Assembly (NCBI RefSeq): GCF_963675165.1
Contig: NC_087380.1
Span: forward strand, 2,037,803 to 2,101,802
Source of the DNA: Halichondria panicea
Lineage: Eukaryota > Porifera > Demospongiae > Suberitida > Halichondriidae
DNA: 64,000 bases
Direction of reading: 5' to 3'
The notes below the pieces were generated by a model, which ran no database searches, was not told the DNA's origin, and saw only the letters and a list, made by a program, of their open reading frames with translations. Each line of letters begins with the position of its first letter. Within the stretch, counting starts at the first letter, position 1. Shown one piece after another: positions 1-64,000 of this stretch. The position numbers and the translations under genes are program-made.

Positions 1-3000
1 CACACTTGTAACCATGGATACAGTCTCAATGGAAATGCTACTAGGACTTGTACTGCACTCGTGATCTGGACTGGATATGATCTAAGCTGTGAATGTGAGT
101 CTTTAACTTATAGCTTTGTATTTCGAACTAACGCTAAATTACCAACTATACTGTATATCGGGTTTCGAATGCAAGGTTAAGCGAATGCGAATGATACTGT
201 GTAAGACTGATTGCGTTTCTAACTGTTGCGAATTGCGTAGGAAATTTAGCATGCGCATACTCATTCTTTGCGTGTAATTTTGATTTCAAAAACTCGTAAT
301 TAGCAATCAAATTATATTATTATTATCTTCCAATATCAGCTTCAACAATACCGGAAAACACAACCCCCACACTACCGAGAACTTCAGTTTTCTCGGATTC
401 AGAGATTACAACATTCACGGAAATGGAAAAAATAGCCACCACGCAAACTACTCCTCCTCAACCCACCAGCTGCATTGACCTAGCGGAACTGCTTAATAGA
501 CTGATTATAATAATGTACAGTATGGACATTACAGGTAACATACCAGAAGGCACTGTGGCCACCTACAGCTGTTTGAATGGCTATTCTGTTTCTGGAGACA
601 CAACCAGGACTTGTGAACATGATGGAACCTGGAGTGGATCAGACCCAACTTGTGAAGGTTCTCTTGTAATTACTATTCTGTTCATTGGTGTCCCCCCACT
701 AGCCCGAAAAATGTCAATTTGTTCTAACTATATATAACCATAAATTTTAGCTTCCTGCCAAGACCTAGACCCACCTACCGACGGTACTATCAGCTACGAA
801 CCCAGTGAAACAGCAAGAATAATTGGAGCTGTTGCCATGTACAGCTGTAGTAATGGTTACCAGTTGTCCGGTGTGATGACAAGGACCTGTGAGGATGGTC
901 CCAGTGGAGGGGAGTGGACTGGATCAATCCCAAGTTGTAAAGGTATGAAAACGAATAGCGAAATTACTTTCATTTCTTATAATTATGTAGCCATCTGCCC
1001 TGCCCTACCTGCATTCACCAATGGAATGATCAGCTACAGTACATCGGGTACTGCCATACTAGAGGGAGATGTGGCTACACACACGTGTCATGAAGGTTAT
1101 CGACCATCTAGCGAGGTCAGTAGAAGTTGTCAGTCTGACAAAACTTGGAGTGACGAAGCTATTACTTGTCAAGGTAATGAATCAGTTCATGAAACAACGT
1201 ATCAACATAGCCTTTCACTGTACAAGTATAATAAATGCTCTTGGAGTGTCTCAGTACATAATTATCGTGTGTACACAACTTAATAATGTAATGGTATGTG
1301 CTTATTGTAGCCATCTGCGAAGTGCTCCTTCGGATAGGAAACGGTAACATTGCCTACAATCGTGATACCATGCACACTGATAACAGAGGGAGCCAATGTC
1401 ACGTACAGCTAGCTGTAGTATTGGTTACCAGTTGTCTGGTGTGATTCTTTTTTGTATGTATTCCAATCATGCAGCAATCTGTGATGATCTCACCCTCGCC
1501 CATGGAGTGATTAGCTATAGTCCATTTACTACTCCCATACTGGAGGGCACTGTGGCTACACACAGCTGTGATGAGGGATACGGACTGTCTCCTAACGTGA
1601 GAACAAGAACATGTCAGCCTGACAGGACGTGGAGTGGAGAAGACATCATTTGCCAATGTGAGAACTACCACCAGAAATGTTTTTCTAGTAATTTCATGCT
1701 CACAATCATTGAACATGCAGCTATCACATGTCCACCTCTCACTCACCCCCATGGCTCGGTACTCCACTTTTTTCCTGAACCACCATACCCCTTTGGGACA
1801 CAAGCACAATACTTGAGGATAGCTTGTCCTGAGGGTACACAGAGAAGAGGAGGAAATAATATAAGGAATTGTACTGGTGATGGTCATGGTACTGTGGGGG
1901 TGTGGAATGGAACTGCTCCCATTTGTGCAGGTATGTATTGCATCAATATATGCCATGTATGCTGTATATCTCAATTATAATCCAGGTCAACCTGTTTTTC
2001 TGTCACTTCAAGGAATATCGTATTCTACTAACAATAGTAACATTCTAGTGACAGGAATTGGAACCTCACAAGAGTCTTCCCTGAACTGTCACACTGACTC
2101 AACCACCTGCTGTAGGGATAGGGACAATCCACAAGGAGGTTCAGGAGAGTGGCTGTTTCCTAATGGAACAAGGATTACTGAAAATAGTATCGTTGGTGAT
2201 AGATTTTACTGGGTCAGAAACCTCCAAGCTGTCAGACTCTATCGTCGAGGTGATGTCCAGACTCCACTAGGAAGCTACTGTTGTAGAATACCTAATCGCC
2301 ATGGTAATGTTGTGAGTGTTTGTGCTAATCTTATAGGTGAGTTTACTGCCATTGAGTATATTATAATACACTGTTTTATGTGACAGACAACATTATTCGA
2401 TGTTCCTCTGACTCGGTGATGGCTCCCACTAATGGGATGGTCTCATACTCTAGTCCATCAGAAAGTAATAGTTACGTGTACGGAACAGTGGCAACCTTCT
2501 CCTGTTCCACTGGTTTTAGTCTTGATGTTACTTCAACTAGAACATGTGATACTGAACAGGGAACATTTAGTGGCACAACCCCATCTTGTATAGGTAATTA
2601 TAGAATACCATCATGTACTGTAATCACGCCATTACATACAAGCACAGGAATTACCTGCTCTACTGGCCCTGGTGATGTTACCAATGGAGTGATTGTTTAC
2701 TCCAGTGACACAACTCCACGTGCACCTTATAACTATGGAACCACAGCTACGTATCAATGTGACACTGGGTATGAGGTAACAAGTGGAAACAGTGAGAGGA
2801 CTTGTACTGGTGATGGTAGCAGTTCAGTGGGAGAGTGGAGTGGAACTACTGCAGCTGTTTGTTCAGGTACTAATAGCAGCGTATTATAATTAGTGTCTGC
2901 ATGTGTGTACTGTAATAGCTACACCGCACACACCCACATGCACACACATGTGTAGACATTGATGAATGCTCTGGTACTGCTCATGGCTGTGATCAGATCT

Positions 3001-5747
3001 GCACCAACACTCCTGGATCATACACTTGTGACTGCAACTCAGGATATCGACTTGCTGCTGGTGGAAGAGGATGTTAGTTCATATTTACCACTATACTTAT
3101 ATCAGGAACACTTACTTATTGCTCGAGTTTGGGGCCTCATATAGCTAGGTCCTCAGCATTTAACAGAAAAATCTCCATGTCCTGCATTGCTAATGTACAC
3201 AACAAAAGTATGTGGAGTGTTGACAGTAGCTTGAGTCAATCCTCCACTCACTGCATGAGCACTTGCTTGGATCGATTACAGTACATTGGAATGGAGACTT
3301 GGAAATCTGTTCATTTCCTCAGGACAATATATTTAATAGATAATCAATCTTTACACAGGTGATGATATTGATGAGTGTTATGAAATGTCCAACATCTGCC
3401 ACCAAGTGTGTACCAACACTGAGGGATCATTCACTTGTGAATGTGAGGCAGGATATGTGCTGGACACTGACAGAGCATCATGTTCTGGTATATTGGTTCT
3501 GCTATTTTTGTGTGTGTTTTCTAGTTGCATTCTTATAGGTATCACCTGCTCTGAATCTGCTGTCCACAGTGATATTGCTGGCAATGGGATGATTATCTAC
3601 TCCAGTGGCAGCACAACTCCACCCTTTGACTATGGAACAACAGCTACGTATCAATGCAACAACGGATATAGCATAGCGAGTGGAGACAGTGAGAGGACCT
3701 GTACTGGTGATGATAGGAGCACAGTGGGAGAGTGGAGTGGTGCTGCTCCTCAATGTTCACGTATGTTCTATTATTGCAATTGATCATGTCATATGATAAC
3801 GTACACACACACACAGCTGTGGACTGTGGGCTTCCTCCGTCTATTACCAATGGATCTCCTGGGATACCAACAACCACAACATTCACAGGGACAGTGACCT
3901 ACAGCTGTAATGATGACTATGCACTCTTTGGGATTGCTACAAGTACTTGTCAGGAAAATGCAACCTGGAGCAGACCACCAGAATGCAGAGGCATGCATGT
4001 CACATGCACATTCAATGTTTACATTTTAATAGCTGTACACTGAGTAAACATGCATAGTACACATGTAGTTTGCTGTTGTCTGTGAGCCTTTACAGAATAT
4101 TTTCAGTTTCTCTCAACTGATTGTACTTATTACAGCCAATGCAACTGCAATGGTCTGTACTGATCTGATGGATATAGTCAATGGACATATTTCTTACGAT
4201 ATGGAGACCATTGATAACAGACCAGTGGACACTGTGGCCACCTACACCTGTGTCACTCACTACACTCTCATGGGTCAGATCCAACGTGTGATGGTTGGTG
4301 GCTTTAATTAATTGTGTCGAGCATTATTGGAATGTTGTATTCCCCTGCAGCTATTATTGAGTGTTCTCCTGTACCGACCATTACCAATGGCATGATTTCC
4401 CTTTCTCCTGATGACATCCCTGACTATGACCTGGGAACTGAGGCAACCTACACTTGTGAGGCTGGGTTCTATCTTGAGGGTAGTGAGGTACGAGTGTGTA
4501 TGGATGATGATGGAATGGACACCATTGGAGTGTGGAGTGGTCAGCAGGCTAGCTGTGTTCGTAAGTTATCAGCGAAAGCGGTTAGCAATTTGACAATGTA
4601 TATTGTTTGTTTTGCCATGCAAGGGAATATTTTCCACTACACGTTAGCTGTAAGTACTGTACCTATACATCTCTGCGTGATAATATGTAATATTGATTGA
4701 AGGCTGGTCTTGTTTCCCCAGTCGTCCCCCCTCCTGTACGCTCAGTGTTGTTCCAACTCAGACTCACCAACATCAACAACTGTCCTGACTGGGTGGTGAG
4801 TGCTACTTACAACTAAAGCAAACTAAATAATTATTTCTCTCTCTACACAGGACCAGGATGGGAGGATAGAAGCTGTGATGAGCACGTTTGCTGCCAAGAT
4901 GGAGAGTCACTGTGGGTGTGGCTTCTCAAGCATGGTCATGACTGCCCCTCTCTTCCGCTGCTTCCCTGGGTCAAGCACAGCTGTCACATTCCGAGCCACT
5001 CTAACCGATTCCAGGCTCCTCACTCCCATACAGGACTGGATACAAACCAATGGATTCATTCCCATTCAGAATGTACTGATTGAGGTGGACAAGTCTTGTC
5101 CGGTGGAGATATCGAGCCTTGCAGACACAGAGTGCACCAATCAGCCTACAGCGGCAGGAAGCAGTGACATAACCGCTGTGGTCGGCGGAGTGGTGGGAGG
5201 AGTTGTAGGGGTGGTCATTGTCGTTGTGGTGGGAATTGTCATCATAGTGATTGCTGTACTGGTGTTCAAGAGCAGGAGAGAGAATTCGAAACTGGCCGTC
5301 CACAGAAGAACAAAGTGAGTCAATCAATTTATGTTACTCCACCGTCAAAAGATTCTGAATTCTACAATATATACTATTATACTATTTTGCATTCCTCCCC
5401 CTCCCTCTAGACCTGACCTACCACCAGTATCGCTAAAGGGTGTGGTTAATACTGGTGAGATACAATCATACGATATGATGGAAATGGGTCACGAATATGA
5501 GGAAGTGTCCAAGTTCCAACGAGCCGTTGATGGAGAGTATGAGATCATTGGAGCACCCTCACAGACAACTGGCTCAGATAGCAAGACTCCTATAAAGACT
5601 GAGTCATCACCACCCACTCCACCCACTCCACCCACACCACAACCCTCAGAAGTGACTAAAGCTCCCGGAAATGATATTGAGTTTACAGAGTGCGTTGCTT
5701 ACAGCACGACCACCCACAGTCGCCCCCCACAGCCTACAGGCTTATGA
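1..5747 (+). CDS. Gene A: CCP/Ig/EGF receptor with short tyrosine-motif tail (5' partial)
   Basis: Type I receptor whose start lies left of the window. Seventeen intact exons: 1-94, 340-657, 751-942, 991-1173, 1475-1657, 1721-1930, 1986-2336, 2387-2593, 2648-2866, 2956-3072, 3359-3487, 3539-3760, 3817-3990, 4351-4560, 4722-4795, 4851-5314, 5411-5747. Order: partial CCP, Thr/Pro linker plus CCP, four CCP, Ig-like module, two CCP, two EGF, three CCP, membrane-proximal cysteine domain, helix, tail. Ectodomain exons have multiples of three bases and phase 1-1, so each can be gained or lost without breaking the frame. Two extra CCP exons (1311-1453 and 4136-4293) are frameshifted and must be skipped for a full product. 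Surface location and ligand binding are inferred from the domains; the ligand is unknown. The gene could be a recently degraded copy. Confidence 0.78.
340..657 (+). CDS. Gene A exon: Ser/Thr/Pro linker plus CCP
   Basis: Opens after CAG in phase 1 with about 40 residues rich in Ser, Thr and Pro (a [10 protein letters not shown] stretch is typical of O-glycosylated stalks), then a CCP with the pattern SC, YSC, RTC, PTC and the W of the SGDGTW-type core. The donor (GTTCTC) is weaker than its neighbours'. No other gene in the window has such a linker between CCP modules. Confidence 0.7.
1311..1453 (+). pseudogene. Decayed CCP exon in gene A
   Basis: It follows a TTGTAG acceptor and starts like a CCP (AICEVLL). 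At about 1406-1413 the string AGCT is duplicated inside the codons for TYSC, shifting the frame into stops. The second half of the module and a proper donor are missing; the next intact exon begins at 1475. The exon was symmetric, so skipping it restores the frame. Confidence 0.7.
1986..2336 (+). CDS. Gene A exon: Ig-like V-type module with extra cysteines
   Basis: One 351-base phase 1-1 exon encodes an Ig-like fold: B-strand cysteine in LNCHTD, a CC pair in STTCC, a WLFPNG stretch, then GSYCC near the end and a last Cys in SVCANL. The hallmark G-x-Y-C is present as YCC. Paralogous exons lie at 9148-9513 (B), 23536-23886 (C) and 28680-29037 (D, broken). The extra cysteines suggest a second disulfide (inference). 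Confidence 0.75.
2956..3487 (+). CDS. Gene A exons: two calcium-binding EGF-like modules
   Basis: Exons 2956-3072 and 3359-3487, phase 1-1. Both start with DIDEC, the calcium-binding EGF signature, and carry the CxNTxGS(Y/F)xCxC core with the hydroxylation-type Asn and aromatic residue. The sixth cysteine of the first module is completed across the splice junction. The pair is matched in gene B at 11963-12079 and 13657-13788. The modules probably form a rigid Ca-bound spacer (family knowledge). Confidence 0.85.
3985..3996 (+). other. Non-canonical GC splice donor in gene A
   Basis: The CCP exon 3817-3990 ends GCAGAG and is followed by GCATGC, where paralogues at 15926, 29796, 41546 and 54625 continue with GTACA or GTATG. 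Splicing here would have to use a GC-AG intron or be lost. Confidence 0.55.
4136..4293 (+). pseudogene. Truncated, frameshifted CCP exon in gene A
   Basis: Closely related to gene E exon 42326-42526 but missing 43 bases between the codons for the third and fourth cysteines, so its length (158) is not a multiple of three. It would put the following exons out of frame. It was phase 1-1, so skipping preserves the frame. Confidence 0.7.
4722..5314 (+). CDS. Gene A exons: membrane-proximal Cys domain and membrane helix
   Basis: Exons 4722-4795 and 4851-5314 encode about 125 residues with conserved [34 protein letters not shown], a tryptophan in QDWI, VDKSC and ADTEC, then a long Val/Ile/Gly-rich helix and a basic stop-transfer (KSRRE). 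The same domain is in B (17071-17904) and E (43629-44216) and is absent from C and F. I do not recognise it as a named family; the length and the spot before the helix recall SEA-like stalk domains, but no cleavage motif is visible. Confidence 0.72.
5411..5747 (+). CDS. Gene A cytoplasmic tail with YDMM, YEEV and YEII motifs
   Basis: Last exon, about 112 residues, ending at TGA. Tyrosine motifs in order: YDMM (p85 SH2-type YxxM), YEEV, ten residues, YEII (ITAM-like spacing), later AYSTT. A run of TPP repeats gives PxxP sites. The same exon in B, C and E keeps these tyrosines while the proline segment varies in length. This is the signalling output of the short-tailed receptors (inference). 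Confidence 0.8.
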
Positions 5748-6067
5748 ACTATAACATGAAACTGCAAACTAGTTGACTGCTCTAGTAATTGATAGGATAA
5801 TGTACTTGTATATATTTGCATGGCTATTATATACATATTTATGCATGTTCAAAAGATATCTGGTCATTTATACGTTAAACGTTCTTGCATGGGTAATGTC
5901 ATCACCATGTACTTCGTTAATATGACGAGGTATCCTCATGTGTTATGTTTAGTAGCCATTCCCACCACTGTGTATATATCGACACATTGGTATCATGAGA
6001 CGATAGTTTTGCCGTTCAGTTGTGTGCTTAGAAGGAGTGGTTTGTGCTTGCTTTCAATATGATAATT

Positions 6068-6185
6068 ATAGAGTGCTATGAGTGTTTATTGTGAGCATTG
6101 CTTGTTGTGTTGCCTTGAGGCAATGATTTTGCACCTCTCAATAGCCTAGGGCTGTGATCAGATAGAACTCCAGCAAATGGTGCAT
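6068..6185. repeat. Conserved spacer block, copy 1
   Basis: Contains TTTATTGTGAGCATT, CAATAGCCTAGGGCTGTGAT and GCAAATGGTGCATGTTGCC. The block recurs at 6797-6915, 20263-20400, 26706-26860, 32980-33095, 48660-48800 and 63065-63260, in each case upstream of an SH2-N relic. Probably duplicated intron sequence of the ancestral unit. Confidence 0.65.
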
Positions 6186-6333
6186 GTTGCCTTAATTTCT
6201 CCATCCATCTGCTGATACTACCATGTAGATCTCATGTATATATAATTATATAGACTACCTGTATACTATATTGTGTTGTGCAATCATGTACTTTGTTTTG
6301 AATTCATAATTATAACCGCCCACCCCACCTCAG

Positions 6334-6441
6334 GAGGAGATGGTTATCGCTCACTGGCATGGTAAACCTTCCCTGGTTCAACCCAAGGATAATGTGGAGG
6401 AGTCTTCAACCACGCCTTGTTACACACACACCATCGACATT
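6334..6441 (+). pseudogene. SH2 N-half exon relic, copy 1a
   Basis: After a CCTCAG acceptor the sequence aligns with the intact-looking SH2-N exon at 20489-20608, but small deletions remove the SRDML region and shift the frame at the FLVRP segment. A GTAAGT donor remains. No SH2-C exon follows before the next block copy. Confidence 0.55.
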
Positions 6442-6796
6442 GTAAGTTAAAGGGGAGAGCAGTGCATTAATTGCATTGCTGTAGTGGCTGTGTCTATAGA
6501 GAGAGACCATTAGCTACATAAAAATTTATTGATCTATAAGTATGTATCTGTAATTGGTCAATAGAGCTTAAATTGGTACTGTACAGTTCTATGCCTTATA
6601 CTGCTTTGAAAATTTATGTGCCAATATGATATGATACAAAGTTTAAATGATTTTTCTTTGTGTCTAGTGCTCAAGAGTACTCTTATGCGTGTGGGTGCAT
6701 GCATGTACACTTTCGACAATTCAGACTTCCTGTTGTCATTAAAGTGAATACATGTACATGTAGATCTAATAGATCGACACTAGAATTACCATGTTG

Positions 6797-6915
6797 AGTG
6801 CTTTATTGTTATTGTGAGCATTTCCTGTTGTGTTGTCCCAAGGAAATGTGTGTGCACCTTTCAATAGCCTAGGGCTGTGATAGTTTAAGAACTCTAGCAA
6901 ATGGTGCATATGTTG
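6797..6915. repeat. Conserved spacer block, copy 2
   Basis: Second copy of the block, only about 730 bases after the first, which indicates a local duplication inside this spacer. Confidence 0.6.
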
Positions 6916-7043
6916 TCTTTGTTCCTCTGTGTTGTGAAGTTACGTTAGTGATAACATGAAGTGATTGTTAATGCTATTTTATTGTATTTTGGTACAATAA
7001 TGTGCCTTATTTTGAATTAAGTCACCCCCCCTTCCTCCCTCAG

Positions 7044-7135
7044 GAGAGGACATGCTCACTGGTAAACCCAACGGACCTTCCTGGTTTGACCCAAGGGTAA
7101 TGTAGAAGAGTCCTCAGCCATGCCTTGTCACACAC
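7044..7135 (+). pseudogene. SH2 N-half exon relic, copy 1b
   Basis: Starts after CCCTCAG with GAGAG and lacks the DGSR codons. Single-base losses near the GTFLVRP equivalent break the frame and TAG occurs at GTAATGTAG. No good donor follows. Confidence 0.55.
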
Positions 7136-7232
7136 ATGTGCATGCAGATTAATTTTGTTGCAGTACCTCTTGCATTCTAAATGAATTTTGCATCTGATTT
7201 TCGATCACTATTTTCAATTATCCCCCGTGCAG

Positions 7233-7371
7233 AGATGGAAGGTTCACCATTCGAATTTGACTCTCTGCTCAGTTTATTCTGTACTATGACACCAACACGA
7301 TGGAGAAACACAACCCTGAACTAGAGACAATGCTTAGATACCCTGCATTCCATGTGGACAGGGGCCGTTAG
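7233..7371 (+). pseudogene. SH2 C-half exon relic, copy 1b
   Basis: Acceptor GTGCAG followed by a copy of the SH2-C exon with about 50 bases lost after the first codons (the RIPVYRDP part is gone) and one base lost in the LVLYY region. The 3' end NTMEKHNPELETM to the terminal TAG is recognisable. Confidence 0.6.
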
Positions 7372-7450
7372 TAACTGAACTAGCAGCTGTACAGTATTGT
7401 GTGTGTATAGTGTAGGATTCTCTTTCTGTGTATGTGCTGTATGTATGTGG

Positions 7451-7512
7451 GTGCATGTACACTTTTGATGTGTGGAAGTTGCAATCACAATTTCAGGCTT
7501 CCTGTTGTCATC
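7451..7512 (+). promoter_or_regulatory. Conserved block upstream of gene B start
   Basis: A stretch with GTGCATGTAC, TGTGGAA and CAGGCTTCCTGTTGTCATC is repeated before the signal-peptide exons of genes B, C (21011-21075), D (27651-27706), E (35840-35904) and F (50151-50210). It may hold the 5' UTR or promoter, or may simply be duplicated spacer; no TATA box or other core element is clear. Confidence 0.3.
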
Positions 7513-7564
7513 AGATTTAAGTCAGTTTAACTTTAATTTGCCATTGGAGCATATGAGTTAAAGC

Positions 7565-7655
7565 ATGAAGAAGTTACAAGGTGACTGTGTCTTCTGGCTG
7601 GTCCTTCTGACTGGAGCTGCTCAGCTCTTACTAGTGTGTGGAGAGGGTTCACCTG
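7565..7655 (+). CDS. Gene B signal-peptide exon
   Basis: ATG in an AAGC context opens MKKLQGDC followed by a hydrophobic core ([14 protein letters not shown]). The exon ends in phase 1 before GTATGT. The start was chosen because the same ATG is conserved in genes C, D, E and F. This exon marks the beginning of each repeat unit of the cluster. Confidence 0.85.
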
Positions 7656-10600
7656 GTATGTATTTTCAACTTTCATCTACCAGCCTACTTGTCTCTGGGT
7701 TTCATAGTTAGACAGCCCAGGTTCATAAAACTGTATATGCGGATATCATTGCTCTAGTATGCATGGCTATCTGTACGTCAAGGTTCATGCATCTGGTGTT
7801 CGTAATTGCCCCGTGCATGTGCCGGATTTTTGGCATTGATCCTTTTTACAATCATGGTTGATTATTACCCACTCTTTGAGTTCGCTGTGACTCCTGCATG
7901 CAGCAAGTAATGCATAATAATTATAATGGGTGCATAAAAGCTATTGCTAATAGCTAGTAGCTTTATGTTATGTAGCTTTGACACCTCCACCGAGGCATCA
8001 GCACTCGCGGTGCTTTCATTTCTATAGCCGTACAGTGTCCAGAGTTACCATCCATCCTGAATGGATCAATAGAATATGTTGGAGATGCTCTGAGTACCAT
8101 GGCGACGTACATGTGCAACGATAGTTTCTACCTAAACGGAGACGATAACAGGAACTGCACTATTGGAGAAGCAGGAACTAGTATTGGGATGTGGACAGGC
8201 CAAGAACCACAATGTGTTCGTAAGTTGGTAATTTCATTGCTTATTAATACATGCAGACTTAATACAGCTATTGAGTGTCCTCCCCTTGAGCCAATTACCA
8301 ATGGAGTCGTCATCTACGCTCCCAACACCACACCTAACTATGATCTGGGCACTGTGGCTACTTACGCTTGTAACACTGGGTTTGTTCTGGACCTCTCCCT
8401 AGGGGTATCTGAGATGAGAACTTGTGTGGACGATAATGGACTGGATGCTATTGGAGTGTTTGATAGACAAGCACCAAGATGTATCTGTAAGTGAAATTAT
8501 TGTTCCTATTTGCTGCTCGTTGCTTGTGTTGGCTCACAGCATTGATTTTCCCATGCAGCCATTGAGTGTCCTCCTCTACCAGCTATTTTCAATGGATTCA
8601 TCACATACGCTCCCAACACCACATCTAACTATGATCTGGGCACTGTAGCCACTCATGCCTGTGACACTGAGTTTGTTCTGGACCTCTCCCTAGGGAGATC
8701 TGCGATGAGAACTTGTGTGGATGATGATGGACTAGACGCTATTGGAGTGTTTGATAGACAGGCTCCAAGATGTGTCCGTAAGTCTCTCTTGGTTGAAATT
8801 TACAATGCGAATCAGGTTCAGTCTTCCTTCCGAATTGTTTGACTTGCTGAACTTTCTATCATTAAATTAACTTGCCACATGCAGGTATCATTTGCCAACC
8901 TCTTTTACCTTACCCCTATGGTACGATAACCTATCATCACGAAACTCCACCTTACTCATACGGAACACAAGCAACGTACTCTGTCTCATGCCCTCCGGAA
9001 CTGGAGAGAAGCGGAGGAGATGATGTAAGGAATTGTACCGCTAATGGAAATAGTGCTGTGGGGGTGTGGTCTGGAGCTGCTCCCATCTGTGCAGGTTTGC
9101 AGTGTAAATATTGTGTGTACAAAGTTGAAACATGTTCTCTTGTATAGCTCGAGGAGTTTTCCTGTCATTTCATGGAACAACCTACACTACGAATAACAGT
9201 AATATTGTACTCACCAGGATTGAGACTACAAATGACACATCCTTGACTTTTCACACTGACTCAACCACCTGCTGTAGAGGTATTGACAATGGTGACTCAT
9301 CTTCATTTGTAGGTAATGGAGAGTGGCTGTTTCCTAATCGAACAAGTATTGTCCGGAGGAAGAGAGCACCTGGTAATGGGTTCTATTATACAAGGTTTCA
9401 TCAAGCTATCAGACTGTATCGTAATAATGATATCCAGACTCCACTGGGAACCTACTGCTGTAGAATACCTGACAGTGGTGGAGTGATAAGGACTATTTGT
9501 GCTAACCTTATTGGTGAGTGGTATATATATACATACATAAATTGTGCTTACTTGTTACTACTGCAGACAACACCATTCGATGTCCCTCTGACTCAGTGAT
9601 GGCTCCTATTAATGGGATGGTCTCATACTCTAGTCCAGTGGAAAATGGCAGTTATGTTTTTGGAACTGTGGCCACCTTTTCCTGCTCACCTGGTTTTGGT
9701 CTTGATGGTACCTCAACTAGAACATGTGAGACTGAACAGGGAACATTTAGTGGCACAACCCCATCTTGTATAGGTGAGAAAATAATTATCGTCTCTGTAT
9801 ACTGTGGCATAATTATAATTTACATAAACTTGTAGCAATTATCTGCTCTGCTCTGCCCGGTATTGTGAATGGGATGATTATCTACTTTGGTAACACAACT
9901 GAGCCTTATGACTATAGAACAACAGTTAGGTATCAGTGCCATAAAGGGTATGCAGTAAAAAGAGGAGACAGTGAGAGGACCTGTACTAATACTGATGATG
10001 GTAGGAGTTCAGAGGGACAATGGAGTGGAACTGCTGCAGTTTGTTCTGGTATTTACAGAATAAACAAATTTTTAACCTTTCATTTCATATTTTCGCTAGC
10101 TCTCTGTGATGACATCACCCTCACCAATGGATGGGTGACCTATGACCCAACCGCTTCTTCAAGATTGGAAGGAACTACGGCCACTCACAACTGTAATAGT
10201 AGTTATGTTCTCTCTGGTGAACGTGAGAGAATATGTCAGTCGGACAGAACGTGGAGTGGAGAAATTGTTACATGCAACGGTATAAAATAAATGTGTAATA
10301 ATTGTCTTTATTTTTTCGAACAGCCACCATCTGTCCACCTCTTGCTGACTCTCCCTATGGCTCACTATTCTACTCTCCAAATAAATCCCCATACTTATAT
10401 GGAACACAAGCGACGTACACTATCACATGCCCTCCTGGACAGAATAGGAGTAGAGGAAATGATGTAAGGATTTGTGTGGGTGATGGACGTAGTACCGTGG
10501 GGGCGTGGACTGGAACTGCTCCTATCTGTGCAGGTTTGCAATGCACCATGAGTGTATAAGATATCCCACTTGCAATAAAAACCTAAATTATTACTAGTAC

Positions 10601-13600
10601 ACATGATCCTTGCCAGAACGCAATAGCTAGATCGCAAAGGGTCAAATTTTCTGCTGATCCTGTGCAGGTTGGCAATCTACTATGAAGTGTATTAATTACC
10701 AAACGTAGTAACTAGAGCACTTAGTGCTAATCCTCAACTTTTGATATGATAGAAACCAGAACTAATGAGTGCATGCATGTTATACAATAATTGCAGTAGA
10801 TAAGCAATTAACAGGAGCATAAAATTAAAACATAGACAGTCACAGCATGCTGAAACTTTTGAGAATGGAGTATAGTGCATTGAGACATGCACTGTGGACT
10901 AGAATCACAGCAAAGTCAGCAAAGAAGCCTCCTTGCCTAGCCACAGAAGCTTCTGTGGCTAGGAAAAGCAAAGAACATGAAGCCTGAAGCAAACATTCTA
11001 TCAAGTGAATATCAAGGGGTGATGTCCGTGGTTAATCTAACACAACATAGCTCCAGCCCAATTACAACGAATTACGTGGACGAAATATGTTACATGACAT
11101 TATTTTGCACTGTGATTGTTCGTACCGATTTCGGGTTATAATACAACTCGACGATTGGCAGTTGACGAGTCCCTTCCCTTGCGGATGTGGGACTGGCCAG
11201 CGTGTCAGGCTAATAGACCAACTCATTTATCAACTATAATTTTACAACTACAAAATCTGCAATACAGTCTGTACTTTAGGCCTCCTCTCAAGGTCAGAGG
11301 TTAGTCTTTGATCCAATACAACATGTCCAAAGCTGAGCCAGGTGTTACAGCTACAAATATCAGATAATTAACCCGAGGCCCGCCGCCGCAGTGCCACGGG
11401 TTATAGTATAGTCATTTGTCTGTCTGCATGTGTATTCTGCGTTTACTCACATGGATGCGATAGCACTGTGTTTGTAGCCTCAACACAACAAGGTAATTTA
11501 GCAGATTTTGAGTTAAAGTTTCGTTGTCAAATAATAGCAAGAAAAAGCAAAGAAGCAAAAACACTCGAATCTGCACGTTGGCCTAGATGTACACGCGGCT
11601 TGACTCGAGGCTGTAGACTCACTATAAACAGGGTTTGCACTTCAGTACTCTACTAGTTTATGTCAGTAATACTTTACACTTTGTATGTAACTCTGAATGC
11701 AACAGATGAATGGGGAGGGTTGGTGCACCGGTAAGACTCTAACCCACCATTCTCGACTCTCAAGGTGATCGGACTCTGTTTTGCTTTTTCTGTTTGCATA
11801 TGTCTTTCTGGTTTTGTGTTAACTTTTGGTTTCATATGCTACTTAGATAGGTTTCCACTAAGTTGAGCATTCAGTGTTGAATGTATATGAAGCCAACATC
11901 CCCCCATTCCTTTTGATACATGTCTAAAAACCACACACACCGCACATGTGTAGCTACTATAGACATTGATGAATGCTCTGGTACTGCTCATGGCTGTGAT
12001 CATATCTGCACCAACACTCCTGAATCATACACCTGTGACTGCAACTCAGGATATCGACTTGCTGCTGATGGAAGAGGATGTAAGTTAATATCATCTTATT
12101 AACTATAATTATATGCTACTTAGATAGGTTTCCACTAAGTTTAGCATTCTAAAGCTGCATGTGTTGAATGTATACGGTAAGATGTATATTATTATGCCTC
12201 GGTGCGCATGCGCAAGCGAGATATACGGTAGTGTGTTTGTGTGTCTGTGTGTGTAGACTGCTACAGCTGCTCAAGGATCAATGAAGTGTCTTTTATAGGC
12301 TTCTAGTCATGTTTTCTTGGATTTTAATTCGTGGATTTGCAAAATAATGCTTGTTTCTCGAGTTATGCCTAGTTTTGCTTACTTGGAATGCCATTGCAGC
12401 CTTTTCAGAAGCATGCATAGAAAACTTGTCCGGCACGGAGTGTTGTTACTATACTTAGTAGTTATAGCTCTGCACTAGAACGCTAGCTATTGGTAGCTGC
12501 AAGAGTGAGAAGAGAGCTGCAATGCTCTGCTGATGCAACCATTAATGTTCAGACTTGAACTTTTGGCATCGATTGCCGATTTTAACAACAATCATGGTCG
12601 ATCATTACCCACTCTTTGAGTTTCCCTGGCCTGTGATTCTGCATGCATAAAATTAATGTTGATGTCATATGATGTGTATAAAAAGTATAAAAAGCTATTA
12701 GTAGTTTTATGTTATGTAGCTTTGGCACCTCCACCGAGGCATCAGCACCGGCGGTGCTTTTATGCAGTTTGGGGTCACTATAATATCGGTTTTTAATAAG
12801 TGCTGACATCAGCGTTTTACATTTAAATTGCACAGGAAGCGACTCATCACCAAGTGTGCAGATATTTTTCCATATCGCACACCCGGAAGTATTATTGCAC
12901 ACTTGTTATTGCACACTAGGAAGTGATTCTTATTTCGAATGAAACGTTTTTCAGCAGTGAGAGAACAAGAAAAACAACAAGTCTTATAATCATGCAATGT
13001 TTATCAGTCTCTTTTCATGTTTTCTGATGCTTTGTATAACTTCTTTGCTCTTTTGCAGTGAGGCTGAGGGTCAGGAGGTTGTCAGTGTTCAGTTTAGCAG
13101 TCATATTTAATGCATCGAACAGGCATTAGTGTTGGGAATGAGTGCTTTGAGTGGAGTATTGCAAATGTAAAAGTGTACTATACTACCAGTTCAGGCTCTT
13201 GTAAGTCGTTTTTGCTTCAGAACATTTGTCACACTTTTCTTCTGCTATAGCGGTCCATGTTTCCTCTTCTGATACACTGGAGCATGATAGAAGCAAGCAC
13301 ATGCTGTTTATCCTTCAGAACTATCCATTTTCAAAACGGGTTGCTGGTTGTCAACGTTTTTCTTGTCTACAAAATCTTTTAGTAGCCTTCTGCAAGCTCT
13401 TCTGGTGTTCTAGAGTCTTATTTATTTGTCTTTTAGCTGTTTTCTTTCTCTTAAACTCGTCTTCAACTGGAAGAAATTTAATTTTGTTGCTACGCATCCT
13501 TCTGGTTGACGAAGCAACCGCATGTCGCGTATGCGCAGATTCAACCTGCTGCTAAGCAATGAATGCATAATCCCATGGATACTCGCACAGTTGCTAGACA

Positions 13601-16600
13601 GACGAGTGATAATCATCAGTATCCATGGGATAATATCACTTATATCTTATGTAAAGGTGATGACATTGATGAGTGTACTACTGTACCCAATAATAACTGT
13701 GACCAAGTGTGTACCAACACTGAGGGATCGTTCACCTGTGGATGTGACGCAGGATATGCGCTGGACAGTGATAGAACATCGTGTTCTGGTAAATTTTAAT
13801 TGTGATGTGTTATATGGTGTTATTTTCGTTTACTTATTAAAATTTTAGCAATCACCTGCTCTGCTGTCCCTTCTATTGAGAATGGGATGGTTGTCTACTC
13901 CAGTGACACAACTTCCCCTTATGACTATGGAACAACAGCTACGTGTGAGTGTAACCCTGGGTATGAGCTAACAAGTGGAAACAAAAAGAGAGTCTGCACT
14001 AAATCTGGTATGAATTCAGAAGGTATTTGGAACGGAACCATGCCTACTTGTTCAGGTATAGTGGTCTGTGAAATTATTGATGCCATAATCACGGTTATAA
14101 TTATGTCATAGTAATAGCTGTTTCCTGTGGCTCTCCTCCCCCTGTTATGAATGCATCTCCTGGAACACCCACTCCTGGCACAACCTACCAAGGGACAGTG
14201 ATCTACACCTGTGACATTGGATATGAAGTCTCCACTGGAATCACCACAGCAACGGCTACTTGTATGGCTGACAGGACCTGGGGACCTCTACTAACTTGTC
14301 AACGTATGTGAAATTGCATGCTCCCAGACTATAATTATGCTGCATTAATTGTTTTCACTCACTAAGTTGTGGATTGTGGTTCTCCTCCCCCTGGTATAAA
14401 TGCATCTCCTGGAACACCACCATCAACAACCTACCGAGGGACAGTGACCTACACCTGTAACAGTGGGTATGAGGTCTCCAATAGAGTTACCACGGCAACA
14501 GCTACATGCATGGCTAATGGAATCTGGGAGCCTCTATCAACTTGTACAAGTATGGTTCAATTTTTTTTTTTCTTCAAATTGTATCTAATACGTACAGTTG
14601 TGGGTTGTGGTGATCCTCCCACTAGTCCCAATGGATCTCCTGGTACACCAACCAGCACAACATTTGGAGGGACAGTGTCTTACACGTGTAACAATAGATA
14701 TTACATGTCGGGATCAGCCACTGTGACTTGTGAGGCTAGTGGGAATTGGAGTACAAGACCAACTTGCTCAGGTTTGTAAAACATAATTATAATAGTGACA
14801 TGCATGATTGTTAATAGCTATCTGCAACGACCTTCAAATTGAAAATGGTGACATCAACTATTATCCTGATACCACACCGAGAACAAAGGAAACCATTGCC
14901 TTGTACTCGTGTGTGTCTGGTAACAAACTTTCTGGTGTGAGCATTAGGTCCTGTGTGGACGGTCGTAATGGAATGGGTGGTGTGTGGACTGGATCAATGC
15001 CAAGCTGTATAGGTATGAAGCAATATCCATTCTCTATATTGTATGTACATTTTCAATGATGCAGCAATCTGTAATAGTCTGATCCTCGCCCATGGAGTAA
15101 TCAGCTATAGTTCATCTACTACTCCCAGACTGGAGGGAACTGTGGCTATACACAGCTGTGATGAGGGATACGGACTGTCTCATAACGGGAGAATAAGAAC
15201 ATGTCAGCCTGACAGGACATGGAGTGGAGAGGACATCACTTGCCAACGTAAACATTGGGTACCGTATAGCGGGTATATTTCGAGGGTATAAATGTTCACG
15301 GTTTTTGCTGATCAAGCATGTACCACAAACATTTATACCCACGAATTTAATATATCGCATGCAGCAGAAAGGCTACTATTCCGTGAAATTTTAATCTGCA
15401 AAAACCTTTCTAACGGTCAATCCGTTAAAGTTTATACCTTCGAAATATACCCGCTATAAGGTTTATCATAGATACTACACTAATTTTTGTATTGTCCACA
15501 GGTATCAGGTGCTCCGCTCTCCCTAATGTTACGAATGGGTCCATCTATTCTAGTGGTACTACTGCACCATATGACTATGAAACAACAGCTACATATCAAT
15601 GCAACTATGGACATGTATTAACAAATGGAAACAGAGTGAGGACCTGTACTGGTGATGGTAGCAGTCCTAGTGGTCGGTGGAGTGGTGCTACTCCTCAATG
15701 TCCACGTATGTTTATGGTCGTATCACATTATAATATGCACATAATTATACAGCTGTGGACTGTGGGACTCCTCCGTCTATTATCAATGGATCTCCTGGGA
15801 TACCAACAACCACAACATTCACAGGGACAGTGACCTACAGCTGTAATGATGGCTATGCACTCTTTGGGATTGCTACAAGTACTTGTCAGGCAAATACAAC
15901 CTGGAGCAAAGCACCAGAATGCAGAGGTACACACGTTCTTTTTTCACATTATTGGTCACATAACATGTACGTACCATAATTATACTCTATACAGGTGCCA
16001 ATATTACTGGTATCCAATCTGGTGTGCCCATCTTAATTGGAGGTTCTGTTACCATCACCTGCACCACTGACTCTCCTGCTGACTCAGTAATGTTGCTCCA
16101 AGATGACCAACCTCTTCATGAAACTCATCAGTCAACCAGTTTGACCTATACTTTCTCTCTCGTGACTGACAGCATCCATGGAAACACCTTCAAATGTGAA
16201 GCAAATTTAACAGGCAGAACCTACTTTTCAGACACTGCCTTTGATATGATTACCATTTTCATTCAAGGTAATTAAGCCAATAATTGTGTTTTGGATATTA
16301 TTTGACACTACTCCACAGTTCCCCAACAACCTATTACCATTAGCCTCAGACCATCTGACCCTTCAACTCCACACGTTGGACAGTTGTACAGTCGAATTTG
16401 TGCTGTGTCTAAGTTGCCCGGACTAACTCGTATACCAATTACCCAGTGGATGAAGGTTACCACGAAGACTGAGAGAATCGGCATGCCCACTCCTAATGAA
16501 GCTGCTCTTGAGTTATCTCCACTGAGAACCTCAGATGCTGGCAGATACCGTTGTCAGGGTAACCTCACTACTACCGTTCAACCTGAACTCCTTTCAGACA

Positions 16601-18296
16601 TCAGTGATTTTGATTTAATTACTCAAAGTAAGTCAGATATCCGTAAGAAAATAATCAGTTTATAAATGCTGTTTTACAGTACCAAGACTAGCAGTGACAA
16701 TCTCAAGGTCTCCCTCTAGTTCACCCTTGTTTGCTAACCGCAGTGTGGTAACATTTATGTGTCAAGTGTCTATACATGAAGATATCGATACTCCCGTCAC
16801 TTTGAGCTTGACTTGGACTCGTGAGGTTTATAGTGATGAAGATGATACAACTACTGAAGTGATCATGGTGAATAGTACAACCAAAGTGATTGAGAGAAGA
16901 TGGACCTATAATGACTTTAGTTCAATAGACCAGAGAGTGACTTGCAATGGAACAATTAGTTCAGCTAGCAGTTTTATTCAAGGCAATAGAGGAATGGATG
17001 AAAACACCTTATCTGTTGCTGGTGAGTTGCCTCAATTATACAGGCCTATGAGTGCATTATTTCCAATCAGGTGTGTTTCTGATGTTCAACAACAGTGTAC
17101 TACTTGAGGACAACACTGTACCAGTGAGAGATATACGTGTCATACAGTGTCACTCTGACAAGACAGGTACATTTGATGAAGACCAACACGGGTGGACTTT
17201 CCCTAATGGCAGCAAAGTTGTGGATACAGATGCACTGGCTATTGCAATACGGGAAGGAAAACAGCTGGCACTCACTCGACTAGGAAACACGTTCTTGCCA
17301 GCTGGAGAGTATTGTTGCAAGGCTCAAGATGCCAGAGGAACCAGCCACACCCTCTGTGTGCATGTGGAGCGAAGTCGCTCAGTGTTGTTCCAGCTCAGAC
17401 TCACCAACATCAACCACTGTCCTGACTGGGTCGTGAGTACAATATAACATTGTGTCGCTGTATTAACCAGTCTCTAATACAGGAGCAGCCAGACAGGATA
17501 AGTGCTGTCACTGAAGCACTGGTGTCTGAGATCCAGGGCCATTGTCAATGTTCCTTCGCTCTTAGTGATATCCAAGAGCCATCCTTTCAATGCTTTCCAG
17601 AGTCAAACCAAGCTGTAACATTCCGTGCTGTCACTACTTCCTCCTTCATTGATGGTATATCACGCTGGATTGCTGAGGTTGGTTTACTGAGAGTACAGAT
17701 GGTTATCATACGAGTGGACAAGTCTTGTCATGTGGAGATATCTAGCCTTGCGGACACAGAGTGCACTGCAGGGAGCAGCGACATAGCCACTGTGGTCGGT
17801 GGAGTGGTTGGGGTGGTCATTGTGGTTGGCATTGTTATCATAGTGATTGCTGTACTGGTGTTCAAGAGCAGGAGAGAGAAGCTAACTGTCCAAAGAACAA
17901 CAAAGTAAGTTTATATGCATCTCTGCTGCAAAAGATTCTGCAATTTATTATGGTGACGTTCCCTACCCCAGACCTGACCTACCAGTGTCGCTAAAGGGTG
18001 TGGTCAGTACTGGTGAGATACAACCATACGAGATGATTGAAATGGGTCATGAATACGAGGAAGTGTCCAAGTTCCAACGAGCCGTTGGTGGAGAGTATGA
18101 GATCATTGGTGCACCCTCACAGACAACTGGCTCCGAGAACAAGGCTCCTATAAAGACTGAGCCATCACTGCCCACTCCACCCACACCACAACCCACACAA
18201 GCAACTAAAGCTGCCGGAAATGATATCAAGTTTACAGAGTCCGTTGCTTATAGCACAACCACCCATAGTCGCCCCCCACAACCTACAAGCTTTTGA
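7565..18296 (+). CDS. Gene B: 26-exon CCP/Ig/EGF receptor with tyrosine-motif tail
   Basis: Exons: 7565-7655, 8028-8219, 8268-8486, 8559-8777, 8885-9094, 9148-9513, 9567-9773, 9836-10048, 10100-10279, 10324-10533, 11963-12079, 13657-13788, 13849-14055, 14118-14303, 14367-14549, 14598-14771, 14818-15012, 15065-15247, 15502-15705, 15753-15926, 15995-16267, 16319-16627, 16680-17021, 17071-17432, 17483-17904, 17972-18296. They join into one frame of about 1964 residues. Order: signal peptide, 4 CCP, Ig-like, 4 CCP, 2 EGF, 8 CCP, 3 Ig, V-type Ig-like, membrane-proximal domain, helix, tail. It is the most complete short-tailed gene here and serves as reference for the others. Surface receptor by domain content; ligand unknown. 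Confidence 0.85.
7830..8020. repeat. Partial copy of dispersed repeat in gene B intron 1
   Basis: Contains ATCATGGTTGATTATTACCCACTCTTTG and ends with CACCGAGGCATCAGCAC, matching the right part of the fuller element at 12194-12742. Only the right end is present. Confidence 0.55.
8028..9094 (+). CDS. Gene B exons: CCP modules 1-4
   Basis: Exons 8028-8219, 8268-8486, 8559-8777 and 8885-9094, each one CCP with four cysteines and phase 1-1. Modules 2 and 3 are recent sisters (both contain LDLSLG and IGVFDRQAP, where a Phe stands in place of the usual CCP tryptophan). Module 4 belongs to the YGTQATY/GVWSG subtype that always precedes the V-type Ig-like exon in this cluster. Confidence 0.85.
9148..9513 (+). 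CDS. Gene B exon: V-type Ig-like module lacking the B-strand Cys
   Basis: Same module as gene A 1986-2336, but the canonical LTC position reads LTF (TTT in place of TGT) while STTCC, WLFPN and YCC are kept. Loss of the core cysteine with retention of YCC implies a different disulfide arrangement or relaxed selection on this copy. Confidence 0.75.
9567..10533 (+). CDS. Gene B exons: CCP modules 5-8
   Basis: Exons 9567-9773, 9836-10048, 10100-10279 and 10324-10533. Module 5 opens [11 protein letters not shown], the subtype that follows the V-type Ig exon in A, C and D. Modules 7 and 8 match the gene A pair 1475-1657 and 1721-1930, although in A they lie before the Ig module, so an internal block has been duplicated or shuffled in B. 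Confidence 0.82.
10936..10963. repeat. Perfect 28-base palindrome
   Basis: CCTAGCCACAGAAG is followed directly by its reverse complement. Located inside the expanded gene B intron; probably the tip of a small foldback element. Confidence 0.6.
11693..11765. repeat. Dispersed repeat, copy 1
   Basis: GCAACAGATGAATGGGGAGG and the following 50 bases recur at 45991-46063 with few changes. Nature unknown; no terminal repeats seen. Confidence 0.5.
11963..13788 (+). CDS. Gene B exons: two calcium-binding EGF-like modules
   Basis: Exons 11963-12079 and 13657-13788 code for DIDEC-type EGF modules almost identical to the gene A pair. They are separated by a 1.6-kb intron that holds a MITE-like element and other repeats, against 286 bases in gene A. 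Confidence 0.85.
12194..12742. mobile_element. MITE-like element with ATGCCTCGGTG termini
   Basis: Left end ATGCCTCGGTGCGCATGCGC, right end CACCGAGGCAT: the outer 11 bases are inverted repeats. The interior has no coding capacity. A second copy (41564 to about 42112) shares the left and middle part, and a third (7830-8020) shares the right part. Target duplication not clear. Confidence 0.55.
13849..15926 (+). CDS. Gene B exons: CCP modules 9-16
   Basis: Exons 13849-14055, 14118-14303, 14367-14549, 14598-14771, 14818-15012, 15065-15247, 15502-15705 and 15753-15926. All are phase 1-1 and open. The 14118, 14367 and 14598 modules are of one [14 protein letters not shown] subtype, paralogous to C exons 22054-22706. 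The last two (YDYETTATY type and DCGTPPSI type) are the pair that precedes the Ig block in B and F. Confidence 0.85.
15265..15458. mobile_element. 194-base MITE with TATAGCGGGTATA ends
   Basis: Ends TATAGCGGGTATATTTCGA and its inverted counterpart (TCGAAATATACCCGCTATA) bound a non-coding 194-base stretch in the intron between CCP exons 15065-15247 and 15502-15705. Fragments of the same termini occur near 42164-42190. TA-rich ends fit Tc1/mariner-type MITEs (inference). Confidence 0.65.
15995..17432 (+). CDS. Gene B exons: four Ig-like modules
   Basis: Exons 15995-16267 (GSVTITC to FKCEA), 16319-16627 ([10 protein letters not shown]), 16680-17021 (VTFMCQVS to VTCNG) and 17071-17432 (IQCHSD, WTFPNG, GEYCC). 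The first three have classic Ig cysteine pairs; the fourth is the YCC V-type and continues in the same exon into the first part of the membrane-proximal domain ([12 protein letters not shown]). The block matches C 24001-25526 and F 54687-56072. Confidence 0.83.
17483..17904 (+). CDS. Gene B exon: membrane-proximal Cys domain and helix
   Basis: Same domain as gene A 4851-5314 but more diverged ([23 protein letters not shown]) and without the NQPT segment before the helix. A Val/Ile/Gly helix and KSRREK stop-transfer follow; the exon ends with two bases of a Lys codon. Confidence 0.8.
17972..18296 (+). CDS. Gene B cytoplasmic tail with YEMI, YEEV and YEII motifs
   Basis: Terminal exon ending TGA. 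Tyrosine motifs as in gene A except that the first is YEMI (Ile in place of Met at +3), which should weaken any p85 SH2 preference. YEEV and YEII keep their ten-residue spacing. One TPP repeat is lost relative to A. Confidence 0.82.
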
Positions 18297-18542
18297 ACAC
18301 TGAAATACCCTCTGGCCCCTGGCCCTGTTCTGGGCCCATTTATATGCTGTAAAACTGTGACGTATAATTTTATCCATACATTTGCATATTAATTTGCATA
18401 ATTATTAATTTTGTGATAATATTGGTGTGGATTTTCGTTAAATCATACTCCAGGCTACAACAGAGTAGTAATTTTAAGATGACCTTTCCCTAGGTAAACA
18501 CTGAAGCTGGTTCATACCCTTAGAAGACAAAGTGTACAGAGA

Positions 18543-18625
18543 CTAAGACCACCCCCTCTGAGTTGAGATAGGACGAACCTCGGAGAGTGGGAGGGGCCAG
18601 ACCAGAGACCATGCACTACTACTCC
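18543..18625 (+). pseudogene. Ser/Thr/Pro-rich exon relic, copy 1
   Basis: Matches 47689-47787 and 62488-62567 through ACCACCCCCTCTGAG and CTCGGAGAGTGGGAGG. An inserted TTGAG segment and other indels break the frame. In the duplicated unit it lies between the phosphatase D2 and SH2 segments. Confidence 0.5.
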
Positions 18626-19371
18626 ACCAATAGGAGCATAAGTAGATCTAGTTGCCTCATTTCCAAGTCAAAGTGATCCGGAAGAATTGTTTAATGTTTT
18701 GTTTATAATAATGCATGAAACTGTGAATATAGAGTGTGCATTTTCATACCACGTGACTAAAACAGTTTTACACAATTTTCAATCTTGCACTACACTAGCC
18801 TATTCTCCCCTCCTCCCCAGCGTGCCCTTCCCCTGGTTCGAGTGAGAAGCCCCCCGCCATGAGAGTGGATAATGTGAGAGTGAGGGTGGCCATGCACAGT
18901 TGTACATGCAGTTACCACCACTAGGGCTTGGCAAATTATGCTAGATCTAGCATAATTTTTGGAATAATAGGGAGACGTTTCTAGCATAATTGAGAATAAT
19001 AGAGAACTAATTAGAAAAAATCTAGCATAATTTGACCCTCAGAGTCTGGTAGACCTAATTTCACATCTTATAAGTATATAGCTAGATAGACATCTATTAC
19101 TGTACTGTAAGCACTACATGTATAGCCACTAGGCAGGCATGGAGGAGTATTTTCTCTTTCAGCACTAGAGGATTATATATTTCATGCATTTCATGCATCT
19201 CAGGTAGGCCTGAGCTAATCAATCAATTATTCAAATCTTTTATTCTCACTTTTCTTCCATATTATTCAAGAAACTCTCACCTATTATTCAAGTTTTTCAG
19301 TCTAATACTTAGGAAAATAAATTATTAACAATGTAATAGTATGAACAATATATTTGTCCTCTATACTAAAA

Positions 19372-19456
19372 GGTTGCAATCTACTGTAGGAAGAAAGAGA
19401 TCTGTAGGAAGAAAGAGATCTAGATCTCTTTCTTCCTACAGTAGATTGTGCAACCT
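19372..19456. repeat. Inverted repeat (hairpin) inside MITE
   Basis: AATCTACTGTAGGAAGAAAG pairs with CTTTCTTCCTACAGTAGATT, with an extra copy of GTAGGAAGAAAGAGATCT in between. Arms of about 33 bases, near perfect. Confidence 0.65.
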
Positions 19457-19478
19457 TTCTCTTTCTTGTGAGATTTGA

Positions 19479-19687
19479 TGCTTGAGGCAAGGCTTGAGGA
19501 GCTTTGAAGACTTCAAATTAAGATGATCTTGCTGTTATATTTGTATTTAGAGCCATTCTGTACATGCGCAATAGTATTTTGATGCTTGAGGCAAGGCTTG
19601 AGGAGCTTTGAAGACTTCAAAGCTAAGATGATCTTGCTATTATATTTGTATTTAGAGCCATTCTGCTGCATGCGCAATAGTATTTTG
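19479..19687. repeat. Tandem duplication, unit about 104 bases
   Basis: Both units begin TTGATGCTTGAGGCAAGGC and end near TGCGCAATAGTATTTTG, with about five differences. Recent duplication within the element. Confidence 0.7.
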
Positions 19688-20262
19688 CGGTTAATTTTGG
19701 AATTTTTGCCTATTATTCAAATATAATTAGCTCAGGCCTAACCTCAGTGCTCAGGTATAGCCTCGGTTCGGGCCGACATTTTTTTACTAGAACAAAGTTG
19801 AAAAATACTAGCTAGAGACAATGAGGCTGGGAACGAGGCTGCCTCAGGTAGTGCCATCAATACAACTACAATAAATTGATGTCTTTAAAACTGGAATTAA
19901 TGGGTACACCAAACTGGAATAGGCTGACATTGAGAATAGTAATAGGCAAAATAAAAAGCATAATATACCACCACCCAGGGTCGTCGACTATATATACTGA
20001 TTATCCCTGTCATGCAGTATATTGATCCCCATCCCACTCCATTGCTTACCAATACATGTGCAATGCATGTGCACCTTTGCTTTCAGGGTATTTCCTGAGT
20101 ACAGCTGGGTTCAGTAGCCCACATGTATATACGTGAATATGTATACTATCTATGTACCATTCCCACCACTGTGTATAAGACCATAATCTAGTTTATCTAC
20201 CATTGGCTTTCTTTGACATGATTTTTTATAGCTCTATACATGCAGTTTGTATTGTAATTATT

Positions 20263-20400
20263 GAGTGCTTATGTTTATTGTGAGCATTACATGTTGTGTT
20301 GTCCTGAGGCAATGTTTGTACACTTTCAATAGCCTAGGGCTGTGATAGTTTAGGAACTCTAGCAAATGGTGCATGTTTCCTTTGCTCCATTAGTCAATCT
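20263..20400. repeat. Conserved spacer block, copy 3
   Basis: Carries the CAATAGCCTAGGGCTGTGAT core. Lies about 90 bases before the best-preserved SH2-N relic. Confidence 0.65.
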
Positions 20401-20488
20401 GTTCACTCTGTACAGTGATGCTATTTCATTGTATTTTGGTACAACAATGTATATAATTGTTTTGAAGTCATAACCCACCCCTCCTTAG

Positions 20489-20608
20489 GAGAGATGGTTC
20501 TCGAGACATGCTCACTGGTAAACCCAATGGGACCTTCCTGGTTCGACCTAAGGGTAATGTGGAGGAGTCCTCAACCATACCTTGTCACACACACACCATC
20601 GAGATTGT
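20489..20608 (+). pseudogene. SH2 N-half exon, copy 2 (open)
   Basis: After TCCTTAG the exon reads RDGSRDMLTGKPNGTFLVRP..., with the SH2 phosphotyrosine-binding Arg in FLVRP (equivalent of FLVRES), and ends THTIEIV before GTAAGT, all open. It joins in phase to the SH2-C exon at 20715, which is broken, so the domain as a whole is not functional. Confidence 0.7.
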
Positions 20609-20714
20609 GTAAGTTGTACCTAGTTGAAACTAACGCTTAATTTTGGCATTCTAGATGAATTATGCATCTGATTACGATCACTATATATATTTACTTCAAT
20701 TATCCCCTGTGCAG

Positions 20715-20909
20715 AGATGGAGGCAGGTTCAAGAGGATCCCTGTGTACAGAGACCCTGCTGGGGGGTATGGAATTGCATCACTATTCGAATTTGACTCTC
20801 TGCTCAGTTTAGTTCTGTACTATATGCCACCAACACGACGGAGAAACACAACCCTGAACTGGAGACAATGCTTAGATACCCTGCATTCCATGTGTACAAG
20901 GGCCGTTAG
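20715..20909 (+). pseudogene. SH2 C-half exon, copy 2 (frameshifted)
   Basis: Reads DGGRFKRIPVYRDPAGGYG, then FEFDSLLSLVLYY, where a two-base insertion (TATAT) shifts the frame before NTMEKHNPELETM. The block order and the HNPELETMLRYP end match the C-terminal half of the p85 N-terminal SH2 (there YNPKLDVKLLYP). The intact equivalents end with TAG after VDRGR. Confidence 0.75.
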
Positions 20910-21010
20910 TAACTGAACTAGCAGCTGTACAGTATTATATTGTATGTGTATGCGTAGGATTCTTTTTTCTGTGTATGCTGTATTTATATGTGGGTGCATG
21001 TATACATAAT

Positions 21011-21075
21011 TATGTACACTTTCAATGACTTCTGTGGAAATTCATTGAAATTACTTCCTGCATGTTGCATGTCAT
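21011..21075 (+). promoter_or_regulatory. Conserved block upstream of gene C start
   Basis: Copy of the block before the other starts (TCTGTGGAAATTCATTG, ACTTCCTG, GTCATC). Possible 5' flank element; function unproven. Confidence 0.25.
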
Positions 21076-21138
21076 CACTTATTGAACGTCATCACTATTG
21101 AACCAAAAACTGTCTAGAGCATCATGCATGAATACAGC

Positions 21139-24100
21139 ATGAATAAGTTACGAAGTGACTGTGTCTTTTGGCTGGTCCTTTTGATTGGAGGTGCTCAGCT
21201 CTTGTGTGCAGAGGATTTTGGTATGTGCTTGACTGTTGTGACAATATAAAATTATGCCAGAATATATAATGTGTGCATGCATAATAATTGTTACAGTGTA
21301 CCTATCTCTGGGATCAACCAACATCACCACTAACAACACTGAGATCCCCATCACTGATATTGGAGAGGATGCTGTGGGAGGTCTCCCTTCTCTCACCTGT
21401 AACACTGACCTCACTGCCTGCTGTAGAAGTTTTGGTGACAAAAATGGTAATGGAGGTCTAGGACAGTGGACGTATCCTGATGGGAGAGTGATACTAAATA
21501 ATGCTGGGTCAACGGCTGTTAGTGAGCAGTTCTATATTATAAAGAATGCTGCCCAGCTGATTAGACTGGCTCGTAGACAGGGTAACAACTCCCTCACTCC
21601 AACCGGGTCCTACTGTTGTACTGTACCAACTACTGGAGGAGAAATGACCCTCTGTGCCAACCTGGGTGAGTGAATGAGCTAATACATGCTGTGATTATGC
21701 TAGCTATACAACTTATTGGTTTTAGATGAGCTAGTTCCTACCAATTGATGCATGTGCGAATATTTATGCTCCACTTTTTACCTAACATTGTCAATTAACA
21801 TAATTTTACATGCAGTTGTGTGCCCATCTCTCACTCTCGATAATGGAGTGATCTCCTACTCTGACCTGACGTTGAGTGTGGGCAGTGTAGCCATGCACAC
21901 CTGTAACCATGGCTACAGTCTTAGTGGAGATGCCACCAGGAATTGCACCACAAAAGCCTTTAGTGGTGTATGGAGTGGATCAAAACTAACCTGTCAATGT
22001 GTGTTTAACAGCTTGAGTTCATATTCCTTCATTTCAAGTTTTCACCCACCCAGCGGACTGTGGCTCTCCCACCATTCTCAATGGATCTCCTGGAACACCC
22101 ACCCCTGGCACAACTCTCGGAGGAACAGTGACGTACACCTGTTACACTGGGTATGAGGTCTCCAATGGAGTCACCACAGCAATGGCTACCTGTATGGCTA
22201 GTGGGATGTGGGAGTCTCTACTGACTTGTCAACGTACGTAACATAATTATTTTTCTGCTTCTCACATTATTAATCGATTTACAGGTGTTTTATGTGGTGA
22301 CCCTCCCCCTAGCAAAAATGCATCTCCTAGAACACCAACCAAAATAACGTACCAAGGGACAGTGACCTACACCTGTGATACGGGATACTGGATCCGTCGT
22401 GGACTCACCACAGCAAGGGCTACTTGTATGGCGGACAAGAGATGGGGACGTATACCAACTTGTACAAGTATGTGAAATTGCTACTAGCTATATATATCCT
22501 GCATTATGACATTATTCGTACCCACTCAGTGGTGGACTGTGGCTCTCCTCCCACCACTCCCAATGAATCTCCTGGAACACCAACCAGCACAGCATTTGGA
22601 GGGACAGTGTCTTACACATGTAACGATAGATATCACCACATCTCAGGATCAACCACTGTGACTTGTGAGGCTAGTGGGAGTTGGAGCACAAGACCAACTT
22701 GCTCAGGTGAATAATTATTATTACCTGCATGGTGTGCATGTATAGATAATTGTAACAATACCTATATTAGCCATATGCAAAAACCTCCACGAGATTGAAA
22801 ATGGTGACATAAACTATGATCCTGATACCATACCGAGAACAGAGCAAGCCATTGCCTTGTACTCGTGTGTGTCTGGTTACCATCTGTCTGGTGTGATATT
22901 TAGCATTTGTGTGGATGCTCGTATTGGAATGGGTGGTGAGTGGACTGGATCAATACCAAGCTGTATAGGTATGTAGTATAGCACTGTCCATTCTTTTGTA
23001 TACACGTTTTTGTATGGCTGTAATGATGCAGCAATCTGTGATAGTCTGATCCTCGCCCATGGAGTAATCAGCTATAGTCCATCTACTACTCCCAGACTGG
23101 AGGGAACCGTGGCTATACACAGCTGTGAGGAGGGGTACGTACTACTGTCTCCTAGCGTTAAAACAAGAATATGTCAGCCTGACAGGACATGGAGTGGAGA
23201 GAACATCATTTGCCACGGTAAAAATACACATTATAATGTATTTAAGTGCAATGCGATTTACAGCTATCATGTGTCCACCTCTCGCTCATCCCCATGGCTT
23301 GGTAACCTACTCTTCTAGTGGATCACCATATTTGTTTGGATCACAAGCACGATACTTGATGATGTCCTGTCCTGAGGGTACAGAGCCAAGAGGAGGAAAT
23401 TCTATAAGGATTTGTACTGGTGATGGCAGTAGTACTGTGGGGGTGTGGAGTGGAAGTGTTCCTGTCTGTGCAGGTTTGCTTTCAGTTTTCATCAAAATAC
23501 GCCATGCATGCATAGTATACATTTCAATCAACCAGGTCAATCTGTATTTTTATCACTTCAAGGAATATCGTATTCTACCAACAACAGTAACATTCTAGTG
23601 ACCAGAATTAGAGCCACAAATGACACATCCTTGACTTGTCACACCAACTCAACAACCTGCTGTAGGGGTAGGGATAATCCACAAGGAGGTTCAGGAGAGT
23701 GGCTGTTTCCTAATGGAACAATGATCACCGAGAACAGTATCACTGGTAGTGGGTTATATTGGATTAGATACTATCAATCCGTTAGATTGTATCGTCATGG
23801 TGATATCCAGACTCCACAGGGAACCTACTGTTGTAGAATACCTAATCGTCATGGTGATGTCGTGAGTGTTTGTGCTTCTCTTACAGGTGAGGTTATTATA
23901 ATTATTGTATATAAACACTATTCAGAAATGTTATAACTGTTTTGTGACAGCCAACACCGTTCGATGTCCCTCTTACTCAGCACATTATACTATAATACAG
24001 GTGTCCACATTACTGGTATCCAATCTGGTGTGCCCATCTTAATTGGAGGTTCAGTTACCATCACCTGCACCACTGACTCTCCTGCTGACTCAATAATATT

Positions 24101-25900
24101 GCTCCAAGATGACCAGCATCTTCATGAAACTCGTCAGTCAACCAATTTGATATATACTATTCCTCTTGTGACTGACAGCATGCATGGAAACATCTTCAAA
24201 TGTGAAGCCTATTTCCTAGGCACTTCAGACTCTGCTTTTGAAAATGTCATTACTACTGTTAAAAGTAAGTTATACTCGTGACACGCACAAGAAATCAATA
24301 CTCAAATTTGTTATGCAGTTCCTGGACAATCTATCAACACTAGCATCAGCCCATCAAGTGATTCAACTTCACAAGTTGGACATCTCTACATTGTGACTTG
24401 TACTGTGTCTAAGTTGCCTGGGCTAACTCGCACACCAATTGCCCAGTGGCTCAAGGTTTCCATGGGAACTAAAAGAATCGGCATACCCACTCCTAATGAA
24501 GCTGCTCTCATTCTCTCTCCACTGAGAACATCAAATGCTGGCACATACCGTTGTCAGGGCAACCTCACTACTACCATTCGCTCTCTACCACTTTCGAGCA
24601 GCAGTAATTTTACTTTAATTGCGCAAAGTAAGTCAAATCTTCGTAGGCTGCATGTAAATTATTACTTATGTTTTACAGTACCAACACCAGCAGTGACAAT
24701 CTCAAGGTCTCCCTCTAGTTCAGCTTTGTTTGCTAACCTCAGTGTGATAACATTTATATGTCAAGTGTCCATACATACAAGCATTGATACTCCCGTCACT
24801 TTGAGCTTGACTTGGACTCGTGAGGTTTATAGTGATGAAGATGATACAACCACTGAAGTGATCATGGTGAATAGTACAACCAAACAAATCAAGAGAAGAT
24901 GGACATTTAATGATTTAAGTTCAAGGGACCAGAGAGTGACTTGCAATGGAACATTAAGTTCAGCTAGCAGTTTTATTCGAGGCAATAGCAGTATATATGA
25001 AGATAGGTTATCTGTTGCTGGTGAGTTGCCTTCTCTTTAGCCTATGACAAAGATAACACTTTCTTTTGCATTCAGGTATGTTCCTGATGTTTAACGGCAG
25101 TGTACTGGACAACAAGACCTCTGTACCAGCGAGGGATGTACGTGTCATCCAGTGTTACTCTGATAAGACAGATACATTCAATGCAAACCAACACGGATGG
25201 ACTTTCCCTAATAGCACCAAGATTACTAACGTCAGCACACTGGCTGTTGCAACACGGGAGGGAGGACATCTGACACTCACTCGAGTGGGGAACAGTTCCC
25301 TGCCAGCTGGAGAGTATTGTTGCAAGGCTCAGGATGCCAGGGGAACTAGCCACACCCTCTGTGTGCATGTGGAGCAAAGTCGCTCAGTGTTGTTAAGGTT
25401 CCGATTGGTCGGTGGAGTGGTAGGAGGAGTGGTCATTGTCCTTATCCTTGTGATTGTTGTCATAGTGATAGCTAATTTTGTGTTTAAGAGCAGAAGAGAG
25501 AAGCTTACTATCAACAAAACAACAAAGTAAATTGATGAATGTTTTATATGTTTATAATTATTGCTGAATTCTGATACACTTTCCTCTCTCCCCCAGATGT
25601 AACGTACCACCAGTGTCGCTAAAGGGTGGGGTCAGTACTGGTGAGATACACACATACGAGATGATTGAAATGGGTCACGAATACGAGGAAGTGTCCAAGT
25701 TCCAAGGAGCCGTCGGTGGAGAGTATGAGATCATTGGAGCACCCCCACAGACAACTGGCTCCGAGAGTAAGGCTGTTATAAAGACTGAGCCATCACCACC
25801 CACTCCACCACAACCCTCTGGAAATGATATTGAGTTTACAGAGTGCATTGCTTACAGCACGACCACCCACAGTCGCCCCCCACAGCCCACAGGCTTATGA
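21139..25900 (+). CDS. Gene C: compact CCP/Ig receptor with tyrosine-motif tail
   Basis: Fifteen exons in one frame of about 1262 residues: 21139-21220, 21297-21665, 21816-21998, 22054-22233, 22285-22467, 22530-22706, 22771-22968, 23032-23217, 23264-23473, 23536-23886, 24001-24264, 24319-24627, 24679-25020, 25076-25526, 25597-25900. Order: signal peptide, V-type Ig-like, 7 CCP, V-type Ig-like, 3 Ig, V-type Ig-like fused to helix, tail. An in-frame upstream ATG at 21124 exists; 21139 matches its paralogues. Compared with B it has lost the CCP-EGF block and the membrane-proximal domain, apparently by deletions that kept the frame. Confidence 0.82.
21297..21665 (+). CDS. Gene C exon: N-terminal V-type Ig-like module
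   Basis: First module after the signal peptide, as in E (36171-36533) and F (50464-50826), while B begins with CCP. Motifs LTCNTDLTACC, GQWTYPDG, TGSYCC and LCANLG. As the membrane-distal domain it is the best candidate for ligand contact (inference). Confidence 0.78.
21816..23473 (+). CDS. Gene C exons: seven CCP modules
   Basis: Exons 21816-21998, 22054-22233, 22285-22467, 22530-22706, 22771-22968, 23032-23217 and 23264-23473, all phase 1-1 with four cysteines each. Modules 2-7 are collinear with gene B exons 14118-15247 plus a YGTQ-type module, so this block was copied as a unit. The first donor is GTGTGT. Confidence 0.82.
23536..23886 (+). CDS. Gene C exon: second V-type Ig-like module
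   Basis: Paralogue of gene A 1986-2336 with very similar sequence ([14 protein letters not shown]) and the complete cysteine set LTCHTN, TTCC, YCC. It follows a YGSQARY-type CCP as in A, B and D. Confidence 0.8.
23951..23980 (+). pseudogene. CCP exon stub in gene C
   Basis: After GTGACAG the sequence reads NTVRCPSYS, the start of the NTIRCPSDS-type CCP that follows the V-type Ig exon in A, B and D, then breaks off within 30 bases into the intron ahead of the Ig block. It marks a deletion endpoint that removed the CCP, EGF and CCP stretch. Confidence 0.65.
24001..25020 (+). CDS. Gene C exons: three Ig modules
   Basis: Exons 24001-24264, 24319-24627 and 24679-25020, paralogous to B 15995-17021 and F 54687-55719, with cysteine pairs ITC-FKC, VTC-YRC and FIC-VTC. 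Phase 1-1. Confidence 0.82.
25076..25526 (+). CDS. Gene C exon: V-type Ig-like module fused directly to membrane helix
   Basis: The exon follows the B exon 17071-17432 as far as SVLLRFRL and then continues at the VGGVVGG start of the helix. The rest of the membrane-proximal domain and the intron present in B are missing. Frame and phases at both ends are intact, so one precise deletion made a new exon and shortened the stalk by about 105 residues. Confidence 0.8.
25597..25900 (+). CDS. Gene C cytoplasmic tail with YEMI, YEEV and YEII motifs
   Basis: Shortest of the four tails: the proline segment is reduced to one TPP, but all tyrosine motifs and the C-terminal [12 protein letters not shown] are kept. 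Joined in phase through the split Lys codon. Confidence 0.82.
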
Positions 25901-26705
25901 ACAAATACCGCCGTTGATGCTGACTGCTTATAATTATGACAACATATGTGTACCTATACATAATTTCATTTTGTGTATATATTCGTGAAAACTCTGATAA
26001 CGAGTGCAAGCGTTTTGCTTTGCTCATGTGTTAGCTATAACTTCTTGCTTTGTATATTAATTTTATTGTGTTTGCAATTGTTGACATGAACCCACACAGT
26101 CAATATCATAATTATAGAAGAAGAGTTTAAAAAAACAGATGATGCGAATTATCTTAGAAGATAGATCTATACTGAGTAGACTCTCGCTCTTCCGGCTTTC
26201 TGAAGTACGGCCACCTCGATATACGCCATTATGTTTGAAACTGCCAACATGAGCCACCTATTAGTTCCGCTGATAACACACTACAAACCAGCTGATATTA
26301 ACCATTACCCAGAATACCACCTCCGAACAGCGTTGAATGCGACCTATACGCTCTACCGGCTCGGCTCGTATACACTAAAGGTATTTGTCACTCTCATTAC
26401 TGTACATGTCATTCTCTATAACAATTACCGCATGAGGGGGGGGGGTCTCAGAATTTATTTTTGATTTTAGTTAATCATGTGTCCGTTAGTTTATGTTCAA
26501 AGATCTTTGGTCTGCATTTGCATTTACACGTTCTTGCATGGGTAATGTCATCAGTCCTTCGTGAATATGAATATGACAAGGTTTCCTCACTGTAATATGT
26601 TTAGTAGCCACTGTGTGTATATTATTGACACATTGGTATTTATGAGAAGATATTGACGTTCAGTTGTGTGCTTAGAGGGAGGGGTGTGATTGCTTTCAAT
26701 ATGAT

Positions 26706-26860
26706 ATAGAGTGCTTTAGTGTTTATTGTGAGCATCGCTTGTTGTGTTACCCTGAGCATAGATAACAGAGACTGCTCTATTATCTACGCCCTGAGGCAGT
26801 GATTGCCACCTCTTATAGGCCTTGTGATAGCTTACAGCAAATGGTGCATGTTTTTGCTTT
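26706..26860. repeat. Conserved spacer block, copy 4
   Basis: The block is split by about 35 extra bases (GATAACAGAGACTGCTC region) and otherwise matches the other copies. Confidence 0.55.
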
Positions 26861-27045
26861 TGCTCCAATATATCAATCTGTGTTTGATAGCTGCAGGAGC
26901 ACATTACAGTAATGTGCTCCTGATAGCTGATACTAACATGCAGATCTACAGTGCCATACATCTCAGTTAAACTATAGTACAATCATGTATATAGTCTACT
27001 TAGTTTTAAAGTCATGATTATAATTATAACGAACCACCCCCCCAG

Positions 27046-27149
27046 AGATGGTTCTCGAGACATGCTCTGGTAAACCTAACAGGACTTTCCTGGTTTGACC
27101 CAGGATAATGTGGAGGAGTTCTCCACCTTGCCTTGTCACACACACGATT
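27046..27149 (+). pseudogene. SH2 N-half exon relic, copy 3
   Basis: DGSRDM is recognisable; deletions in the GKPNGTFLVRP part and a TGA at the FLVR position (CTGGTTTGACC) destroy the frame. Ends before GTAAGT. Confidence 0.6.
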
Positions 27150-27356
27150 GTAAGTAGGGTAGTTCATTGCTGTCTGTCAAGAGAGGCCATTAGCTACATG
27201 GACTCATTACAAGGACATGTACAGTATCTGTACTTTGTCATAGAGCCCATGCTATCTAAATTATATGTATCAGCAGGAGTGCATTCATGCACTCCTGGCA
27301 CTCCTGGTATCAGATTATGTGCTTTTTGATTACTTTCCTCTTTCTCCCCTGTGCAG

Positions 27357-27554
27357 AGATAGAGGCAGGCTCAAGAGGATCCCCGTGTACAGAGACCCTG
27401 CTGGAGGGGGGGGTACGGATTTGTATCACCATTCAAATTTGACTCTCTGCTCAGTTTAGTTCTGTACTATGCCACCAACACGATGGAGAAACACAACCCT
27501 GAACTAGAGACAATGCTTAGATACCCTGCATTCCATGTGGACAGGGGCCATTAG
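27357..27554 (+). pseudogene. SH2 C-half exon relic, copy 3
   Basis: Starts RDRGRLKRIPVYRDPAG, then an expanded G-run shifts the frame; downstream FDSLLSLVLYYATNTMEKHNP is intact in another frame up to TAG. Confidence 0.65.
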
Positions 27555-27734
27555 TAACTGAACTAGCAGCTGTACAGTATTGTATGTGTATGTGTAGGAT
27601 TCTTTTTCTGTGTATGTGCTGTGTCTTTTTCTGTGTATGTGCTGTGTGTATGTGGGTGCATGTACGCTTTTGATGTGTGAACAATTCAGACTTCCTGTTG
27701 TGATCACTTAATTTGGAGCATGCATGAATGCAGC

Positions 27735-27822
27735 ATGAAGAAGACAAGATTACTGTGTCTCATCTTGGCTGGTCTTTTTGACTGGAGCTGCTCACTCCTA
27801 CTAGCCTGGGTGTGTGTAGAGG
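27735..27822 (+). CDS. Gene D signal-peptide exon
   Basis: MKKTRLLCLILAGLF and a Leu-rich core. DNA similarity to the other signal-peptide exons is clear, but part of it is read in a different frame after small indels; it is still a plausible signal sequence. The donor is GTACGT. Confidence 0.6.
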
Positions 27823-28679
27823 GTACGTTTAACAGTTTCTTTTGTAACCTCTCCAACCACTAAGTATAAATACTAGTCTCGTAAGCCAAACTGTGTCCGT
27901 AAGTATTTATTTATACCATAGCAATAAAATTATCTGTTACAAAGCAATTGTACAGGCTGTCTGTCAATGGTAGGGGGGTAATTTGGCACATTGGTATCAC
28001 AAGTGTACTTATAGCTATAGCTACATATATGCCACTGACTTTTTATACACCGACTTTATGCATATGCATGTGAGTGGTTAAATGCTGTTTGTGTGTTACA
28101 AAATGTTCGTTTGTTTTTCACACAGCTATTGAGTGTCACACTCTACCCAATGTTCCCAATGGATTCATCACCTACTCAACCGACGACACACCTGACTATA
28201 ATCTGGGCACTGTGGCCACTTATGCCTGTGACCCTGGGTTTGTTTTGGACCTCTCCCTAGGGGGATCTAAGATGAGAACTTGTATTGATGATATGGACAA
28301 TGATGCAGAGGGAGCGTTTGATAGACAGGCTCCAATATGTGTCCGTAAGTTTTAATTTTGGTCTGATTTACAATGCGAATTTCTGACCTGCTGAACTTAA
28401 ACATATGCATGCAGGCATCGTTTGCCAACCTCTTTTCCGTTACTCCTATGGTATGATAACCTATCATCCCGAAACTCCACCTTTCTCATATGGAACACGA
28501 GCACAGTATGTCGTCTCATGCCCTCCCGAACTGGAGAGAAGAGGAGGAGATGATGAGAGGACCTGTACCACTAATGGAAACAGTGCTGTGAGGGTGTGGT
28601 CTGGAGCTGCTCCCCTCTGTGCAGGTTTGCAGAGTAAATGTTGCATGTTCAAAGTTGAAACATCTTCTCTTGTATATAG

Positions 28680-29037
28680 CTCGAGGAATTTTCTTGTCAT
28701 TTCAAGGAACAACCTACACTACTAACAACAGTTAATATTGTACTCACCAGAATTGAGACTACAAATGACACATCCTTGACCTGTCACACTGACTCAACCA
28801 CCTGCTGTAGAGGTGTAGACCCATCTTCAGGTATGGTACTGGAGAGTGGCTGTTTCCTAATGGAACAAGTATTGTCTGGAGGAAGAGAGTACCTGGTGAT
28901 GGGTTCTATTATACAAGGTTTCATCAAGTTATCAGACTGTATCGTAATGATGATACCCCAGACTCCACTGGGAACCTACTGCTGTAGAATACCTGACAGT
29001 GGTGGAGAGATGAGGACATTCTGTGCAAACCTCGTTG
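28680..29037 (+). pseudogene. Broken V-type Ig-like exon in gene D
   Basis: One inserted T (AACAACAGTTAATATT, where B has AACAGTAATATT) creates TAA early, and further indels occur near the GEW and DIQTP equivalents. Length 358 is not a multiple of three. Splice sites remain. Confidence 0.75.
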
Positions 29038-29623
29038 GTGAGTGATGTTTATATGTATAATTATAGGTATTGCTTACTTGTTAATAGTGCAGCCGACACC
29101 ATTCGCTGTCCCTCTGACTCGTTGATGGCTCCCACTAATGGGATGGTCTCATATTCTAGTCCAGTGGAAGGTGGCAGTTACGTTTTTGGAACAGTGGCCA
29201 CCTTTTCCTGCTCACCTGGTTTTGCCCTGACTACTCTTGAGACTAGAACATGTACAGGTCCAAAAAGTGCTGAAATTGGAACCTTCAGTGGTTCAAGTCC
29301 AACATGTGATGGTGAGAAGCCATAATTATACAAAGAGTCTAGTTGCATAATATTTTATTTCTTAGAGATCACTTGCTCTGCTCCTCTTAATATTGTCAAT
29401 GGAACGATTGGCTACTCATCTCCTAGTACAACTGAAGTGTTCAATTACGGAACAACAGCTACTTATCAATGCAATCATGGACACATGTTAACAAGTGGAG
29501 ACAGTGAGAGGACCTGTACTGGTGATGGTAGTCCTAGAGGTCGGTGGGATGGTACTGCTCCTCAATGTCCACGTATATTATAATATTAATTTTGCCATAT
29601 CACATGATAATGTACACAAACAG

Positions 29624-29796
29624 CTGTGGATTGTGGGACTTCTCCTCCTATTACCAATGGATCTCCTGGGATACCAACAACCACAACATTCACAGGGACA
29701 GTACCTACAGCTGTAATGATGGCTATGCACTCTTTGGGATTGCTACAAGTACTTGTCAGGCAGATGCAACCTGGAACAGACCACCAGAATGCAGAG
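29624..29796 (+). pseudogene. CCP exon with one-base deletion in gene D
   Basis: GGGACAGTACCTAC replaces the GGGACAGTGACCTAC of the copies in A, B and E; the exon is 173 rather than 174 bases, which shifts the frame at the TYSC codons. Confidence 0.75.
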
Positions 29797-29870
29797 GTAT
29801 GTACACATTCAGTGTTTGCATTCACACATTTAGTTCTGCTGCATATGCTAATAATTATGTTGTTTGTTAG

Positions 29871-30038
29871 AGCGCATATGCCCAGTGGGAACCTATCACA
29901 AAGAGTTGTCAACTGGAGAGAGTGTGTGTGTGCCTTGCCCTAGAAACACCTTCAGCATTGTTGAAAATAGTGTGGAGTGTACCTGTTTTCGCGGCTACTA
30001 CAGGACAAAACCAGAAGGACCAAACTTTCCATGTTCAT
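29871..30038 (+). CDS. Gene D exon: Eph-receptor-like cysteine-rich module
   Basis: Reads CPVGTYHKELSTGE, CVPCPRNTFS, ECTCFRGYYRT and ends PCS: the spacing C-PxGTY, C-xxCPxxT-S, C-xCxxGYYR is that of the Eph receptor / GCC2-GCC3 cysteine-rich region that precedes FN3 domains. It is unique in the window, so D appears to have acquired its 3' half from another receptor gene. Confidence 0.72.
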
Positions 30039-30131
30039 GTAAGGATTGCACTCTGCAAGGCATGCATGCGGGTGTTCAGTAGTTGAATTATACGATATAT
30101 TGACAATTAAAATGTTAGTTTATCCATATAG

Positions 30132-30900
30132 CCCCTCCGGTTAGCTGTGAGAGTTTGCAAGTAGTTACTGAGAGAACTCGAGGTAACACAATCACTGTGC
30201 GTTGGGAGAGGCCCGAGATCACTGGGAGAGACGACTTCTATTACAACATATTCTACTCTGAGGACAACCAGACCTTCACTCAACACAACAGCAGGCCGTA
30301 CGTCAAACAAGACTCCCTAGTGGACTACTCAGTGTCTGGTCTGCGGCCACTCACCACCTACACCATCCGAGTGATCCCTGAGAATGGAGTGAGTGATCAG
30401 GAGGACGGAGGGCAGAACAGGAGCTGTGATGTGGTAACCATGACTGGGGATATAAGTGAGTGGACTCGCATTTTTGAAACCATTCTGTTAGATAATTATT
30501 GCATGTGTAGTTAGTTGTACAATTGAAAATTATTGTGATTGAATATCCTAATTAATATTTCTACCTTGCCCTCAAGGGTCTAATGCCCCCTCCCTGGTGA
30601 TCGGTTTCTGCACTGTTGTGGTTTGGATCGAGCCCACAAGGTCGTATGGGAGGATCACTGGCTATGACGTCAGGTTCATTCCTCAAGGGTCTGGTTCAGA
30701 TTTGGTGGTGTCCAAAGGAAGAAAAGAACTTTTCCACGCCATTGGAGATGATACCATGCTCATCAGTACTGATAACGCCATGGTGCAGGTATGACTACAC
30801 ATGCATCTATTATTGTATTTCAGCAATGCTATGTATAATGTTCAGGTGAGAGCAAAAACGTCAGTTGCAGAGGGGAGGTGGAGTGAGGTAATGCCATTGG
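30132..30900 (+). CDS. Gene D exons: two FN3 modules
   Basis: Exon 30132-30455 is a complete FN3 (TVRWERP, YYNIFYS, VSGLRPLTTYTIRVIPENG). Exons 30577-30788 and 30846-30900 form a second, shorter FN3 (WIEP, GYDVRFIPQG, VQVRAKT, GRWSE) with the intron before the G-strand part, as is common in FN3 genes. Confidence 0.75.
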
Positions 30901-31400
30901 GTAAGTTTTGTGTGTGATTACACCAAGTTCCATGTCACTACGCTTTATATCGTACAGGTTGCAAGAATACTGAAGGTTCCACTGGCCCTATATGAGTGAA
31001 TAATGATACGTAATGACAGCTAATATTTATAGAACCGAATTAATATTGTATAGATGATGTAGCAAGATCTTTAGAGGTGATATTTTTGTAACCCGTCGAG
31101 GAAAGTAGAATAATATAATTAATTAGCAGTAGAACTATCTTGACATTGTTTGCCGGGCTAATGGAACAGTTTATATGGAATGTAGTGGGTAGGTTCTAGT
31201 ATGTACGAATGTTTGCTGCTGGTGTGTTTCTGTGCATTGATGTTTTCACATTGCATCAACTCATGCACTTTGTGTGTTGTGATTACAGATAAGGTGCACA
31301 CTTAGGCTAATCTGGCAGCCTTTAGTATGCATGGTTGTGCCTCTAATCAGTTCATATGCACGATTAAAGGACCTATTGTAGTAATATTATACTCATACCA

Positions 31401-31551
31401 TAGGCTGTTGGTGAGCAATTCTTGTGAGGAATGCTCCCCAACTCGTCTAACAACTCCTTGAGTCCAACTGGGTCCTACAGTTCAGTTGTACCATACCAAC
31501 TATTGGAGGAGAAATAATCTGTTGTGCCAACCTCAGTTACCTGGGTGAGTG
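31401..31551 (+). pseudogene. Orphan V-type Ig exon fragment
   Basis: Matches the second half of the N-terminal Ig exon of E/F (NAPQL, LTPTGSY, PTTGGE, CANL equivalents) with in-frame stops and an extra TTCAG. A GTGAGT donor follows. It shows that another receptor copy once existed between D and E. Confidence 0.7.
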
Positions 31552-32625
31552 AGCTAGTATACAGCAGTGCATGATGGATACATGTGCGTGTGGGGACGAT
31601 ACACAATTATGGCTCAAAGTAATAGTTGTAAATCACACGTGCATCCAGTCTAGGTTACCACAAATTGCAATTTGTGAGTAGTTGTACTTAAATGTAAGTA
31701 TCCTATGATTGGAACATTTCTAAGAAAATATGCTGATACTAATGAATGAATTTCCACGGCAACATAAGGTGATGGGTTTGTGATGGTTACAGAACACAGT
31801 AAACTTAGTTAATAGAAAATACCTCCAACGGTTTCCAGCTAAAGTCTGGGACTTTATCACAACATCTATAAAAATTGCAAGAGTGCGTTGCTCACAGCTA
31901 GACCCTAATAAAATTTCACCTATTATTCTATTCGAAAAATGTGCCTATTATTCATAATTATTCCCCAAAAAATGTTACAGAACGTAGACGTACTAGCACA
32001 CACACACACACACACACACAACATAATCAATATGAGAACGTCCTTATGCAAAACTAAATGTAATGATCTTTACCAAAAATGGACATTGTTGCATAATTAT
32101 AATTTATTCCCAAATTATTACTTTTAAATTACCTATTATGCTAATATTCCAGCATAATTTATTAGGGCCTACAGTCTCATCCCACAAGCTTATGAAATAC
32201 CCAACCCCTTGTATCATTATGCAACTGTTGACTATAATTATGTCCATGTACAATGTTATAATAACATTATACATGCACATAGTCAACAATATTGCTAGTT
32301 TCTGCCATTTCATTTTGCATGGCCATGAGATCGAGGGTGAGTACAGTTGCACGGTTACCACCACCCAGGATCGTTGACTATACCCTCACTTCAATGTGAG
32401 TCAACTAGCACACACTAACTGTATGAATGGCAAGTCTAGTTATATATATGCTATGTTGTTGTGCATGCAACAGTGTGCTCTAAGATTATATTAGTGTTTT
32501 GTCCTCTATGGTTGGAAGCTGTACGCATGATTGATTCTCTAATGTTGATTTAGTGCTTCCTTTGCTTGAATGTATAGCTGCTAGGTGTCTCGCATTATTT
32601 GTATATCCTTTGAGTTTCCTTGCAG

Positions 32626-32712
32626 TCTCAACAGCTGATCAGCTAAGGGTCTGAAGGTGTCATGTGACCTGCCGCACTTTTTAGAGTCAGCCCGGAAGAA
32701 CCCAAGCATCTC
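32626..32712 (+). pseudogene. Short acidic exon relic, copy 1
   Basis: After TTGCAG: STADQL..., then indels. It corresponds to 62762-62849, which reads openly STAEQLQGSEVSPDLSHF... and ends in phase with the SH2-N exon. GTGAGT donor kept. Confidence 0.55.
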
Positions 32713-32979
32713 GTGAGTCAACCAACATCTCTTGAGTGCATAATTGGCTATGGGTATCCTTATAATGTCCCCCCACTGGCAAATGTGAAAGCGCAATACA
32801 TGTACATCTTAATTTGCTGGGTATTTTCTATAGTATTTCCTAGGGCAGGTACAGCAGCAGGGTTCAGTAGCCTACATATTACTGTATGTATACCATTACC
32901 ACCACTGGTAGACCATGATCTAGTTTGTCTACCATTGGCTTTCTTTGACATAATAGCTGTTACAGGTCAGCTGGGATGG

Positions 32980-33095
32980 TGCATGAGTGCTTTATTGTTT
33001 GTTGTCCTGAGACAATGTTTGTGCACTTTCAATAGCCTAGGGCTGTGATAGTTTAGGAACTCCAGCAAATGGTGCATGTTGCCTTTGCTCCATTA
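32980..33095. repeat. Conserved spacer block, copy 5
   Basis: Matches copies 3 and 6 closely (GTTGTCCTGAGACAATG, CAATAGCCTAGGGCTGTGAT). Confidence 0.65.
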
Positions 33096-33245
33096 GTCAA
33101 TCTGTTCACTGTGTGCAGTGCACCTTAGTGATAACATGGAATGATTGATGCTATTTCATTGTACATTTATTTTGATACAACAATGCGCCTTATTTTGAAG
33201 TCATAAACCCATCCTCCCTCTGGAGATGGTTCTCGAGACATGCAT

Positions 33246-34035
33246 CATAGATACAAGAGGAAAAGGATTGGAAACGAGATCATGTGCGCTATCAATCCTA
33301 CAGTAAGCCCAGGAATTGATCTGCGTTTTATGTAAATGAGCGGCAAAGAAGGCATATTTGGAGCGATTCTTCGACTACTAAGGTAAGCTAAGTTGATTTA
33401 AGAGCATCACTGCATGCATTAATCATTGTTTTATGATATCCTGCATGGAGACTAGCAGAGGAGGTCCGACATTCGTGCATGAATCACTACAAGTGCTAGT
33501 GCATTTGGCCTGGACATATCACTTGACCCCAATGACCACAATGCACTGAACTTATAGTGATTCGTGCACGCATGTCGGACCTCCTCTGGGAGACTAGAGC
33601 CATGCAAACCTCTTGTAAGCACACAAAGTTTAAAAGATAGACTTTTTACCCAATTATTACACTTTGTGGGTAGTTAACTCACTCACAGTACTATTATAAA
33701 TTATAGGACTTGAAAACTGTACAACTAACACTTTGTCTTCTGCTGCACTGCATCGGCTAGTTTTTAAAATACTGCAGCATGGGTGGAGAAGAGAGCAAAC
33801 CTGTGCTGAGAGGATACCAATACTAGCTATATGTATAATTGTGTGCCTTACTAGCACCATAGATACAATGTTAGATCTTTATTTACCTATAACAATTTAT
33901 TTTTTTGCCATTTTGTGGTCTGTGTGTACACTATTAGTGTAAGCCACGCCCACCATACTTTCGTCTAACAAGGATAGTCTGTGCTAATTGAATTCACGTT
34001 ACATCGTTTCCAATCCTCTTCCTCTTGTATCTATG
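33246..34035. mobile_element. 790-base non-autonomous DNA transposon in SH2 relic
   Basis: Termini CATAGATACAAGAGGAAAAG... and ...CCTCTTGTATCTATG are 30-base inverted repeats with one mismatch. CATGCAT flanks both sides (33239-33245 and 34036-34042), and sister SH2-N copies at 20489 and 27046 show the uninterrupted site GAGACATGCTC. No transposase. The 7-8 base duplication would suit hAT-like elements (inference). Confidence 0.8.
33457..33587. repeat. Nested inverted repeat inside the 790-base element
   Basis: GAGGTCCGACATTCGTGCAT pairs with its inverted copy near 33556-33586 with few mismatches; the loop is about 65 bases. Probably a second small element inserted in the first, or its internal stem. 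Confidence 0.6.
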
Positions 34036-34303
34036 CATGCATGCTCACTGGTAAACCCAACAGGACCTTCCTGGTTCGACCCAAGGGCAATGTGGAGGAG
34101 TAGTCCTGACTCAACCAACCATGCCTTGTCACACACACACCACCATCAACATTCTGTAACTGCACATGTAATTATACAGGCCTAATTGGTACAAATATTA
34201 AACTGTACACTGCTTTGAAAATAACGATTTAGTACGTCTTGCATTCTAAATGAATTATGTATCTGATCTTCGATCACACTCTTTCCTCATTTTTTCTGTG
34301 CAG

Positions 34304-34496
34304 AGATGGAGGCAGGTTCAAAAGGATCCCCGTGTACAGAGACCCTGCTGGGGGGTATGGATTTGCACCACCATTCGAATTTGACTCTCTGCTCAGTTTA
34401 GTTCTGTACTATGCCACCAACACGATGGAGAAACACAACCCTGAACTAGAGACAATGCTTAGATACCCTGCATTCCATGTGGACAGGGGCCGTTAG
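34304..34496 (+). pseudogene. SH2 C-half exon, copy 4 (open to TAG)
   Basis: The only copy with an undamaged frame: DGGRFKRIPVYRDPAGGYG, FAPPFEFDSLLS, LVLYYATNTMEKHNPE, LETMLRYPAFHVDRGR, stop. Similar to the C-terminal half of the p85 N-terminal SH2 (RD-G-YGF, NP-L, LLYP). Its N-terminal partner is split by a transposon, so this is a relic, but it gives the best view of the family. Confidence 0.7.
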
Positions 34497-34590
34497 TAAC
34501 TGAACTAGCAGCTGTACAGTATCGTATGTGTATAGTGTAGGATTTCTTTCTGAGTACATGTGATGTATAATTAAATATGTATGTGGAGCA

Positions 34591-35839
34591 TGTACAGTGC
34601 AACAACCAAAGAGAGTAGATTTTTTTTTTTGGTACACATTTTTTACATTTTGTGGCATATCTTCTAAAGTAAAAGTGATATGATCTATTTGAGTGCAGGT
34701 ACTGAAAGTTCAACTATTGGCGCTTTCATTGGACCACCACCTGTTACATCACATGACATCATCAGTATAAAATGGCTGTCTGAAGATGTGTACTTCCGAA
34801 AATATGTTATTAATAGAAGTAGCTTATTTGTTTGAGTTAAGATCTGAAATTTGTTGTGCATGTACCTGAGTATATTGCTCATCTTTTGAGCTTCAACGGA
34901 AGTCTGGGCTACTAGTAAGTTCTGAGAAATACTGCATTTTGTTGTTTTTTGGTGGCAAATATGTTAGGAATACAACTTTCGATTTTATATTAGTTAAGGT
35001 CTGATTTTTGAGCAGCATGTACTACAATAGTGTACTTTTCATCTGTACTAACTTACAGGAGTTAGGCTAGCCTCTTCTTTGCTAGAGCGGCCCATCTTGT
35101 CAAAAACAGTGCTTTTTATGACTTTTGGGGTGATTTGGCTACGTAGTAAGCTCAATTACCACGCCCCTGTGACACAGAATGACCAACACCAACTGTGTAT
35201 TTGCAGGTAGACATCACATGACCTTTGGATGTAGCAAATAACAACAAGATGATTTGTGATGTCACAAATCAATGAATATCATTGCATACGTCAGCAAAAG
35301 TAGCAAAACGGAGCAAAATCACCATTTTTGACAAGAAGGGCCGCTCTAGCAAAGATGAGACTTGTCTAGCTCCTGTAAGTTAGTACAGATGAATTCTATG
35401 CTATTGTAGTACATGCTCCTCAAAAATCAGACCTTAACTAGCATAAAATCGAAAGTTGTATTCCTAACATATTTGCCACCAAAAAACAACAAAATTCAGT
35501 ATTTCTCAGAACTTACTAGCAGCCCAGACTTCCGTTGAAGCTCAAAAGATGAGCAATATAGTCAGGTACATACACAATAAATTTCAGATCTTAACTCAAA
35601 CAAATAAGCTACTTCTATTCCTAACATATTTTCGGAGGTACACATCTTCAGACAGCCATTTCATAGTGATGATGTCATATGATGTAACAGGTGGTGGTCT
35701 AATGGAAGCGCCAATAATTGAACTTTCAGTACCTGCACTCAAATAGATCATATCACTTTTACTTCAGAAGATATGCCACAAAATGTGAAAAAAAATAATA
35801 TAAAAAAAAATCTACTCTCTTTGGTTGTTGCACTGTACA
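34591..35839. mobile_element. 1.25-kb foldback MITE with TA target site
   Basis: Two arms of about 540 bases (34591-35133 and 35313-35839) are near-perfect inverted copies around a loop of about 180 bases. Ends are TA-CAGTGCAACAACC and GGTTGTTGCACTG-TA. Empty sites in the sister upstream blocks (GCATGTACACTTTTGATG near 7460 and 27660) show insertion into one TA that was duplicated. CAGTGC ends plus TA fit Tc1/mariner-type movement. The mirror open frames in the arms are not genes. Confidence 0.85.
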
Positions 35840-35904
35840 TTATTTTGATGTGTGTGGAAATTCATTGCAATGATAATTTCAGACTTCCTGTTGTCATCAT
35901 AATT
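35840..35904 (+). promoter_or_regulatory. Conserved block upstream of gene E start
   Basis: TGTGTGGAAATTCATTGCAATG and CAGACTTCCTGTTGTCATC, as before the other genes; the foldback MITE separates it from the rest of the ancestral upstream sequence. Confidence 0.25.
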
Positions 35905-35967
35905 ATTACCAAAAATTCATTTTAACTCTTGACTCAACTAATTTAGAGCATGTGCACAAAGACAGGC

Positions 35968-36533
35968 ATGAAGAAGAAGTTACAAGGTGACTGTGTCTCT
36001 TGGCTGGTCCTTTTGACTGGAGCTGCTCAGCTCCTACTAGTGTGTGGAGAGGGTATGTTTAACCATGGTCATATACTAGTCTAGTAGTATTATGGTTTAA
36101 CCTGGTTAAACTAATATAATTTTATAGTCTATACTAACAGAGTGTGCTTATAGCCAGTGCATGCATGCAGGAGTGTACCTGTCCTCGGGATCGACCAAAA
36201 TTAACAACAAGACTGAGATCATCATCACTGACATCGGAGAGGATGGTGGTCTCCCTTCTCTCACCTGTCACACTGACCTCACTACCTGCTGTAGAAGTAT
36301 GACTGACAACAATGGTAATGGATCACTAGGACAGTGGATGTATCCTACTGGGAGTGTGATACTGGGCAATGGTGCCTCACTGGCTGCTGGACAGAAGTTT
36401 TACGTGAAAAGGAATGCTCCCCAACTCATCAAGCTAAACCGTAGAGAGATTAACAACCCCCTCACTCCAACCGGGTCCTATTGTTGCACTGTACCAACTA
36501 CTGGAGGAGAAATGACCCTCTGTGCTAACCTGG
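35968..36533 (+). CDS. Gene E exons: signal peptide and N-terminal V-type Ig-like module
   Basis: Exon 35968-36052 codes for MKKKLQGDC plus a hydrophobic core. Exon 36171-36533 codes for the Ig-like module with LTCHTDLTTCC, GQWMYPTG, TGSYCC and LCANLG. The F module differs by one residue (M to I near its end), and the intron between the two exons looks identical in both genes. Confidence 0.85.
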
Positions 36534-39500
36534 GTAAGTAATTCTGCATGTAATTTTCACTACTCCATTCTATTCACAACACCCTTCCAGTTGTGTGCCT
36601 GTCTCTCCCTCCTCTGACCAATGGAATAGTCTCATACAACGACTCAACACTGGGTCTGTACACTGTGGCCACACACTCCTGTGACACTGGATACACTCTC
36701 AATGGAGACACCACTAGGACTTGTGGGAATGATGGAATGTGGAGTGAGCCAGCTCCATCCTCCTGTGAACGTAAGTGGAACACTGTTTATGACATTCTTT
36801 TTTTGAGTGTACCTTATTACAGGTATCTGCTCTGACTTACCCTTACTGACCAATGGGATGATCTTCTACTCTGGTACTGGATCCGCTAACAACAGACCAG
36901 TGGACACTGTGGCCACCTTCAGCTGTGACACTGGATACACTCTCAATGGAGGCGCTACTAAGACTTGTGAGAGTGATGGAATGTGGAGTGGGTTAGATCC
37001 AGTGTGTCAGCGTAAGTGAAATGGAATGTAGACATTCTTTATTGAGTATACCTACTTCTCTACAGGTATCTGCTCTGACTTACCCTTACTAACTAATGGG
37101 ATAATCTTCTACTCTGGTACTGGATCCACTAACAACAGACCGGTGGACACTGTGGCCATCTTCAGCTGTGACACTGGATACACTCTCAATGGAGGCGCTA
37201 CTAAGACTTGTGAGAGTGATGGAATGTGGAGTGGGTTAGATCCAGTGTGTCAGCGTAAGTGGAATGGAATGTGGACATTCTTTATTGAGTATACCTAATT
37301 CTCTACAGGTATCTGCTCTGACTTACCCTTACTGACCAATGGGATGATCTCTTACTTTGGTACTGGATCCGCTAACAAGAGAACAGTGGACACTGTGGCC
37401 ACCTTCAGCTGTGACACTGGATACACTCTCAATGGAGGCACTACTAAGACTTGTGAGAGTGATGGAATGTGGAGTGGGTTAGATCCAGTCTGTCAGCGTA
37501 AGTGGAATGGAATGTAAACATCTTTTTTGAATGTACCCTCTTCTCTACAGGTATCTGCTCTGACTTACCCTCACTGACCAATGGGATGATCTCCTACAGT
37601 GGTGCTGGATCCACTAACTACAGACCAGTGGACACTGTGGCCACCTTCAGCTGTGACACTGGATACACTCTCAATGAAGACGCTACTAAGACTTGTGGGA
37701 GTGATGGAATGTGGAGTGGGCTAGATCCAGTCTGTCAGCGTAAGTGGAATGGAATGTGGACATTCTTTTTTGAATGTACCCTCTTCTCTACAGGTATCTG
37801 CTCTGACTTACCCTTACTGACCAATGGGATGATCTTCTACTCTGGTACTGGATCCGCTAACAAGAGAACAGTGGACACTGTGGCCATCTTCAGCTGTGAC
37901 ACTGGATACACTCTCAATGGAGGCGCTACTAAGACTTGTGAGAGTGATGGAATGTGGAGTGGGTTAGATCCAGTGTGTCAGCGTAAGTGGAATGGAATGT
38001 GGACATTCTTTATTGAGTGTACCTAATTCTCTACAGGTATCTGCTCTGACTTAACATTACTGACCAATGGGATGATCTCTTACTTTGGTACTGGATCCAC
38101 TAACAACAGACCAGTGGACACTGTGGCCACCTTCAGCTGTGACACTGGATACACTCTCAATGGAGGCACTACTAAGACTTGTGAGAGTGATGGAATGTGG
38201 AGTGGGTTAGATCCAGTGTGTCAGCGTAAGTGGAATGGAATGTGGACATTCTTTATTGAGTATACCTAATTCTCTACAGGTATCTGCTCTGACTTACCTT
38301 TACTGACCAATGGGATGATCTCTTACTTTGGTACTGGATCCGCTAACAAGAGAACAATGGACACTGTGGCCACCTTCAGCTGTGATACTGGATACACTCT
38401 CAATGGAGGCACTAATAAGACTTGTGAGAGTGATGGAATGTGGAGTGGGTTAGATCCAGTCTGTCAGCGTAAGTGGAATGGAATGTAAACATCTTTTTTG
38501 AATGTACCCTCTTCTCTACAGGTATCTGCTCTGACTTACCCTCACTGACCAATGGGATGATCTCCTACAGTGGTGCTGGATCCACTAACAACAGACCAGT
38601 GGACACTGTGGCCACCTTCAGCTGTGACACTGGATACACTCTCAATGAAGACGCTACTAAGACTTGTGGGAGTGATGGAATGTGGAGTGGGCTAGATCCA
38701 GTCTGTCAGCGTAAGTGGAATGGAATGTGGACATTCTTTTTTGAATGTACCCTCTTCTCTACAGGTATCTGCTCTGACTTACCCTTACTGACCAATGGGA
38801 TGATCTTCTACTCTGGTACTGGATCCGCTAACAAGAGAACAGTGGACACTGTGGCCATCTTCAGCTGTGACACTGGATACACTCTCAATGGAGACGCTAC
38901 TAAGACTTGTGAGAGTGATGGAATGTGGAGTGGGTTAGATCCAGTCTGTCAGCGTAAGTGGAATGGAATGTGGACATTCGTTATTGAGTGTACCTAATTC
39001 TCTACAGGTATCTGCTCTGACTTACCATTACTGACCAATGGGATGATCTCTTACTTTGGTACTGGATCCACTAACAACAGACCAGTGGACACTGTGGCCA
39101 CCTTCAGCTGTGACACTGGATACACTCTCAATGGAGGCACTACTAAGACTTGTGAGAGTGATGGAATGTGGAGTGGGTTAGATCCAGTGTGTCAGCGTAA
39201 GTGGAATGGAATGTGGACATTTTTTTTTGAATGTACCCTCTTCTCTACAGGTATCTGCTCTGACTTACCCTTACTGACCAATGGGATGATCTTCTACTCT
39301 GGTACTGGATCTGCTAACAAGAGAACAGTGGACACTGTGGCCATCTTCAGCTGTGACACTGGATACACTCTCAATGGAGGCGCTACTAAGACTTGTGAGA
39401 GTGATGGAATGTGGAGTGGGTTAGATCCAGTGTGTCAGCGTAAGTGGAATGGAATGTGGACATTCTTTATTGAGTGTACCTAATTCTCTACAGGTATCTG

Positions 39501-41595
39501 CTCTGACTTACCATTACTGACCAATGGGATGATCTCTTACTTTGGTACTGGATCCACTAACAACATACCAGTGGACACTGTGGCCACCTTCAGCTGTGAC
39601 ACTGGATACACTCTCAATGGAGGCACTACTAAGACTTGTGAGAGTGATGGAATGTGGAGTGGGTTAGATCCAGTGTGTCAGCGTAAGTGGAATGGAATGT
39701 GGACATTCTTTATTGAGTATACCTAATTCTCTACAGGTATCTGCTCTGACTTACCTTTACTGACCAATGGGATGATCTCTTACTTTGGTACTGGATCCGC
39801 TAACAAGAGAACAGTGGACACTGTGGCCACCTTCAGCTGTGACACTGGATACACTCTCAATGGAGGCACTACTAAGACTTGTGAGAGTGATGGAATGTGG
39901 AGTGGGTTAGATCCAGTGTGTCAGCGTAAGTGGAATGGAATGTAAACATCTTTTTTGAATGTACCCTCTTCTCTACAGGTATCTGCTCTGACTTACCCTT
40001 ACTGACCAATGGGATGATCTCCTACAGTGGTGCTGGATCCACTAACAACAGACCAGTGGACACTGTGGCCACCTTCAGCTGTGACACTGGATACACTCTC
40101 AATGGAGGCGCTACTAAGACTTGTGGGAGTGATGGAATGTGGAGTGGGCTAGATCCAGTCTGTCAGCGTAAGTGGAATGGAATGTGGACATTCTTTTTTG
40201 AATGTACCCTCTTCTCTACAGGTATCTGCTCTGACTTACTCTTACTGACCAATGGGATGATCTTCTACTCTGGTACTGGATCCGCTAACAAGAGAACAGT
40301 GGACACTGTGGCCATCTTCAGCTGTGACACTGGATACACTCTCAATGGAGGCACTACTAAGACTTGTGAGAGTGATGGAATGTGGAGTGGGTTAGATCCA
40401 GTTTGTCAGCGTAAGTGGAATGGAATGTGGACATTCTTTATTGAGTGTACCTAATTCTCTACAGGTATCTGCTCTGACTTACCCTTACTGACCAATGGGA
40501 TGATCTCCTACAATGGTGGTGGATCCACTAACAACAGACCAGTGGACACTGTGGCCACCTTCAGCTGTGACACTGGATACACTCTCAATGGAGGCGTTAA
40601 TAAGACTTGTGAGAGTGATGGAATGTGGAGTGGGTTAGATCCAATATGTGAAGGTCATAATTATTAGTTGAGTGGTAGTACATGCACCGTGACTCCTGAG
40701 CTTATTCCTACAGTCATTATATGTCCTCTTCTACCGGCCATTACCAATGGCACCATCTCCTACTCTCCTGATGTCACCCCTGACCATGACCTGGGAACTA
40801 AGGCAACCTACACTTGTGAGGCTGGGTTCTATCTTGACGGTAATGAGGTACAAGTGTGTATGGATGATGATGGAATGGACGCCATTGGAGTGTGGAGTGG
40901 TCAGGAGCCAAGATGTGTCCGTAAGTTATCAACAAGGGTGCATGTATAGGTACTGTAACCCTAATATGCACGTGTTTGGTCATATGCAATTAACTTATCA
41001 CAGCCATCACTTAATTGTCTCCTTGTTCCTCCCCACACTTCAATATCCTCGCACCAGTTCACTTTTCCCCTATGGAACACAAGCAATTTACTCCAATAAT
41101 AATTGTATTGTCCGCAGGTATCACATGTTCTGCTCTCATTAATGTTATTAATGGGTCCATCAGTTACCCTAGTGGTACTACTGCACCATATGACTATGGA
41201 ACGACAGCTACTTTTCAATGCAACATTGGACATGTGTTAATAAGTAGAGACAGAGTGAGGACCTGTACTGGTGATGGTAGTACTCCTAGTAGTCTGTGGG
41301 ATGGTGCTGCTCCTCAATGTCCACGTATGTTATTATTGCATTATCATATCACATGATAATGTACACACACAGCTGTGGACTGTGGGACTCCTCCGTCTAT
41401 TACCAATGGATCTCCTGGGATACCAACAACCACAACATTCACAGGGACAGTGATCTACAGCTGTAATGATGGCTATGCACTCTTTGGGATTGCTACAATT
41501 ACTTGTCAGGCAAATGCCACCTGGAGCAAACCACCAGAATGTAGAGGTACATTCATTGTTATACCACGGTGCGCATGCGCAAGCGAGGTATATGG

Positions 41596-41656
<61 letters not shown>

Positions 41657-44621
41657 CGTGTGCGTAGACTGTTAGAGCTGTTTAAAGATCAATCAATCAA
41701 GTGCAAGTAAGAGTTTCTATAGGCTTCTAGTCATGTATTTTTGGATTTTAATGCGTGGATTGGCAAAATAATGTTTAAAACAATGTTTCATTCTGCTAGT
41801 TTTGCTTACTTGGAATAACATTGCCTTTCAGAAGAGTGGGTAGCAAAACTTGTTCACCTAGTGTTGCTACTTAGTAGCTAGCTCTGCACTAGTCTGCACT
41901 AGAACACTAGCTATTGGTAGCTGCAAGGCTCTGCCGATACAGCCATTAATTTTAGGCACCAATCGTTTTTGTTTTTTACTGAGTGTTGCTACTTAGTAGT
42001 TAGCTGCTATTGGTAGCTGCAAGAGTGAGAAGAGAGCTGCAAGGGTCTATAGCTGCTGATGCAGCCATTAATTTTAGACTTTAATGTTTGGTTTTAACAA
42101 CAATCATGGTCGACATTTACGGTAGAACCTCACTAATCCGGACCGTTAAAACCACGAACAATTATACCCTCGAAATATACCCGCATACGGTATTACAAAA
42201 ATTTACCTGGTATAATCATGGCTTGTATTGTATTGAGTAGTAGCTACATATACTGAACAAATAATTATAGCGGTTTACTGTGAGCCGGCCCTTACAGTTT
42301 CATTGCATGTACATATAAATTACAGGCACTACAACTTCACTGGTCTGTACTGATCTGATGGATCTAGTCAATGGAAGTATTTCTTATGATATGGAGGTCA
42401 CTGCCAACAGACCAATGGACACTGTGGCCACCTACACCTGTAACCCTGGCTACACTCTCAATGGAAGCACTACCAGGATTTGTGGAAGTGATGGATTGTG
42501 GAGTGGATCAGATCCAACGTGTGAAGGTTGGTGGCAATACGTTAACACTGTGTTGAGCAAGAATAGTAACAAGTTGTTTCTCCTACAGCTCTTATGTGTC
42601 CTCCTCCACCGACCATTACCAATGTCACCATCTCCTACTCTCCTGATGTCACCCCTGACTATGACCTGGGAACTGAGGCAACCTACACTTGTGAGGCTGG
42701 GTTCTATCTTGAGGGTAATGAGGTACGATTGTGTATGGATGATGATGGAAGGGACGCCATTGGAGTGTGGAGTGGTCAAGAGCCAAGCTGTGTCCGTAAG
42801 TCACTATACATTTCGTCATACATATAAACTTTTCTTATACTCACAGCCATTCAGTGTCCTCCTCTTAAACAAATTGGCAATGGTTCCATCACCTACACTC
42901 CCGACACTACACGTGCACCTGTCTATGATCTGGGCACTGTCGCTACCTATGCCTGTGATACTGGATTTATTCTGGAACTCTCCCTGGGTGGATCTGAGAT
43001 GAGAACGTGCGTGGATGATGATGGACTGGATGCTATTGGAATGTTTGATAGACAGGCTCCAAGATGTGTCCGCCGTAAGTAATAATTGATGGTACATAAA
43101 TTAATGTATGTAGCATATTAATAATTAGATATAATAATAGTGTCACTGTGCTTTTATTTTCCCCCTCCTTTATTCTCAATACAGCTATCGGGTGTCTTGT
43201 TTTGCCCGTTTTCGCCAATGGAATAATCACTTATGCCACAGACATGACCCCTGATTTTGACCTTGGTACTACAGCAACTTATAGCTGCAATGATGGCTAC
43301 AATTTAGATCTCTCTACTGGTGTTGAAGTAAGGGTCTGCATTGACGATGGAAACAATGATGCGTTTAGTGACCAGGAGCCTGCTTGTGTTCGTAAGTACT
43401 AGATCTCTTTTCATCTGAACATACATGTACATAAACAAATTCAAGCTACCAAATTCGCTTGAATTAGGCAATCCAACTAAAGTTATGGGTGCCCAACAAC
43501 AAAGCCTGTATGATGTAATTGTAGTGTGTGTTTCACAAAGGCTAGTATCCTCCCGTATTACATATCCCTGATCATAATTTTGTGTTAATTTACAAAATAC
43601 CGGAAGAAGCTGCTTCTTGTTTCCCCAGCTGTCCCTTCTCCTGTACGCTCAGTGTTGTTCCAACTCAGACTCACCAACATCAACAACTGTCCTGACTGGG
43701 TGGTGAGTGCTACTATACAAAAATTCCCGACCGAAGCAGTGGTATTATTTATCTCTCTATATAGGACCAGGATGGGAGGATAGAAGCTGTAATGAATGCG
43801 TTTGCTGTCGAGGTGAAGAGTTATTGTGGGTGTGGTTTCTCAAGCATGGTCATGACTGCCCCTCTCTTCCGCTGCTTCCCTGGGTCAAGCACAGCTGTCA
43901 CATTCCGAGCCACTCTAACTGATTCCAGGCTCCTGACTCCCATACAGGACTGGATACAAACCAATGGATTCCTTCCCATTCAGAATGTACTGATGGAGGT
44001 GGACAAGTCTTGTCAGGTGGAGATAGCAAGCCTTGCAGACACAGAGTGCAGCAACCAGCCTACAGCTGCAGGGAGCAGTGACATTACCGCTGTGGTCGGT
44101 GGAGTGGTGGGAGGAGTCCTTATTATTGTAGTGGGCGTTACAATTGTTGTTATAGTGATTGCTGTACTGGTGTTCAAGAGCAGGAGAGAGAGGCTTACAG
44201 TCAACAAAACAACGAAGTGAGTTTTATTAACCCTCTTCTATACAGCTGAATTATGTATACATACAAAACTATCTTGCATTCCTCCCCCTCCAGACATGAT
44301 CTACCACCAGTGTTGCTAAAGGGTGTGGTCAGTACTGGTGAAATACAACCATACGAGATGATGGAAATGGGTCACGAATACGAGGAAGTGTCCAAGTTCC
44401 AACGAGCCGTCGGAGGAGAGTATGAGATCATTGGATCACCCTCACAGACAACTGACTCCGAGAGTAAGGCTCCTACAAAGACCGAGTCATCACCACCCAC
44501 TCCACCAATACCACAACCCTCACAAGCAACTGAGTCTGCCAGAAATGATATTGAGTTCACAGAGTGCGTTGCTTACAGCACGACCACCCACAGTTGCCCC
44601 CCACAGCCTACAAGCTTATGA
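35968..44621 (+). CDS. Gene E: receptor with 24 CCP modules and tyrosine-motif tail
   Basis: Twenty-nine exons, one frame of about 1978 residues: 35968-36052, 36171-36533, 36591-36770, sixteen 189-base exons between 36823 and 40653, 40714-40920, 41118-41324, 41373-41546, 42326-42526, 42589-42795, 42847-43074, 43185-43391, 43629-43702, 43765-44216, 44294-44621. Order: signal peptide, V-type Ig-like, 24 CCP, membrane-proximal domain, helix, tail. From the signal-peptide exon to about 41372 it is nearly identical, introns included, to gene F, apart from five extra CCP units. Unlike B, C and F it has no Ig block after the CCPs. Probably the activating partner of F (inference). Confidence 0.85.
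36823..40653 (+). CDS. Gene E CCP array: 16 tandem exon-intron units
   Basis: Exons start at 36823, 37066, 37309, 37551, 37794, 38037, 38280, 38522, 38765, 39008, 39251, 39494, 39737, 39979, 40222 and 40465, each 189 bases, separated by 53- or 54-base introns. Every unit encodes one CCP: ICSDLP, TNGM or TNGI, FSCDTGYTLN, KTC, GMWSGLDPVC. Four variants recur in the order A-B-C-D (A: SGAGSTN with KTCGSD; B: SGTGSANKRTVDTVAIF; C: FGTGSTNN; D: FGTGSANKR), giving the pattern ABCD ABC BCD AB with three odd leading units and one terminal unit. Exon symmetry lets units be added or lost without frame damage. Confidence 0.88.
40714..41546 (+). CDS. Gene E exons: three CCP modules after the array
   Basis: Exons 40714-40920 (DLGTKATY type), 41118-41324 (YDYGTTAT type) and 41373-41546 (DCGTPPSI type). 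The first two are nearly identical to F 53793-54403; the third begins to diverge from F (54452-54625), which marks the right edge of the recent E/F homogenised tract. Confidence 0.83.
41003..41095 (+). pseudogene. Decayed CCP exon in gene E intron
   Basis: After TCACAG: a degraded copy of the YGTQ-type CCP start (PYGTQAIYS recognisable) with TAA in the first codons and no second half. The same relic is in F at 54082-54174. Confidence 0.55.
41547..42325. other. Gene E intron with dispersed repeat and TG tract
   Basis: Holds a copy of the repeat seen at 12194-12742 (41564 to about 42112), a (TG)n tract from about 41597 to 41651, and a fragment of the GGGTATATTTCGAGGG-type MITE end near 42164-42190. 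In F the Ig block starts 61 bases after the corresponding CCP exon, so this intron marks where E and F differ in architecture. Confidence 0.6.
42326..43391 (+). CDS. Gene E exons: last four CCP modules
   Basis: Exons 42326-42526, 42589-42795, 42847-43074 and 43185-43391. The first is the intact counterpart of the broken gene A exon 4136-4293 and the second of A 4351-4560, so E and A share their 3' halves. The third has three extra bases at its donor (CGCCGTAAGT). The fourth lacks the usual tryptophan region (AFSDQEPAC). Confidence 0.82.
43629..44216 (+). CDS. Gene E exons: membrane-proximal Cys domain and helix
   Basis: Exons 43629-43702 and 43765-44216, very close to gene A 4722-5314 ([26 protein letters not shown]). 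The Val/Ile/Gly helix starts after GSSDITA and is followed by KSRRER. Confidence 0.82.
44294..44621 (+). CDS. Gene E cytoplasmic tail with YEMM, YEEV and YEII motifs
   Basis: Tail exon ending TGA with YEMM (YxxM), YEEV, ten residues, YEII and AYSTT. It is the counterpart of the phosphatase tail in F. Two Pro-rich motifs (PTPPIP) lie between. Confidence 0.82.
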
Positions 44622-44946
44622 ACTATAACATGAAACTGCAAACTAGTTGACTGCTCTAGTAATTGATAAGGATAATTTACATTAATTTGCTTGTATATAA
44701 TTATTTGCATGGCTATTTATATACATATTTATGCATGTTCAAAAGATCTCTGGTCATTTATACGTTAAACGTTCTTGCATGGGTAATGTCATCACCAGTA
44801 CTTCGTTAATATGACGAGGTATCCTCATGTGTTATGTTTAGTAGCCATTCCCACCACTGTGTGTTTATTGATACAATTGGTATCATGAGACGATAGTTTT
44901 GACATTCAGTGGTTTGTGCTTGCTTTCAATATGATATATTGAAAGC

Positions 44947-45034
44947 AAGCTCCCGGAAATGATATTGAGTTTACAGAGTGTGTTGCTTACAGCACGACCA
45001 CCCACAGTCGCCTTCCACAGTCTACAGGCTTATA
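44947..45034 (+). pseudogene. Second copy of the tail 3' end
   Basis: Repeats the last about 85 bases of the tail exon ([19 protein letters not shown]...), with TAA as stop, 410 bases after the gene E stop. It is preceded directly by non-tail sequence, so it is a fragment left by unequal exchange. Confidence 0.65.
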
Positions 45035-45517
45035 AACACTGAAATAATTACATACCCCCTGTGTATGCAAACACTAGCTGTTGACTGCTTTGCTTCGCTC
45101 AAGATTCTAGTGTTATAACTATAATGTTATGTTTTGCAATGTTTGAGGTTAACCCACACAGCTATAGTCATTGAAAAGGAGCTTCTTATTAAAACACAAG
45201 TATATAAACGATGGCTTGATGAGAATTCCAATGGTAACAAGGTAGTATCTAGATCTAGATCTATACAGGAAATAAAACTTCTATGTAAAAAGACAACGAA
45301 AAGGCAAAAGGTAAAAAAGTAAAAAAAATAAGTGGTGGAGGTGGGTCTCAGACGTCACCAGGTCGATAGGACGATCTGGACCCTCTATACTAATAGCTTG
45401 GATTGATGAGCGTAGGAGGTTGGTACTGCCTACTTAGATACCATCAAAGTAAACATGCAAGTAGACCCATTATTCGGTTGGTTCTGGATGTAAGAACCAC
45501 AAAATAAGCTGTGTCAG

Positions 45518-45570
45518 CATTTTATTATATCTAATATTTTAATATATCTAATATTTTATTATATCTATAG
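45518..45570. repeat. Short AT-rich tandem repeat
   Basis: TTTTATTATATCTAATA and slight variants repeat about three times. Confidence 0.5.
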
Positions 45571-45990
45571 TGTCCAACAAAAAAGTCTTGTGTAGTGACC
45601 AATAGTGTCCAATAGTGTCTTTTAGTATCTAGATAATGTCAACAGTTGTTCAGTAGTGTCTGTGGTGTCTATGGTGTCCTACAGTTTTGTTTTGTGCTTG
45701 CCACATAGAAGAACCAATAGACCCATCCCCACTACCAGCTACTACTATATAGAGTCTACCACAAAACCTAGCCCAGAAATACAGTTCTGTACTAGACCTC
45801 AAGGTCAGAACTATAAAGTTAGTCTCAAGCCAAGTAACTTGAATACAGCAGCCAATATCAAGTCCAAGAGATAGGTTCTCTTTTATATGTCAGCATCACC
45901 TCAATGTGAATAGCTTGCAATAATTATTCAGCATGGCCCCAATGTCAATGTAATTATTCAGTGTAGTCTACTAGTTATAATTATGTGACT

Positions 45991-46063
45991 CTTGAACGCA
46001 ACAGATGAATGGGGAGGGTTGATGCACCGTTAAACTCTTTAACCCATCATTCTCGGCTCTTTG
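45991..46063. repeat. Dispersed repeat, copy 2
   Basis: Matches 11693-11765 in the gene B intron (CAACAGATGAATGGGGAGGG core). Confidence 0.5.
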
Positions 46064-46252
46064 TATGGTTTTGTGTTCTCTGCTCTTTGTTCTTCCCGAG
46101 CTTGTTTCTGGTAAACCGTAGTTGACAAATTTTGTCGTAAGTACACTTAGTATCATAATTGTGCCAACCATGAAAAATCTATCTTTAAGTGAGCATTCCA
46201 TTTGAGCTAGTATTTACTTTTTACTTTTCAAAACCTCAAACACACACACAAC

Positions 46253-46386
46253 ATGGGATTGATCGCACTGGAGTGTTCATCACCCTGCATGCACAACTGG
46301 AGCGACTCAAGATGGAGGGCGTGGTCGATCTGTTCTAGTTCATCAAGTTTGCTCGCAAACAGAAGGAGGGGCTCTTTAGCAGTCCT
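46253..46386 (+). pseudogene. Phosphatase D2 P-loop exon relic downstream of gene E
   Basis: Nearly identical to gene F exon 61509-61644: GVFITLHAQLERLK, GVVD, FIKFARKQ, SSP, then GTAAGT. A TAG replaces CAG after VVDLF, and the P-loop reads GIDRTG where F has GIGRTG. The following intron also matches F for about 80 bases. It shows that the E unit once had a phosphatase 3' end, like F. Confidence 0.85.
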
Positions 46387-46633
46387 GTAAGTTTACAAGT
46401 CCATTATATGCTGTGGATCCAATGTTTAAGCTACTGCTATAAAAGTACGTGTGTACTATCATTTAAGCAGCTGTAGCAGTCTACACACACACTGCACAGA
46501 CACACACACTGTATACCCCGCTTATACGCATGCGCACCGAGGCATTATTATTGCACTGCACTTGCCTCGATCCCAGGCCGCACTTCATCTTCAAAGGCCG
46601 GTGAATGAGGCTATATTGCTGGTGTTCTCTAAT

Positions 46634-46745
46634 ATATATAAATCTAGACATGGATTTATAAATCTGAGCATAGATATAATATATCTAGGCATAGATATAT
46701 AAATCTTGGCATGGATTTATAAATACAGACGTGGATTTATAAATA
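46634..46745. repeat. Tandem repeat of about 30-base units
   Basis: ATGGATTTATAAATC / GCATAGATATAT variants repeat four or five times. No function seen. Confidence 0.55.
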
Positions 46746-46989
46746 CACACACAGATACGGGCAATTTTTTTAATTTTGACACATTTGGCCATATAAGTGT
46801 GCATTATGTTATTTAATGTAGTGTCACATGACCACTTTTGTGCACTGTCATTGGCTAGTGGTCACGTGATCAGCACTAAAAGCTATTAGGCATTAGTAGC
46901 ATTGGTATCTCCATCGAGGCATGGCATCTCCCCGGGCCGAGGAATCAACAACTGCGGTGCTTTCAGGAGTTGAATGTGCTTGGATCCCT

Positions 46990-47160
46990 GGGGTATAAAA
47001 TATTCGTGGCATTTCGTGGGTAATATTTTCGTGGTTGGAACTTGCACTGCAGGTAAAGGTAAGGTAAGCAAGATCGCTTCATTCGTGGGTAAAATATTCG
47101 TGGTCAGACCTTCAACCACGAAATCCACGAATATTTTGCCCCACGAAAATTACCCGCTAC
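46990..47160. repeat. Imperfect foldback repeat
   Basis: AATATTCGTGGC and GTGGGTAATATTTTCGTGG on the left face ACCACGAAATCCACGAATATT and CCCACGAAAATTACCCGC on the right. MITE-like, no clear ends. Confidence 0.5.
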
Positions 47161-47688
47161 ACTGTACAGCCATGGATTGGTACCGCAAGTATATTACCAT
47201 CATAATTCAGTGTCCATGATTATACATTGTAACTGCAGTAACATGGGAATCTATGCTAAAGTCTATTTGTGCATGTGAGTTTGACCTTCATAAAGTTGGC
47301 ATAACTATTAATTATTAACTATTATTATTGTATAACTTTGTCATACTGAACTGAAATTCAAAGTTTCATATACCATCGGATTCCTTGTTAAAAAGCACTT
47401 CTATCTATATACTGTAGAGCTGGTAAGCTCTAACCTTAACATATTCCATGTAAAAGTCCCAGGCATACTTGTCCACCACAAATGAAGCCATAATTGACTA
47501 CATAACTTCCGGAGTCGAACTCAACGCAAATAGACTTTAGTGAGCTTGCATGAGCAGATGTTGAATGTTATCTTTCCTCATCACATGATGTACATTGTCT
47601 TTTGCAAAAACATTTATTTGTGTACCTTTACTTGCATAAACTTTCATTGTGTTTCTGACCTCCAAATTCAACTACTAGCGGATCGATA

Positions 47689-47787
47689 TCTCAGGAAACC
47701 ACCCCCTCTGATAGAGGACGACCCTCGGAGAGTGGGAGGAGTCAGACCAGAAATCATGCACCACTTTATACCACCACTACCCCACAG
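47689..47787 (+). pseudogene. Ser/Thr/Pro-rich exon relic, copy 2 (open)
   Basis: After ACTACTAG the frame continuing from a two-base leftover reads GSISQETTPSDRGRPSESGR... to TTTPQ before GTACATG, without stops. It would join in phase to a gene F-type exon 62131-62264. It stands alone here, with neighbours broken, so it is scored as a relic. Confidence 0.5.
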
Positions 47788-48065
47788 GTACATGTGTGTG
47801 TGTGCATGAGGTGGTACTGAGAAAGTTGAAAGGCCTCGACTCCAGGCCCTTAATTGCATGTAATCGAGGCTACATGTAGTTGCTACAACTAATTAGACCT
47901 TCATAACTTTGTCATGAGTGTATATATGGTTGTACGTACGTACATGTACAGTGTTCAATCTATGTACAATGTGATGTACTATATGACTATGGATATACTT
48001 CGTATGAGCCTGTACCAGACTGTTGTACTTTTAGTGATTGATGATTATATTTGTCCCCCCTGCAG

Positions 48066-48155
48066 TCTCAACAGCTGATCAGTTACAGGGATCTTAAGGT
48101 CTGCTGACACCCGCACTTTTTAGAGTCAGCCTGGATAAACCCATGCAAGCATCTC
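48066..48155 (+). pseudogene. Short acidic exon relic, copy 2
   Basis: STADQLQGS is followed by small indels that break the frame; GTGAGT donor kept. Same exon family as 32626-32712 and 62762-62849. Confidence 0.55.
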
Positions 48156-48323
48156 GTGAGTCAATCTATATTAAATTAGACACTAGTTGTGATAAGATCT
48201 ACATGGGAAGTACATGGGAGAAGTGCCTTAGAGCAGTATACCTGCAACTTACTTAGTATACCTAGTATCCCGTTGTCAAGTAATTGTGTTGTCGAGGGCA
48301 AGGTTTGCGCATGCGCACTAGTA

Positions 48324-48456
48324 TCTAGACACTGTTTTGTCGGTGTCCATGTTATTAGAAGCCCTCAGCCACTTGTAGTACCCTCGCTATGTTTGGGATA
48401 CTAAATCAGTGCCTTTGGGCTTCTAAATCCCATAGACACCTCCAAAACAGTGTCTA
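48324..48456. repeat. Inverted repeat (hairpin)
   Basis: TAGACACTGTTTTG and GTTATTAGAAGCCC face GGGCTTCTAAATCCC and CAAAACAGTGTCTA with a loop of about 50 bases. Probably a small MITE. Confidence 0.55.
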
Positions 48457-48659
48457 ACTATTATTTAGCATGCTTGCCAGATTCCCAATTGATGTTTGTA
48501 TCTATAGTATCTATACCCGTTACCTACACTTTGCTTTCAGTCCAGTATAATTATAAGCCATATCAGTATTCCATGCACTTACTAATAGCTATGTGCACAA
48601 TGTGTCCTTTGCTCCCTTCAAAGAGTTAGCCTATGAGTGGTGTGTGCTTGCTTTCAATC

Positions 48660-48800
48660 TGGTAGAGTGCTCTATAGTGTTTATTGTGAGCATTATACCT
48701 GTGTGGCCTTTCAATAGCCTAGGGCTGTGATAGTTTAGGAACTCTAGCAAATGGTGCATGTTGCCTTTGCTCCATTAGTCAATCTGTTCATTGTGTACAG
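48660..48800. repeat. Conserved spacer block, copy 6
   Basis: Close match to the copy after gene F (63065-63260), including the following TCTCAACAAGTGCCTTCTG segment. Confidence 0.65.
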
Positions 48801-49370
48801 TGGGGCTATCTCAACAAGTGCCTTCTGTTGGGACTTTAATGAGAGTTTGTGAAGTTACTTCATTAACTATAGCTTTTGCATGTCTGACAATCCATCGAAA
48901 TTGAAATAGTAGTTTATCAACTTACATTCTATTACCTTGATATAATTATATATAGTCACTCAATTTGTAGTGTGAATGTAACTCTAAATCTATTACCATT
49001 TGATCTGCACTGACTACTAGGAGAAGCCACAGCTGCATGGTTTTGAAACCCTATCAAATCCCTGTGTTTATATGCTCATATCTCAATATCGCCCACAAAA
49101 ATTAATGTTGAGTGGCTGACAAACTCTTCCGGTATGCCCCAGTTTTGTGTATTTGATTTGTAGGGCACATTTATTTGCTGAGTTATAGTTTGTGTAAGGC
49201 TGATATAGTTGCGGTTATAGTGTGTGCAGTGGTATACTAGCTGGTACAAAGGTAAGTAACAGTTTGAAGATAATAGTATATGTATATATACAGTACGTTT
49301 TTGCCTTATCTAAAGAAATTTCTTAACACTACTGGCTTGATCTGGTTTCCTTTGTTTGCTCAACTTTGTT

Positions 49371-49457
49371 CTTGCTCACTGGTATAGACCCAACCCAAGG
49401 GTAGTGTGGAGGAGTACTCAACCATGCCTTGCTACACACATCGGCATTGTGTACATG
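49371..49457 (+). pseudogene. SH2 N-half exon relic, copy 5
   Basis: Only the LTG start and the GNVEEYST, CYTH end are recognisable; the NGTFLVRP core is deleted. An insertion near 49618-49720 (TG tract) separates it from the SH2-C relic. Confidence 0.5.
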
Positions 49458-49658
49458 AAAAAACCACAGCAATGAGCTTTTCTTTATATGCATGGATACG
49501 TAGTGTGCATGGTTTGTATCTTGATAATTCCATGCTTGCAATACCACTGGCCATGCCAATAGATCACTCACTATACGCTATACTTACGTTTTAATATTCA
49601 ATCTCAGAATCAATTACCCCGTGTGTGCGCAGCGCGCAGTAGGGGTAGAGTGATTGGT

Positions 49659-49712
49659 GTGTGTGTGTGTGTGTGTGTGTCGTTGTGTGTGTATGTGTGT
49701 GGGTGTGTGTGT
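49659..49712. repeat. TG microsatellite
   Basis: (TG)n interrupted by CGT and TATG. Confidence 0.8.
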
Positions 49713-49976
49713 GGCAAAATTCGCGATCATTCTCTAGATTCACGATATAAGGTCATTTTACGGTGTTTTGACACTGTGCGATAAAGCTCAATGCACGGGG
49801 TGAATGCTCTATGAGCATCTTGTTATAATAATTATATCATAATAATAGATGTGGGTATTAGGCTACAATGTCTATATATAATTTCATCCGCATTAGCCTT
49901 CAAATTTTGTTTAAGTTGTCATGCATGCATCTGACATTTACAATATTCATCTTTCGCTAATACCCCCCTCCTGCAG

Positions 49977-50100
49977 AGATGGATCCATGTTGAGGGATAT
50001 GGATTTGAATCAATTTTCGGGTTTGACCCTTTGCTCAGTTTAGTTCTGTACTATGCCACCAACACGATGGAGAAACACAACCCTGAACTGGAGACAATGA
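49977..50100 (+). pseudogene. SH2 C-half exon relic, copy 5
   Basis: The RIPVYRDP part is deleted; GYGF, FDPLLSLVLYYATNTMEKHNPELETM remain, then the sequence leaves the homology before the YP and stop codons. Confidence 0.6.
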
Positions 50101-50150
50101 AATTGTATATGTGTGTTTGTGCTATTTCTGTGTATGTGGTTATGTGGGCA

Positions 50151-50210
50151 CATGTACACTTTTGTGTGGAAATTGTTTGCAATGATAATTTCAAACTTCC
50201 TGCATGTTGT
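50151..50210 (+). promoter_or_regulatory. Conserved block upstream of gene F start
   Basis: ACACTTTTGTGTGGAAATTG and CTTCCTGCATG, the counterpart of the blocks before genes B to E. Function unproven. Confidence 0.25.
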
Positions 50211-50263
50211 TTAATAGATCTAGTCAATCACAATCTATCAATTTGAGCATGCATGAATACAGC

Positions 50264-50826
50264 ATGAAAAATTTACAAGGTGACTGTGTCTCTTGGCTGG
50301 TCCTTTTGACTGGAGCTGCTCAGCTCCTACTAGTGTGTGGAGAGGGTATGTTTAACCATGGTCATATACTAGTCTAGTAGTATTATGGTTTAACCTGGTT
50401 AAACTAATATAATTTTATAGTCTATACTAACAGAGTGTGCTTATAGCCAGTGCATGCATGCAGGAGTGTACCTGTCCTCGGGATCGACCAAAATTAACAA
50501 CAAGACTGAGATCATCATCACTGACATCGGAGAGGATGGTGGTCTCCCTTCTCTCACCTGTCACACTGACCTCACTACCTGCTGTAGAAGTATGACTGAC
50601 AACAATGGTAATGGATCACTAGGACAGTGGATGTATCCTACTGGGAGTGTGATACTGGGCAATGGTGCCTCACTGGCTGCTGGACAGAAGTTTTACGTGA
50701 AAAGGAATGCTCCCCAACTCATCAAGCTAAACCGTAGAGAGATTAACAACCCCCTCACTCCAACCGGGTCCTATTGTTGCACTGTACCAACTACTGGAGG
50801 AGAAATAACCCTCTGTGCTAATCTGG
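50264..50826 (+). CDS. Gene F exons: signal peptide and N-terminal V-type Ig-like module
   Basis: MKNLQGDC start, then the same hydrophobic core as E. The Ig-like exon 50464-50826 differs from E at a single residue and the intervening intron appears identical. Another ATG in the same region (about 50249) is not conserved with E. Confidence 0.85.
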
Positions 50827-53800
50827 GTAAGTAATTCTGCATGTAATTTTCACTACTCCATTCTATTCACAACACCCTTCCAGTTGTGTGCCTGTCTCTC
50901 CCTCCTCTGACCAATGGAATAGTCTCATACAACGACTCAACACTGGGTCTGTACACTGTGGCCACACACTCCTGTGACACTGGATACACTCTCAATGGAG
51001 ACACCACTAGGACTTGTGGGAATGATGGAATGTGGAGTGAGCCAGCTCCATCCTCCTGTGAACGTAAGTGGAACACTGTTTATGACATTCTTTTTTTGAG
51101 TGTACCTTATTACAGGTATCTGCTCTGACTTACCCTTACTGACCAATGGGATGATCTTCTACTCTGGTACTGGATCCGCTAACAACAGACCAGTGGACAC
51201 TGTGGCCACCTTCAGCTGTGACACTGGGTACACTCTCAATGGAGGCGCTACTAAGACTTGTGAGAGTGATGGAATGTGGAGTGGGTTAGATCCAGTGTGT
51301 CAGCGTAAGTGAAATGGAATGTAGACATTCTTTATTGAGTATACCTACTTCTCTACAGGTATCTGCTCTGACTTACCCTTACTAACTAATGGGATAATCT
51401 TCTACTCTGGTACTGGATCCACTAACAACAGACCAGTGGACACTGTGGTCACCTTCAGCTGTGACACTGGATACACTCTCAATGGAGGCGCTACTAAGAC
51501 TTGTGAGAGTGATGGAATGTGGAGTGGGTTAGATCCAGTGTGTCAGCGTAAGTGGAATGGAATGTGGACATTCTTTATTGAGTATACCTAATTCTCTACA
51601 GGTATCTGCTCTGACTTACCCTTACTGACCAATGGGATGATCTTCTACTCTGGTACTGGATCCGCTAACAACAGACCAGTGGACACTGTGGCCACCTTCA
51701 GCTGTGACACTGGATACACTCTCAATGGAGGCGCTACTAAGATTTGTGAGAGTGATGGAATGTGGAGTGGGTTAGATCCAGTGTGTCAGCGTAAGTGGAA
51801 TGGAATGTAGACATTCTTTATTGAGTGTACCTACTTCTCTACAGGTATCTGCTCTGACTTACCCTCACTGACCAATGGGATGATCTCCTACAGTGGTGCT
51901 GGATCCGCTAACAACAGACCAGTGGACACTGTGGCCACCTTCAGCTGTGACACTGGATACACTCTCAATGGAGGCACTACTAAGACTTGTGAGAGTGATG
52001 GAATGTGGAGTGGGTTAGATCCAGTGTGTCAGCGTAAGTGGAATGGAATGTGGACATTCTTTATTGAGTATACCTAATTCTCTACAGGTATCTGCTCTGA
52101 CTTACCTTTACTGACCAATGGGATGATCTCTTACTTTGGTACTGGATCCGCTAACAAGAGAACAGTGGACACTGTGGCCACCTTCAGCTGTGACACTGGA
52201 TACACTCTCAATGGAGGCACTACTAAGACTTGTGAGAGTGATGGAATGTGGAGTGGGTTAGATCCAGTGTGTCAGCGTAAGTGGAATGGAATGTAAACAT
52301 CTTTTTTGAATGTACCCTCTTCTCTACAGGTATCTGCTCTGACTTACCCTCACTGACCAATGGGATGATCTCCTACAGTGGTGCTGGATCCACTAACAAC
52401 AGACCAGTGGACACTGTGGCCACCTTCAGCTGTGACACTGGATACACTCTCAATGAAGACGCTACTAAGACTTGTGGGAGTGATGGAATGTGGAGTGGGC
52501 TAGATCCAGTCTGTCAGCGTAAGTGGAATGGAATGTGGACATTCTTTTTTGAATGTACCCTCTTCTCTACAGGTATCTGCTCTGACTTACCCTTACTGAC
52601 CAATGGGATGATCTTCTACTCTGGTACTGGATCCGCTAACAAGAGAACAGTGGACACTGTGGCCATCTTCAGCTGTGACACTGGATACACTCTCAATGGA
52701 GGCGCTACTAAGACTTGTGAGAGTGATGGAATGTGGAGTGGGTTAGATCCAGTGTGTCAGCGTAAGTGGAATGGAATGTGGACATTCTTTATTGAGTGTA
52801 CCTAATTCTCTACAGGTATCTGCTCTGACTTACCATTACTGACCAATGGGATGGTCTCTTACTTTGGTACTGGATCCACTAACAACAGACCAGTGGACAC
52901 TGTGGCCACCTTCAGCTGTGACACTGGATACACTCTCAATGGAGGCAGTACTAAGACTTGTGAGAGTGATAGAATGTGGAGTGGGTTAGATCCAGTCTGT
53001 CAGCGTAAGTGGAATGGAATGTAAACATCTTTTTTGAATGTACCCTCTTCTCTACAGGTATCTGCTCTGACTTACCCTCACTGACCAATGGGATGATCTC
53101 CTACAGTGGTGCTGGATCCACTAACAACAGACCAGTGGACACTGTGGCCACCTTCAGCTGTGACACTGGATACACTCTCAATGGAGGCGCTACTAAGACT
53201 TGTGGGAGTGATGGAATGTGGAGTGGGCTAGATCCAGTCTGTCAGCGTAAGTGGAATGGAATGTGGACATTCTTTTTTGAATGTACCCTCTTCTCTACAG
53301 GTATCTGCTCTGACTTACTCTTACTGACCAATGGGATGATCTTCTACTCTGGTACTGGATCCGCTAACAAGAGAACAGTGGACACTGTGGCCATCTTCAG
53401 CTGTGACACTGGATACACTCTCAATGGAGGCGCTACTAAGACTTGTGAGAGTGATGGAATGTGGAGTGGGTTAGATCCAGTTTGTCAGCGTAAGTGGAAT
53501 GGAATGTGGACATTCTTTATTGAGTGTACCTAATTCTCTACAGGTATCTGCTCTGACTTACCCTTACTGACCAATGGGATGATCTCCTACAATGGTGGTG
53601 GATCCACTAACAACAGACCAGTGGACACTGTGGCCACCTTCAGCTGTGACACTGGATACACTCTCAATGGAGGCGTTAATAAGACTTGTGAGAGTGATGG
53701 AATGTGGAGTGGGTTAGATCCAACATGTGAAGGTCATAATTATTAGTTGAGTGGTAGTACATGCACCGTGACTCCTGAGCTTATTCCTACAGTCATTATA

Positions 53801-56800
53801 TGTCCTCTTCTACCGGCCATTACCAATGGCACCATCTCCTACTCTCCTGATGTCACCCCTGACCATGACCTGGGAACTAAGGCAACCTACACTTGTGAGG
53901 CTGGGTTCTATCTTGACGGTAATGAGGTACAAGTGTGTATGGATGATGATGGAATGGACGCCATTGGAGTGTGGAGTGGTCAGGAGCCAAGATGTGTCCG
54001 TAAGTTATCAACAAGGGTGCATGTATAGGTACTGTAACCCTAATATCCACGTGTTTGGTCATATGCAATTAACTTATCACAGCCATCACTTAATTGTCTC
54101 CTTGTTCCTCCCCACACTTCAATATCCTCGCACCAGTTCACTTTTCCCCTATGGAACACAAGTAATTTACTCCAATAATAATTGTATTGTCCGCAGGTAT
54201 CACATGTTCTGCTCTCATTAATGTTATTAATGGGTCCATCAGTTACCCTAGTGGTACTACTGCACCATATGACTATGGAACGACAGCTACTTTTCAATGC
54301 AACATTGGACATGTGTTAATAAGTAGAGACAGAGTGAGGACCTGTACTGGTGATGGTAGTACTCCTAGTAGTCTGTGGGATGGTGCTGCTCCTCAATGTC
54401 CACGTATGTTATTATTGCATTATCATATCACATGATAATGTACACACACAGCTGTGGACTGTAACACTCCTCGGCCTATTACCAATGGATCTCCTGGGAT
54501 ACCAACAACCACAACATTCACAGGGACGTTGACCTCCAGCTGTAGTGATGGCTATGCACTCTTTGGAAATGCTACAATTACCTGTCAGGCAAATGCAACA
54601 TGGAGCAGAGCACCAAAATGCAGGGGTACAAGTGCACACAGTATTTGTCAACATTATATATTGGCACATACACTAAACACGTACAGGTATCACTATTGCT
54701 GGTATCCAATCTGGTGTGCCCATCTTAATTGGAGGTTCTGTTACCATCACCTGCACCACTGACTCTCTTGCTGACTCAATAATGTTGCTCCGAGATGACC
54801 AACCTCTTCACGGCACTAATAATAATCAAACCGCCTTGACTTATAACATCTCTCTTGTAACTGACAGCATCCATGGAAACATTTTCAAATGTAAGGCCAT
54901 GTTGACGGAAAGAACCTACTTTTCAGACATTGCCTTTGATATGGTTACCATTTCCGTTAAGGGTAAGTATAATAGTTATTTGCAGCATCTATAGACTAAA
55001 ACATTTCTCTATACAGTTCCCCAACAACCTATTATGTCTATCATTAGAACATCTATCCCTTCAACTCCACTAATTGGAAATATGTACATTGTGACTTGCA
55101 CTGTGTCTAAGTTGCCTGGACTAACTCGCACACCAACTGCTCAGTGGATGAAGGTTGCTTTGGGGACTAAAATAATCGGCATGCCCACTCCTAATGAAGC
55201 TGCTCTCACATTCTCTCCACTGAGAACCTCAGATGCTGGCAGATATCTTTGTTTGGGTAACCTCAATACTACTGTTCAACCTGGACTCCTTTTGGACAGC
55301 AGCATTTTCGATATAATTGCTCAAAGTGAGTCAGATATCTATAACATAATAATAATTGTAGTCTGCTGTTTTTACAGTGCCAGCACCAGCAGTGAACATC
55401 TCAAGATCTCCCTCTAGTTCAGCTTTGTTTGCAAACCTCAGTGTGGTAACATTTACATGTCAAGTGTCTATACATACAAACATTGATACTCCTATCAATC
55501 TGAGCTTGGCTTGGACTCGTGAGGTTTATAGTAATGAAGATGATACAACCACTGAAGTTATCATGGTGAATAGTGCAACCAAAGTAATCGAGAGAAGATG
55601 GACCTTTAATGATTTAACTTCAAAGGACCAGAGAGTGACTTGCAATGGAGAATTAAGTTCAGCTAACAGTTTTATTCAAGGCATTAGCAGTATGGCTGTA
55701 GACACGTTGTCTGTTGCTGGTGAGTTGCCATCTTCATCCCCTAAAGCTAATACGTTCTATTTTATTTAGGAGTGTTTCTCATCAACGACATTGCACTTAA
55801 CGACAACATGACCTCTGTACCATCGAGGGATGTACGTGTCATACAGTGTCACTCTGACAAATCAGATACCTTCGATGAAGACCAACATGGATGGACTTTC
55901 CCTAATGGCAGTAAAGTTATGGCAACAGATGCACTGGCTGTTGCAACACGAGAGGGAGGACACCTGGCACTCACTCGAGTGGGGAACAGTTCCCTGCCAG
56001 CTGGAGAGTATTGTTGCAAAGCTCAGGACGCCAGGGGAACCAACCACACCCTCTGTGTGCATGTGGAGCCAGGTTAGGGGTGAAGGTAGATGTTATGTCC
56101 ACTAATTCAGCCAGTAGCCATCTAATTGCTTTGGGATTCTTGGGAATTAATGTGACACATGCTCCTATAGATGGAACTAACTAGCAATCAATACCTCTAG
56201 TTACATAGCCTTATTTTTTCAGGCCCTATATATAATATTTACTACCCACAGAACCAAGTGCCAGTGGTATGGTTGGAGGGATAGCTGCTGCGATTGTAAT
56301 TTTGGTGATTGCTCTACTGATCATTGGAGCAGTTATTGTCATTGTTGTCAGGTAAACTTAAGTCAAAGACATTCCTGCATTTATGTGAATGAAGTCCTAC
56401 AATGCCTAAATACCAATCTTCTCTGCATTAATGGATGTACCATGATTCTTTCAGAGCTCGTAGATCTAGAAAGCACACTTTCTCTGGCCTTGCGTTTGGT
56501 GGAGGGAGAGTCAAGCGTAAATCTCTCTTCACTGTGAAAGTTGACCCCCTGACCCCATTGGACATACCCCTGGATGATCACATTGACACCTTGACCCCTG
56601 ATGCAAATATGTATGTGGGCGTGACCACCTTCAGTAAGGAACCGGATAAAAAGGTTGAAGGAAATCAGCAAGGTATGACAACAAATAATCGCCCTTAAGG
56701 ATATATACACAAGACTTCTACTATTTCACAGGATCTGCACTTGGTACAAGCAGTTCATTTTACACCACTGACTTCCCTGCTCATGTGGACACAATGCACG

Positions 56801-59800
56801 AGGACACAGACAAGCTCTTCGAGACTGAGTACACGGTGAGCATGTGTGCAGAGTCGAACAATCTTTCTCACTGTTCACATTTGTGGTAACAATATTATTA
56901 CCTAATTCGTCATCTCAGTCCATCAGCAAAGAGCCTCACTCTCCCAACAACGAGTCAAAGCTGCCCCACAACACAACCAAGAACAGATTCGGAAACGTCT
57001 TCCCTTGTGAGTACATAAATTAATGTCAACTTGTGTTTATTCTGTATACAGATGATTTCAACCGTGTTAAGTTGAAGCCTGTGAAGGACATCAGAGGATC
57101 AGACTACATCAATGCCAGCTACGTCAATGTGAGTCAATAAATCATTCAGCATCACTCATTTTTCATATACCGTGTATCTTCTAATTTATCGGACAGCAAA
57201 AAATAATTATTTTGGAAATTGTCCGGGTATAATTGGAACAGATTTTTATAGGCATGCGAAGTGTCCGGAATAATTAGAACAAGCAAGCAGCTGCATGCGA
57301 GCTAGCTAGAACAGAGTACGACTGAAAAAAGTAATAACCGAATAGTTGCACTAGCTATATAAAACTAGCTACTCAAAGCTATCTAACTGCAGCACTCTAA
57401 GTCTTACGGTATACACTGTATTTATATTTGCAGGGCTATATGACCAACACCAAGTACATTGCTGCTCAAGGTAAGCACATCACTCATGCACATTCATAGT
57501 GGATCATTGCCCTAAACTCAGGTCCTTTGCCCAATACGCTGGAAGATTTCTGGAAGATGATTATGGAGAACAAACTGCGAACAATTGTCATGCTCACCAA
57601 ATGTTTTGAGGAGAGGGTGAGCTTACTACACTATTCAACCAAATTCTATTGTCTAGTGGGAGTTCCCTTCTAATCTTGTAGCTACGTACAATTTAAAAAT
57701 ATATTGTCTAGTGGGCTTCTAATCTTGTAGCTACAACATAATTATTGTAATTTTATCCTTGTAGAAAAAGTGTGAGTGCTACTGGCCCCTGAAGGACGAC
57801 CAACCTCTTGAGATGGGCTGTGGTATCGTGGTCTCTCTGACCAGTATGGTGGCCTTCCCCGACTTCACTGTCAGGAGAATGAAAGTCAATCAAGTCAGTT
57901 TGTTTACAGTTTGGAATATACTGTGTACACAAACGCCCACAAATTTTCAAAGTGAAGTGAAGCCTTATAGCTGTTGATAAACGATGAAGCAGCATACAAA
58001 GATAAGTAATTGTGTACACAAACGCCCACGAATTTTAGTGAAGTGAAGCCGTTGATACAAATTATAACATTGTCACAATCATGTACCACTCTTATACACA
58101 ATTCCAAACAACTATTGATACATACTGTAAAAACTCCACCCCCTATAGCCCACCCTTGGCTCGTCCCCTGTGTTTGAGGTGACTCTGTTCCACTACACCT
58201 CCTGGCCAGACCACGGTGTCCCCTCTAGTGGCATGTCCCTCATCTACTTTACTCGTGCTGTTCGTAAGACACACCCCCAGGATGATCCCCGCCCACTCCT
58301 CGTACACTGCAGCGCTGGTGTCGGACGAACTGGAACGTTCATTGTCTTGGATACGATGTTGGATCGTATGGAGCAGGACGGGATGATACATATCTACGAT
58401 TGTGTTACTCATATTCGGAAACAGAGGGTGCTCCTCGTACAAACTCTGGTATGCTAGGAAGTGGTTTATAGTATTGTATGTATAAAGAACAATGAAGTAT
58501 ACGTAATTTTGCATGGATATGTGTGATAAATAAGTTTTGCTATGTTAATGGTTTTCACAACAAAATTCTGCGACCAGCTGTCATTATAATCACCTCCCTC
58601 TCCCCGATGTGTCTTTATCACTTCCTCAGTCCCAGTACATCTTCCTGCATGATGCCCTCAAGGAGCTCATAGTGTGTGGGGAGACAGAGATACCAGCACA
58701 TGTTCTCATGACAACCGTCAACCAGCTCAAAGAACCAGCTGCTACTGATGAGGAGATAGACATGGCTCAGTCTTGGGTAGAGGAGGACACACCCACTGGC
58801 TTCCAGCGACAGTTTGAAGTAGGCTAATCATTTGTTGTTCTTGCCCCAATGTACTTGCCCCAATGTACTTGCCCCATTCTTGAGATCTCACTTTGTGTAT
58901 TACTGCTATGCTATTATTGCTGTGCTCAAGCCTGTGTATTTTATGGCTGTGGAATTAATTATTATTATTGTGGATTCATTTTTGGGGAAGTCAACTTGGA
59001 CTATACTGCACGGTAATGTATATTACTCAGATTTTGAGTGAGTGTTCTGTGCCTGACGGGACAGAAGACTACTACAGCTCTCAGAATGAGGAAAATGAAG
59101 ACAAGAACAGATATTCTCAGATTCTGCCAAGTAAGCTAAAATCAACTCCACATGCACACGGTGTCTTGCAAACATTATGCAGTGTTGTAGTCAAATTTGC
59201 ATTTTATTTTTAGCTTTAAGATTTCATTTTTCATTTTCAGATGAGATGCATCGAGTCAAGCTTCGATTCTCACCTTCTGGTTCTAACTACATCAATGCCA
59301 GCTACATTCATGTGAGGAAGCTAAACAGTACCGCCCACACACTATTTCTTCACTGTTTATGTGCTACTTCTTGTCCAGGGCTACCAATGCACTATGTATT
59401 TCTCTAGCAACTTTTTCTGTGATTTAATACTTTAATTGTGAAGTGTTTTTCTCCCAACAATAATCCACTACTGTCTTGTCAAGGGCTACCAACAGAGGCG
59501 AGCGTACATAGCCACTCAAGGTCCCCTGGAGCACACCACTGGAGACTTGTGGAGGATGGTGGTGGAGAATGAGTGCAGCTGTATCGTCATGCTCTGTACC
59601 CTCAGGGAGGGGGAGGAGGTGTGTTGTATTTATGTATATTTTTGTTTATGCTTTCATTTTTAATTTGCATTTAGAAAGTGAATATTTGCACATAAACAGT
59701 TTTAACAAAACTTTTTATGCAGCAAAAAGTACAGTGTATACACAACCCTAAACCTCCTATAGCTCTTATATTGAACAGTATATGCACTATACTGTATCTT

Positions 59801-61915
59801 CACTTATTTTCTTTCTTCTTCAACAGAAGGTGTGCCATCGCTACTGGCCCAAGTTCCAAGGAGAGGCAGGAACTTATGGTGACTTCACTGTCACTCAGCA
59901 GACATTCGACGCTTACGGTGACTACGTTGTCAGGAAGCTATCTGTTGCCATGGCAGCTTCCGATGAGATCCCTTCCAAAGTGACACAGTTTCACTTCACC
60001 CACTGGACCGAGAAGGACCCCCCACAGAGCCCTGCCGCTATATTGGACGTTGTGCAGGAAGTGAATGCTGTTCAGATGGCCTCAGGCAATAAACCCATTG
60101 TCGTCATGTGCAAGTAAGTGTGTGTATGTGTATGCATGCTTTGATGGTACAGCTATACTTATGCTAAACAAGTATCTCAATGTCTCACTACCCCCCCCCC
60201 CACATACACACACACACACACACACACACAGCATTAAAGTAAACAATGTCTCACTACCCCCCCCTCACATACACACACACACACGCACACACACACACAG
60301 CAACTTATGTAATTAAACAATGTCTCACTACCCCCCCCCCACACATACACACACGCACACACACACACAGCAACTTATGCATTAAAGTAAACAATGTCTC
60401 ACTACCCCTCCCCCCACATACACACACGCACACACACACACAGCAACTTATGCATTAAAGTAAACAATGTCTCACTACCCCCCCACATACACACACGCAC
60501 ACACACACACACACAGAGCAACTTATGCATTAAAGTAAACAATGTCTCACCCCCCCCCCCCACATACACACACACACACGCGCACACACACACACACACA
60601 GCAACTTATGTATTAAATTAAACAATATCTCACTACCCCCCCCCACATACACACACGCACACACACACACACACACAGCAACTTATGCATTAAAGTAAAC
60701 AATGTCTCACTACCCCCCCCCCACATACACACACGCACACACACACACACACACAGCAACTTATGCATTAAAGTAAACAATGTCTCACCCCCCCCAAATA
60801 CACACACACACACGCACACACACACACACAGCAACTTATGTATTAAATTAAACAATGTCTCACTACCCCCCCACATACACACACACACGCACACACACAC
60901 ACACACAGCAACTTATGCATTAAAGTAAACAATATCTCACTACCCCCCCACATACACACACGCACACGCACACACACACACACACAGCAACTTATGCATT
61001 AAAGTAAACAATGTCTCACTACCCCCCCCCCCCCACATACACACACGCACACACACACACACACACACAGCAACTTATGCATTAAAGTAAACAATGTCTC
61101 ACTACCCCCCCCCCACATACACACATGCACACACACACACACACAGCAACTTATGCATAAAGTAAACAATGTCTCACTACCCCCCCCCACATACACACAC
61201 GCACACACACACACACACACACAGCAACTTATGCATTAAAGTAAACAATGTCTCACTACCCCCCCCCCCCACATACACACGCACACACACACACACACAC
61301 AGCAACTTATGCATTAAAGTAAACAATGTCTCACTACCCCCCCCCAATCACACACGCACACGCAGCAACTTATGTATTAAAGTAAACAATGTCTCACTAC
61401 CCCCCCCCCCACACACACATACACACACGCACACGCAGCAACTTATGCATTAAAGTAACTCACTACCCACACTTAATACCTTACTACCTCCCCCTCACAC
61501 ACATGCAGCAATGGGATTGGTCGCACTGGAGTGTTCATCACCCTGCATGCTCAACTGGAGCGACTCAAGATTGAGGGCGTGGTCGATGTGTTCCAGTTCA
61601 TCAAGTTTGCTCGCAAACAGAGGGAGGGACTTGTTAGCAGTCCTGTAAGTCATTAACAATACAAGTCTATTGGTCTACAGTATTCTACTACATTCTATTA
61701 TCCATTCTATGCTGTATAGATCCAATGTTTAACTACTCCGTTTATTTTAAAAGTACCTGTGTGCTTTGTACATTCATTTAGATATTATCTTTCCATATGA
61801 AGTAATCACCGTGCATCCCCCCACTGTGCAGGAGATGTATGCTTTCTGTCACGAGGCACTGGCTGACTATGTGGACAGTTTTGAAACTTATGCCAACTTC
61901 AAAGAACTGGTTTAA
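50264..61915 (+). CDS. Gene F: receptor-type tyrosine phosphatase with Ig/CCP ectodomain
   Basis: Thirty-seven exons, one frame of about 2223 residues. Ectodomain: 50264-50345, 50464-50826, 50884-51063, eleven array exons 51116-53732, 53793-53999, 54197-54403, 54452-54625, 54687-54962, 55017-55325, 55378-55719, 55770-56072. Helix: 56252-56351. Cytoplasm: 56455-56672, 56732-56835, 56919-57006, 57052-57128, 57434-57470, 57522-57616, 57765-57893, 58149-58448, 58630-58818, 59031-59130, 59241-59311, 59484-59618, 59827-60113, 61509-61644, 61832-61915. Order: signal peptide, V-type Ig-like, 15 CCP, 4 Ig, helix, D1, D2. All junction phases agree. It dephosphorylates phosphotyrosine at the membrane (family knowledge); substrates may include the tyrosine tails of the neighbouring receptors (inference). 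Confidence 0.88.
51116..53732 (+). CDS. Gene F CCP array: 11 tandem exon-intron units
   Basis: Exons start at 51116, 51359, 51602, 51845, 52088, 52330, 52573, 52816, 53058, 53301 and 53544, each 189 bases. Unit order after four leading units: D A B C A B terminal, in the nomenclature of gene E. The net difference from E is five units (1214 bases). Individual oddities: KICESD in unit 3 and ESDRMWSG in unit 8. The preceding CCP (50884-51063) is outside the array. Confidence 0.88.
53793..54625 (+). CDS. Gene F exons: three CCP modules after the array
   Basis: Exons 53793-53999, 54197-54403 and 54452-54625. The first two are nearly identical to E; the third differs (DCNTPRPITN, SSCSDGYALFGNAT). 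Then the Ig block follows, as in gene B. Confidence 0.83.
54687..56072 (+). CDS. Gene F exons: four Ig-like modules
   Basis: Exons 54687-54962, 55017-55325, 55378-55719 and 55770-56072, collinear with the B and C blocks. The last (IQCHSD, WTFPNG, GEYCC) ends at HVEPG in phase 1 and does not run on into a membrane-proximal domain. Confidence 0.83.
56252..56672 (+). CDS. Gene F membrane helix and juxtamembrane exons
   Basis: Exon 56252-56351 encodes EPSASG and a hydrophobic stretch of about 27 residues (MVGGIAAAIVILVIALLIIG...). It is unrelated to the VGGVVGG helices of A, B, C and E. Exon 56455-56672 begins RARRSRKHTF, a strong basic stop-transfer, and continues with an acidic/Pro segment before the phosphatase region. 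Confidence 0.8.
56919..58818 (+). CDS. Gene F phosphatase domain D1 (active-looking)
   Basis: Exons 56919 to 58818. Motifs in order: KNRFGNVFPYD (KNRY loop), DYINASYVNG, YIAAQGP, a TSWPDHGVP WPD loop (WPD codons 58203-58211), HCSAGVGRTG (catalytic Cys codon 58308-58310) and the Q-loop QTLSQYIF. All residues needed for phosphotyrosine hydrolysis are present. Exon 58630-58818 also encodes the D1-D2 linker. Confidence 0.88.
59031..61915 (+). CDS. Gene F phosphatase domain D2 (inactive-looking)
   Basis: Exons 59031-59130, 59241-59311, 59484-59618, 59827-60113, 61509-61644 and 61832-61915. KNRYSQILPN and YINASYIH are kept. The WPD loop is HWTEKDPP, the P-loop is MCNNGIGRTG (consensus HCSAGxGRTG; Cys codon 60109-60111), and the Q-loop is VSSPEMY. 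Loss of the WPD Asp and the Q-loop Gln with an altered P-loop fits the regulatory pseudophosphatase D2 of known receptor phosphatases. It ends ETYANFKELV at TAA, close to the usual end of a D2. Confidence 0.83.
59379..59400 (+). repeat. Duplicated acceptor and exon start in a D2 intron
   Basis: CTTGTCCAGGGCTACCAATG resembles the true acceptor region CTTGTCAAGGGCTACCAACA at 59475-59494, about 105 bases downstream. The copy leads into a stop and is probably a cryptic site. Confidence 0.4.
60177..61450. repeat. Minisatellite in the intron before the D2 P-loop exon
   Basis: About 16-17 units of 60-85 bases, each with CAGCAACTTATGCATTAAAG, TAAACAATGTCTCACTAC, a C-run and (CA)n. Each unit contains a pyrimidine/CA tract ending in CAG-CAA, like the real acceptor at 61508 (CAG-CAATGGG), so the intron carries a series of decoy 3' splice sites. 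The His/Thr/Pro frames in this stretch are not genes. Confidence 0.85.
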
Positions 61916-62130
61916 TTAACATTAACTCACAGAAACATTTGATTTTAGATTTACTGCTGCTTTTATAGTTTTAGATTGTAGTACAGACTCAGATTATACC
62001 AATAGCAAAACTGCATGTGAATGTGTTTACCACTGACTTTTATGATACTGAATTATTGCACTCGCTGGGGTGAGAGTGTGTTATTTAACGTGTGTTATTA
62101 CCAATTCTCTCCCCATCCACCATATTGCAG

Positions 62131-62264
62131 GTTTCTCCGCAGTGTGGTTGGCGTAACGATGAGATCAATGCTCGTATTGAGCGTTTTGAGGCAGACTCTA
62201 GTGGAGTGGAGGAGGACGAGGGACTCTACGCCACCTACGCCATGCTACACACCTATCGCAATGA
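62131..62264 (+). other. Candidate extra phosphatase-gene exon beyond the stop
   Basis: After CATATTGCAG an open frame reads VSPQCGWRNDEINARIERFE... to YAMLHTYRN, ending two bases into a codon before GTGAGT. It would continue the F frame if exon 61832 were spliced at CTG|GTTTAA (61909), a poor donor; otherwise the TAA at 61913 ends F first. Possibly an ancestral exon, or used in a minor isoform. Confidence 0.4.
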
Positions 62265-62487
62265 GTGAGTGGGGGAGGAGGGGCTGGGTACAGTGTATAA
62301 TAGTATTTAAGACTTTGGATTGTTAGTAAGAGCTTGCATGAGCAGATATTGCATGTTGTCTTTGCATGATGTACATTGTCTTCTGCAAAAACATTTTATG
62401 TGTGCCTTTACTTGCATAAACGTTCATTGTCTGACCTACTATCCGACTACCAGTGGATATCCCATGGAGCTGAGGAGTGTTGTATGA

Positions 62488-62567
62488 AAAGACCACTCCC
62501 TCTGAGAGAGGACGACCTCGGAGAGTGGGAGGGGCCAGACCAGAAACCACCACCACTACCCCATAGG
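62488..62567 (+). pseudogene. Ser/Thr/Pro-rich exon relic, copy 3
   Basis: Same family as 47689-47787, with one C lost in GACGACCTCGG and a stop upstream. It is followed by the GTACATGTG donor region. In the alternative frame it gives a Pro-rich KPPPLPHR end; which frame was ancestral is unclear. Confidence 0.5.
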
Positions 62568-62761
62568 TACATGTGTGTGAGGTAGTATTGAGAAGGTTGG
62601 TTGTACCATAATTGCCTACATGTAAAACTAAAGCCTACTTTGAGTGTATGCACTTACGTACATGTACAGCAAATTGCTGTAATGGGACATTGCTTTTATG
62701 GGTCCGTACATACTGTTGTGTATGAATGACAGTATGTGATTGCTATGTGTCCCCCTTGCAG

Positions 62762-62849
62762 TCTCAACAGCTGAGCAGCTACAAGGATCTGAGGTGTCAC
62801 CTGACCTGTCGCACTTTTTAGAGTCAACCTTGATGAACCCAAACATCTC
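62762..62849 (+). pseudogene. Short acidic exon, copy 3 (open)
   Basis: After CCTTGCAG: STAEQLQGSEVSPDLSHF..., open to ...NPNIS with a two-base leftover before GTGAGT. That phase fits the SH2-N exon (one base, then RDGSRDML). It is the best-preserved copy of this exon. Confidence 0.5.
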
Positions 62850-63064
62850 GTGAGTCAACCAACATCTCTTGAGTGAACTCCCCGGTTGAGGTTGTTATCT
62901 TGCACCCCCTCACTATACCCATGTGTACACATTTACTTTCAGTTTGGTTTCCCTTCCTTATAGTCTCATTGCTATTCCATACATTTAGCTATGTGCACAA
63001 TGGATATTTGCTTTTCTTCAAAGAGTATAATAGCCTGCATGCATGAGTAGTGTGTGCTTGCTTT

Positions 63065-63260
63065 CAATCTGATAGAGTGCTTTAGTGTTTACTGTGAACA
63101 TTATACTTGTGTTGCCCTGAGGGAAATGTTTGTGCACCTGCGTGACCTTACCATTCAATATAAAAATAGCTTAGGGCTGTGGTAGTTCAAGAACTCTAGC
63201 AAATGGTGCATGTTGCCTTTGCTCCATTAGTCGATCTGTTCACTGTGTACAGTGGGGCTA
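63065..63260. repeat. Conserved spacer block, copy 7
   Basis: CAATATAAAAATAGCTTAGGGCTGTGG and the TCTCAACAAGTGCC tail; closest to the 48660 copy. Confidence 0.6.
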
Positions 63261-63887
63261 TCTCAACAAGTGCCTTCTGCTGGGACTTTAATGAGAGTTT
63301 GTTCAGAGTCAATCCTTTCTTTCTTTACTACTTTGGCTTTGTATGTATGTCTAACAATAATATTTACTCATCCTAGTATATTTGAATTGGTGTATCTTAT
63401 TAGACAAAACATTTTACTTTGATGTATACCACTCAATTCATAGTGTTTGGCCTTCCAAGGTGATCAGCTGTAATTCTACAACCTTAGCTTTCGATTATGA
63501 TTTGCACTGACTATTAGAGGAAGCCATTAGAAGAAGCCACTATACTAACTGGTTTTGAAACTCTGTGTTTATATACTCAACCCACAGATTTCAATAATTA
63601 TCACCCACAAATGCTGAGTGGTTGACAATCTCTTCCGGTCTCTTTTGTACTGTCCCAGAATTGTTTGTTATATCATTCATTTGCTGTCAAAGAAGCTAGC
63701 TGGTATTTATGTAAGGCTATTAGTTGTAGCTCTGCATGGTAACTGCATGCTAATACGTTAGGAACAGTTTCCACTGTCAGAAGAAAGTGCTGTTTCTCAT
63801 CACGGTTTCTATATTCTATATCGCTTTGGCACTGGCTCTGCATGCATGGTTTCTGTAGCCTATACTTTCTTTGGCTCATCTTTGTTA

Positions 63888-63946
63888 TCACTCACTTGTA
63901 AACTCAACAACCAAGGGTAATGTGAAGGAGTCCTCTTGTCACACAT
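63888..63946 (+). pseudogene. SH2 N-half exon relic, copy 6
   Basis: TCACTTGTAAACTCAACAACC, then CCAAGGGTAATGTGAAGGAG and CTTGTCACAC match the other copies, with the FLVR core deleted. The window ends before an SH2-C exon would appear; the rest of this spacer (62850-64000) shows no gene. Confidence 0.5.
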
Positions 63947-64000
63947 GCACACGTGTACATTTTAAGTAACAGGTATAGTCCTTGCTGTGGTTATTTTGTA

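Follow-up and report, generated by a model that had tools for sequence, protein, structure and literature searches.

The window analysed here is a 64,000-nucleotide stretch of the Halichondria panicea genome (C4:2037803-2101802, in a genome of 131.5 Mb and 39 contigs), and two receptor-like genes on its forward strand, E and F, are the subject of this report. Their models were assembled by hand, exon by exon, at GT-AG sites, and the features to which we refer are as follows (coordinates within the window).

35968..44621, + strand: gene E, 29 exons joined at GT-AG sites, a single open frame from start to stop, 1978 aa
35968..41372, + strand: tract of E shared with F, 13 of 2732 aligned bases differing from F
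36171..36533, + strand: N-terminal module exon of E (50464-50826 in F), 2 of 363 nt differing, 99.2% aa identity
43765..44216, + strand: membrane-proximal module and TM exon of E, from translation
44294..44621, + strand: tail exon of E, 108 residues with YEMM, YEEV, YEII and VAYS, compared among 31 tail exons
46240..46392, + strand: broken D2 exon between E and F, with one stop, 92-93% to the D2 exons of P1, P4 and P5
47542..50099, + strand: PTP-type intergenic sequence 5' of F (blocks 47542-48164 and 48590-50099), 81% and 83% to the P5 upstream sequence
50264..61915, + strand: gene F, 37 exons joined at GT-AG sites, a single open frame from start to stop, 2223 aa
50264..54451, + strand: tract of F shared with E, with 11 repeats versus 16 in E
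54687..56072, + strand: Ig-like stalk of F, four exons, Pfam Ig_3 at E 8.9e-6, under the Pfam cut-off
56252..56351, + strand: TM exon of F, from translation
57052..58818, + strand: phosphatase D1 of F, with WPD (WPDHGVP) and VHCSAGVGRTG intact, from translation and motif comparison
59241..61915, + strand: phosphatase D2 of F, with WTE replacing WPD, and CNNGIGRTG, from translation and motif comparison

In gene E, the signal peptide and N-terminal Ig-like module are followed by 24 CCP exons, a membrane-proximal module, a TM helix and a tyrosine tail; in gene F, they are followed by 15 CCP exons, four Ig-like stalk domains, a TM helix and a tandem tyrosine phosphatase (PTP). Both ends described in the earlier note were recovered in the translated models, that is, the E tail with its YEMM, YEEV and YEII motifs and the F end with an intact D1 and a helix unlike that of E. 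The helix is not a distinguishing mark of F, however, as the same TM type is also joined to an E-type tail in the neighbouring gene J. The by-eye label 'SEA' for the membrane-proximal module of E was dropped, since its predicted structure was too poor (pLDDT 40). In an exon search of 264 kb, which recovered 11 tail exons and seven main D1 exons, F proved to contain none of the tail exons and E none of the D1 exons; a single gene producing both outputs by alternative splicing was therefore rejected, and read-through splicing from E into F may still occur. A C- and CA-rich tandem repeat of about 75 bases, with a GC skew of about -0.5, occupies 60178-61468 in the penultimate intron of F.

E and F are nearly identical over a tract that opens with the signal-peptide exon and closes with the intron preceding the exon designated CCPd. 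Over the bases compared in register the difference amounts to 0.48%, only 2 of 748 intronic bases differ (0.27%), and the coding part (1902 nt) yields a dN of 0.0041 and a dS of 0.0067. These values, from the comparison of 35968-41372 with 50264-54451, bear out the near-identity, introns included, that the earlier note had described, and its single-residue difference in the N-terminal module was confirmed as M>I. Because E carries 16 near-identical repeats and F 11, the in-register comparison of the array took in the first two and the last three repeats, and the middle of the arrays was left out of the sums. All 16 E repeats have a counterpart in F that differs at no more than 5 of 189 positions, and a block of repeats is found again within the E array.

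The likeness of the two ectodomains is limited to this N-terminal half, the membrane-proximal parts being unlike. At the right border, the CCPd exon differs at 20 of 174 positions (11.5%; Fisher p 3e-17 versus the tract), and at the left border, within the 117 bases before the ATG, 23 of 101 aligned bases differ (23%; Fisher p 6e-26 versus the tract). Further out beyond both borders, E and F have no comparable match. As judged from the sequence, the tract is a sharply bounded, recent, conversion-like exchange.

Several elements were observed around the borders. Runs of (GT)n lie at 41598-41665, some 50 bases beyond the right border of the tract in E, and at 49657-49713, upstream of F. A foldback element at 34590-35840, with arms of about 490-527 nt that are 92% alike, ends 128 bases before the E ATG; of its 348 candidate genomic copies, the 40 that were scored all came out at 98-100%. 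It is a young and dispersed element that may conceivably affect the E promoter. As the sole cause of the left border it was excluded, because the border sits downstream of it, the 117 bases 3' of the element being already diverged. A segment of about 115 bases located 5' of both genes (34343-34457 and 49985-50099; about 88% alike) is also present upstream of many paralogs and may represent a promoter element or a 5' exon that they have in common.

With regard to the direction of the exchange, relatives were ranked segment by segment within the 264 kb. The upstream flank of F, its signal-peptide exon with intron 1 and its N-terminal exon are closest to the PTP gene P5 (84-88%), and the CCP repeats of the tract with the two following CCP exons are closest to gene M (about 87-92%). 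In E, CCPd is closest to B, P3 and P6 (95-96%) rather than to F, and the membrane-proximal module, tail and 3' flank are closest to the tail genes A and I; in F, the stalk, TM and juxtamembrane part are closest to P3 (93-94%), and D1 to P5, P4 and P1. The nearest paralog switches at each tract border. The P5-like flank of F continues into the tract, which makes F the likelier donor and E the probable recipient. Gene M itself (C4:2173588-2180500) has a signal peptide, an N-terminal module and CCP exons with no recognised tail or PTP end, and its product is possibly secreted or cut short. The broken D2 exon between the two genes is, by its similarity to the D2 exons of other PTP genes, a relic of an earlier PTP gene; together with the P5-like blocks between E and F, it suggests that the slot before F was probably once occupied by a PTP gene.

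The E tail was compared within a set of 31 tail exons, 20 of them fetched and 11 lying in the 264 kb, after six short or split matches out of 37 had been left out. YEEV is present in all 31, the first motif in 28 and the third in 27, and YxxM in just 14, so that the emphasis placed earlier on YEMM finds no support in the family. The strict ITAM pattern Yxx[LI]x6-12Yxx[LI] was found in one tail of the 31, which is not that of E, and a relaxed pattern allowing V in 28, including E. The ITIM pattern [SIVLT]xYxx[ILV] is absent from E and matched in 1 of the 31 tails, and the ITSM pattern TxYxx[VI] in none of them. For the tail stretch [10 protein letters not shown], dN is 0.004 and dS 0.452 (401 usable pairs); the dN/dS of the flanking codons was left unused as unreliable, because an indel breaks the ungapped comparison. 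By these motifs, the E tail is a member of a conserved ITAM-like family. Variant tails were also observed (C4:164290, C4:193620, C4:1882820 and C4:2162468), some with DPLYAN or NPLYATV, which we take to be NPxY-like, and four main-cluster tails are without the third tyrosine motif. Readers of a phosphorylated tail exist in the genome, namely one gene with the layout SH2-SH2-PTP and another with the layout SH2-ankyrin-SH2-kinase; by their domain order, these are presumably SHP-like and Shark-like, respectively.

At the other output, Pfam Y_phosphatase matches F in two stretches (E 6.7e-153), and F carries a TM helix and a PTP domain with the WPD and HCX5R motifs of a receptor PTP. All seven PTP genes have an intact main D1 exon, with a mean dN of 0.0046, a dS of 0.1275 and a dN/dS of 0.036 over the 21 pairs, and D2 has WTE instead of WPD in all seven. 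PTPRS and LAR are the closest matches of the phosphatase part of F, with CD45 and PTP-alpha further among the matches. F is thus a LAR-like tandem receptor phosphatase, whose D1 is intact and strongly constrained.

The N-terminal module is more difficult to classify. No Pfam Ig family matches it, either in the E/F piece or in the six paralogs searched, and among the weak PDB profile matches the best has E 0.0094 across 20 positions. Its predicted structure is all-beta at low confidence (pLDDT 44); most of the 50 fold matches listed for this low-confidence model are Ig-superfamily chains, and none of 591 reaches E 0.001. 'Ig-like' is a fair working name, and the more specific assignment to the V type made in the earlier note is not established by the Pfam or fold matches. 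The module appears only modestly constrained at the codon level, with a median dN/dS of 0.58 in 1501 sampled pairs and 0.76 in the 812 pairs with dS under 0.35.

This module has at least 150 matches in the genome, the majority on C4. Ninety copies were compared, 30 of them lying in the 264 kb and 60 fetched. Each was labelled according to the closest end found downstream within 25 kb, which gave 35 tail, 21 PTP and 34 neither; some labels assigned by this rule are possibly wrong. E and F, at 99.2%, are the sole tail-PTP pair above 88%; two further pairs at 99-100% are without an output label. On the tree of the modules, which is a quick one with few columns and many unresolved forks, the tail/PTP label requires at least 11 changes, and at least five per label are forced by the well-supported branches alone. 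Even so, the labels cluster beyond chance for tail, no shuffle of 500 being as low, and somewhat for PTP, where 18 of the 500 were. A similar mixture is found at the last stalk exon (Ig4 stalk), which has 15 close copies, eight preceding PTP and seven preceding tail ends by coordinates, and in gene J, where the F stalk and TM type are coupled to an E-type tail. With thresholds of 94% identity and 400 bases, just one tract in the 264 kb crosses outputs, that of E/F; the others link PTP genes, among them P4 and P5 (8.5 kb at 95.8%). Taken together, these comparisons indicate that E and F are one case of a large tandem Ig-like/sushi receptor family that joins common ectodomain modules to either output.

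Two other regions of C4 were noted. By coordinates, a second cluster lies at C4:0.10-0.48 Mb, with N-terminal modules leading to tails (0.12-0.23 Mb) and to PTP genes (0.33-0.48 Mb). The region C4:2.52-2.76 Mb contains many tyrosine-kinase matches, some with stops, which were considered as a possible third output, and no match to the Ig4 stalk was found within it. None of eight cysteine-protease loci retrieved from the genome showed a clear silicatein.

The reading that we favour, to which we give slightly less than an even chance, is that E and F are intact members of this tandem family, that E received the N-terminal half of F in a recent non-allelic exchange, and that the two proteins see the same ligand with opposed outputs. 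The exchange would have been a gene conversion, or an unequal event with the same effect, with F as the probable donor, and through the shared half E and F would recognise a common ligand or one another. Kinases would then phosphorylate the YEEV/YEII pair on E, and the phosphorylated tail would recruit SH2 proteins; the same ectodomain would bring F to the same contact, where D1 would strip phosphate off E or off the partners of E, and the response would be set by the E-to-F ratio. The receptor phosphatase F is accordingly presumed to be the inhibitory arm of a paired receptor. The comparison with paired receptors made in the earlier note stands in so far as there are two intact genes with distinct conserved outputs and a conversion-like tract, but 'kept alike' says more than a single recent exchange in one genome can support.

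Other explanations deserve consideration. E and F are the sole near-identical tail-PTP pair among the 90 modules, and their likeness may therefore be a passing by-product of frequent recombination: an array that recombines often would be homogenised at random, with E/F as the latest event, unrelated roles or expression for the two genes, and no selection on the pairing. We regard this as a serious, though less likely, rival. The low dS of the tract makes it young, P4 and P5 share their long tract with the same type of output, two more near-identical N-terminal-module pairs have no output assigned, and the median dN/dS of 0.76 implies only modest constraint on the module. Against this, both outputs are strongly conserved and the modules recur with both, a pattern that fits either tolerated or selected exchange and does not prove selection for pairing. 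A quite different relationship, which we consider unlikely, is that F aids E by taking an inhibitory phosphate off Src-family kinases, so that the shared ectodomain would boost E signalling. CD45 and PTP-alpha are receptor phosphatases able to promote Src-family signalling in this manner, and both have two PTP domains, as F does, and are found among its matches; the best matches of F are nevertheless of the LAR type, and the sequence does not decide.

It is more improbable still that the tract is an assembly or haplotype artefact, in which an allele was joined into one contig in place of a second locus. The identity between E and F is within the range possible for alleles, but their 5' flanks, their 3' halves and their repeat numbers are all unlike, both copies are located within one contig of 7.8 Mb, and the nearest paralog changes at each border.

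Paired receptors are known as ITIM/ITAM systems. Inhibition in SIGLEC11/SIGLEC16 is through an ITIM receptor without a phosphatase of its own, whereas here the inhibitory arm would be the receptor phosphatase F. The LAR-type receptor phosphatases (PTPRF and PTPRS) are the nearest solved relatives of the tandem phosphatase part of F; LAR ectodomains consist of Ig and FN3 domains, in contrast to the Ig-like module, CCP array and Ig-like stalk of F, shared with tail genes. Among invertebrates, the Alr proteins of Hydractinia are clustered IgSF receptors with ITAM or ITIM motifs, and we know of no CCP arrays or phosphatase ends in them. A receptor phosphatase as a member of a receptor pair was not found among the open-licence papers listed by literature searches, which is weak evidence of absence.

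The closest parallel is provided by SIGLEC11 and SIGLEC16 of primates, neighbouring genes described in the sections of PMC5701461 used here, whose extracellular N-terminal exons are near-identical through gene conversion and under relaxed constraint, and whose signalling ends differ. E and F are likewise neighbouring genes with a near-identical, apparently converted N-terminal half and unlike outputs; for the primate genes, those sections report repeated conversions across species and measured ligand binding, whereas E and F come from a single genome sequence (PMC5701461). The conversion there keeps binding alike, and the same logic would apply to E and F, with the phosphatase built into the receptor (PMC5701461). 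A second parallel is the fester family of Botryllus with the fester co-receptors (FF/FcoR), presented in excerpts of a report that also mentions the Hydractinia Alr proteins (PMC12065747). These form a large family of Ig/sushi/TM receptors encoded in pairs, with a layout of V-type Ig, one sushi, two C2 Ig, TM and tail, and with ITIM, hemITAM or core motifs in tails that switch between putatively activating and inhibitory motifs, at some loci by splicing (PMC12065747). Compared by layout alone, E and F also belong to a large invertebrate Ig/sushi/TM family with tyrosine-motif tails, but they differ in their long CCP arrays and in the phosphatase end, the FF/FcoR tails being without a phosphatase as far as those excerpts describe them (PMC12065747).

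If F restrains E via the same ectodomain, balanced recognition could be built without ITIMs, by a receptor with a phosphatase fused onto it, and this perhaps in an early animal, where self/non-self receptors are still under debate. The family also records, along a single chromosome, how outputs have been swapped, with 31 tail exons compared, seven D1-bearing phosphatase genes in 264 kb, and shared stalks and N-terminal modules. Tentatively, and with more doubt than confidence, we suggest a receptor family in an early-branching animal in which recombination may attach the same recognition modules to one of two outputs, an ITAM-like tail or a tandem receptor phosphatase, and that E and F may be a freshly matched pair whose inhibitory partner would itself remove phosphate rather than call on SHP via ITIMs.
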